Assembly (NCBI GenBank): GCA_947650365.1
Contig: CANTAL010000026.1
Coordinates: 62,001 to 126,000 of the forward strand
Direction of reading: 5' to 3'
DNA length: 64,000 nucleotides
Source of the DNA: Chamaelirium japonicum
Lineage: Eukaryota; Streptophyta; Magnoliopsida; Liliales; Melanthiaceae
A program made the translations under genes and the position numbers. This document shows, in pieces, positions 1 through 64,000 of the stretch. A model generated the notes under the pieces. That model searched no databases. It was not told where the DNA came from and saw only the letters and a program-made list of their open reading frames with translations. Every line of letters begins with the position of its first letter. The first letter of the stretch is position 1.

Positions 1-1570
1 CTCGAATGTATCCATTCTAATTCATTCGTACGATCCATTCTTATTCATTCATACGATCCATTCTAATTCATTCGTCCGATCCATTCTAATTCATTCGCAC
101 GAATGTATCCATTCTAATTCATTCGTACAATCCATTCTAATTCATTCGCACGATCCATTCTAATTCATTCGTATGATCCATTCTAATTCATTCCTACGAT
201 CTATTCTAATTCATTCGCTCGAATGTATCCATTCTTATTCATTCGTACGATCCATTCAAATCCATTCGTACGATCCATTCTATTCCATTCGTACGATCCA
301 TTCTAATCCATTCGTATGATCCATTCTAATCCATTCATACGATCCATTCTAATCCATTCGTACGATCCATTCTAATTCATTCTCACAAATGTAACCTTTC
401 TAATTCATTTGTAGGATCCATTCTAATTCATTCATACGATCCATTCTAATCCATTCGTACGATCCATTCTAATCCATTCGTACGATCCATTCTAATTCAT
501 TCGTATGAATGTAACCATTCTAATTCATTCGTACGATCCATTCTAATTCATTTGCCGATCCATTCTAATTCATTCGCACGAATGTATCCATTCTAATCCA
601 TTCGTACGATCCATTCTAATCCATTCGTACGATCCATTCTAATCCATTCGTACGATCCATTCTAATTCGTTCATACGATCTATTCTAATTCATTCTCACG
701 AATGTAACCTTTCTAATTCATTTGTACGATCCATTCTAATTCATTTGTACGATCCATTCTAATTCATTCGTACGATCCATTCTAATCCATTCGTACGATC
801 CATTCTAATTCATTTGCATGATCCATTCTAATTCATTCCTATGATCCATTCTAATTCATTCGTACGATCCATTCTAATTCATTCGCACAAATGTATCCAT
901 TCTAATTCATTCGTACAATCCATTCTAATTCATTCGCACGATCCATTCTAATTCATTCGTACGAACCATTCTAATTCATACGTACGATCCATTCTAATTC
1001 ATTCGTACGAACCATTCTAATTCATTCGTACGATCTAATTCATTCATACGATCCATTCTAATTCATTCGCACGAATGTAATCATTCTAATTCATTCCTAC
1101 GATCTATTCTAATTCATTCGTTCGAATGTATCCATTCTAATTCATTCGTTCGATCCATTCTAATTCATTCGTACAATCCATTCAAATTCATTCGCATGAT
1201 CCATTCTAATTCATTCGTACGATCCATTCTAATTCATTCTCACGAATGTAACCTTTCTAATTCATTTGTATGATCCATTCTAATTCATTCGTACGATCCA
1301 TTATAATTCATTCGCACGAATCTGTTCTAATTCAGTCGTACGATTCATTCTAATTCATTCGCACGATCCATTCTAATTCATTTGCACGATCCATTCTAAT
1401 TCATTCCTATGATCCATTCTAATTCGTTCGTACGATCCATTCTAATTCATTCGCTTGAATGTATCCATTCTAATTCATTCGTACGATCCATTCTAATTCA
1501 TTCGTACGATCCATTCTAATTCATGCTCACGAATGTAACCTTTCTAATTCATTTGTACAATCCATTCTAA
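1..1570 (+). repeat. Satellite block 1
   Basis: The '+' run open at the window edge. It holds several CTCAC(A/G)AATGTAACCTTTC units, for example from about 381, 698 and 1236. It ends in the palindrome CTAATTAG (1567-1574), where the strand flips. Confidence 0.9.
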
Positions 1571-1916
1571 TTAGAAAGGTTACATTCGAGCGAATGAATT
1601 AGAATAGATCGTAGGAATGAATTAGAATGGATCATACGAATGAATTAGAATGGATCGTACGAATGAATTAGAATGGACTGTACGAATGAATTAGAATGGA
1701 TACATTAGTGCGAATGAATTAGAATGGATCATACGAGTGAATTAGAATGGATCGTACGAATGAATTAGAATGGATTGTGCGAATGAATTAGAATGGATCG
1801 TATGAATGAATAAGAATGGATCATACGAATGAATTAGAATGGATCGTGCGAATGAATTAGAATGAATCGTACGAATGCATTAGAATGGATCGTACGAATG
1901 AATTAGAATGAATCGT
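1571..1916 (-). repeat. Satellite block 2
   Basis: The '-' run between a CTAATTAG flip and a CGTACG flip (1914-1919). Its exit, with a GCATTAGAATGG unit shortly before GAATCGTACG, is repeated at 15101 and 44780. Confidence 0.9.
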
Positions 1917-4682
1917 ACGATCCATTATAATTCATTCGTCCGATCCATTCTAATTCATTCGCACGAATGTATCCATTCTAATTCATTCGTACAATCCATT
2001 CTAATTCATTCGCACGATCCATTCTAATTCATTCATATGATCCATTCTATTTCATTCCTACGATCTATTCTAATTCATTCGCTCGAATGTATCCATTCTA
2101 ATTCATTCGTACGACCCATTCTTCTTCATTCGTACGAACCATTCAAATTCATTCGCATGATCCATTCTAATTCATTCGTACGATCCATTCTAATTCATTC
2201 TCACGAATGTAACCTTTCTAATTCATTTGCATGATCCATTCTAATTCATTCGTACGATCCATTTTAATCCATTCGTACGATCCATTCTAATCCATTTGTA
2301 CGATCCATTCTAATCCATTCGTACGTTCCATTCTAATCCATTCGTACGATCCATTCTAATTCATTCGTACGATCTAATTCTAATCCATTCGTACGATCCA
2401 TTCTAATTCGCACAAATGTATCCATTTTAATTCATTCGTACGATCCATTCTAATTCATTCGCACGATCCATTCTAATTCATTCGTACGATCCATTCTAAT
2501 TCATTCGCATGAATATATCTATTCTAATTCATTCGTATGATCCATTCTAATTTATTCGCACGATCTATTCTAATTCATTCGTACCATTCATTCTAATTCA
2601 TTCGCAAGATCCATTCTAATTCATTCGTACGATCCATTCTAATTCATTCGCACAAATGTATCCATTCTAATTCATTCGTGCAATCCATTCTAATTCAATC
2701 GCACGAACGTATGCATTCTAGTTCATTCGTACGCTCCATTCTAATTCATTCGTACGCTCCATTCTTATTCATCGCACAAATGTATCCATTCTAATTCATT
2801 TGTACGATCTATTCTAATTCATTTGTACGATCCATTCTAATTCATTCGTACGATCCCTTCTAATTCATTCGCACAAATGTATCCATTCTAATTCATTCGT
2901 ACGATCCATTCTAATTCATTCGCACGATCCATTCTAATTTATTCGTACGATCCATTCTAATTCATTCGCACGATCCATTCTAATTCAAATGCATTCGTAC
3001 GATGCATTCGTATGATCCATTCTAATTCATTCGCACGATCCATTCTAATTCATTCACACAATCCATTCTAATTCATTCGTATGAATGTATCAATTCTAAT
3101 TCATTCGCACGATCCATTCTAATTCATTCGTACGAATGTATCCATTCTAATTCATTCGTTCGATCCATTCTAATTCATTTGTACGATCCATTCAAAAATT
3201 CATTCTCACAAATGTAACCTTTCTAATTCATTTGTACGATCCATTCTAATTCATTCATACGATCCTTTCTTATTCATTCGTACGATCCATTCAAATTCAT
3301 TCGCATGATCCATTCTAATTCATTCGTACGATCCATTCTAATTCATTCTCACGAATGTAACCTTTCTAATTCATTTGTATGATCCATTCTAATTCATTCG
3401 CACGATCTATTCTAATTCATTCGCACGATCCATTCTAATTCATTCGCCCGATCCATTCTAATTCATTCGCACGAATGTATCCATTCTAATTCATTCGTAC
3501 GATCCATTCAAATTCATTCGCACGATCCATTCTAATTCATTCGTATGATTCATTCTAATTCATTCGTACGATCCATTCTAATTCATTCGCACAAATGAAA
3601 CCATTCTAATTCATTCGTACGATCCATTCTAATTCATTCGTCCGATCCATTCTAATTCATTTGTACGATCCATTCTAATTCATTCGCACGAATGTATCCA
3701 TTCTAATTCATTCGTACGATCCATTCTAATTCATTCGTATGATCAATTCTAATTCATTCGCACGATCAATTCTAATTCATTCGTACGATCCATTCTAATT
3801 CATTCGCACGAATGTATCCATTCTAATTCATTCGTAAGATCCATTCTAATTCATTCGTACGATCCATTCTAATTCATTCGCACGAATGTATCCATTCTAA
3901 TTCATTAGCACGAATGTAACCATTCTAATTCATTCGCATGATCCATTCTAATTCATTCGTATGATCCATTCTAATCCATTCGTACGATCCCTTCTAATTC
4001 ATTCGCACGAATGTAACCATTCTAATTCATTCATATAATCCATTCTAATTCATTCGTACGATCCATTCTAATTCATTCGTATGATCCATTCTAATTCATT
4101 CGTACGATCCATTCTAATTCATTTGCATGAATGTATCCATTCTAATTTATTCGTACGATCCAGTCTAATTCATTCGTACGATCCATTCTAATTCATTCGC
4201 ACGAATATACCCATTCTAATTCATTCGTACGATCCATTCTAATTCATTCGTACGATCGATTCTAATTCATTCGCACGATCCATTCTAATTCATTCATACA
4301 ATCCATTCTAATTCATTTGTAGGATGCATTCTAATTTATTCGTTCAAATGTATCCATTTTAATTCATTCGTAAGATCCATTCTAATTCATTCGTACGATC
4401 CATTCTAATTCATTCGTTCGATCCATTCTAATTCATTGGTACGATCCATTCTAATTCATTCGCACAAATGTATCCATTTTAATTCATTCATACGATCCAT
4501 TCTAATTTATTCATACGATCGATTCTAATTCATTCGCACGATCCATTCTAATTCATTCGTACGATCCATTCTAATTCATTCGCACACAAATGTAACCTTT
4601 CTAATTCATTTGTACGATCCATTCTAATCCATTCGTACGATCCATTCTAATCCATTCGTACGATCCATTCTAATTCATTCGT
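1917..4682 (+). repeat. Satellite block 3
   Basis: The longest '+' run (2.77 kb). It opens with a copy of the 13-monomer phrase. The variant TACGCTCC, doubled around 2731-2760, recurs only near 46222. It exits at CATTCGTAGGAATG. Confidence 0.9.
1929..2236 (+). repeat. 13-monomer higher-order phrase, copy at 1.9 kb
   Basis: Order of unit endings: CGTCCG, CGCACGAATGTATCC, CGTACAATCC, CGCACG, (C)ATATG, CCTACGATCTATTC, CGCTCGAATGTATCC, CGTACG, CGTACG with CAAATTC, CGCATG, CGTACG, CTCACGAATGTAACCTTTC, TTTG(C)ATG. Ten 23-bp and three 28-bp units give about 314 bp. Confidence 0.85.
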
Positions 4683-5735
4683 AGGAATGAATTAGAATGG
4701 ATACATTCGTGCGAATGAATTACAATGGATACATACGAATGAATTAGAATGGATCGTACGAACGAATTAGAATGGATCGTATGAACGAATTAGAATGGAT
4801 CGTACGAATGAATTAGAATGGATAAATTCGAGCGAATGAATTAGAATGGATCGTACGAATGAATTAGAATGGATCATAGGAATGAATTAGAATGGATCGT
4901 GCAAATGAATTAGAATGGATACATTCGTGCGAATGAATTAGAATGGATCGTAGAAATAAATTAGAATGGATCGTACGAATGGATTAGAATGGATCGTACG
5001 AATGAATTAGAATGGATCGTACAAATGAATTAGAAAGGTTACATTTATGAGAATGAATTAGAATGGATCGTACGAATGAATTAGAATGGATCGTACGAAT
5101 GGATTAGAATGGATCGTACGAATGAATTAGAATGGATTCATTCGTGCGAATGAATTAGAATGGATTGTATGAATGAATTAGAATGGATCGTACGAATGAA
5201 TTAGAATGGTTACATTCATGCGAATGAATTAGAATGGATCGTACAAATGAATTAGAATGGATACATTCGAGCGAATGAATTAGAATAGATCGTACGAATG
5301 AATTAGAATGGATCGTACAAATGAATTAGAAAGGTTACATTTGTGAGAATGAGTTAGAATGGATCGTATGAATGAATTAGAATGGATTGCATGAATGAAT
5401 TAGAATGGATCATACGAATGAATTGGAATGGATCGTATGAATGAATTAGAATGGATACATTCATGCAAATGAATTAGAATGGATCATACGAATGAATTAG
5501 AATGGATCATACGAACGAATTAGAATGGATCGTGTGAATGAATTAGAATGGATCGTACGAATGAATTAGAATGGATCATACAAATGAATTAGAAAGGTTA
5601 CATTCGTGAGAATGAATTAGAATAGATCGTACGAATGAATTAGAATGGATCGTACAAATGAATTAGAATGGATACATTCGAGCGAATGAATTAGAATGGA
5701 TCGTACGAATGAATTAGAATGGATACATTCATGTG
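4683..5735 (-). repeat. Satellite block 4
   Basis: The '-' run, with its counterpart in the right-hand copy at 52372-53497. It exits in the 6-bp palindrome GTGCAC at 5733-5738. Confidence 0.88.
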
Positions 5736-5766
5736 CACAAAGGTATCCATTCTAATTCATTTGCAC
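5736..5766 (+). repeat. Satellite block 5, one-monomer flip
   Basis: A single '+' monomer (CACAAAGGTATCC...) sits between '-' runs. The identical micro-inversion is at 53498-53528, so it predates the large duplication. Confidence 0.88.
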
Positions 5767-6410
5767 AATTAGAATGGATCACGCGAATGAATTAGAATGG
5801 ATCGTACGAATGAATTAGAATGGATACATTCGAGCGAATGAATTAGAATGGATCGTGCGAATGAATTAGAATGGATCGTACGAATGGATTAGAATGGATC
5901 GTACGAATAAATTAGAATGGATCATACAAATGAATTAGATTGGTTACATTCGTGAGAATGAATTAGAATGGATCGTACGAATGAATTAGAATGGATCCTC
6001 CGAATGAATTAGAATGGTTATATTTGTGCAAATGAATTAGAATGTATCATGCGAATGAATTAGAATGGATCGTACGAATGAATTAGAATAGTTACATTCG
6101 TGCGAATGAATTAGAATGGATCGTACGAATGAATTAGAATGGATCGTACAAATGAATTAGAATGGATCGTACGAATGATTTAGAATGGATAAACTCCAGC
6201 GAATGAATTAGAATTGATCATACGAATGAATTAGAATGGATTGTACGAATGAATTAGAATGGATCGCTCGAATGGATCCATTCTAATTAGAATGGATCAT
6301 ACGAATGAATTAGAATGGATCGTACAAATGAATTAGAATGGATTGTGCGAATGAATTAGAATGGATCCATTCTAATTAGAATGGATCGTACGAATGAATT
6401 AGAATGGATT
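5767..6410 (-). repeat. Satellite block 6 with two 10-bp flips
   Basis: The '-' run. At 6277-6286 and 6366-6375 the strand flips for about 10 bp between GGATCC and CTAATTAG, producing 24-bp perfect palindromes (6275-6298 and 6364-6387). Confidence 0.88.
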
Positions 6411-8604
6411 CATTCGTACGATCCATTCAAATTCATTGACATGATCCATTCTAATTCATTCGCATGAATGTATCCATTCTAATTCATTTGCACGATCCAT
6501 TCTAATTCATTCCTATGATCCATTCTAATTCATTCGTACGATCCTTTCTAATTAGAATGGATCCATTCGAGCGATCCATTCTTATTCATTCGTACGATCC
6601 ATTCTAATTCATTCATATGATCAATTCTAATTCATTCGCACGATCGATTCTAATTCATTCGTACGATCCATTCTAATCCATTCGTACGATCCATTCTAAC
6701 CCATTCGTACGATCCATTCTAATTCATTCGCACGAATGTAACCATTCTAATTCATTCATACGATCCATTCTAATTCATTCCTACGATCCATTCTAATTCA
6801 TTCGTATGATCAATTCTAATTCATTCACACGATCCATTCTAATTCATTCGTACGATCCATTCTAATTCATTCGCACGAATGTAACCATTCTAATTCATTC
6901 GTACGATCCATTCTAATTCATTCGCATAATACATTTTAATTCATTCGCACAAATGTAACCATTCTAATTCATTCGGTGGATCCATTCTAATTTATTCGTA
7001 CGATCCATTCTAATTCATTCTCACGAATGTAACCTTTCTAATTCATTTGTATGATCCATTCTAATTCATTCGTATGATCCATTCTAATCCATTCGTACGA
7101 TTCATTCTAATTCATTCGTACGATCCATTCTAATCCATTCGCACGATCCATTCTAATCCATTCGTACGATCCATTCTAATTCATTCGTACGATTCATTCT
7201 AATTCATTCGCACGATCCATTCTAATTCATTCGTACGATCCATTCTAATTCATTCGCTCGAATGTATCCATTCTAATTCATTCGTACGATCCATTCTAAT
7301 TCATTCGTACGATCCATTCTAATCCATTCGTACGATCCATTCTAATTCATTCGTACAATGCGTTCTAATCCATTCGTACGATCCATTCATATTCATTCGT
7401 ACGATCCAATCTAATTTATTTGTACGATCCATTCTAATTCATTCGTACGATCCATTCTAATTCATTCGTACGATCCATTCTAATTCATTCTAATTTATTC
7501 GCTCGAATGTATCCATTCTAATTCATTCGTACGATCCATTCTTATTCATTCATACGATCCATTCTAATTCATTCGCACGATACATTCTAATCCATTCGTA
7601 CGATCCATTATAATTCATTCGTACGATCCATTCTAATTCATTCGTATGATCCATTCTAATTCATTCGTATGAGCTATTCTAATTCATTCGTACGATCCAT
7701 TCTAATTCATTCGTATGATCCATTGTAATTCATTCATAAAATCCATTCAGATTCATTCGCACAAATGTATCCATTCAAATTCATTTGTACGATCCATTCT
7801 AATTAATTCGCACGATCCATTCTAATTCAGTCGTATCAATGTATCCATTTTAATTCATTCGTACGATCCATTCTAATTCACTCGTACGATCTAATTCATT
7901 CGTACGATCCATTCTAATTCATTCGTACGATCAATTCTAATTAGAATGGATCGATCGATTCTAATTCATTCGCGCGATCAATTCTAATTCATTCATACAA
8001 TCCATTCAGATTCATTCGCACAAATGTATCCATTCAAATTCATTCGTACGATCCATTCTAATTCATTCGTATGATCCATTCTAATTCATTCATACGATCC
8101 ATTCCATTCGCACGATCCATTGTAATTCATTCGCATGATCCATACTAATTCATTCGTACGATCCATTCTAATTCATTCGTATGATTCATTCTAATTCATT
8201 CTTACGATCTATTCTAATTCATTCGCTCGAATGTATCCATTCTAATTCATTCGTTCGATCCATTCTAATTCATCGTACGATCCATTCAAATTCATTCGCA
8301 TGATCCATTCTAATTCATTCGTACGATCCATTCTAATTCATTTTCACGAATGTAACCTTTCTAATTCATTTGTATGATCCATTCTAATTCATTCGTACGA
8401 TCCATTCCAATCCATTCGTACGATCCATTCTAATCCATAAGTACGATCCATTCTAGTCCATTCGTACGATCCATTCTAATTCATTCGTATGATCCATTCT
8501 AATTCATTCTCACAAATGTAACCTTTCTAATTCATTTGTACGATCCATTCTAATTCATTCGTACGATCCATTCTAATTCATTCGCACGATCCATTCAAAT
8601 TCGA
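6411..8604 (+). repeat. Satellite block 7 with two micro-flips
   Basis: The '+' run with short '-' stretches at 6552-6561 (CTAATTAG to GGATCC) and 7941-7954 (CTAATTAG to ATCGATCGAT). It contains a CGGTGGATCC variant near 6974 and an ACAATGCGTTC variant near 7350. It exits at CGATCG (8602-8607). Confidence 0.87.
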
Positions 8605-9796
8605 TCGTACGAATGAATTAGAATGGATCATAGGAATGAATTAGAATGGATCGTGCAAATGAATTAGAATGGATACATTCGTGCGAATGAATTAGAATGG
8701 ATCATAGGAATGAATTAGAATGGATCGTACGAATGAATTAGAATGGTTACATTCGTACGAATGAATTAGAATGGATCGGACGAATGAATTAGAATGGATC
8801 GTACGAATGAATTAGAATGGTTACATTCGTACGAATGAATTAGAATGGATCATGCAAATGAATTAGAATGGATACATTCGTGCGAATGAATTAGAATGGA
8901 TCGTGCGAATGAATTAGAATGGATCGTACGAATGAATTAGAATGGATACATTCATGCGAAGGAATTAGAATGGATCGTACGAATGAATTAGAATGGATCG
9001 TACGAATGAATTAGAATGGATTGTGCGAATGAAATAGAATGGATACATTCGTGGGAATGAATTAGAATGGAATGTAAGAATGAATTAGAATGGATCGTAC
9101 TAATGAATTAGAATGGATCCATTCGTACAAATGAATTAGAATGGATCGTACGAATGAATTAGAATAGATCGTACGAATGGATTAGAACGCATTGTACGAA
9201 TGAATTAGAATGGATCGTGCGAATGAATTAGAATGGATCGTACGAATGAATTAGAATGGATCATACAAATGAATTAGAATGGATACATTCATGAGAATGA
9301 ATTAGAATGGATCGTAGGAATGAATTAGAATGGATCGTACGAATGAATTAGAATGGTTACATTTGTGCGAATGAATTAGAATGGATCGTACGAATGGATT
9401 AGAATGGATCGAACGAATGGATTAGAATGGATCGTACGAATGAATTAGAATGGATTGTGCGAATGAATTAGAATGGATACATTCGTGCGAATGAATTAGA
9501 ATGGAATGTAAGAATGAATTAGAATGGATCGTACTAATGAATTAGAATGGATCCATTCGTACAAATGGATTAGAATGGATCGTACGAATGAATTAGAATG
9601 GATCGTAGAATGAATTAGAATGGATCATGCGAATGAATTAAAATGGATCGTACAAATGAATTAGAATGGATCGTGCGAATGAATTAGAATGGATCGTACG
9701 AATGAATTAGAATCGATACATTTGTGTGAATGAATTAGATTGCATCGTACGAATGAATTTGAATGGATTGTACGAATGAATTTGAATGGATATATT
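8605..9796 (-). repeat. Satellite block 8
   Basis: The '-' run. The phrase GGATCCATTCGTACAAATG, a flip of about 9 bp, occurs twice (about 9117 and 9550). It exits at TATATTTGAATGTATCC, a junction also present at 31875 and 57532. Confidence 0.87.
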
Positions 9797-10767
9797 TGAA
9801 TGTATCCATTCTAATTCGTTCGTACGATTCATTCATTCGTATGGGCTATTCTAATTCATTCGTACGATCCATTCTAATCCATTCGTACGATCCATTCTAA
9901 TTCATTCGTACAATGCGTTCTAATCCATTCGTACGATCCATTCTAATTCATTCGTACGATCCATTCTAATTCATTTGTACGAAAGGATCCATTCTAATTC
10001 ATTAGTACGATCCATTCTAATTCATTCTTACATTCCATTCTAATTCATTCGCACGAGTGTATCCATTCTAATTCATTCGCACAATCCATTCTAATTCATT
10101 CATACGATCCATTCTAATCCATTCGTACGATCCATTCTAATCCATTCGTACAATCCATTCTAATTCATTCGCACGAATGTAACCAATCTAATTCATTCGT
10201 ACGATCCATTCTAATTCATTCATATGATCCATTCTAATTCATTCGCACGAATGTATCCATTCTAATTCATTTGTATGATCTATTCTAATTCATTCGTATG
10301 ATCCATTCTAATTCATTCGCACGATCCATTCTAATTCGTTCATATAATCCATTCTAATTCATTCGTACGATCCATTCTAATTCATTTGCATGAATGTATC
10401 CATTCTAATTCATTCGTACGATCCATTCCAATTCATTCGTATGATCCATTCTAATTCATTCATGCAATCCATTCTAATCCATTCGTACGATCCATTCTAA
10501 TTCATTCGCACAAATGTATCTATTCTAATTCATTCGTACAATCCATTCTAATTCATTCGTACGATCCATTCTAATTCATTCGCACGATCCATTCTAATTC
10601 TTTCATATGATCCATTCTAATTCATTCGCACGAATGTATCCATTCTAATTCATTCGCACGAATGTATCCATTCTAATCCATTCGTACGATCCATTCTAAT
10701 CCATTCGTACGATCCATTCTAATCCATTCGTACGATCGATTCTAATTCATTCATACGATCCATTCGT
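9797..10767 (+). repeat. Satellite block 9
   Basis: The '+' run opening with an odd truncated pair (CGATTCATTCATTCG) and GGGCTATTC. It exits at the palindrome CATTCGTACGAATG (10761-10774). It lacks about 0.3-0.4 kb present in the other copies near 58.2-58.5 kb and 32.5-32.8 kb. Confidence 0.87.
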
Positions 10768-10860
10768 ACGAATGAATTAGAATGGATCAAGCGAATGAAT
10801 TTGAATGGATCGTACGAATGAATAAGAATGGATCGTACGAATGAATTAGAATGGATCGTA
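10768..10860 (-). repeat. Satellite block 10
   Basis: A four-monomer '-' run between two '+' runs. Its counterpart is at 58883-59009. Confidence 0.87.
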
Positions 10861-11500
10861 CGAATGTATCCATTCCAATTCATTCGTACGATCCATTCTA
10901 ATTCGTACGAATGGATCCATTCTAATCCATTCGTACGATCCATTCTAATCCATTCTAATTCATTCACTCGAATGTATCCATTCTAATTCATTCGTATGAT
11001 CCATTCTTATTCATTCATACGATCCATTTTAATTCATTCGCACGATCCATTCTAAATCATTCACACAATCCATTCTAATTCATTCGCACAATCCATTCTA
11101 ATTCATTCGCACGAATGTATCCATTCTAATTCATTCGTACGATCCATTCTAATTCATTCGTACGATCCATTCTAATTCACTCGCACAAATGTATCCATTC
11201 TAATTCATTCGTACGATCTATTCTAATTCATTCGCACGATCCATTCTAATTCATTCGTACGATCCATTCTAGTCCATTCATACGATCCATTCTAACTCAT
11301 TCTCACAAATGTATCCATTCTAATTCATTCGTACGATCTATTATAATTCATTCGCTCGAATGTATCCATTCTAATTCATTCGTTCGATCCATTCTAATTC
11401 ATTCGTACGATCCATTCAAATTCATTCGTATGGTCCATTCTAATTGATTCGCTCGATCCATTCTAATTCATTCGTACGATCCATTCTAATTCATTCGCTC
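10861..11500 (+). repeat. Satellite block 11
   Basis: The '+' run with a 9-bp flip at 10907-10915 between TTCGTACGAA and GGATCC. It exits at CGCTCGAATGG, where the first half of a 28-bp unit joins a '-' monomer; the same join is at 59565. Confidence 0.87.
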
Positions 11501-13120
11501 GAATGGATCGTACAAATGAATTAGAATGGATCGGACGAATTAGAATGGATCATGTGAATGAATTAGAATGGATCGTATGAATGAATTAGAATGGATCGTG
11601 CGAATGAATTAGAATGGATCGTACGAATGAATTAGAATGGATTCGTACGAATGAATTAGAATGGATCGTACGAATGAATTAGAATGGTTACATTCGTACG
11701 AATGAATTAGAATGGATCGTACGAATGAATTAGAATGGATCGTGCGAATGAATTAGAATTGATCATACGAATGAATTAGAATGGATCGTACGAATGGATT
11801 AGAACGCATTGTACGAATGAATTAGAATAGATACATTTGTAAGAATGAATTAGATTGCATCGTATGAATGAATTTGAATGGATTGTACGAATGAATTAGA
11901 ATGGATCGTACGAATGAATTAGCATGGATCATGCGAATGAATTAGAATAGATCGTACGAATGAATTAGAATGGATCGTACGAATAAATTAGAATGGATCG
12001 TGCGAATGAATAAGAATGGATCGTACGAATGAATTAGAATGGATCCACCAAATGAGTTAGAATGGATCATGCGAATGAATTAGAATGGATCGTACGAATG
12101 AATTAGAATGGATACATTCGTGCGAATGAATTAGAATGGTTCAGACGAATGAATTAGAATTGATCGTGCGAATGAATTAGAATGGATCATACGATTGAAT
12201 TTGAATGGATCGTACGAATAAATTAGAATGGATACATTTGTGTGATGAATAAGAATGGAGCGTACGAATGAATTACAATGGAGCGTACGAATGAACTAGA
12301 ATGGATACATTCGTGCGAATGAATTAGAATGGATCTTATGAAAGAATTAGAATGGATCGTGCGAATGAATTAGAAAGGATCGTACGAATGAATTAGAATG
12401 GATATATTCGTGCGAATGAATTAGAATGGATCGTACGAATGAATTTGACTGGATCGTACGAATAAATTAGAATGGATACATTCATGCAAATGAATTAGAA
12501 TGGATCGTGCGAATGAATTAGAATCGATATTACGAATGAATTAGAATGGATCGTAAGAATGAATTAGATAGTACGAATGAATTAGAATGGATCGTGCGAA
12601 TGAATTAGAATTGATCATACGAATGAATTAGAATGAATCGTGCGAATGAATTAGAATGGATCGTACGAATGCATTAGAATGGATACATTCGTGCGAATGA
12701 ATTAGAATGGATCATACGAATGAATTAGAATGGATACATTTGTGTGAATGAATTTGAATGGATTGCACGAATTGAATTAGAATGGATCGTACGAATGGAT
12801 TAGAATGGATCATACGAATGAATTAGAATGGATCATACAAATGAATTAGAAAGGTTACATTCGTGAGAATGAATTCGAATGGATCATGCGAATGAATTAG
12901 AATTGATCATACGAATGGATTAGAATGGATCGTACGAATGAATTAGAATAGATCGTGTGAATGAATTAGAATGGATCGTACAAACGAATTAGAATGGATC
13001 GTACGAACGAATTAGAATGGATCGTATGAACGAATTAGAATAGATCGTACGAATGAATTAGAATGGATACATTCGAGCAAATGAATTAGAATGGATCGTA
13101 CGAACGAATTAGAATGGATC
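11501..13120 (-). repeat. Satellite block 12
   Basis: The '-' run containing the AACGCATTG variant (about 11808) and GGATCCACCGAATG (about 12050). It exits by a blunt join GGATC/TAATTCATTC, again shared with the right-hand copy (61716). Confidence 0.87.
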
Positions 13121-14410
13121 TAATTCATTCGCACGATCCATTCTAATTCATTCGTACGATCCATTCTAATTCATTCGCTCGAATGTAATCATTCTAATTC
13201 ATTCGTACGATCCATTCTAATTCATTCCTATGATCCATTCTAATTCATTCTCACGAATGTAACATTTCTAATTCATTTGTATGTATCTATTCTAATTCAT
13301 TCGTACAATCCATTCTAATTCATTCGCACAATCCATTCTACTTCATTCCTACGTACGATCCATTCTAATTCATTCGTACGATCCATTCTAATTCATTCGC
13401 ACGAATGTATCCATTCTAATGCATTCGTACGATCCATTCTAATTCATTCGCACGATCCATTCATTCATTCGCATGATACATTCTAATTCATTCGCACGAT
13501 CCATTCTAATTCATTCGCTCGAATGTATCCATTCTAATTCATTCGCACGAATGTATCCATTCTAATTCATTCGTACGATCCATTCTAATTCATTCGTATG
13601 ATCCATTCTAATTCATTCGCACGAATGTAACCATTCTAATTCATTCGTACGATCCATTCTAATTCATTCCTATGATCCATTCTAATTCATTCCTATGATC
13701 TATTCTAATTCATTCGTACGATCAATTCTAATGCATTCGTACGATTCATTCTAATTCATTCACACGATCCATTCTAATTCATTCGTACGATCCGTTCTAA
13801 TTCATTCCTATGATCCATTCTAATTCATTGGCACGAATGTATCCATTCTAATTCATTCGTACGATCCATTCTAATTCATTCGTACGATCCATTCTAATCC
13901 ATTCGTACGATATATTCTAATTCATTCGCACGAATGTAACCATTCTAATTCATTCGTACGATCCATTCTAATTCATTCCTACGATCCATTCAAATTCTTT
14001 CGTACGATTCATTCTAATTCATTCGTATGAGCTATTCTAATTCATTCGTACGATCCATTCTAATTCATTCGTACGATCCATTCTAATGAATTAGTACGAT
14101 TCATTCTAATTCATTCGCACGAATGTATCCATTCTAATGCATTCGTACGATCCATTCCAATTCATTCGTACGATCCATTCTAATTCATTCGTACGATCCA
14201 TTCTAATCCAATCGTTCATTCGTACGATCCACTCTAATTCATTCTCACAAATGTAACCTTTCTAATTCATTTGTACGATCCATTCTAATTCATTCGTATG
14301 ATCCATTCTAATCCATTCGTACGATCCATTCTAATCCATTCGTACGATCCATTCTAATTCATTCGCACGAATGTAACCATTCTAATTCAATCGTACGATC
14401 CATTCTAATT
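13121..14410 (+). repeat. Satellite block 13
   Basis: The '+' run. It contains a CTACGTACGATCC partial unit (about 13350) and a CATTCATTCATTCG slip (about 13460), both matched in the right-hand copy near 61.94 and 62.05 kb. Similarity to that copy fades after about 13.98 kb. Confidence 0.87.
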
Positions 14411-15100
14411 TCGTGCGAATGAATTAGAATGGATCGTACGAATGAATTAGAATGGATCGTGCGAATGAATTAGAATGGATCGTATGAATGAATTATAATG
14501 GATCGAACGAATGAATTAGAATGGATACATTCGAGCGAATGAATTAGAATAGATAGTAGGAATGAATTAGAATGGATCATACGAATGAATTAGAATGGAT
14601 CGTGCGAATGAATTAGAATGGATCGTACGAATGAATTAGAATGGATCGTACGAACGAATTAGAATGGATCGTACGGATTGTATGAATGAATTACAATGGA
14701 TCGTATGAATGAATTAGAATGGATCGTACGAATGAATTAGAATAGCTCATACGAATGAATTAGAATGAATCGTACGAATGAATTAGAATGGTTACATTCG
14801 TGCGAATGAATTAGAATAGATCGTATGAATGAATTAGAATGGATCGTACGAATAAATTAGAATGGATCGTGCGAATGAATTAGAATGGATCGTACGACTG
14901 AATTAGAATGGATCCACCGAATGAGTTAGAATGGATCATACGAATGAATTAGAATGGATCGTACGAATGAATTAGAATGGATTGTGCGAATGAATTAGAA
15001 TGGATCGTATGAATGAATAAGAATGGATCGTGCGAATGAATTAGAATGAATCGTACGAATGCATTAGAATGGATCGTACGAATGAATTAGTATGAATCGT
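14411..15100 (-). repeat. Satellite block 14
   Basis: The '-' run entered by an imperfect join (CTAATT/TCGTGCG) and left at CGTACG (15098-15103). Confidence 0.88.
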
Positions 15101-15902
15101 ACGATCCATTCTAACTCATTCGTCCGATCCATTCTAATTCATTCGCACGAATGTATCCATTCTAATTCATTCGTACAATCCATTCTAATTCATTCGCACG
15201 ATCCATTCTAATTCATTCGTATGATCCATTCTAATTCATTCCTACGATCTATTCTAATTCATTCGCTCGAATGTATCCATTCTAATTCATTCGTTCGATC
15301 CATTCCAATTCATTCGTACGATCCATTCAAATTCATTCGCATGATCCATTCTAATTCATTCGTACTATGCATTCTAATTCATTCTCACGAATGCAACCTT
15401 TCTAATTCATTTGTATGATCCATTCTATTTCATTCGTACGATCCATTCTAATCCATTCGTACGATCCATTCTTATTCATTCGTACGATCCATTCTAATTC
15501 ATTCTCACAAATGAAACCTTTCTAATTCATTTGTACGATCCATTCTAATTTATTCATACGATCCATTCTAATTCATTCGCACGATCCATTCTAATTCATT
15601 CGTACGATCCATTCTAATTCATTCGCACAATCCATTCTAATTCATTCGTACGATCCATTCTAATTCATTCGTATGATCCATTCTAACTCATTCGGTGGAT
15701 CCATTCTAATTCATTCGTACGATCCATTCTAATTCATTCGCACGATCCATTCTAACTAATTCGCACGATCCATTCTTATTCATTCATACGATCCATTCTA
15801 ATTCATTCGCACAATCCATTCTAATTCATTCGTACGATCCATTCTAATTCATTCGTATGATCCATTCTAATTCATTCGGTGGATCCATTCTAATTCATTT
15901 GT
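15101..15902 (+). repeat. Satellite block 15
   Basis: The '+' run opening with the 13-monomer phrase, as block 3 does. Its second half carries two CGGTGGATCC variants (about 15690 and 15888), and is closely matched at about 62.78-63.16 kb. It exits at TTTGTACGAATG. Confidence 0.88.
15113..15421 (+). repeat. 13-monomer higher-order phrase, copy at 15.1 kb
   Basis: Same order with CGTTCG in the eighth place and CATTCAAATTC in the ninth. It is preceded by the same CGTACG orientation flip as the 1.9-kb copy. Confidence 0.87.
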
Positions 15903-18900
15903 ACGAATGAATTAGAATGGATACATTTTTGCGAATAAATTAGAATGGATCGTGCGAATGAATTAGAATGGATCGTACGAATGAATTAGAATGGATATAT
16001 TTATGCGAATGAATTAGAATGGATCGAACGAATGAATTAGAATGGATACATTCGTGCGAATGAATTAGAATAGATCGTATAAATGAATTAGAATGGATCA
16101 TACGAATGAATTAGAATGGATCGTACGAATGAATTTGAATGGATCGTGCGAATGAATTAGAATGGATCATACGAATGAAATAGAATGGATCGTACGAATG
16201 AATTAGAATAGATACATTCGTGCGAAAGAATTAGAATGGATCGTACGAATGAATTAGACTGGATCGTACGAATAAATTAGAATGGAAACATTCATACGAA
16301 TGAATTAGAATAGATCGTACGAATGGATTAGAATGGATCGTACGAATGGATTAGAATGGATCGTACGAATGGATTAGAATGGATCATACAAATAAATTAG
16401 AATGCATACATTTGTGCGAATGAATTAGAATGGATCGTACGAATGAATTAGAATGGATCGTACGAATGAATTAGAATGGATCGTGCGAATGAATTAGAAT
16501 GGATACATTTGTACGAATGAGTTAGAATGGATCATACAAATTAATTAGAATGGATCGTACGAATGAATTAGAATGGATCGTGCGAACGAATTAGAATGGA
16601 TCGTACGAACGAATTAGAATGGATCGTACGAACGAATTAGAATGGATCGTATGAAGGGATTAGAATGGCTCGTACGAATGGATCATGCGAATGAATTAGA
16701 ATGGATCGTACGAATAAATTAGAATGGATCATAGGAATGAATTAGAAAGGATCGTGCAAATGAATTAGAATGGATACATTCGTGCGAATGAATTAGAATG
16801 GATCGTAGGAATGAATTAGAATGGATCGTACGAATGAATTAGAATGGTTACATTCATGCGAATGAATTAGAATGGATCGTACGAATGGATTAGAATGGAT
16901 CGTACAAATGAATTAGAATGGATCGTACAAATAAATTAGAAAGGTTACATTTGTGAGAATGAATTAGAATGGATCATACGAATGAATTAGAATGGATCGT
17001 ACGAATGGATTAGAATGGATCGTACGAATGGATTAGAATGGATCATACAAATGAATTAGAAAGGTTACATTCGTGATAATTAATTAGAACAGATCGTACG
17101 AATAAAATAGAATGGATCATAGGAATGAATTAGAATTGATCGTGCAAATGACTTAGAATGGATACATTCGTGCGAATAAATTAGAATGGATCGTAGGAAT
17201 TAATTAGAATGGATCGTACGAACGAATTAGAATGGTTACATTCGTGCGAATGAATTAGAATGGATCGTACAAATGGATTAGAATGGATCGTACGAATGAA
17301 ATAGAATGGATCGTACAAATGAATTAGAAAGGTTACATTTGTGAGAATGAATTAGAATGGATCATACGAATGAATTAGAATGGATCGTATGAATGGATTA
17401 GAATGGATCGTACGAATGGATTAGAATGGATCGTACGAATGGATTAGAATGGATCGTACGAATGAATTAGAATGGATCATACAAATGAATTAGAAAGGTT
17501 ACATTCGTGAGAATGAATTAGAATGGATCGTACGAATGAATTAGAATGGATCATGCGAATGAATTTGAATGGATCGTACGAATGAATTAGAATGGATCGA
17601 ACGAATGAATTAGAATGGATACATTCGAGCGAATGAATTAGAATGGATACATTTGAGCGAATGAATTAGAATGGATACATTCGAGCGAATGAATTAGAAT
17701 GGATCATACGAATGAATTAGAATGGATCGTACGAACGAATTAGAATGGATCGTACAAACGAATTAGAATGGATCGTATGAACGAATTAGAAAGGATCGTA
17801 CGAATGAATTAGAATGGATACATTCCAGCGAATGAATTAGAATGGATCGTATAAGTGAATTAGAATGGATCATAGGAATAAATTAGAATGGAACGTGCAA
17901 ATGAATTAGAATGGATACATTCGTGCGAATGAATTAGAATGGATCGTGCGAATGAATTAGAATGGATCGTACGAATGAATTAGAATGGATATATTTGAAC
18001 GAATAAATTAGAATGGATCATACAAATGAATTAGAATGGATCGTATGAATGTATTAGAATGGATCGTGCGAATGAATTAGAATCAATTGTACGAATGAAT
18101 TAGAATGGATCGTACGAATGAATTAGATCGTACGAATGAATTAGAATGGATCGTACGAATGAATTTGAATGGATCGTATGAATGAATTAGAATGGATCGA
18201 ACGAATGAATTAGAATGGATACATTCGAGCGAATGAATTAGAATAAATCATAGGAATGAATTAGAATGGATCATACGAATGAATTAGAATGGATCGTGCG
18301 AATGAATTAGAATGGATTATACGAATGAATTAGAATGGATACATTCGTGCGAATGAATTCGAATGGATCGGACGAATGAATTAGAATGGATCGTACGAAT
18401 GAATTAGAATGGTTCGTGCGAATGAATTAGAATGAATCGTACGAATGCATTAGAATGGATACATTCGTCCGAATGAATTAGAATGGATCGTACGAATGAA
18501 TTAGATTGGATCTTGCGAATGAATTAGAATGGATCGTACGAATGAATTAGAATGGATCGTGCGAGTGAATTAGAATGGATCGTACGAATGAATTAGAATG
18601 CATACATACAAATGAATTAGAAAGGTTACATTCGTGAGAATGAATTAGAATGGATCGTACGAATGAATTAGAATGGATCGTACGAATAAATTAGAATGGA
18701 TACATTCGATCGAATGAAATAGAATGGATCGTCCGAATGAATTAGAATGGATCATAGGAATGAATTAGAATGGATCGTGCAAATAAATTAGAATGGATCA
18801 TGCGAATGGATTAGAATGGATCGTACGAATGAATTAGAATGGATGATACAAATGAATTAGAAAGGTTCCATTCGTGAGAATGAATTAGAATGGATCGTGC

Positions 18901-19258
18901 GAATGAATTAGAATGGATCGTACGAACGAATTAGAATGGATCGTACGAACGAATTAGAATGGATCGTATGAACGAATTAGAATGGATCGTACGAATGAAT
19001 TAGAATTGATACATTCGAGCGATCCAATTAGAATGGATCGTACGAATGAATTTGAATGGATCATAGGAATGAATTAGAATGGATCGTGCAAATGAATTAG
19101 AATGGATATATTCGTCCGAATGAATTAGAATAGATCGTAGGAATGAATTAGAATGGATCGTACGAATGAATTAGAAAGGTTACATTCGTGCGAATGAATT
19201 AGAATGGATCGTACGAATGAATTAGAATGGATCGTGCGAATGAATTAGAATGGATCGT
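15903..19258 (-). repeat. Satellite block 16, longest single-strand run
   Basis: 3.36 kb without an orientation switch, the longest in the window. It holds repeated GAAAGGTTACATT units and a stacked run of GAGCG 28-bp units near 17.61-17.70 kb. It ends at the 44-bp perfect palindrome 19237-19280. Confidence 0.9.
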
Positions 19259-19280
19259 ACGATCCATTCTAATTCATTCG
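19237..19280. repeat. 44-bp perfect palindrome at a strand switch
   Basis: Two complete monomers meet head to head at CGTACG (centre 19258/19259). The 22-bp arms match without error before a C/T difference ends the symmetry. It could extrude a long hairpin or cruciform. Confidence 0.92.
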
Positions 19281-19723
19281 TATGATCAATTCTAATTCAT
19301 TCGCACGATCCATTTTAATTCATTCGTATGATCCATTCTAATTCATACGCACGAATGTAACCATTCTAATTCATTCGTACGATCCATTCTAATTCATTCC
19401 TACGATCCATTCTAATTCATTCGCACGAATGTATCCATTCTAATTCATTTGCATGATCCATTCTAATTCATTCCTATGATCCATTCTAATTCATTCGTAC
19501 GATTCATTCTAATTCATTCGCTCGAATGTATCCATTCTAATTCATTCGTACGATTCATTCTAATTCATTCGCACGATCCATTCTAATTCATTCGTATGAT
19601 CCATTCTAATTCATTCCTACGATCTATTCTAATTCATTCGCTCGAATGTATCCATTCTAATTCATTCGTTCGATCCATTCTAATTCATTCGTACGATCCA
19701 TTCAAATTCATTCTAATTCATTC
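19259..19723 (+). repeat. Satellite block 17
   Basis: The '+' part of the first unit of an about 755-bp tandem pair. It exits at TTCGAA (19721-19726). Confidence 0.88.
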
Positions 19724-20017
19724 GAACGAATTAGAATGGATCGTACGAATGAATTAGAATGGATACATTCGAGCGATCCAATTAGAATGGATCGTACGAA
19801 GGAATTAGAATGGATCATAGGAATGAATTAGAATGGATCATGCAAATGAATTAGAATGGATACATTCGTGCGAATGAATGAGAATGGATCGTACGAATGA
19901 ATTAGAATGGTTCCATTCGTGCGAATGAATTAGAATGGTTCCATTCGTGCGAATGAATTAGAATGGATCGTACGAATGAATTAGAATGGATCGTGCGAAT
20001 GAATTAGAATGAATCGT
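19724..20017 (-). repeat. Satellite block 18
   Basis: The '-' part of the second unit of the about 755-bp pair. GAGCGATCCAATTAG at about 19771 matches about 19017. It exits at CGTACG. Confidence 0.88.
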
Positions 20018-20400
20018 ACGATTCATTCTAATTCATTCTTTTGATCAATTCTAATTCATTCGCACGATCCATTCTAATTCATTCGTACGATCCATTCTAA
20101 TTCATACGCACGAATGTAACCATTCTAATTCATTTGTACGATCCATTCTAATTCATTCCTACGATCCATTCTAATTCATTCACACGAATGTATCCATTCT
20201 AATTCATTTGCACGATCCATTCTAATTCATTCCTATGATCCATTCTAATTCATTCGTACGATCCATTCTAATTCATTCGCTCGAATGTATCCATTCTAAT
20301 TCATTCGTACGATTCATTCTAATTCATTCGCACGATCCATTCTAATTCATTCGTACGATCCATTCTTATTCATTCATACGATCCATTCTAATTCATTTGT
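20018..20400 (+). repeat. Satellite block 19
   Basis: The '+' run matching 19.26-19.64 kb in unit order, including the rare ATTCATACGCACG ending. It exits at TTTGTACGAATG. Confidence 0.88.
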
Positions 20401-21065
20401 ACGAATGAATTATAATGGATCGTACGAATGGATTAGAATGGATCGTACGAATGAATTAGAATGGATCGTACGAACGAATTAGAATGGATCGTATGAACGA
20501 ATTAGAATGGATCGTACGAATGAATTAGAATGGATATATTCAAGCGAATGAATTAGAATGGATCGTACGAATGAATTAGAATGGATCATAGGAATGAATT
20601 AGAATGGATCGTGCAAATGAATTAGAATGGATACATTCGTGCGAATGAATTAGAATGGATCGTAGGAATGAATTAGAATGGATCGTACGAATGAATTAGA
20701 ATGGTTACATTCGTGCGAATGAATTAGAACGCATCGTACGAATGGATTAGAATGGATCGTACGAAAGGATTAGAATGAATCGTACAAATGAATTAGAATG
20801 GATCGTACAAATGAATTAGAAAGGTTACATTTGTGAGAATGAATTAGAATGGATCGTACGAATGGATTAGAATGGATCGTACGATTGGATTAGAATGGAT
20901 CGTACGAATGGATTAGAATGGATCGTACGAATGAATTAGAATGTATCATAAAAATGAATTAGAAAGGTTACATTTGTGAGAATGAATTAGAATGGATCGT
21001 ATGAATGAATTAGAATGGATCATGCGAATGAATTTGAATGGATCGTACGAATGAATTAGAATAGA
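20401..21065 (-). repeat. Satellite block 20
   Basis: The '-' run containing a reversed copy of the CTATG/TTGCACG phrase (about 20.58-20.72 kb). It exits at AGATCC. Confidence 0.88.
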
Positions 21066-23525
21066 TCCATTCTAATTCATTCGTTCGATCCATTCTAATT
21101 CTTTCGTACGATCTATTCAAATTCATTCGCATGATCCATTCTAATTCATTCGTACGATCCATTCTAATTCATTCTCACGAATGTAACCTTTCTAATTCAT
21201 TTGTATGATCCATTCTAATTCATTCGTACGATCCATTCTAATCCATTCGTACGATCCATTCTAATCCATTCGTACGATCCATTATAATTCATTCGTACGA
21301 TCCATTCTAATTCATTCTCACAAATATAACCTTTCTAATTCATTTGTACGATCCATTCTAATTCATTCGTACGATCCATTCTAATCCATTCGTACGATGC
21401 ATTCTAATCCATTCGTATGATCCATTCTAATTCATTCGCACGAATGTAACCATTCTAATTCATTCATACGATCCATTCTAATTCATTCCTACGATCCATT
21501 CTAATTCATTCGCACGAATGTATCCATTCTAATTGATTTGCACGATCCATTCTAATTCATTCCTCTGATCCATTCTAATTCATTCGTATGATCCATTCTA
21601 ATTCATTCGCTCGAATGTATCCATTCTAATTCATTCGTACGATCCATTCTAATTCATTCGTACGATCCATTCTAATCCATTCGTACGATCCATTCTAATT
21701 CATTTGTACAATGCGTTCTAATCCATTCGTACGATCCATTCTAATCCATTCGTACGATCCATTCTAATTCATTTGTACGAATGGATCCATTCTAATTCAT
21801 TAGTACGATCCATTCTAATTCATTATTACATTCCATTCTAATTCATTCGCACGAATGTATCCATTATAATTCATTCGCACAATCTATTCTAATTCATTTG
21901 TACGATCCACTCTAATTCATTCGTATGATCCATTCTAACTCATTCGGTGGATCCATTCTAATTCATTCGTACGATCCATTCTAATTCATTCGCATGATCC
22001 ATTCTAATTTATTTGTACGATCCAGTCTAATTCATTCGTACGATCTATTCTAATTCATTCGCATGATCCATTCTAATTCATTCGTACGATCCATTCTAAT
22101 TCATTCGTACAATCCATTCAAATTCATTCGTACGATGCAATCTAATTCATTCGCACAAATGTATCTATTCTAATTCATTCGTACAATGCGTTCTAATCCA
22201 TTCGTACGATCCATTCTAATTCATTCGCACGAATGTAACCATTCTAATTCATTCATATGATCCATTCTAATTCATTCGTACGATCCATTCTAATTCATTC
22301 GTCCGATCCATTCTGATTCATTCGCACGAATGTATCCATTCTAATTCATTCGTACGATCCATTCAAATTCATTAGTACGATCCATTCTAATTAATTCGCA
22401 CGATCCATTCTAATTCAGTCGTATGAATGTATCCATTTTAATTCATTCGTACAATCCATTCTAATTCATTCGTACGATCTAATTCATTCATACGATCCAT
22501 TCTAATTCATTCGTACGATCGATTCTAATTCATTCGCATGATCCATTCTAATTCATTCGTACGATCCATTCTAATTTATTCGTATGATCCATTCTAATTT
22601 ATTCGTTCAAATATATCCATTCTAATTCATTCGTACGATCCATTCTAATTCATTCGCACGATCCATTCTAATTCATTCGTAAGATCCATTCTAATTTATT
22701 CGTACGATCCATTCTAATTCATTCGTACAATCCATTCTAATTCAGTCGTATGAATGTATCCATTTTAATTCATTCGTACGATCCATTCTAATTCATTCGT
22801 ACGATCTAATTCATTCGTACGATCCATTCTAATTCATTCGTATGATCGATCCTAATTCATTCGCACGATCCATTCTAATTCATTCGTATGATCCATTCTA
22901 ATTTATTCGTTCAAATATATCCATTCTAATTCATTCGTACGATCCATTCTAATTCATTCGCACGATCCATTCTAATTCATTCGTACGATCCATTCTAATT
23001 CATTCGTATGATCAATTCTAATTCATTCGCACGATCCATTCTAATTCATTTGTACGATCTATTCTAATTCATTCGTACGATTCATTCTAATTCATTCGCA
23101 CGAATGTATCCATTCTAATTCATTCGTACGATCCATTCTAATTCATTCGCACTATCCATTCTAATTCATTCGTACGATCCATTCTAATTCATTCATATGA
23201 TCCATTCTAAATCATTCGTACGATCCATTCTAATTAATTCGCACAAATGTATCCATTCTAATTCATTCGTACGATCTATTCAAATTCAATCGTATGATCC
23301 ATTCTAATTCATTCGCACAAATGTATCCATTTTAATTCATTCGCATTAATGTATCCATTCTAATTCATTCGCACGATCCATTCTAATTCATTCGTATGAT
23401 CCATTGTAATTCATTCGCATGAATATATCTATTCTAATTCATTCGTATGATCCATTCTAATTTATTCGCACGATCTATTCTAATTCATTTGTACGATCCA
23501 TTCTAATTCATTCGGATGAATGTAT
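21066..23525 (+). repeat. Satellite block 21
   Basis: The second-longest '+' run. It carries ACAATGCGTTC twice (about 21707, 22184), CGGTGGATCC (about 21944), truncated GATCTAATTC units and TTCAAATATATCC units that mark a 304-327-bp tandem duplication. It exits at GAATGTATCATACG. Confidence 0.9.
22440..22990 (+). repeat. 304-327-bp tandem pair
   Basis: Truncated CGTACGATCTAATTC units at 22471 and 22798 (327 apart) and ATTCGTTCAAATATATCC units at 22601 and 22905 (304 apart) differ by one monomer. Confidence 0.87.
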
Positions 23526-24414
23526 CATACGAATGAATTAGAATGGATCATGCGAATGAATTAAAATGGATCGTACAAATGAATTAGAATGGATCGTGCG
23601 AATGAATTAGAATGGATCGTATGAACGAATTAGAATGGATCGTACGAACGAATTAGAATGGATCGTACGAAAAAATAAGAATGGATACATTCGAGCGAAT
23701 GAAATAGAATGGATCGTACGAATGAATTAGAATGGATCATAGGAATGAATTAGAATGGATCGTGCAAATGAATTAGAATGGATACATTCGTGCGAATGAA
23801 TTAGAATGGATCGTAGGAATGCATTAGAATGAATCGTACGAATGAATTAGAATGGTTACATTTGTGCGAATGAATTAGAATGGATCATACGAATGGATTA
23901 GAATGGATCGTACGAATGGATTAGAATGGATCATACGAATGAATTAGAATGGATCGTATAAATGAATTAGAAAGGTTACATTTGTGAGAATGAATTAGAA
24001 TAGATCGTACGAATGAATTAGAATGGATCGTACGAATGGATTAGAATGGATCGTACAAATGGATTAGAATGGATCGTACGAATGAATTAGAATGGATCAT
24101 ACAAATGAATTAGAAAGGTTACATTCGTGAGAATGAATTAGAATGGATCGTACGAATGAATTAGAATGGATCATGCGAATGAATTTGAATGGATCGTATG
24201 AATGAATTAGAATGGATCGAACGAATGAATTAGAATGGATACATTCGAGCGAATGAATTAGAATTGATCGTAGGAATGAATTAGAATGGATCATACGAAT
24301 GAACTAGAATGGATCGTGCGAATGAATTAGAATGGATTGTAAGAATGAATTAGAATGGATACATTCGTGCGAATGAATTAGAATGGATCGGACGAATGAA
24401 TTAGAATGGATCGT
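23526..24414 (-). repeat. Satellite block 22
   Basis: The '-' run entered by the same GTATCATACGAATG join as at 33785. It ends with a full reversed 13-monomer phrase and a CGTACG flip. Confidence 0.88.
24097..24405 (-). repeat. 13-monomer higher-order phrase, reversed copy at 24.1 kb
   Basis: Reads the phrase backwards from GAAAGGTTACATTCGTGAG through GAATTTGAATGG, CGAACG, ACATTCGAGCG and CGTAGG to CGGACG. It shows that inversion has moved whole phrases. Confidence 0.87.
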
Positions 24415-25610
24415 ACGATTCATTCTAATTCATTCGTACGATCCATTCTAATGCATTCGTACGATTCATTCTAATTCATTCTCACGATCCATTCTAATTC
24501 ATTCGTATGATCCATTCTAATTCAGTCGCACGTTACATTCTAATTCATTCGTACGACCCATTCTAATTCATTCGCACGAATGTAACCATTCTAATTCATT
24601 CGTACGATCCATTCTAATTCATTCCTACGATCCATTCTAATTCATTCGCACGAATGTATCCATTCTAATTCATTTGCACGATCCATTCTAATTCATTCCT
24701 ATGATCCATTCTAATTCATTCGTACGATCCATTCTAATTCATTCGCTCGAATGTATCCATTCTAATTCATTCGTACGATCCATTCTAATTCGTTCATACG
24801 ATCCATTCTAATTCGTTCGTACGATCAATTCTAATTCATTCACACGATCCATTCTAATTCATTCGCACGATCCATTCTAATTCATTCTCACGAATGTAAC
24901 CTTTCTAATTCATTTGTATGATCCATTCTAATTCATTCGTATGATCCATTCTAATCCATTCGGACGATCCATTCTAATTCATTTGCACGATCCATTCTAA
25001 TTCATTCCTATGATCCATTCTAATTCATTCGTACGATCCATTCTAATTCATTCGCTCGAATGTATCCATTCTAATTCATTCGTACGATCCATTCTAATTC
25101 ATTCTCACGAATATAACCTTTCTAATTCATTTGTATGTATCCATTCTAATTCATTCGTCCGATCCATTCTAATTCATTCGCACGATTCATTCTAATTCAT
25201 TCGTACGATCTATTCTAATTCATTCGCACGATCCATTCTAATTCATTCGTACGATCCATTCTAATTCATTCGCACGAATGTATCCATTCTAATGCATTTG
25301 TACGATTCATTCTAATTCATTCGCACGATCCATTCTAATTCATTCGTACGATCCATTCTAATTCATTCGTCCGATCCATTCTAATTCATTCGCATGAATG
25401 TATCCATTCTAATTCATTCGTACAATCCATTCTAATTCATTCGCACGATCCATTCTAATTCATTCGTATGATCCATTCTAATTCATTCCTATGATCTATT
25501 CTAATTCATTCGCTCGAATGTATCCATTCTAATTCATTCGTTCGATCCATTCTAATTCATTTGTACGATCCATTCTAATTCATTCATATGATCCATTCTA
25601 AGTCATTCAT
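24415..25610 (+). repeat. Satellite block 23
   Basis: The '+' run containing the CCTACG/TTGCACG/CCTATG phrase near 24.62-24.76 kb and part of the 13-monomer phrase near 25.37-25.58 kb. It exits at CATTCATAGGAATG. Confidence 0.87.
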
Positions 25611-26504
25611 AGGAATGAATTAGAATGGATCGTACGAATGAATTAGAATGGTTACATTCGTGCGAATGAATGAGAATGGATCATACGAATGGATTAGAAT
25701 GGATCGTATGAATGGATTAGAATGGATCGTACGAATGAATTAGAATGGATCGTACAAATGAATTAGAAAGGTTACATTTATGAGAATGAATTAGAATGGA
25801 TCGTACGAATGAATTAGAATGGATCGTACGAATGGATAAGAATGGATCGTACGAATGGATTTGAATGGATCGTACGAATGGATTAGAATGGATCGTACGA
25901 ATGAATTAGAATGGATCATACAAATGAATTAGAAAGGTTACATTCGTGAGAATGAATTAGAATGGATCGTGCGAATGAATTAGAATTGATCATACGAATA
26001 AATTAGAATGGATCGTACGAATGAATAAGAATGGATCGTACGAATGAAGTAGAACGGATACATTCGAGCGAATGAATTAGAATAGATCGTAGGAATGAAT
26101 TAGAATGGATCATACGAATGAATTAGAATGGATCGTATGAATGAATTAGAATGGATCGTATGAATTAATTAGAATGGATACATTCGTGCGAATGAATTAG
26201 AATGGATCGTACGAATCAATTAGAATGGATCGTATGAATGAATTAGAATGAATCGTACGAATGAAATAGAATGGATCGTACGAATGAATTAGAATGGATA
26301 CATTTGTACAAATGAATTAGAATGGATTGTACGAATGAATTAGAATGGATACATTCTTGCGAATAAATTAGAATGGATCGTATATTCGTGCAAATAAATT
26401 AGAATGGATCTTAAGAATGAATTAGAATGGATCGTGCGAATGAATTAGAATGAATCGTACGAATGCATTAGAATGGATCATACGAATGAATTTGAATGAA
26501 TCGT
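25611..26504 (-). repeat. Satellite block 24
   Basis: The '-' run with an unusual GATCGTATATTCGTGC fragment near 26377 that recurs near 47730. It exits at CGTATG. Confidence 0.87.
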
Positions 26505-27640
26505 ATGATCCATTCTAATTCATTTGTCCGATCCATTCTAATTCATTCGCACGAATGTATCCAATCTAATTCATTCGTACAATCCATTCTAATTCATTCG
26601 TACGATCTATTCTTATTCATTCAAACGATCCATTCTTATTCATTCGTACGATCCATTCTAATTCATTCGTACGATCCATTCTAATTCATTCGCACGAATG
26701 TAACCATTCTAATGAATTCATACGATCCATTCTAATTCATTCATACGATCCATTCAAATTCATTCATATGATCCATTCTAATTCATTCCTACGATCTATT
26801 CTAATTCATTCGCTTGAATGTATCCATTCTAATTCATTCGTACGATCCATTCTTATTCATTCGTACGATCCATTCTAATTCATTCGTATGATCAATTCTA
26901 ATTCATTCGCACGATCCATTCTAATTCATTCTCATGAATGTAACCTTTCTAATTCATTTGTATGATCCATTCTAATTCATTCGTATGATCTATTCTAATC
27001 CATTCGTACGATCCATTCTAATTCATTCGTACGATCCATTCTAATTCATTCTCACAAATGTAACCTTTCTAATTTATTTGTACGATCCATTCTAATTCAT
27101 TCGTACGATCCATTCTAATTCATTCGTTCGATCCATTCTAATTCATTCGCATGAATATATCCATTCTAATTCATTCGTACGATCCATTCTAATTCGTTCA
27201 TACGATCCATTCTAATTCGTTCGTATGATCCATTCTTATTCGTTCGCATGAATATATCTATTCTAATTCATTCGTATGATCCATTCAAATTCATTCGTAT
27301 GATCCATTCTAATTCATTCGTACAATCAATTCAAATTCATTCGTACGATGCAATCTAATTCATTCGTACAAATGTATCTATTCTAATTCATTCGTACAAT
27401 ACATTCAAATCCATTCATACGATCCATTCTAATCTATTCGTACGATCCATTCTAATTCATTCGCACGAATGTAACCATTCTAATTCATTCATATGATCCA
27501 TTCTAATTCATTCGTACGATCCATTCTAATTCATTCATACGATCCATTCTAATTCATTCGTACGATCCATTCTAATTCATTCTCACAAATGTAACCTTTC
27601 TAATTCATTTGTACGATCCATCCTAATTCATTCGTACGAT
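26480..27640. repeat. 2.4-kb-spaced duplication, first copy
   Basis: Offset to the partner is exactly 2417 at 26501, 27151 and 27251. It becomes 2394 at 27371 and 27581, so the partner lacks exactly one 23-bp monomer near 27.3 kb. Confidence 0.9.
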
Positions 27641-28048
27641 CCATTCTAATCCATTCGTATGATCCATTCTAATTCATTCGTACGATCCATTCTAATTCAT
27701 TCGTCCGATCCATTCTAATTCATTCTAATTCATTCGTACAATCCATTCTAATTCATTCGCACGATCCATTCTAATTCATTCGTATGATCCATTCTAATTC
27801 ATTTCTACGATCTATTCTAATTCATTCGCTCGAATGTATCCATTCTAATTCATTCGTTCGATCTATTCTAATTCATTTGTACGATCCATTCTAATTCATT
27901 CGTATGATCCATTCTAACTCATTCGTTGGAAGTACGATCCATTCTAATCCATTCCTACGATCCATTCTAATTCATTCGTACAATGCGTTCTAATCCATTC
28001 GTACGATCCATTCTAATTCATTCGTATGATACATTCTAATTCATTTGT
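26505..28048 (+). repeat. Satellite block 25
   Basis: The first copy of the 2.4-kb-spaced duplication (about 26.48-27.64 kb). It exits at TTTGTACGAATG. Confidence 0.9.
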
Positions 28049-28921
28049 ACGAATGAATTAGAATGGATTTGAATGGATCGTACGAATGAATTAGAATGGA
28101 TCGTACGAATGAATTAGAATGGATACATTCGAGCGAATAAATTAGAATGGATCGTAAGAATGAATTAGAATGGATACATTTGTGCGAATGAATTAGAATG
28201 GATCGTACGAATGAATTAGAATGGATCATGCGAATGAATTTGAATGGATCGTACGAATGAATTAGAATGGATCGAACGAATGAATTAGAATGGATACATT
28301 CGAGCGAATGAATTAGAATAGATCGTAGGAATGAATTAGAATGGATCATACGAATGAATTAGAATGGATCGTGCGAATGAATTAGAATGGATTGTACGAA
28401 TGAATTAGAATGGATACATTCGTGCGAATGAATTAGAATGGATCGTACGAATGGATTAGAATGGATCGTACGAATGAATTAGAATGGATCGTACGAATGG
28501 ATTAGAATGGATCGTACGAACGAATTAGAATGGATCGTACGAACGAATTAGAATGGATCGTACGAATAAATTAGAATGGATACATTTGAGCGAATGAATT
28601 AGAATGGATCGTACGAATGAATTAGAATGGATCATAGGAATGAATTAGAATGGATCGTGCAAATGAATTAGAATGGATACATTCGTGCGAATAAATTAGA
28701 ATGGATCGTAGGAATGCATTAGAATGAATCGTACGAATGAATTAGAATGGTTACATTCGTGCGAATGAATTAGAATGGATCATACGAATGGATTAGAATG
28801 GATCGTACGAATGGATTAGAATGGATCATACGAATGAATTAGAATGGATCGTACAAATGGATTAGAATGGATCGTACGAATGAATTAGAATGGATCGTTC
28901 GAATGAATTAGAATGAATCGT
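28049..28921 (-). repeat. Satellite block 26
   Basis: The '-' run with a partial reversed 13-monomer phrase (28.19-28.42 kb), and the GCATTAGAATGAATCG marker at 28716 shared with 23821 and 30781. Confidence 0.88.
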
Positions 28922-30034
28922 ATGATCCATTCTAATTCATTCGTCCGATCCATTCTAATTCATTCGCACGAATGTATCCAATCAAATTCATTCGTACAAT
29001 CCATTCTAATTCATTCGTACGATCCATTCTTATTCATTCAAACAATCCATTCTTATTCATTCGTACGATCCATTCTAATTCATTCGTACGATCCATTCTA
29101 ATTCATTCGCACGAATGTAACCATTCTAATTAATTCGTACGATCCATTCTAATTCATTCATACAATCCATTCAAATTCATTCATATGATCCATTCTAATT
29201 CATTCCTACGATCTATTCTAATTCATTCGCTCGAATGTATCCATTCTAATTCATTCGTACGATCCATTCTTATTCATTCGTACGATCCATTCTAATTCAT
29301 TCGTATGATCAATTCTAATTCATTCGCACGATCCATTCTAATTCATTCTCATGAATGTAACCTTTCTAATTCATTTGTATGATCCATTCTAATTCATTCG
29401 TACGATCCATTCTAATCCATTCGTACGATCCATTCTAATTCATTCGTACGATCCATTCTAATTCATTCTCACAAATGTAACCTTTCTAATTCAAATTTAC
29501 GATCCATTCTAATTCATTCGTACGATCCATTCTAATTCATTCAATCGATCCATTCTAATTCATTCGCATGAATATATCCATTCTAATTCATTCGTACGAT
29601 CCATTCTAATTCGTTCATACGATCCATTCTAATTCGTTCGTACGATCCATTCTAATTCGTTCGCATGAATATATCTATTCTAATTCATTCGTATGATCCA
29701 TTCTAATCCATTCGTATAATCAATTCAAATTCATTCGTACGATGCAATCTAATTCATTCGTACAAATGTATCTATTCTAATTCATTCGTACAATGCATTC
29801 TAATCCATTCATACGATCCATTCTAATCTATTCGTACGATCCAATCTAATTCATTCCCACGAATGTAACCATTCTAATTCATTCATATGATCCATTCTAA
29901 TTCATTCGTACGATCCATTCTAATTCATTCATACGATCCATTCTAATTCATTCGTACGATCCATTCTAATTCATTCTCACAAATGTAACCTTTCTAATTC
30001 ATTTGTACGATCCATTCTAATTCATTCGTACGAT
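28897..30034. repeat. 2.4-kb-spaced duplication, second copy
   Basis: Partner of 26.48-27.64 kb, including the CGTATG flip at its start and the AATATATCC / AATATATCTATTC units at 29568 and 29668. Confidence 0.9.
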
Positions 30035-30413
30035 CCATTCTAATTCATTCCTATGATCCATTCTAATTCATTCGTATGATCCATTCTAATTCATTCGTAC
30101 GATCCATTCTAATTCATTCGTACGATCCATTCTAATTCATTCTCACAAATTTAACCTTTCTAATTCATTTGTACGATCCATTCTAATCCATTCGTACGAT
30201 CCATTCTAATCCATTCGTACGATCCATTCTAATTCATTCGCACGAATGTATCCATTCTATTGCATTCGTACGATTCATTCTAATTCATTCGCACGATCCA
30301 TTCTAATTCATTTGTACGATCCATTCTAATTCATTCGTCCGATCCATTCTAATTCATTCGCACGAATGTATCCATTCTAATTCATTCGTACAATCCATTC
30401 TAATTCATTCGCA
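28922..30413 (+). repeat. Satellite block 27
   Basis: The second copy of the 2.4-kb-spaced duplication, entered at the same CGTATG flip as block 25. It exits at GCACGAATAAATTAG. Confidence 0.9.
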
Positions 30414-31277
30414 CGAATAAATTAGAATGAATTAGAATGGATTAGAATGGATCGTACGAATGAATTAGAATGGATCGTACGAATGAATAAGAATGGATAC
30501 ATTCGAGCGAATAAATTAGAATAGATCGTAGGAATGAATTAGAATGGATCATATGAATGAATTTGAATGGATTGTACGAATGAATTAGAATAGATCGTAC
30601 GAATAAATTAGAATGGATACATTCGAGCGAATGAATTAGAATGGATCGTACGAATGAATTAGAATGGATCATAGGAATGAATTAGAATGGATCGTGCAAA
30701 TGAATTAGAATGGATACATTCGTGCGAATAAATTAGAATGGATACATTCGTGCGAATAAATTAGAATGGATCGTAGGAATGCATTAGAATGAATCGTACG
30801 AATGAATTAGAATGGTTACATTCGTGCGAATGAATTAGAATGGATCATACGAATGGATTAGAATGGATCGTACGAATGGATTAGAATGGATCATACGAAT
30901 GAATTAGAATGGATCGTACGAATGGATTAGAATGGATCGTACGAATGAATTAGAATGGATCATACAAATGAATTAGAAAGGTTACATTCGTGAGAATGAA
31001 TTAGAATGGATCGTACGAATGAATTAGAATGGATCATGCGAATGAATTTGAATGGATCATATGAATGAATTAGAATGGATAGAACGAATGAATTAGAATG
31101 CATACATTCGAGCGAATGAATTAGAATAGATCGTAGGAATGAATTAGAATAGATCATACGAATGAATTAGAATGGATCGTGCGAATGAATTAGAATGGAT
31201 TGTAAGAATGAATTAGAATGGATACATTCGTGTGAATGTATTAGAATGGATCGGACGAATGAATTAGAATGGATCCT
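30414..31277 (-). repeat. Satellite block 28
   Basis: The '-' run with two consecutive ATACATTCGTGCG 28-bp units (about 30714-30760) and a reversed 13-monomer phrase at 30.96-31.26 kb. Confidence 0.87.
30960..31260 (-). repeat. 13-monomer higher-order phrase, reversed copy at 31.0 kb
   Basis: Same reversed order as at 24.1 kb, ending GTAAG, ACATTCGTGTG, CGGACG. Confidence 0.85.
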
Positions 31278-31300
31278 ACGATTCATTCTAATTCATTTGT
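31278..31300 (+). repeat. Satellite block 29, single flipped monomer
   Basis: One 23-bp '+' monomer between two '-' runs, entered at CCTACGATTC and left at TTTGTACGAATG. Confidence 0.85.
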
Positions 31301-31874
31301 ACGAATGAATTAGAATGGATCGTACGAACGAATTAGAATGGATCGTATGAACGAATTAGAATGGATCGTGCGAATGCATTAGAATGGATAATTTCGAGCG
31401 AATGAATTAGAATGGATCGTATGAATGAATTAGAATGGATCATAGGAATGAATTAGAATGGATCGTGCAAATGAATTAGAATGGATACATTCGTGCGAAT
31501 GAATTAGAATGGATCGTAGGAATGAATTAGAATGGATTGTACGAATGAATTAGAATGGTTACATTTGTGCGAATGACTTAGAATGGATCGTACGAATGGA
31601 TTAGAATGGATCGTACGAATGGATTAGAATGGATCGTACGAATGGATTAGAATGGATCGTACGAATGAATTAGAATGGATCATACAAATGAATTAGAAAG
31701 GTCACCTTCGTGAGAATGAATTAGAATGGAGCGTACGAATGAATTAGAATGGATCATGCGAATGAATTTTAATGGATCGTACGAATGAATTAGAATGGAT
31801 CAAACGACTGAATTAGATTGCATCGTACGAATGAATTTGAATGGATTGTACGAATGAATTAGAATGGATATATT
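31301..31874 (-). repeat. Satellite block 30
   Basis: The '-' run whose last 70 bp begin the partial third copy of the large duplication. Exit junction as at 9797. Confidence 0.87.
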
Positions 31875-32830
31875 TGAATGTATCCATTCTAATTCGTTCG
31901 TACGATTCATTCATTCGTATGAGCTATTCTAATTCATTCGTACGATCCATTCTAATTCATTCGTACGATCCATTCTAATCCATTCGTACGATCCATTCTA
32001 ATTCATTCGTACAATGCGTTCTAATCCATTCGTACGATCCATTCTAATTCATTCGTACGATCCATTCTAATTCATTTGTACGAATGGATCCATTCTAATT
32101 CATTAGTACGATCCATTCTAATTCATTCTTACATTCCATTCTAATTCATTCGCACGAATGTATCCATTCTAATTCATTCGTACGATCCATTCTAATCCAT
32201 TCGTACGATCCATTCTAATCCATTCGTACGATCCATTCTAATTCATTCGCACGAATGTAACCATTCTAATTCATTCGTACGATCCATTCTAATTCATTCG
32301 CACGAATGTATCCATTCTAATTCATTTATATGATCCATTCTAATTCATTCGTACGATCCATTCTAATTCATTCGCATGATGCATTCTAATTCGTTCATAT
32401 GATCCATACTAATTCATTCGTACGATCCATTCTAATTCATTTGCATGAATGTATCCATTCTAATTCATTCGTACGATCCATTCCAATTCATTCGTATGAT
32501 CCATTCTAATTCATTCATGCAATCCATTCTAATTCATTCATATGATCCATTCTAACTCATTCTCACAAATGTAACCTTTCTAATTCATTTGTACGATCTA
32601 TTCTAATTCATTCGTACGATCTATTCTAATTCATTCGCTCGAATGTATCCATTCTAATTCATTCGTACGATCCATTCTAATTCATTCGCACGAATGTAAC
32701 CATTCTAATTTATTCGTACGATCCATTCTAATTCATTCATACAATCCATTCTAATTCATTCGCACGAATGTATCCATTCTAATTCATTCGTACGATCCAT
32801 TCTAATCCATTCGTACGATCCATTCTAATT
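31800..32830. repeat. Large duplication, partial copy C
   Basis: It shares the TATATTTGAATG junction (31868 with 9790 and 57525) and unit order with both copies. It continues into the stretch that copy A lacks and B keeps (B anchor: ATTCATGC ending 32520 and 58200). Confidence 0.85.
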
Positions 32831-33784
32831 CATTCGTACGATCTATTCTAATTCATTCTCACAAATATAACCTTTCTAATTCATTTGTACGATCCATTCT
32901 AATTCATTCGTACGATCCATTCTAATTCATTCACACGATCCATTCTAATTCATTCGTACGATCCATTCTAATTCATTCGCACGATCCATTCTAATTCATT
33001 CGTACGATCCATTCTAATTCATTCGCACGAATGTTTTCATTCTAATGCATTCGAACAATCTATTCTAATTCATTCGTACGAGCCATTCTAATCCATTCGT
33101 ACGATCCATTCTAATTCATTCGTACGATCCATTCTAATTCATTCTCACAAATGTAACCTTTCTAATTCATTTGTACGATCCATTCTAATTCATTCGTACG
33201 ATCCATTCTAATCCATTCGTACGATCCATTCTAATCCATTCGTACGATCCATTCTAATTCATTCGCACGAATGTAACCGTTCTAATTCATTCGTACGATC
33301 CATTCTAATTCATTCCTACGATCCATTCTAATTCATTCGCACGAATGTATCCATTCAAATTCATTTGCACGATCCATTCTAATTCATTCCTATGATCCAT
33401 TCTAATTCATTCGCACGATCCATTCTAATTCATTCGCTCGAATGTATCCATTCTAATTCATTCGTACGATCCATTCTAATTCATTCGTACGATCCATTCT
33501 AATCCATTCGTACGATCCATTCTAATTGATTCGTACAATGCGTTTTAATCCATTCGTACGATCCATTCTAATTCATTCGTACGATCCATTCTAATTCATT
33601 TGTACGAATAGATCCATTCTAATTCATTAGTACGATCCATTCTAATTCATTCTTACATTCTATTCTAATTCATTCGCACGAATGTATCCATTCTAATTCA
33701 TTCCCACAATCCATTCTAATTCATTCGTACGATCCATTCTAATTCATTCGTATGATCCATTCTAACTCATTCGCACGAATGTAT
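31875..33784 (+). repeat. Satellite block 31
   Basis: The '+' run. Up to about 32.83 kb it matches 57.53-58.50 kb closely. ACAATGCGTTC/TTTC variants lie near 32011 and 33537, and an isolated GAATGTTTTCATTC unit near 33030. It exits at GTATCATACG. Confidence 0.88.
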
Positions 33785-35413
33785 CATACGAATGAATTAG
33801 AATGGATCATGCGAATGAATTAAAATGGATCATACAAATGAATTAGAATGGATCGTGCGAATGAATTAGAATCGTATGAACGAATTAGAATGGATCGTAC
33901 GAACGAATTAGAATGGATCGTATGAATGAATTAGAATGGATCGTACGAATGAATTAGAATGGATACATTCGAGCGAATGAATTACAATGGATCGTATGAA
34001 TGAATTAGAATGGATCATAGGAATGAATTAGAATGGATCGTGCAAATGAATTAGAATGGATACATTCGTGCGAATGAATTAGAATGGATCGTACGAATGA
34101 ATTAGAATGGTTACATTCGTGCGAATAAATTAGAATGGATCGTACGAATGTATTAGAATAGATCGTGCGAAAGGATTAGAATGGATCGTACGAATGAATT
34201 AGAATGGATCATACAAATGAATTAGAATGGTTACATTTGTGAGAATGAATTAGAATGGATCGTACGAATGAATTAGAATGGATCGTACGAATGGATTAGA
34301 ATGGATATTACGAATGAATTAGAATGGATCGTACGAATGCATTAGAATGGATACATTCGTGCGAATGAATTTGAATGGATCGTACGAATGAATTAGAATG
34401 GATCGTGTGAATAAATTAGAATGGATCGTACGAATGAATTAGATTTGATCGTGCGAATGAATTAGAATGGATCGTACGAATGAATTAGAATGGATACATT
34501 TGTGCGAATGAATTAGAATGGATCGTACGAATGAATTAGAATGGATCGTACGAATGAATTAGAATGGTTATATTTGTGAGAATGAATTAGAATGGATCGT
34601 ACGAATGAATTAGAATGGATTGTACGAATGGATTAGAATGGATCATACGAATGGATTAGAATGGATTGTACGAATGGATTAGAATGGATCATACAAATGA
34701 ATTAGAAAGGTTACATTCGTGAGAATGAATTAGAATGGATCGTATGAATGAATTAGAATAGATCATGCGAATGAATTTGAATGGATCGTACGAATGAATT
34801 AGAATGGATCGAACGAATGAATTAGAATGGATACATTCGAGTGAATGAATTAGAATAGATCGTAGGAATGAATTAGAATGGATCATACGAATGAATTAGA
34901 ATGGATCGTGCGAATGAATTAGAATGTATTGTATGAATGAATTAGAATGGATAGATTCATGCAAATGAATTAAAATGGATCGTACGAATGAATTAGAATG
35001 GATCATACGAATGAATTAGAATGGATCGTACGAATGGATTAGAATGGATCGTACGAATTGATTAGAACGCATTGTACGAATAAATTAGAATAGATACATT
35101 TGTGCGAATGAATTAGATTGCATCGTACGAATAAATTTGAATGGATCGAACGAAAGAATTAGAATAGATCGTACGAATGAATAAGAATGGATCATAGCAA
35201 TGAATTAGAATGGATCGTGCAAATGAATTAGAATGGATACATTCGTGCGAATGAATTAGAATGGATCGTTCGAATGAATTAGAATGGTTCGTACGAATGA
35301 ATTAGAATGGATATATTTGAACGAAAATAATTAGAATGGATCGTACGAATATATTAGAATGGATCGTACGAATGAATTAGAATGGATCGTGCGAATGAAT
35401 TAGATTGCATCAT
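33785..35413 (-). repeat. Satellite block 32
   Basis: The '-' run whose first 0.4 kb parallels 23.53-23.9 kb. It carries a reversed 13-monomer phrase at 34.69-34.92 kb and AACGCATTG near 35067. It exits at CATACG. Confidence 0.88.
34689..34960 (-). repeat. 13-monomer higher-order phrase, reversed copy at 34.7 kb
   Basis: Same reversed order up to CGTGCG, TGTATG and a GATTCATGC unit, after which it departs from the phrase. Confidence 0.83.
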
Positions 35414-36804
35414 ACGATCCATTCTAATTTATTCACTCGAATGTATCCATTCTAATTCATTCATACGATCCATTCTAATTCGTTCATACGATCCATTCTA
35501 ATTCGTTTGCACGGTCCATCCTAATTCATTCATACGATCTATTCTAATTCATTCGCATGATCCATTCTAATTCATTCGTATGATCCTTTCTAATTCATTC
35601 GTACAATCCATTCAAATTCATTCGTACGATGCAATCAATTCATTTGCACAAATGTATCTATTCTAATTCATTCGTACAATGCGTTCTAATCCATTCGTAC
35701 GATCCATTCTAATCCATTCGTACGATCCATTCTAATTCATTCGCATGAATGTAACCATTCTAATTCATTCGCTCGATCCATTCTAATTCATTCGTACGAT
35801 CAATTCTAATTCATTCCTACGATCTAGTCTAATTTATTCGCTCGAATGTATCCATTCTAATTCATTCGTTCGATCCATTCTAATTCATTCGTACGATCCA
35901 TTCTTATTCATTTGCACGATCCATTCTAATTCATTCCTATGATCCATTCTAATTCATTCGAACAAATGTATCCATTCTAATTCATTTGTTTGATCCATTC
36001 TAATTCATTCGCATAAATATATCCATTCTTCGATCCATTCTAATTCATTCGCACGAATGTATCCATTCTAATTCATTCGTACAATCCATTCTAATTCATT
36101 CGCACGATCCATTCTAATTCATTCGTATGATCCATTCTAATTCATTCCTACGATCTATTCTAATTCATTCGCTCGAATGTATCCATTCTAATTCATTCGT
36201 ACGATCCATTCTAATTCATTCGTACGATCCATTCTAATTCATTCTCACGAATGTAACCTTTCTAATTCATTTGTATGATCCATTCTAATTCATTCGTACG
36301 ATCCATTCTATTCAATCGTATGATCCATTCTAATTCATTCACACGACCAATTCTAATTCATTCGTCCGATCCATTCTAATTCATTCGTACGATCCATTCT
36401 AATTCATTCGCATGATCCATTCTAACTCATTCAGTGGATCCATTCTAATTCATTCGTACGATCCATTCTAATTCATGCGCACGATCCATTCTAATTTATT
36501 CGTACGATCCATTCTAATTCATTCGTACGATCTATTCTAATTCATTCGCATGATCCATTCTAATTCATTCGTACGATCCATTCTAATTCATTCGTACAAT
36601 CCATTCAAATTTATTCGTACGATGCAATCTAATTCATTCACACAAATGTATTTATTCTAATTTATTCGTACAATGCTTTCTAATCCATTCGTACGATCCA
36701 TTCTAATTCATTCGTATGATCAATTCTAATTCATTCACACGATCCATTCTAATTCATTCGTACGATCCATTCTAATTCATTCGCACGAATGTAACCATTC
36801 TAAG
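35414..36804 (+). repeat. Satellite block 33
   Basis: The '+' run with a shortened 13-monomer phrase (36.04-36.29 kb, two monomers missing) and a CAGTGGATCC variant near 36432. It exits by an imperfect CTAAGTAG join. Confidence 0.87.
36040..36290 (+). repeat. 13-monomer higher-order phrase, shortened copy
   Basis: Same order as at 15.1 kb but without the CAAATTC and CGCATG monomers. Confidence 0.8.
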
Positions 36805-37149
36805 TAGAATGGATCGTACGAATGAATTAGAATGGATACATTCGAGCGAATGAATTGGAATGTATCGTACGAATGGATTAGAATGGATCGTACGAATGGA
36901 TTAGAATGGATCGTACAAATGGATTAGAATGGATCGTACGAATGAATTATAATGGATCATACAAATGAATTAGAAAGGTTACATTCGTGAGAATGAATTA
37001 GAATGGATCGTGCGAATGAATTAGAATTGATCATACGAATGGATTAGAATGGATCGTACGAATGAATTAAAATAGATCGTGCGAATGAATTAGAATGGAT
37101 CGTACGAACGAATTAGAATGGATCATGCGAATGAATTAGAATGGATCGT
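36805..37149 (-). repeat. Satellite block 34
   Basis: A short '-' run with one GAAAGGTTACATTCG unit. It exits at CGTACG. Confidence 0.87.
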
Positions 37150-37393
37150 ACGATTCATTCTAATTCATTCGTACGACCCATTCTAATTCATTCGCACGAA
37201 TGTATCCATTCTAATTCATTTGCACGATCCATTCTAATTCATTCCTATGATCCATTCTAATTCATTCGTACGATCCATTCTAATTCATTCACTCAAATGT
37301 ATCCATTCTAATTCATTCGTACGATCCGTTCTAATTCATTCGTACGATCCATTCTAATTCATTTGCATGATCTATTCTAATTCATTCGTATCA
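37150..37393 (+). repeat. Satellite block 35
   Basis: A short '+' run carrying TTGCACG and CCTATG units. It exits at a garbled GTATCATACATTCATACG join. Confidence 0.85.
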
Positions 37394-38852
37394 TACATTC
37401 ATACGACTGAATTAGAATGGATTGTAATTAGAATGGATCGTACGAATGAATTAGAACTGATCGTACGAATGAATTAGAATGGATCGTATGAATGCATTAG
37501 AATGGATACATTCGTGCGAATGAATTAGAATAGATCGTACGAATGCATTAGAATGGATCGTGCGAATGAATTAGAATGGATCGTGCGAATGAATTAGAAT
37601 GGATCGTACGAATGAATTAGAATGGATCCAACGAATGACTTAGAATGGATCATACGAATGAATTAGAATGGATCGTACGAATGGATTAGAATGGATCGTA
37701 CGAATGGATTGTGCGAATGAATAAGAATGGAGCGTACGAATGAATAAGAATGGATTGTACGAATGGATTAGAATGGATCGTACGAATGAATTAGAATGGA
37801 TCGTACGAATAAATTAGAATGGATCGTGCGAATGAATTAGAATGGATCGTACGAATGAATTAGAATGGATCCACCGAATGAGTTAGAATGGATCATACGA
37901 ATGAATTAGAATGGATCGTACGAACGAATTAGAATGGATCGTACAAACGAATTAGAATGGATCGTGCGAATGAATTAGAATGGATCGTACAAATGAATTA
38001 GAATGGATCGTACGAATGAATTAGAATGGATTGTACGAATGAATTAGAATGGATATATTCGTGCGAATGAATTAGAATGGATCGTACGAATGAATTTGAA
38101 TGGATCGAACGAATGAATTAGAATGGATATATTTGAGCGAATGAATTAGAATAGATCGTACGAATGAATTAGAATGGATCGTACGAATAAATTAGAATGG
38201 ATACATTCATGCAAATAAATTAGAATGGATCGTACGAATAAATTAGAATGGATCATACGAGTGAATTAGAATAGATCGAACGAATGAATTAGAATGGATC
38301 GTACGAATGGATTAGAATGGATCGTACGAATGAGATAGAATGGATACACTCATACGACTGAATTAGAATGGATTGTACGACTGAATTAGAACGGATCGTA
38401 CGAATGAATTAGAATGGATCGTACGAATGGATTAGAATGGATAGTACGAATGAATTAGAATTGATCATACGAATGAATTAGAATGGATCGTATGAATGGA
38501 TTAGAATGGATCGTACGAATGTATTAGAATGGATCGTACGAATGGAATGAATTAGAATGGATCGTACGAATTAATTAGAATTGATCGTGCGAATTAATTA
38601 GAATGGATCGTACGAATGAATTAGAATGGATACATTCGTGCGAATGAATTAGAATGGATCGTACGAATGAATTAGAATGGATCGTACGAATGAATTAGAA
38701 TGGATCGTACGAATGAATTAGAATGGATCATTGGAATGAATTAGAATGGATCGTGCAAATGAATTAGAATGGATACATTCGTGCGAATGAATTAGAATGG
38801 ATCGTACGAATAAATTAGAATGGATCGTACGAATGAATTAGAATGAATCGTG
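37394..38852 (-). repeat. Satellite block 36
   Basis: The '-' run with truncated monomers (ATTGTAATTAG near 37422; GAATGGAATG near 38545) and CATACGACTG units near 37400 and 38350. It exits at TGCA. Confidence 0.85.
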
Positions 38853-38925
38853 CAATCCATTCTAATTCATTCGCACGATCCATTCTAATTCGTTCGTACG
38901 ATCCATTCTAATTCATTCGCACGAT
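38853..38925 (+). repeat. Satellite block 37
   Basis: A three-monomer '+' run that ends in a broken GATCTACGAATG join. Confidence 0.85.
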
Positions 38926-40655
38926 CTACGAATGAATTAGAATGGAACGTGCGAATGAATTAGAATGGATCACACGAATGAATTAGAATGGATATATTTG
39001 AGCGAATAAATTAGAATGGATCATACGAATGAATTAGAATGGATCGTACGAATGCTTTAGAATGGATCGTACGAATGAATTAGAATGGATACATTCGTGC
39101 GAATAAATCCATTCGTACGATTCGTTGAATTAGAATGGATTAGTACGCATCGTACGATCCATTCTAACTCATTAGAATGGATCATAGGAATGAATTTGAA
39201 TGGATCGTACGAAAGAATTAGAATGGATCGTGCGAATGAATTAGAATGGATCGTACGAATGAATTTGAATGGTTACATTCGTACGAATGAATTTGAATGG
39301 ATCGTACGAATGAATTAGAATGGATCGTACAAATTAAAATGGATCGTGCGAATGATTAAGAATGGATACATTCGTGCGAATGAATTAGAATGGATCGTGC
39401 GAATGAATTAGAATGGATCGTACGAATGAATTAGAATGGATACATTCATACGACTGAATTAGAATGGATCGTGCAAATTAATTAAAATGGATCGTACGAA
39501 TGAATTTGAATGGATACATTTGTGCGAATGAATTAGAACGAATCACGAATGAATTACAATGGATCGTACGAATGAATTAGAATGGATACATTCATACGAC
39601 TGAATTAGATGGATCGTGCGAATTAATTAGAATGGATCGTACGAATGAATTTGAATGGATACATTTGTGCGAATGAATCTAAATGGATTGTATGAATGAA
39701 TTACAATTGATCGTACGAATGAATTAGAATGGATCGTACGAATGATTTAGAATAGCTCATACGAATGAATTAGAATGAATTAGAATGGATAGTGCGAATG
39801 AATTAGAATGGATCGTACGAATGAATTAGAATGGATTGTACGAATGAATTAGAATAGATCGTGCGAATGAATTAGAATGGATCGTACAAATGAATTAGAA
39901 AGGTTACATTTGTGATAATGAATTAGAATGGATCGTACGAATGAATTAGAATGGATCGTATGAATGGATTAGAATGGATCGTACGAATGAATTAGAATGG
40001 ATCATACAAATGAATTAGAAAGGTTACATTTGTGCGAATGAATTAGAATGGATTAGAATAGACACATTCGTGCGAATGAATTAGAATGGATCGTAGGAAT
40101 GAATTAGAATGGTTACATTCGTGCAAATGAATTAGAATGGATCGTACGAATGGATTAGAATGGATCATACGAATGAATTAGAATGGACACATTCGAACGA
40201 ATGAATTAGAATAGATCGTAGGAATGAATTAGAATGGATCATACGAATGAATTAGAATGGATTGTATGAAAGAATTAGAATAGATCGTACAAATGAATTA
40301 GAATGGATACATAGGAATTAATTAGAATGGATTGTACGAATGATTCGAGCGAATGAATTAGAATAGATCGTAGGAATGAATTAGAATGGATCGTACGAAT
40401 GAATTAGAATGGATCATAGGAATGAATTAGAATGGATCGTGCAAATGAATTAGAATGGATACATTCGTGCGAATGAATTAGAATGGACCGTAGGAATGAA
40501 TTAGAATGGATCGTACGAATGAATTAGAATGGATCATACGAATGGATTAGAATGGATCATAGGAATGAATTAGAATGGATCGTGTGAATGAAGTAGAATG
40601 GATCATACGAATGGATTAGAATGGATCGTACGAATGAATTATAATGGATACATTC
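38926..40655 (-). repeat. Satellite block 38 with scrambled patch
   Basis: The '-' run interrupted at about 39107-39173 by two short '+' pieces and a '-' piece containing GGATTAGTACGCATCG. Several later monomers are truncated (AACGAATCACG near 39538, TTAGATGG near 39607). Confidence 0.83.
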
Positions 40656-41098
40656 ATACGCACGATCCATTCTAATTCATTCGCACGATCCATTCTAATT
40701 CATTCGTACGATCCATTCTAATTCATTCATACAATCTATTCTAATTCATTCGCACGAATGTATCCATTCTAATTCATTCACACAATCCAATCTAATTCAA
40801 ACGTACCATCCATTCTAATTTATTTGCACGAATATACGATCCATTCTAATTTATTCGCAAGAATGTATCCATTAGAATTCATTCGTACAATCCATTCTAA
40901 TTTATTCGTACGAATGTATTCATTCTAATTCATTCGCACGATCCATTCTAATTCATTCGTACGATCCATTCTAATTCATTCATACGAACCATTCTTATTC
41001 ATTCCTACGTACGATCCATTCTAATTCATTCGCACGATCCATTCTAATTCATTTATACGAATGTATCCATTCTAATTCATTTGCACGATCCATTCTAA
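40656..41098 (+). repeat. Satellite block 39
   Basis: A '+' run with worn monomers: GAATATACGATCC (about 40830) and CCTACGTACGATCC (about 41004). It exits at CTAATGG. Confidence 0.86.
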
Positions 41099-42371
41099 TG
41101 GATCGTACGAACGAATTAGCATGGATCGTATGAATGAATTAGAATGGATCGTATGAATGGATTAGAATGGATCGTACGAATGAATCGTGCAAATAAATTA
41201 GAATGGATCATACGAATGAATTAGAATGGATTGTACGAATGAATTAGAATGGATCATAGGAATAGATCGTATGAATGAATTAGAATGGATCGTACGAATG
41301 AATTAGAATGGATCGTGCGAATGAATTAGAATGGATTGTACAAATGAATTAGAATGGATACATACAAATTAATTAGAAAGGTTACATTCGTGAGAATGAA
41401 TTAGAATGGATCGTAGGAATGAATTAGAATGGATCGTACGAATGAATTAGAATGGTTACATTCGAGCGAATGAATTAGAATAGATCGTACGAATGAATTA
41501 GAATGGATCGTACGAATAAATTAGAATGGATCGTGCGAATGAATTAGAATAGATCGTACAAATGAATTAGAATGGATCCAACAAATGAGTTAGAATGGAT
41601 CATATGAATAAATTAGAATGGATCGTACGAAAGAATTAGAATGGATTGTGCGAATGGATTAGAATGGATCGTACGAATGAATTAGAATGAATCGGACGAA
41701 TTAGAATGGATCATGCGAATGAATTAGAATGGATCATACGAATGAATTAGAATGGATCGTGCTAATGAATTAGAATGGATCGTACGAATGAATTAGAATG
41801 GATTCGTACGAATGAATTAGAATGGATCATACGAATGGATTAGAATGGATCGTACGATTTAGAATGGATCGTACGAATGAATTAGAATGGTTACATTCCA
41901 CCGAATGAGTTAGAATGGATCATACGAATGAATTAGAATGGATCGCACGAATGCATTAGAATGGATCGTACGAATGAATTAGAATCAATTGTACAAATGA
42001 ATTAGAAATGGATCGTTCGAATGAATTAGAATGGTTACATTCGTGCGAATGAATTAGAATGGATCGTACGAATGGATTAGAATGGATCGTACGAATGAAT
42101 TAGAATGGATCGTACGAATGAATTAGAATGGATCATAGGAATAAATTAGAATGGATCGTACGAATGGATTAGAATAGATCGTACGAATGAATTAGAATGG
42201 ATCATATGAAAGAATTAGAATGGATCGTGCGAATGAATTAGAATGGATCGTGCGAATGAATTAGAATGGATCGTACGAACGAATTAGAATGGATCGTACG
42301 AACGAATTAGAATGGATCATATGAACGAATTAGAGTGGATCGTACGAATGAATTAGAATGGATACATTCGT
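41099..42371 (-). repeat. Satellite block 40
   Basis: The '-' run with several shortened monomers (near 41168, 41262, 41692 and 41860). It exits at CGTACG. Confidence 0.86.
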
Positions 42372-42844
42372 ACGATCCATTCTAATTCATTCATACGATC
42401 CATTCTAATCCATTCGTACGATCCATTCTAATCCATTCGTACGATCCATTCTAATCCATTCGTATGATCCATTCTAATCCATTCGTATGATCAATTCTAA
42501 TTCATTCGCTCGATCTATTCTAATTCATTTGTACGATCCATTCTAATTCATTCGTACTCTAATTCATTCGCACGATTCATTCTAATTCATTCGTACGATC
42601 CATTCTAATTCATTCGTCTGATCCATTCTAATTTATTCGTTCAAATATATCCATTCTAATTCATTCGTACGATCGATTCTAATTCATTCGCACGATCCAT
42701 TCTAATTCATTCGTACGATCCATTCTAATTCATTTATATGATCAATTCTAATTTTTTCGCACGATCCATTCTAATTCAATTGTACGATCTATTCTAATTC
42801 ATTCGTACGATCCATTCTAATTCATTCGTACGATCCATTCTAAA
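42372..42844 (+). repeat. Satellite block 41
   Basis: The '+' run. From about 42510 it matches 50.73 kb onward, including the truncated CGTACTCTAATTC unit at 42553. It exits at CTAAAATGAGTTAG. Confidence 0.88.
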
Positions 42845-43870
42845 ATGAGTTAGAATGGATCATACGAATGAATTAGAATGGATCGTAAGAATGAATTAGA
42901 ATGGATTGTGCGAATGAATTAGAATGGATCGTATGAATGAATAAGAATGGATCGTACGAATGAATTAGAATGGATCGTGTGAATGAATTTGAATGGATCG
43001 TATGAATGAATTAGAATGGATCGTACGAATGAATTAGAATGGATACATTCGTGCGAATGAATTAGAATGGATCGTAGGAAAGAATTAGAATGGATCTTAC
43101 GAATGAATTAGAATGGTTACATTCGTGCAAATGAATTAGAATGGATCGTACGTAGGAATGAATTAGAATGGATTGTACGAATGAATTAGAATGGATCGTA
43201 CGAATGGATTAGATTGGATCGTGTGAATGAATTAGAATGGATCGAAAAAATAAATTAGAATGGATCGTACGAATGAATTAAAATGGATACATTTGTGCGA
43301 ATGAATTAGAATGGATCATATGATCTAATTAGAATGGATCGTACGAATGAATTAGAATGGATCGTATGAATGAATAAGAATGGATCGTACGAATGAATTA
43401 GAATAGATCTTGCGAATGATTTAGAATGGATACATTCGTGCGAATGGATTAGATTGCATCGTACGAATGAATTTAAATGCATTCCAATTCATTCGTATGA
43501 TCTAATTCTAATTCATTCGTGCGATCCATTCTAATTCATTCGTACGATCCATTCTAATTCATTTGCATGATCCATTCTAATTCATTCGTCCGATCCATTC
43601 TAAATCATTCGCACGATCCATTCTAATTCATTCGTACGATCCATTCTAATTCATTCGCACGAATGTATCCATTCTAATGCATTTGTACGATTCATTCTAA
43701 TTCATTCGCACGATCCATTCTAATTCATTCGTACGATCCATTCTAATTCATTCGCACGAATGTAACCATTCTAATTCATTCGTACGATCCATTCTAATTC
43801 ATTCGTATGATTCATTCTAATTCATTCACACGATCCATTCTAATTCATTCGTACGATCCATTCTTATTCA
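42510..43870. repeat. 8.2-kb-spaced duplication, first copy
   Basis: Same order as 50.73-52.09 kb, with nearly constant offset: 42553/50771 (CGTACTCTAA, 8218), 42841/51059 (TAAAATGAGT, 8218), 43441/51656 (8215). Confidence 0.88.
42845..43479 (-). repeat. Satellite block 42
   Basis: The '-' run matching 51063-51694, including the extra CGTAGG dimer near 43151. It exits at ATGCAT (43477-43482). Confidence 0.88.
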
Positions 43871-44493
43871 TTCAAACGATCCATTCTAATTCATTCGTAC
43901 GATCCATTCTAATTCATTCGCACGATCCATTCTAATTCATTCGTACGATCCATTCTAATTCATTCGCACGAATGGATTCATTCTAATGCATTCGTACGAT
44001 TCATTCTAATTCATTCGCACGATCCATTCTAATTCATTCGTACGATCCATTCTTATTCATTCATACGATCCATTCTAATTCGTTCGTACGATCCATTCTA
44101 ATTCGTTCGTACGATCCATTCTAATTCGTTCGTATGATCCATTCTAATTCGTTCGTATGATCCATTCTTATTCATTCGCACGATCCATTCTAATTCATTC
44201 GCACTATCCATTCAAATTTATTCGTTCAAATATATCCATTCTAATTCATTCGTACGATCCATTCTAATTCATTCGCACGATCTATTCTAATTCATTCGAT
44301 CGAATATATCCATTCTAATTCATTCGTACAATCCAGTCTAATTCATTCGCACGATCCATTCTAATTCATTCGTACGATCCATTCTAATCCATTCGTCCGA
44401 TCCATTCTAATTCATTCGCACCAATGTATCCATTCTAATTCATTCGCACAATCCATTCTAATTCATTCACACGATCCATTCTAATTCAGTCGT
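43480..44493 (+). repeat. Satellite block 43
   Basis: The '+' run. It matches 51.70-52.09 kb for about 390 bp and then differs. GTTCG monomers cluster near 44.08-44.16 kb. It exits at CGTATGAAAG. Confidence 0.87.
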
Positions 44494-44779
44494 ATGAAAG
44501 AATTAGAATGGATCGTGTGAATGAATTAGAATGGATACATTCATGCCAATAAATTAGAATGGATCATACGAATGAATTAGACTGGATCGTACGAATAAAT
44601 TAGAATGGATACATTCATGCAAATGAATTAGAATGGATTGTACGAATGAATTAGAATGGATCGTATGAATGAATAAGAATGGATCGTACGAATGAATTAG
44701 AATGGATCGTGCGAATGAATTAGAATGAATCGTACGAATGCATTTGAATGGATCGTACGAATGAATTAGAATGAATCGT
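44494..44779 (-). repeat. Satellite block 44
   Basis: The '-' part of the first unit of a 480-503-bp tandem pair. It exits at CGTACG. Confidence 0.87.
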
Positions 44780-44973
44780 ACGATCCATTCAAATTCATTC
44801 GTCCGATCCATTCTAATTCATTCGCACGAATGTATCCATTCTAATTCATTCGTCCGATCCATTCTAATTCATTCGTTCGATCCATTCTAATTCATTCACA
44901 CGAATGTATCCATTCTAATTCATTCGTACAATCCATTCTAATTCATTCGCACGATCCATTCTAATTCAGTCGT
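44780..44973 (+). repeat. Satellite block 45
   Basis: The '+' run opening with CGTCCG and closing with CAGTCGTATGAAAG, as block 43 does 480 bp earlier. Confidence 0.87.
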
Positions 44974-45392
44974 ATGAAAGAATTAGAATGGATCGTGCGA
45001 ATGAATTAGAATGGATCGTGCGAATGAATTAGAATGGATACATTCGTGCGAATGAACTAGAATGGATCGTACGAATGAATTAGACTGGATCGTACGAATA
45101 AATTAGAATGGATACATTCATGCAAATGAATTAGAATGGATCGTACGAATGAATTAGAATGGATCATACGAATGAATTAGAATGGATCGTACGAATGAAT
45201 TAGAATGGATCATAGGAATGAATTAGAATGGATCGGACGAATGAATTAGAATGGATCGTGCGAATGGATCGTACGAATGAATTAGAATGGATCATATGAA
45301 TGAATTAGAATGGATCGTGCGAATGAATTAGAATGAATCGCACGAATGAATTAGAATGGATTGTACGAATGAATTAGAATGGATACATTCGT
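44974..45392 (-). repeat. Satellite block 46
   Basis: The '-' part of the second unit of the 480-503-bp pair. It exits at CGTACG. Confidence 0.87.
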
Positions 45393-45537
45393 ACGATTCA
45401 TTCTAATTCAATCGTATGATCCGTTCTTATTCATTTGTACGATCTATTCAAATTCATTCGCATGATCCATTCTAATTCATTCGTACGATCCATTCTAATT
45501 CATTCTCACGAATGTAACCTTTCTAATTCATTTGTAT
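45393..45537 (+). repeat. Satellite block 47
   Basis: A six-monomer '+' run ending in a CTCACGAATGTAACCTTTC unit and a TTTGTATGG/ATCATACG join. Confidence 0.86.
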
Positions 45538-45660
45538 GGATCATACGAATGAATTAGAATGGATCGTACGAATGAATTAGAATGGATCATGCAAATGAAT
45601 TAGAATGGATCGTGCGAATGAATTAGAATGGATCGTACAAATGAATTAGAATGGATCGTA
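45538..45660 (-). repeat. Satellite block 48
   Basis: A five-monomer '-' run. It exits at an imperfect CGTAAG flip. Confidence 0.86.
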
Positions 45661-46497
45661 AGATTCATTCTAATTCATTCGTACGATCCATTATGATGCA
45701 TTCGTACGATTCATTCCAATTCATTCGCACGATCCATTCTAATTCATTCGTATGATCCATTCTAATTTATTTGCACGAATATACAATCCATTCTAATTTA
45801 TTCGCAAGAATGTATCCATTCTAATTCATTCGTACAATCCTTTCTAATTTATTCGTATAATCCATTCTAATTCATTCACACGAATGTATCCATTCTAATC
45901 CATTCGTACGATCCATTCTAATTCATTCGTATGATCCATTCTAATTCATTCCTACGATCTATTCTAATTCATTCTCACAAATGTAACCTTTCTAATTCAT
46001 TTGTACAATCCATTCTAATTCATTCGTACGATCCATTCTAATCCATTCATACGATCCATTCTAATTCATTCGTACGATCCATTCTAATTCATTCGTATGA
46101 TCCATTCTAATTCATTCCTACGATCTATTCTAATTCATTCGCACAATTGTATACATTCTAATTCATTCGTATGATCCATTCTAATTCATTCGCACGAATG
46201 TATCCATTCTACTTCATTCGTACGCTCCATTCTAATTCATTCGTACGCTCCATTCTTATTCATCGCACAAATTTATCCATTCTAATTTATTCGTATGATC
46301 CATTCTAATTCATTCGCACGATCGATTCTAATTCATTCGTATGATCCATTCTAATTCATTCGTACGAACATTGTAATTCATTCTAATTCATTCGTACGAT
46401 CCATTCTAATCCATTCTATTTCTTTCGTACGATCCATTCTAATTCATTCGCACGATCTATTCTAATTCATTCGTATAATCCATTCTAATTCATTCGT
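45661..46497 (+). repeat. Satellite block 49
   Basis: The '+' run containing the doubled TACGCTCC variant (46221-46250) otherwise seen only near 2731. It also holds worn monomers near 46.36-46.42 kb. It exits in the hairpin at 46478-46517. Confidence 0.87.
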
Positions 46498-46517
46498 GCG
46501 AATGAATTAGAATGGAT
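46478..46517. repeat. 19-bp-arm hairpin at a strand switch
   Basis: Left arm ATCCATTCTAATTCATTCG, spacer TG, right arm its exact reverse complement (46499-46517). Confidence 0.92.
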
Positions 46518-47983
46518 CGTACGAATGAATTAGAATGGATCGTGCGAATGAATTAGAATGGATCATACGAATGAATTAGAATGGATATATTTGTGCGAAT
46601 GAATTAGAATAGATCATAAGAATGAATTAGATGGATCATACGATTGAATTAGAATGGATCGTGCGAATGGATTAGAATGGATCGTACGAATGGATTAGAA
46701 TGGATCGTACAAATGAATTAGAAAGGTTACATTTGTGAGAATGAATTAGAATAGATTATAGAAATGAATTAGAATGGATCATACGAATGAATTAGAATGG
46801 ATCGTACGAACGAATTAGAATGGATCGCACGAACGAATTAGAATGGATCATATGAACGAATTAGAATGGATCGTACGAATGAATTAGAATGGATACATTA
46901 GAGCGAATGACTTAGAATGGATCGTACGAATGAATTAGAATGGATCCACCGAATGAGTTAGAATGGATCATACGAATGAATTAGAATGGATCGAAGAATG
47001 AATTAGAATGGATTGTGCGAATGAATTAGAATGGATCGTATGAATGAATTAGAATGGATACATTCGTGCGAATGAATTAGATTGGATCGTAGGAATGAAT
47101 TAGAATGGATCCTACGAATGAATTAGAATGGATACATTCGAGCGAATGAATTAGAATAGATCGTAGGAATGAATTAGAATGGATCATACGAATGAATTAG
47201 AATAGATCGTAGGAATGAACTAGAATGGATCGTACGAATGAATTAGAATGGATCGTAGGATTGATTTAGAATGGATCGTACGAACGAATTAGAATGGATC
47301 GTACGAACGAATTATAATGGATCGTATGAATGAATTAGAATCGATCGTACGAATGAATTAGAATGGATCGTATGAACGAATTAGAATGGATCGTACGAAT
47401 GAATTAGAATGGTTACATTCGTGCGAATGAATTAGAATGGATCGTACGAATGGATTATAGTGGATCGTAGGAATGGATTAGTTGGATCGTACGAATGAAT
47501 TAGAATGGATCGTACAAATGAATTAGAATGGTTACATTTGTGAGAATGAATTAGAATGGATCGTACGAATGGATTAGAATGGATCGTACGAATGGATTAG
47601 AATGGATCGTACGAATGAATTAGAATGGTTCATACAAATGAATTAGCAAGGTTACATTCATGAGAATGAATTAGAATGGATCGTACGAATGAATTAGAAT
47701 GGATACATTTGTGCGAATGAATTAGAATGGATCGTATATTCGTGCAAATAAATTAGAATGGATCGTACAAATGAATTAGAATGGATCCACCGAATGAGTT
47801 AGAATGGATCATACGAATGAATTATAATGGATCGTACGAATGAATTAGAATGGATCGTATGAATGAATACGAATGGATCGTGCGAATGAATTAGAATTGA
47901 TCGTACGAATGAATTAGAATGGATCGTGCGAATGAATTAGAAACATTCGTGCGAATGAATTAGAATGAATTAGATTGCATCGT
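46498..47983 (-). repeat. Satellite block 50
   Basis: The '-' run with GGATCCACCGAATG near 46943 and 47784 and the GATCGTATATTCGTGC fragment near 47727. It exits at CGTACG. Confidence 0.87.
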
Positions 47984-48070
47984 ACGATCCATTCTAATCC
48001 ATTCGTACGATCCATTCTTATTCATTCATACGATCCATTCTAATTCATTCGCACAATCCATTCTAATTCA
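47984..48070 (+). repeat. Satellite block 51
   Basis: A four-monomer '+' run. It exits by CTAATTCATTAGAATGG. Confidence 0.86.
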
Positions 48071-48674
48071 TTAGAATGGATCGTACGAATGAATTAGAAT
48101 GGAAATATTCGAGCGAATGAATTAGAATGGATTGTACGAATGAATTAGAATGGATCATAGGAATGAATTAGAATGGATCGTGCAAATGAATTAGAATGGA
48201 AACATTCGTGCGAATGAATTAGAATGGATCGTAGGAATGTATTAGAATGGATTGTACGAATGAATTAGAATGGTTACATTCGTGCAAATGAATTAGAATG
48301 GATCGTACGTAGGAATGAATTAGAATGGATCGTACGAATGAATTAGAATGGATCGTACAAATGGATTAGAATGGATCGTACGAATGGATTAGAATGGATC
48401 GTACGAATTAGAATGGATCGTATGAATGAATTAAAATGGATACATTTGTGCGAATGAATTAGAATGGATCGTGCGAATTAATTAGAATGGATCGTACGAA
48501 TGAATTATAATGGATCGTATGAATGAATAAGAATGGATCGTACGAATGAATTAGAATGGATCGTGCGAATGAATTAGAATGGATTGTACGAATGAATTAG
48601 AATGGATCGTGCGAATGAATTAGAATGGATCGTACGAATGAATTAGAATGGATCCACCGAATGAGTTAGAACGT
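48071..48674 (-). repeat. Satellite block 52
   Basis: The '-' run with the reversed CTATG/TTGCACG phrase (48.1-48.3 kb) and GGATCCACCGAATG near the exit. It exits at ACGTACG. Confidence 0.87.
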
Positions 48675-49436
48675 ACGATCCATTCAAATTCATTCCTTCG
48701 ATCCATTCTAATTCATTCGCACGAATGTATCCATTCTAATTCACTTGCACGATCCATTCTAATTCATTCCTATGATCCATTCTAATTCATTCGTACGATC
48801 CATTCTAATTCATTCGCACGAATATATCCATTCTAATTCATTCGTACGATCCATTCAAATTCATTCGTATGATCCATTCTAATTTATTCGCACGAATGTA
48901 TCCATTCTAATTCATTTGCACGATCCATTCTAATTCATTCGCACGATCCATTCTAATTCATTCGTATGATCCATTCTAATCCATTCGTACGATCTATTCT
49001 AATCCATTCGTACGATCCATTCTAATTCATTCGTACGATCCATTCTAATTCATTCGTACGATCCATTCTATTTCATTCGCACTATCCATTCTAATTCATT
49101 CGTACGATCAATTCTAATTCAAACGTATGATCCATTCTAATTCATTTGTATGATTCATTCTTATTCATTCGTACGATCCATTCTAATCCATTCGTACGAT
49201 CCATTCTAATCCATTCGTACGATCCATTCTAATCCATTCGTACGATCCATTCTAATTCATTCGCACTATCTATTCTAATTCATTCGTATGATCCATTCTA
49301 GTTCATTCGTACGATCCATTCTAATTCATTTGCACGATCCATTCGAATTCATTCATATGATCCATTCTAATTCATTCGTACGATCCATTCAAATTCATTC
49401 TCACGATTGTAACCTTTCTAATTCATTTGTATGATC
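48675..49436 (+). repeat. Satellite block 53, interrupted by LTR
   Basis: The '+' run into which the retrotransposon inserted. The last full unit before the element is a CTCACGATTGTAACCTTTC 28-bp unit, followed by a TTTGTATGATC monomer cut after its first five bases. Confidence 0.92.
49432..49436. repeat. Target-site duplication, left copy
   Basis: TGATC directly before the TG of the LTR. It is part of the satellite monomer reading TTTGTATGATCC, and is identical to the copy at 50391-50395. Confidence 0.93.
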
Positions 49437-49620
49437 TGTTTGGGGGAATTTTTTGCTGGTCCGTGCGGGCTGCTTGCAAGACAAAGAAAAAGCGTAAGAA
49501 CGGCTGGCTCCCTTAGGAGCGCAGACCCTCTGACGCTCAAGTCTGTCTTAGGTGCACAATCGCGATCTATAGTGGATGAAAGTGGTAGGGAAAAGGGTTT
49601 CGAACCTGTACTCTGGAGCC

Positions 49621-49799
49621 TGGGGGTGAGCATTTATAGACATTGGCGACCTACCGCGGCCCGACACGTGGAGATTCTTTCCAGAGCCTTGTAGACCTCC
49701 ACGTTCTGGCCCGCGTGGGTCTCTGACAGTCCTTGGAACTCGCGCCCCTGACATTCTTTGTCGTCAAGCATGCCAGGCGGTTTGAGTGGGGGTGAGCAT
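49621..49799. repeat. 13-bp direct repeat pair in LTR
   Basis: TGGGGGTGAGCAT occurs at 49621-49633 and again at 49787-49799, 166 bp apart. It may be a remnant of an internal duplication in the LTR; no function is evident. Confidence 0.8.
49632..49638 (-). promoter_or_regulatory. TATA-like box in LTR (minus strand)
   Basis: The minus strand reads CTATAAATG, a good match to a plant TATA box. In that direction about 750 bp of LTR lie upstream (U3, including the minisatellite) and about 195 bp downstream (R-U5), which is plausible for an LTR. No convincing TATA box was seen on the plus strand, and no canonical AATAAA on either strand. The call rests on a short motif. Confidence 0.35.
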
Positions 49800-49965
49800 C
49801 TTTCTTGTTGCTGCCAGGTGGTTATTCTGGAATGTTCAAGTCTGGGCGGTCTCAAACTGACTAGGGCGGGCTTCAATAGATGTTTGTCCTCGTAGCTTCT
49901 GTGGGATTTCGATACCTGGCAGCCCTTCATGCTGCCCTATTGTGGGCGACCTCAGGTGGGAAGCC

Positions 49966-49981
49966 AGGGCGAGCTCGCCCT
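49966..49981. repeat. 16-bp perfect palindrome in LTR
   Basis: AGGGCGAGCTCGCCCT reads the same on both strands and shares the GGCGAGCTC core of the nearby 22-bp minisatellite, so it may be an inverted relic of that repeat. Confidence 0.85.
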
Positions 49982-50187
49982 CCGTTGCTCCGCCTTCACT
50001 TCCACATCTTTCAAGAGTCGGACCTCGCAGGAGCGACCTCTTCGATAAATGGGGCAGTCTTGGCGAGCTGGGGCGAGCTCCGGGGTGGTTTTGGGTGAGC
50101 TCCTGACTGAGCTTGGGACGTCTGCGGTGCCGGTGTGTTTGTTCGCATGACGGTCTAACTCCCGCTGCCACTGCAAGCGAATTCTCG

Positions 50188-50283
50188 TGCGAGCTTGGCG
50201 AGCTCTTGAGCGAGCTTGGGCGAGGTCCTGAGCGAGCTTGGGCGAGCTCCTGAGCAAGCTTGGGTGAGCTCCTGAGCGAGCTC
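50188..50283. repeat. 22-bp minisatellite inside the LTR
   Basis: Units start GAGCGAGCTTGGG and close CGAGCTCCT. Full 22-bp units lie at 50208-50229, 50230-50251 and 50252-50273. A 20-bp variant lies before them and a 10-bp stub (GAGCGAGCTC) after. Weaker related stretches lie at about 50063-50115 and 50355-50375, so an older, degraded array probably spans much of the last 330 bp. Tandem repeats of this kind are common in LTR U3 regions. Confidence 0.9.
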
Positions 50284-50390
50284 TTTGCCTAGGGCCCCTT
50301 CAGCCCAATGTTGATCTCGCTCCCTGTCAAGATGATTTGGTGAGCACGGTGGGGGGCGAACTCCTGGGCGAGTTTCAGCTACCCCCAACA

Positions 50391-50395
50391 TGATC
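50391..50395. repeat. Target-site duplication, right copy
   Basis: TGATC directly after the terminal CA of the LTR, followed by CATTCTAATTC, the expected continuation of the interrupted monomer. A 5-bp duplication is typical of LTR-retrotransposon integrase. Confidence 0.93.
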
Positions 50396-51062
50396 CATTC
50401 TAATTCATTCATACGATCCATTCTAATCCATTCGTACGATCCATTCTAATCCATTCGTACGATCCATTCTAATTCATTCTCACAAATGTAACCTTTCTAA
50501 TTCATTTGTACGATCCATTCTAATCCATTCGTACGATCCATTCTAATCCATTCGTACGATCCATTCTAATCCATTCGTACGATCCATTCTAATTCATTCG
50601 CACGAATGTATCCATTCTAATTCATTCGTACGATCCATTCTAATTCATTCCTACGATCCATTCAAATTCATTCGCACGAATGTATCCATTCTAATTCATT
50701 TGCACGATCCATTTCTAATTCATTCGCACGATCTATTCTAATTCATTTGTACGATCCATTCTAATTCATTCGTACTCTAATTCATTCGCACGATCCATTC
50801 TAATTCATTCATACGATCCATTCTAATTCATTCGTATGATCCATTCTAATTTATTCGTTCAAATATATCCATTCTAATTCATTCGTACGATCGATTCTAA
50901 TTCATTCGCACGATCCATTCTAATTCATTCGTACGATCCATTCTAATTCATTCGTCTGATCAATTCTAATTCATTCGCACGATCCATTCTAATTCATTTG
51001 TACGATCTATTCTAATTCATTCGTACGATCTATTCTAATTCATTCGTACGATCCATTCTAAA
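50391..51062 (+). repeat. Satellite block 54, after LTR
   Basis: The '+' run continuing block 53. From about 50.73 kb it matches 42.51 kb onward. It exits at CTAAAATGAGTTAG as block 41 does. Confidence 0.9.
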
Positions 51063-52090
51063 ATGAGTTAGAATGGATCATACGAATGAATTAGAATGGA
51101 TCGTACGAATGAATTAGAATGGATTGTGTGAATGAATTAGAATGGATCGTATGAATGAATAAGAATGGATCGTACGAATGAATTAGAATGGATCGTGCGA
51201 ATGAATTTGAATCGATCGTACGAATGAATTAGAATGGATAGTATGAATGAATAAGAATGGATACATTCGTGCGAATGAATTAGAATGGATCGTGGGAAAG
51301 AATTAGAATGGATCGTACGAATGAATTAGAATGGTTACATTCGTGCGAATGAATTAGAATGGATCGTACGTAGGAATGAATTAGAATGGATCGTACGAAT
51401 GAATTAGAATGGATCGTACGAATGGATTAGAATGGATCGTGCGAATGAATTAGAATGGATCGTATGAATAAATTAGAATGGATCGTACGAATGAATTAAA
51501 ATGGATACATTTGTGCGAATGAATTAGAATGGATCACACGATCTAATTAGAATGGATCGTACGAATGAATTAGAATGGATCGTATGAATGAATAAGAATG
51601 GATCGTAATGAATTAGAATGGATCGTGCGAATGAATTAGAATGGATACATTCGTGCGAATGGATTAGATTGGATCGTACGAATGAATTTAAATGCATTCC
51701 AATTCATTCGTATGATCTAATTCTAATTCATTCGTACGATCCATTCTAATTCATTCGTACGATCCATTGTAATTCATTCGCATGATCCATTCTAATTCAT
51801 TCGTCTGATCCATTCTAATTCATTCGCACGATCCATTCTAATTCATTCATACGATCCATTCTAATTTATTCGCACGAATGTATCCATTCTAATGCATTTG
51901 TACGATTCATTCTAATTCATTCGCACGATCCATTCTAATTCATTCGTATGATCTATTCTAATTCATTCGCACGAATGTAACCATTCTAATTCATTCGTAC
52001 GTTCCATTCTAATTCATTCGTATGATTCATTCTAATTCATTCACACGATCCATTCTAATTCATTCGTACGATCCATTCTTATTCATTCAT
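50725..52090. repeat. 8.2-kb-spaced duplication, second copy
   Basis: Partner of 42.51-43.87 kb. It begins about 335 bp after the solo LTR. No LTR trace is seen at the equivalent place near 42.2 kb, where similarity has already ended. Confidence 0.88.
51063..51694 (-). repeat. Satellite block 55
   Basis: The '-' run paired with block 42. It exits at ATGCAT (51692-51697). Confidence 0.88.
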
Positions 52091-52371
52091 ACGATCCATT
52101 CTAATTCATTTGTATCCATTCTAATTCATACGATCCATTCTAATTCACTCGCACAAATGTATCCATTTTAATTCATTCGTACGATCCATTCTAATTTATT
52201 CATACGATCCCTTTTAATTCATTCGCACGATCCATTCTAATTCATTCGTACGATCCATTCTAATTCATTCGCACACAAATGTAACCTTTCTAATTCATTT
52301 GTACGATCCATTCTAATTCATTCGTACGATCCATTCTAATCCATTCGTACGATCCATTCTAATTCATTCAT
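51695..52371 (+). repeat. Satellite block 56
   Basis: The '+' run in which one duplication pair (with 43.48-43.87 kb) gives way near 52.09-52.14 kb to the large one (with 4.43 kb onward). The joining stretch has a truncated TTTGTATCC monomer. Confidence 0.87.
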
Positions 52372-53497
52372 AGGAATGAATTAGAATGGATACATTCGTG
52401 CGAATGAATTACAATGGATACATACGAATGAATTAGAATGGATCGTACGAACATATTAGAATGGATCGTATGAACGAATTAGAATGGATCGTACGAATGA
52501 ATTAGAATGGATACATTCGAGCGAATGAATTAGAATGGATCGTACGAATGAATAATAATGTATCATAGGAATGAATTAGAATGGATCGTGCAAATGAATT
52601 AGAATGGATACATTCGTGCGAATGAATTAGAATGGATCGTAGGAATGAATTAGAATGGATCGTACGAATGGATTTGAATGGATCGTACGAATGAATTAGA
52701 ATGGATCGTACAAATGAATTAGAAAGGTTACATTTGTGAGAATGAATTAGAATGGATCGTACGAATTAATTAGAATGGATCGTACGAATGGATTAGAATG
52801 GATCGTACGAATGAATTAGAATGGATACATTCGTGCGAATGAATTAGAATGGACTGTATGAATGAATTAGAATGGATCGTACGAATGAATTAGAATGGTT
52901 ACATTCGTGTGATGAATTAGAATGGATCGTACGAATGAATTAGAATGGATACATTCGAGCGAATGAATTAGAATAGATCGTACGAATGAATTATAATGGA
53001 TCGTACAAATGAATTAGAAAGGTTACATTTGTGAGAATGAGTTAGAATGGATCGTATGAATGAATTAGAATGGATTGCATGAATGAATTAGAATGGATCA
53101 TACGAATGAATTGGAATGGATCGTAGGAATGAATTAGAATGGATACATTCATGCAAATGAATTAGAATGGATCGTACGAATGAATTAAAATGGATCATAC
53201 GAACGAATTAGAATGTATCGTGTGAATGAATTAGAATGGTTCGTACGAGTGAATTAGAATGGATCAGACAAATGAATTAGAAAGGTTACATTTGTGAGAA
53301 TGAATTAGAATGGATCGTACGAATGAATTAGAATGGATCATACAAATGAATTAGAAAGGTTACATTCGTGAGAATGAATTAGAATGGATCGTACGAATGA
53401 ATTAGAATGGATCGTACGAATGAATTAGAATGGATACATTCGAGCGAATGAATTAGAATGGATCGTACGAATGAATTAGAATGGATACATTCATGTG
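52372..53497 (-). repeat. Satellite block 57
   Basis: The '-' run paired with block 4. It exits at GTGCAC (53495-53500). Confidence 0.88.
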
Positions 53498-53528
53498 CAC
53501 AAAGGTATCCATTCTAATTCATTTGCAC
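53498..53528 (+). repeat. Satellite block 58, one-monomer flip
   Basis: The copy of the micro-inversion at 5736-5766. Confidence 0.88.
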
Positions 53529-54168
53529 AATTAGAATGGATCATGCGAATGAATTAGAATGGATCGTACGAATGAATTAGAATGGATACAATCGAGCGAA
53601 TGAATTAGAATGGATCGTGCGAATGAATTAGAATGGATCGTACGAATGAATTAGAATGGATCGTACGAATGGATTAGAATGGATCGTACGAATAAATTAG
53701 AATGGATCATACAAATGAATTAGAAAGGTTACATTCGTGAGAATGAATTAGAAATGGATCATACGAATGAATTAGAATGGATCCTCCGAATGAATTAGAA
53801 TGTATCATGCGAATGAATTAGAATGGATCGTACGAATGAATTAGAATGGTTACATTCGTGCGAATGAATTAGAATGGATCGTACGAATGAATTAGAATGG
53901 ATCGTACAAATGAATTAGAATGGATCGTACGAATGATTTAGAATGGATACATTCGAGCGAATGAATTAGAATTGATCATACGAATGAATTAGAATGGATT
54001 GTACGAATGAATTAGATTGGATCGCTCGAATGGATCCATTCTAATTAGAATGGATCATACGAATGAATTAGAATGGATCGTACAAATGAATTAGAATGGA
54101 TTGTGCGAATGAATTAGAATGGATCCATTCTAATTAGAATGGATCGTACGAATGAATTAGAATGGATT
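53529..54168 (-). repeat. Satellite block 59 with two 10-bp flips
   Basis: The '-' run paired with block 6. Its 10-bp flips at 54035-54044 and 54124-54133 are the counterparts of 6277-6286 and 6366-6375. Confidence 0.87.
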
Positions 54169-56320
54169 CATTCGTACGATCCATTCAAATTCATTGACAT
54201 GATCCATTCTAATTCATTCGCACGAATGTATCCATTCTAATTCATTTGCACGATCCATTCTAATTCATTCCTATGATCCATTCTAATTAATTCGTACGAT
54301 CCATTCTAATTAGAATGGATCCATTCGAGCGATCCATTCTTATTCATTCGTACGATCCATTCTAATTCATTTGTATGATCAATTCTAATTCATTCGCACG
54401 ATCGATTCTAATTCATTCGTACGATCCATTCTAATCCATTCGTACGATCCATTCTAAACCATTCGTACGATCCATTCTAATTCATTCGCACGAATGTAAC
54501 CATTCTAATTCATTCATACGATCCATTCTAATTCATTCCTACGATCCATTCTAATTAATTCGTATGATCAATTCTAATTCATTCACACGATCCATTCTAA
54601 TTCATTCGTACGATCCATTCTAATTCATTCGCATGAATGTAACCATTCTAATTCATTCGTACGATCCATTCTAATTCATTCGCATGATACATTTTAATTC
54701 ATTCGCACAAATGTAACCATTCTAATTCATTCGGTGGATCCATTCTAATTCATTCGTACGATCCATTCTAATTCATTCTCACGAATGTAACCTTTCTAAT
54801 TCATTTGTATGATCCATTCTAATTCATTCGTACGATCCATTCTAATCCATTCGTACGATCCATTTTAATTCATTCGTACGATCCATTCTAATCCATTCGC
54901 ACGATCCATTCTAATCCATTGTACGATCCATTCTAATTCATTCGTACGATCCATTCTAATTCATTCGCACGATCCATTCTAATTCATTCGTACGATCCAT
55001 TCTAATTCATTCGCTCGAATGTATCCATTCTAATTCATTTGTACGATCCATTCTAATTCATTCGTACGATCCATTCTAATCCATTCGTACGATCCATTCT
55101 AATTCATTCGTACAATGCGTTCTAATCCATTCATACGATCCATTCATATTCATTCGTACGATCCATTCTAATTCATTTGTACGATCCATTCTAATTCATT
55201 CGTACGATCCATTATAATTCATTCGTACGATCCATTCTAATTCATTCTAATTCATTCGCTCGAATGTATCCATTCTAATTCATTCGTACGATCCATTCTT
55301 ATTCATTCATACGATCCATTCTAATTCATTCGCACGATCCATTCTAATCCATTCGTACGATCCATTATAATTCATTCGTACGATCCATTCTAATTCATTC
55401 GTATGATCCATTCTAATTCATTCGTATGAGCTATTCTAATTCATTCATACGATCCATTCTAATTCATTCGTACGATCCATTGTAATTCATTCATACAATC
55501 CATTCAGATTCATTCGCACAAATGTATCCATTCAAATTCATTCGTACGATCCATTCTAATTAATTCGCACGATCAATTCTAATTCAGTCGTATGAATGTA
55601 TCCATTTTAATTCATTCGTACGATCCATTCTAATTCATTCGTACGATCAATTCTAATTAGAATGGATCGATCGATTCTAATTCATTCGCACGATCCATTC
55701 TAATTCATTCATACAATCCATTCAGATTCATTCGCACAAATGTATCCATTCAAATTCATTCGTACGATCCATTCTAATTCATTCGTATGATCCATTCTAA
55801 TTCATTCGTACGATCTATTCCATTCTCATAATCCATTCTAATTCATTCGCATGATCCATTCTAATTCATTCGTACGATCCATTCTAATTCATTCGTATGA
55901 TTCATTCTAATTCATTCCTACGATCTATTCTAATTCATTCGCTCGAATGTATCCATTCTAATTCATTCGTTCGATCCATTCTAATTCATCGTACGATCCA
56001 TTCAAATTCATTCGCATGATCCATTCTAATTTATTCATACGATCCATTCTAATTCATTCTCACGAATGTAACATTTCTAATTCATTTGTATGATCCATTC
56101 TAATTCATTCGTACGATCCATTCTAATCCATTTGTACGATCCATTTTAATCCATTCGTACGATCCATTCTAGTCCATTCGTACGATCCATTCTAATTCAT
56201 TCGTACGATCCATTCTAATTCATTTTCACAAATGTAACCTTTCTAATTCATTTGTACGATCCATTCTAATTCATTCGTACGATCCATTCTAATTCATTCG
56301 CACGATCCATTCTAATTCGA
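54169..56320 (+). repeat. Satellite block 60 with two micro-flips
   Basis: The '+' run paired with block 7, with flips at 54310-54319 and 55657-55670. It carries CGGTGGATCC near 54733 and ACAATGCGTTC near 55112. It exits at CGATCG. Confidence 0.87.
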
Positions 56321-57531
56321 TCGTACGAATGAATTATAATGGATCATAGGAATGAATTAGAATGGATCGTGCAAATGAATTAGAATGGATACATTCATGC
56401 GAATGAATTAGAATGGATCGTAGGAATGAATTAGAATGGATCGTACGAATGAATTAGAATGGTTACATTCGTACGAATGAATTTGGAATGGATCGGACGA
56501 ATGAATTAGAATGGATCGTACGAATGAATTAGAATGGATCATAGGAATGAATTAGAATGGATCGTGCAAATGAATTAGAATGGATACATTCGTGCGAATG
56601 AATTAGAATGGATCGTGCGAATGAATTAGAATGGATCATACGAATGAATTAGAACGGATACATTCATGCGAAGGAATTAGAATGGATCGTACGAATGGAT
56701 TAGAATGGATCGTACGAATGGATTAGAATGGATCGTACGAATATATTAGAATGGATTGTGCGAATAAAATAGAATGGATACATTCGTGCGAATGAATTAG
56801 AATGGAATGTAAGAATGAATTAGAATGGATCGTACTAATGAATTAGAATGGATCCATTCGTACAAATGAATTAGAATGGATCGTACGAATGAATTAGAAT
56901 AGATCGTACGAATGGATTAGTACGCATTGTACGAATGAATTAGAATGGATCGTGCGAATGAGTTAGAATGGATCGTACGAATGAATTAGAATGGATCATA
57001 CAAATGAATTAGAATGGATACATTCATGCGAATGAATTAGAATGGATCGTAGGAATGAATTAGAATGGATCGTACGAATGAATTAGAATGGTTACATTTG
57101 TGCGAATGAATTAGAATGGATCGTACGAATGGATTAGAATTGATCGAACGAATGGATTAGAATGGATCGTACGAATGAATTAGAATGGATTGTGCGAATG
57201 AATTAGAATGGATACATTCGTGCGAATGAATTAGAATGGAATGTAAGAATGAATTAGAATGGATCGTACTAATGAATTAGAATGGATCCATTCGTACAAA
57301 TGGATTAGAATGGATCGTACGAATGAATTAGAATGGATCGTAGAATGAATTAGAATGGATCATGCGAATGAATTAAAATGGATCGTACAAATGAATTAGA
57401 ATGGATCGTGCGAATGAATTAGAATGGATCGTACGAATGAATTAGAATCGATACATTTGTGTGAATGAATTAGATTGCATCGTACGAATGAATTTGAATT
57501 GATTGTACGAATGAATTTGAATGGATATATT
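56321..57531 (-). repeat. Satellite block 61
   Basis: The '-' run paired with block 8, including both GGATCCATTCGTACAAATG micro-flips (about 56856 and 57286). Confidence 0.87.
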
Positions 57532-58882
57532 TGAATGTATCCATTCTAATTCGTTCGTACGATTCATTCATTCGTATGAGCTATTCTAATTCATTCGTGC
57601 GATCCATTCTAATTCATTCGTACGATCCATTCTAATCTATTCGTACGATCCATTCTAATTCATTCGTACAATGCGTTCTAATCCATTCGTACGATCCATT
57701 CTAATTCATTCGTACGATCCATTCTAATTCATTTATACGAAAGGATCCATTCTAATTCATTAGTACGATCCATTCTAATTCATTCTTACATTCCATTCTA
57801 ATTCGTTCGCACGAATGTATCCATTCTAATTCATTCGCACAATCCATTCTAATTCATTCGTACGATGCATTCTAATCCATTCGAACGATCCACTCTAATC
57901 CATTCGTACGATCCATTCTAATTCATTCGCACGAATGTAACCAATCTAATTCATTCGTACGATCCATTCTAATTCATTCATACGATCCATTCTAATTCAT
58001 TCGCATGAATGTATCCATTCTAATTCATTTGTATGATCCATTCTAATTCATTCGTACGATCCATTCTAATTCATTCGCATGATCCATTCTAATATGTTCG
58101 TATAATCCATTCTAATTCATTCGTACGATCCATTCTAATTCATTTGCATGAAGGTATCCATTCTAATTCATTCGTATGATCCATTCTAATTCATTCATGC
58201 AATCCATTCTAATTCATTCATACGATCCATTCTAACTCATTCTCACAAATGTAACCTTTCTAATTCATTTGTACGATCTATTCTAATTCACTCGTACGAT
58301 CTATTCTAATTCATTCGCTCGAATGTATCCATTCTAATTCATTCGTACGATCCATTCTAATTCATTCGCACGAATGTAACCTTTCTAATTTATTCGTCCG
58401 ATCCATTCTAATTCATTCATACAATCCATTCTAATTCATTCGCACGAATGTATCCATTATAATTCATTCGTACGATCCATTCTAATCCATTCGTACGATC
58501 TATTCTAATTCATTCGCACAAATGTATCTATTCTAATTCATTCGTACAATCCATTCTAATTCATTCGTACGATCCATTCTAATTCATTCGCACGATCCAT
58601 TCGAATTCTTTCATATGATCCATTCTAATTCATTCGCACGAATGTATCCATTCTAATTCATTCGCACGAATGTATCCATTCTAATCCATTCGTACGATCC
58701 ATTCTAATCCATTCGTACGATCCATTCTAATCCATTCGTACGATCGATTTTAATTCATTCATACGATCCATTCTAATTCATTCGTATGATCAATTCTAAT
58801 TCATTTGCATGATCCATTCTAATTCATTCGTACGATCCATTCTAATTCATTCGCACGAATGTATCCATTCTAATTGATTCGT
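57532..58882 (+). repeat. Satellite block 62
   Basis: The '+' run paired with block 9 but longer by about 0.4 kb. The extra stretch matches 32.52-32.83 kb in the third copy, so copy A probably lost it. Confidence 0.87.
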
Positions 58883-59009
58883 ACAAATGAATTAGAAATG
58901 AATAAGAATGGATCGTACGAATGAATTAGAATGGATCATGTGAATGAATTTGAATGGATCGTACAAATGAATAAGAATGGATCGTACGAATGAATTAGAA
59001 TGGATCGTA
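58883..59009 (-). repeat. Satellite block 63
   Basis: A short '-' run paired with block 10. It is entered at CGTACAAATG. Confidence 0.86.
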
Positions 59010-59565
59010 CGAATGTATCCATTCCAATTCATTCGTACGATCCATTCTAATTTGTACGAATGGATCCATTCTAATCCATTCGTACGATCCATTCTAATTC
59101 ATTCGCTCGAATGTATCCAATCTAATTCATTCGTACGATCCATTCTTATTCATTCATACGATCCATTTTAATTCATTCGCACGATCCATTCTAAATCATT
59201 CGCACAATCCGTTCTAATTCATTCGCACAATCCATTCTAATTCATTCGCACGAATGTATCCATTCTAATTCATTCGTACGATCCATTCTAATTCATTCGC
59301 ACGATCCATTCTAATTCATTCGTACGATCCATTCTAGTCCATTCATACGATCCATTCGAACTCATTCTCACAAATGTATCCATTCTAATTCATTCGTACG
59401 ATCTATTCTAATTCATTCGCTCGAATGTATCCATTCTAATTCATTCGTTCGATCCATTCTAATTCATTCGTACGATCCATTCAAATTCATTCGCATGATC
59501 CATTCTAATTCATTCGCTCGATCCATTCTAATTCATTCGTACGATCCATTCTAATTCATTCGCTC
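59010..59565 (+). repeat. Satellite block 64
   Basis: The '+' run paired with block 11, with a 9-bp flip at 59056-59064. It exits at CGCTCGAATGG. Confidence 0.87.
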
Positions 59566-61716
59566 GAATGGATCGTACAAATGAATTAGAATGGATCGGA
59601 CGAATTAGAATGGATCATGCGAATGAATTAGAATGAATCGTACGAATGAATTAGAATGGATCGTGCGAATGAATTAGAATGGATCGTACGAATGAATTAG
59701 AATGGATTCGTACGAATGAATTAGAATGGATCGTACGAATGAATTAGAATGGATCGTACGAATGAATTAGAATGGTTACATTCGTGCGAATGAATTAGAA
59801 TGGATCGTACGAATTAATTAGAATGGATCGTGCGAATGAATTAGAATTGATCATACGAATGAATTAGAATGGATCGTACGAATGGATTAGAACGCATTGT
59901 ACGAATGAATTAGAATAGATACATTTGTGCGAATGAATTAGATTGCATCGTATGAATGAATTTGAATGGATTGTACGAATGAATTAGAATGGATCGTACG
60001 AATGAATTAGCATGGATCATGCGAATGAATTAGAATAGATCGTACGAATGAATTAGAATGGATCGTACGAATAAATTAGAATGGATCGTGCGAATGAATA
60101 AGAATGGATCGTACGAATGAATTACAATGGATCCACCGAATGAGTTAGAATGGATCATGCGAATGAATTAGAATGGATCGTACGAATGAATTAGAATGGA
60201 TACATTCGTGCGAATGAATTAGAATGGTTCGGACGAATGAATTAGAATTGATCGTGCGAATGAATTAGAATGGATCATACGATTGAATTTGAATGGATCG
60301 TACGAATAAATTAGAATGGATACATTTGTGTGATGAATAAGAATGGAGCGTACGAATGAATTACAATGGAGCGTACGAATGAACTAGAATGGATACATTC
60401 GTGCGAATGAATTAGAATGGATCATGCGAATGAATTAGAATGGATCGAGCGAATGAATTAGAATGGATCATGCAAATGAATTTGAATGGATCGTACAAAT
60501 GAATTAGAATGGATCGAACGAATGAATTAGAATGGATACATTCGAGCGAATGAATTAGAATAGATCGTACGAATGAATTAGAATGGATACATTTGTGAGA
60601 ATGAGTTAGAATGGATCGTATGAATGAATTAGAATGGATCGTGCGAATGAATTAGAATGGATTGTACGAATGAATTAGAATGGATACATTTGTGCGAGTG
60701 AATTAGAATGGATCGTACGAATGAATTAGAATGGATCGTACGAATGAATTAGAATGGATACATTCGTGCGAATGAATTAGAATGGATTGTGCGAATGAAT
60801 TAGAACGGATTGTGCGAATGATTTAGAATGGATCGTGCGAATGAATTAAAATGGATCGTATGAATGAATAAGAATGGATCGTACGAATGAATTAGAATGG
60901 ATACATTCGAGCGAATGAATTAGAATGGATCGTACGAATGGATTAGAATGGATCGTGTGAATGAATTAGAAAGGATCGTACGAATGAATTAGAATGGATA
61001 TATTCGTGCGAATGAATTAGAATGGATCGTACGAATGAATTAGACTGGATCGTACGAAAAAATTAGAATGGATGCATTCATGCAAATGAATTAGAATGGA
61101 TCGTGCGAATGAATTAGAATCGATCGTACGAATGAATTAGAATGGATCGTAAGAATGAATTAGATCGTACGAATGAATTAGAATGGATCGTGCGAATGAA
61201 TTAGAATTGATCATACGAATGAATTAGAATGGATCGTGCGAATGAATTAGAATGGATCGTACGAATGCATTAGAATAGATACATTCGTGCGAATGAATTA
61301 GAATGGATCATACGAATGAATTAGAATGGATACATTTGTGCAAATGAATTTGAATGGATTGCACGAATTGAATTAGAATGGATCGTACGAATGGATTAGA
61401 ATGGATCGTACGAATGAATTAGAATGAATCATACAAATGAATTAAAAAGGTTACATTCGTGAGAATGAATTCGAATGGATCTTGCGAATGAATTAGAATT
61501 GATCATACGAATGAATTAGAATGGATCGTACGAATGAATTAGAATAGATCGTGTGAATGAATTAGAATGGATCGTACGAACGAATTAGAATGGATCGTAC
61601 GAACGAATTAGAATGGATCGTATGAACGAATTAGAAGAGATCGTACGAATGAAATAGAATGGATACATTCGAGCGAATGAATTAGAATGGATCGTACGAA
61701 CGAATTAGAATGGATC
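59566..61716 (-). repeat. Satellite block 65
   Basis: The '-' run paired with block 12. An extra stretch of about 0.45 kb (about 60.42-60.95 kb) is absent from copy A. It exits by GGATC/TAATTCATTC. Confidence 0.87.
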
Positions 61717-64000
61717 TAATTCATTCGCACGATCCATTCTAATTCATTCGTACGATCCATTCTAATTCATTCGCTTGAATGTAATCATTCTAATTCATTC
61801 GTACGATCCATTCTAATTCATTCCTATGATCCATTCTAATTCATTCTCACGAATGTAACATTTCTAATTAATTTGTATATATCCATTATAATTCATTCGT
61901 ACAATCTATTCTAATTCATTCGCACAATCCATTCTACTTTATTCCTACGTACGATCCATTCTAATTCATTCGTACGATCCATTCTAATTCATTCGCACGA
62001 ATGTATCCATTCTAATGCATTCGTACGATCCATTCTAATTCATTCGCACGATGCATTCATTCATTCGCATGATCCATTCTAATTCATTCGCACGATCCAT
62101 TCTAATTCATTCGCTCGAATGTGTCCATTCTAATTCATTCGCACGAATGTATCCATTCTAATTCATTCGTACGATCCATTCTAATTCATTCGTATGATCC
62201 ATTCTAATTCATTCGCACGAATGTAACCATTCTAATTCATTCGTATGGTCCATTCTAATTCATTCCTATGATCCATTCTAATTCATTCCTACGATCTATT
62301 CTAATTCATTCGTACGATCCATTCTAATGCATTCGTACGATTCATTCTAATTCATTCACACAATCTATTCTAATTCATTCGTACGATCCGTTCTAATTCA
62401 TTCCTACAATCCATTCTAATTCATTCGCACGAATGTATCCATTCTAATTCATTCGTACGATCCATTCTAATTCATTCGTACGATTCATTCTAATCCATTC
62501 GTACGGTCCATTCTAATTCATTCGCACGAATGTAACCATTCTAATTCATTCGTACGATCCATTCTAATTCATTCCTACGATCCATTCTAATTCATTCGCA
62601 CGAATGTATCCTTTCTAATTCATTTGCACGATCCATTCTAATTCATTCGTATGATCCATTCTAATTCATTCGTACGATCCATTCTAATTCATTCGTACGA
62701 TCCATTCTAATCCATTCGTGCGATCCATTCTAATTCATTCCTACGATCCATTCTAATTCATTCTCACAAATGTAACCTTTCTAATTCATTTGTACGATCC
62801 ATTCTAATTTATTCATACGATCCATTCTAATTCATTCGCACGATCCATTCTAATTCATTCGTACGATCCATTCTAATTCATTCGCACAATCCATTCTTAT
62901 TCATTCGTACGATCCATTCTAATTCATTCGTATGATCCATTCTAACTCATTCGGTGGATCCATTCTAATTCATTCGTACGATCCATTCTAATTCATTCGC
63001 ACGATCCATTCTAACTAATTCGCACGATCCATTCTTATTCATTCATACGATCCATTCTAATTCATTCGCACAATCCATTCTAATTCATTCGTACTATCCA
63101 TTCTAATTCATTCGTATGATCCATTCTAACTCATTCGGTGGATCCATTCTAATTCATTCGTACGATCCATTATAATTCATTCGCACGAATGCATCCATTC
63201 TAATTTATTCGTACGATCCATTCTAATTCATTCGTACGATCTATTCTAATTCATTCGCACGAATGTAACCATTCTAATTCATTCGTACGATTCATTCTAA
63301 TTCATTCGTATGAGCTATTCTAATTCATTCATACAATCCATTCTAATTCATTCGTACGATCCATTGTAATTCATTCGTACGATCCATTCTAATTCATTCG
63401 CACGATCCATTCTAATTCATTTGCACGATCCATTCTAAATCATTCCTATGATCCATTCTAATTCATTCGTACGATCCATTCTAATTCATTCGTACGATGC
63501 ATTCTAATCCATTCGTACGATCCATTCTAATTCATTCGTACGATCCATTCTAATTCATTCTCACAAATGTAACCTTTCTAATTCATTTGTACGATCCATT
63601 CTAATTCATTCGTACGATCCATTCTAATCCATTCGTACAATCCATTCTAATCCATTCGTACGATCCATTCTAATTCATTCGCACGAATGTAACCATTCTA
63701 ATTCATTTGTACGATCCATTCTAATTCATTCCTACGATCCATTCTAATTCATTCGTACGAATGTATCCATTCTAATTCATTTGCACGATTCATTCTAATT
63801 CATTTCTATGATCCATTCTAATTCATTCTTACGATCCATTCTAATTTATTCGTTCGAATGTATCCATTCTAATTCATTCGTACGATCCATTCTAATTTGT
63901 TCGTACGATCCATTCTAATTCGTTCGTACGATCCATTCTAATTCATTCGCACGATCCATTCTAATTCATTCGCACGATCCATTCTAATTCATTTGTACGA
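61717..64000 (+). repeat. Satellite block 66
   Basis: The '+' run to the window end. It pairs with 13.12-13.98 kb until about 62.59 kb. Then 62.78-63.16 kb pairs with 15.50-15.90 kb, including both CGGTGGATCC variants. Confidence 0.88.

Follow-up and report, generated by a model that had tools for sequence, protein, structure and literature searches.

The window, that is, the whole stretch of 64,000 nucleotides analysed here, consists almost entirely of short tandem repeats whose orientation changes many times. This raises the question of which satellite the window carries and where in the repeat the changes of orientation take place.

Composition of the array

Tiling by an HMM with models for background and for 23- and 28-bp monomers in either orientation places 63,045 of the 64,000 bases in satellite, with 94.0% identity to the consensus. 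The 2,514 complete monomers comprise 2,026 copies of the dominant 23-bp type (1,072 forward and 954 reverse) and 488 copies of the 28-bp type (260 forward and 228 reverse). Exact lengths of 23 bp and 28 bp were found for 1,969 and 444 monomers, respectively. Forward satellite amounts to 33,283 bp and reverse satellite to 29,762 bp, distributed over 82 blocks of alternating orientation with a median length of 641 bp. After exclusion from every junction count of the 12 of 82 blocks shorter than 50 bp, together with their junctions, 58 junctions were counted, 29 forward-to-reverse and 29 reverse-to-forward. An earlier note on this DNA, which described interleaved monomers in both orientations over at least 63 kb and head-to-head joins between them, is thus borne out. 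The extension of the satellite from position 1 to 64000, also claimed there, holds for the tiled bases and fails at 49437-50390, where a solo LTR was found; the background block of the tiling (49437-50391) is situated at this element.

The two monomers are interleaved, and the spacing of the 28-mers is non-random. Among 440 cases, successive 28-mers are separated by 0, 1, 2, 3 or 4 23-mers in 24, 32, 102, 64 and 99 cases, compared to a geometric expectation of 85, 69, 56, 45 and 36, and self-matches of the window peak at lags of 23, 46, 97, 120 and 74. On a larger scale, a direct array duplication with an offset of about 47.7 to 48.6 kb can be observed, the two copies displaying the same switch pattern in the tiling (Table 1).

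Table 1. Parts of the window and their coordinates.
Feature	Position	Strand	Evidence
Chio1/Chio2-like satellite, alternating orientation blocks	1..49436	.	HMM tiling
Solo LTR, 954 bp, TG...CA ends, 5-bp duplication TGATC at both flanks	49437..50390	+ (nominal)	
Chio1/Chio2-like satellite continued, alternating orientation blocks	50391..64000	.	HMM tiling
Direct array duplication, copy 1	4500..14000 (limits approximate, start may be near 4019)	.	Shared 40-mers by diagonal, self-BLAST, switch pattern
Direct array duplication, copy 2	52200..62500 (limits approximate)	.	40-mers, self-BLAST, tiling
Reverse-to-forward switch in dyad register, example	19237..19280 (junction 19254)	.	44-bp perfect palindrome (arm 22) centred between TCGT and ACGA

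Identity and origin of the satellite

Two satellites, Chio1 (23 bp) and Chio2 (28 bp), have been published for Chionographis japonica (Kuo et al. 2023, PMC10264360). In the NCBI taxonomy this species is listed as Chamaelirium japonicum. According to the published account, Chio1 corresponds to Chio2 with 5 bp deleted and 1 base substituted, an 8-bp dyad is present, and three dyads are found in Chio1 (PMC10264360). In the window, the 28-mer without its 5-bp segment AATGT differs from the 23-mer at 1 position. This matches the published relation, which did not arise in any of 20,000 pairs of shuffled monomers. The 8-bp dyad TCGTACGA, recurring every 23 bp in Chio1, is predicted to pair neighbouring monomers as a hairpin (-5.1 kcal/mol, z -4.4); an 8-bp palindrome is not rare by itself, being present in 1,720 of 20,000 shuffled 23-mers. 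Together with GATC and AATT, TCGTACGA makes up the three dyads of the 23-mer, in agreement with published Chio1. The 9-mer TTCGTACGA, which is printed for the 23-bp monomer and also occurs in the Chama satellite (PMC12722358), was counted 464 times on one strand of the window and 420 times on the other. No match to exact monomer words turned up in either the genome_contigs or the viral_contigs collection.

All 23 residues of the CENH3 peptide printed for C. japonica are encoded in the genome harbouring the window. In combination with the fit of monomer lengths, deletion relation, dyad and TTCGTACGA, this upholds the earlier assignment of the repeats to the C. japonica satellite, which is very probably DNA already published and hence a known find. 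Previously, CENH3 nucleosomes were reported on megabase arrays of Chio1 and Chio2, several per chromosome and aligned as a holocentromere, with 7-11 units per chromosome at an average spacing of 9.97 Mb and the satellite accounting for about 17% of the genome (PMC10264360). Sampling of the 70-Mb contig C12 every 1 Mb (69 samples) detected satellite in 12 samples forming five runs (12-15, 25, 36-38, 47 and 66-68 Mb), that is, several megabase-sized, spaced units; this number is lower than the published 7-11, but 1-Mb sampling can miss smaller units, and one sample was missing and another incomplete. Satellite was further found in 2 of 12 places sampled on C1, and in 20 of 25 samples of the window's own contig C38 (2.03 Mb), all between its start and 1.6 Mb. 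The window is very probably the interior of one C. japonica centromere unit built of Chio1 and Chio2. Its putative centromere role is taken from the papers on CENH3 binding and holocentromere function.

The N-terminal tail of CENH3 evolves fast in plants, and the complete 23-residue match falls into this tail, which argues against an array from another Chionographis species carrying the same satellite. This origin is improbable, even though the printed NDC80 peptide agrees at only 17 of 20 residues with its sole match in the genome, so that the genome may be that of a close relative, or the difference may reflect another locus or an allele. The assembly total of 1,518,659,071 bases is 7.5 Mb off the published primary assembly (1,526,137,861 bp); nevertheless, overall size and chromosome-scale contigs (C1 137 Mb, C6 88 Mb and C12 70 Mb, with C13 at 3.9 Mb) agree with that assembly of 12 chromosome scaffolds (PMC10264360).

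Derivation from Chama, the satellite of the macro-monocentric sister Chamaelirium luteum, is scarcely conceivable despite the common 9-mer TTCGTACGA, and Chama was ruled out by its monomer length. In contrast to the 60-bp monomer of Chama (PMC12722358), the window shows periods of 23, 46, 74, 97 and 120 and, in addition, short blocks of changing orientation and a solo LTR. Moreover, KNL2 is reported lost in C. luteum (PMC12722358), yet one SANTA-domain match, as in KNL2, is present in the genome of the window. Contamination with a CATTC-rich human satellite of the HSat2/3 type, to which the plentiful CATTC words of the monomers might point, can be dismissed, since CATTCCATTC occurs just 5 times per strand and the array lies within chromosome-scale contigs, filling megabase-scale runs in the genome that encodes the printed CENH3 peptide. 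A CENP-B box was likewise rejected, the core TTCGNNNNANNCGGG being absent from both strands even when 1 mismatch was allowed; with 2 mismatches, 26 and 28 sites are found on the two strands of the window.

Register of the orientation switches

Many of the 58 junctions in the window are copies of each other, and they fall into 34 clusters. A palindrome-arm test at these junctions was not significant (p 0.077). In its place a register test was applied, which relies on array phase on both sides and distinguishes 23 possible registers, giving an expectation of 1 in 23. In its first version, K=16 received 6 of 34 clusters and K=15 received 9. Since many of the K=15 cases appeared by eye to be off by one base due to a mismatch at the break, the phase was then measured at the closest 18-base core to either side of the junction; K=16 now received 11 of the 34 clusters and K=15 a single one. 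The method was thus changed after the first result had been seen, and the second version was applied unchanged to further stretches on C1, C6 and C12.

With this version, 23 of the 58 window junctions and 11 of the 34 distinct switches lie in the register of TCGTACGA; an example is given in Table 1. In the further stretches the dyad register accounts for 17 of 59 junctions. The preference corresponds to a binomial p of 1.2e-7 for the window clusters, before correction for 23 registers, and to p 0.0066 for the clusters absent from the window (5 of 28), values that would be inflated if clusters share ancestry. The second-ranked register of the window, K=6 (6 of 34 clusters), did not recur in the 28 clusters added from the further stretches. 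Most switches do not follow the preference, 35 of the 58 in the window being located outside the dyad register. Words of at least 6 bp common to both orientations were found at 19 of 117 junctions and in 7 of 62 clusters, compared to 5 of 500 random joins (Mann-Whitney p 0.007 for clusters against the null), and 31 of the 62 cluster representatives share 0 bp. In the passages and literature searches covered, no printed account of a switch-register preference was found.

The preference for the TCGTACGA register suggests strand switching guided by microhomology or a hairpin. A strand under repair or replication would change from its template to the opposite strand at the self-complementary dyad. 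Part of the orientation flips would probably arise in this way, and segmental duplication could then copy the flipped blocks. Switching of this kind at the dyad is put forward tentatively, as is the wider reading that TCGTACGA, the same word that forms the predicted hairpin, might be a main point of direction change, inverting and amplifying centromere blocks. Quite possibly, selection for the dyad or common descent of the junctions produced the register preference instead, as the reduction from 58 junctions to 34 clusters might indicate; the preference persists, however, after clustering and in the 28 clusters not seen in the window. That the flips are assembly or read chimeras is very unlikely. 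Although short tandem repeats are difficult to assemble, individual junctions are found again in separate copies (e.g. 4683/52372, 8602/56318 and 11505/59570), flips are also present on C1, C6 and C12, mixed orientation of Chio arrays is already in print (PMC10264360), and chimeras should show no favoured register.

If dyad switching is true, it would explain the scrambled Chionographis arrays and may help to explain the spread of centromere units along the chromosomes. Although this satellite, the basis of one of the strangest holocentromeres known, is already in print, the window contributes a modest lead on array dynamics, namely direction switches favouring the register of the shared dyad. 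The preference connects the sequence of the monomers with a mechanism of rearrangement, and all 100 published units lend themselves to testing it.

Comparison with known systems

Comparison with published satellites revealed that the window resembles Chio1/Chio2 in monomer lengths, in the 5-bp deletion with 1 substitution, in the 8-bp dyad and the hairpin and, at the level of the array, in mixed orientation, higher-order spacing and megabase-sized units. Among the published statements on the satellite that were compared, the sole departure concerns the 28-mer, which displays three dyads (two gapped, one perfect) by a criterion of our own, as opposed to the four published for Chio2 by a criterion that may differ (PMC10264360). 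As to the genome, the CENH3 peptide is the same as in published C. japonica, whereas the one NDC80 locus found differs at 3 of 20 residues. Chama shares TTCGTACGA and is likewise rich in dyads, but its arrays are consistently oriented and without interspersed retrotransposons (PMC12722358).

The proposed switching at TCGTACGA would find a counterpart in origin-dependent inverted-repeat amplification (ODIRA), which acts at short inverted repeats. In both cases, template switching between opposite strands would give inverted copies, with the difference that ODIRA has been described for copy-number variants (PMC10766183).

Satellite composition and match to the published monomers

Tiling with forward and reverse models of 23 and 28 bp assigns 63,045 of the 64,000 bases to a two-monomer satellite at 94.0% identity, arranged in 82 blocks of alternating orientation (runs of monomers in one orientation; median 641 bp, maximum 3,354 bp), which bears out the interleaved 23-/28-bp satellite in both orientations described in the earlier note. 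The 23-bp consensus ATCCATTCTAATTCATTCGTACG is represented in the window by 1,969 exact-length copies with a mean identity of 0.937, the 28-bp consensus ATCCATTCTAATTCATTCGCACGAATGT by 444 copies with an identity of 0.942. Spacing of the 28-mers is non-random, two, three or four intervening 23-mers being favoured, and the self-match of the window peaks at 74, 97 and 120 bp in addition to 23 and 46 bp. The share of 28-mers was seen to be lower in one array on contig C12 (34 of about 430 monomers) than in one on contig C6 (84 of about 416), and the variant mix may therefore differ between units.

The same note had identified the satellite as probably that of Chionographis japonica or a close relative. 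This identification holds: the monomer relation, the 8-bp dyad, the hairpin and a printed 9-mer all agree with the published Chio monomers. After removal of AATGT the 28-mer differs from the 23-mer by exactly one mismatch, a closeness found in none of 20,000 shuffled pairs. For Chio, the consulted part of PMC10264360 describes three and four dyads in the two monomers, a conserved 8-bp dyad pairing adjacent monomers, and a mixture of orientations. Three dyads in the 23-mer are perfect, and of these TCGTACGA, with 8 bp, is the longest, some 8-bp palindrome also being present in 1,720 of 20,000 shuffled 23-mers; by our own criterion the 28-mer has three, versus the four published. A two-monomer fold through the 8-bp dyad reaches -5.1 kcal/mol (z -4.4), and none of 200 shuffles was equally low. 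The Chio 9-mer TTCGTACGA, printed in the consulted part of PMC12722358, is found at 464 sites on one strand of the window and at 420 on the other, and in none of 20,000 shuffled monomers. The satellite as such is already known, and its centromere role is a published finding, here taken from the literature.

Orientation switches and other features of the array

The register K, at which the two orientations meet at a switch, was measured at the 58 window switches joining blocks of at least 50 bp; in 20,000 simulated random joins each register is expected about once in 23. K=16, the register of the 8-bp dyad, accounts for 23 of the 58 switches and for 11 of 34 clusters (groups of junctions that are probably copies of one another), the cluster excess having a p of 1.2e-7 for a single register, with 23 registers examined. 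Five further 10-kb stretches were taken from contigs C1 (two, in one of which satellite makes up 6.3 kb), C12 (two) and C6 (one, picked for matching the window). Here K=16 was found at 17 of 59 switches, and of the 28 clusters unseen in the window five have it (p 0.0066). Next come K=10 (8/59) and K=1, the register of GATC (7/59); K=6, second in the window, was not repeated in these five stretches. Clusters may be non-independent. Of 117 switches, 19 have at the break a word of at least 6 bp common to both orientations, as do seven of the 62 clusters, versus 5 of 500 simulated joins. The common word is the 8-bp dyad 13 times and GATC four times; 31 of the 62 clusters have no common base at the break.

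These results are best read as showing that the flips would in part favour strand switching guided by microhomology or a hairpin. Gene conversion, inversions, eccDNA and microhomology-mediated gene conversion are treated in the consulted part of PMC10264360, where the switch register is not among the topics discussed; the register preference represents a modest new lead. Moreover, most of the region at about 4.5-14 kb recurs near 52.2-62.5 kb (offset 47.7-48.6 kb) as a direct duplication of about 9-10 kb. Since switch junctions match between the two copies, some flips are copied by segmental duplication.

The array is interrupted only once in the window, by an element which starts with TGTTTGGGGG, finishes with CCCCCAACA and is read as a solo LTR from its termini and flanking TGATC. 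Eight ORFs of 68-111 aa overlap this region.

Features of the window
Feature	Position	Size	Remarks
Perfect palindrome at reverse-to-forward switch	19237-19280	arm 22 bp	dyad-centred
Perfect palindrome at reverse-to-forward switch	19997-20038	arm 21 bp	dyad-centred
Solo LTR (so read)	49437-50390	954 bp	TG...CA ends; TGATC on either side (5-bp target duplication)
GC-rich tandem repeat inside the LTR	50189-50282	22-bp unit, ~4 copies	

Host genome and distribution of the satellite

The assembly comprises 1,518,659,071 bases in 3,253 contigs; for the published C. japonica primary assembly, the consulted part of PMC10264360 gives 1,526,137,861 bp and 12 chromosome scaffolds. Contigs C1, C6 and C12 measure 137, 88 and 69.9 Mb, with a drop to 3.9 Mb at C13, which fits 12 chromosomes. 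An open frame in the assembly encodes the C. japonica CENH3 peptide as printed, identical at 23 of 23 residues. The printed NDC80 antibody peptide is matched at 17 of 20 positions at an NDC80-like locus, and the three differing residues count against exact identity with C. japonica. The single SANTA-domain match (score 37.7 bits, cut-off 21; spanning 51 of the 92 positions in the model) is consistent with KNL2 of C. japonica and with the loss of KNL2 in Chamaelirium luteum, both reported in the consulted part of PMC12722358.

The window corresponds to positions 62001-126000 of contig C38. On this contig, 20 of 25 samples are satellite, all between the contig start and 1.6 Mb, and the satellite is absent from all five samples from 1.7 Mb onward. 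Since the satellite samples are unbroken up to 1.6 Mb, the array around the window must be at least about 1.6 Mb long. On C1, two of 12 sampled places are satellite. C12 was sampled at each megabase from 1 to 69 Mb (sample length 10 kb in seven cases, 250 bp in the other 62), and 12 of the 69 samples (17%; k-mer cover 0.29 to 0.92) are satellite, the 69 including a position without sequence (57 Mb) and one with partial sequence (35 Mb), and three samples at 54-56 Mb (cover 0.04) being left out of the satellite count. Satellite was found at 12-15, 25, 36-38, 47 and 66-68 Mb, forming five runs about 10-20 Mb apart. For C. japonica, about 17% satellite, an average interval of 9.97 Mb and 7-11 units per chromosome are stated in the consulted part of PMC10264360; thus share and spacing on C12 are near the published values, whereas its five runs are fewer than the 7-11 units.
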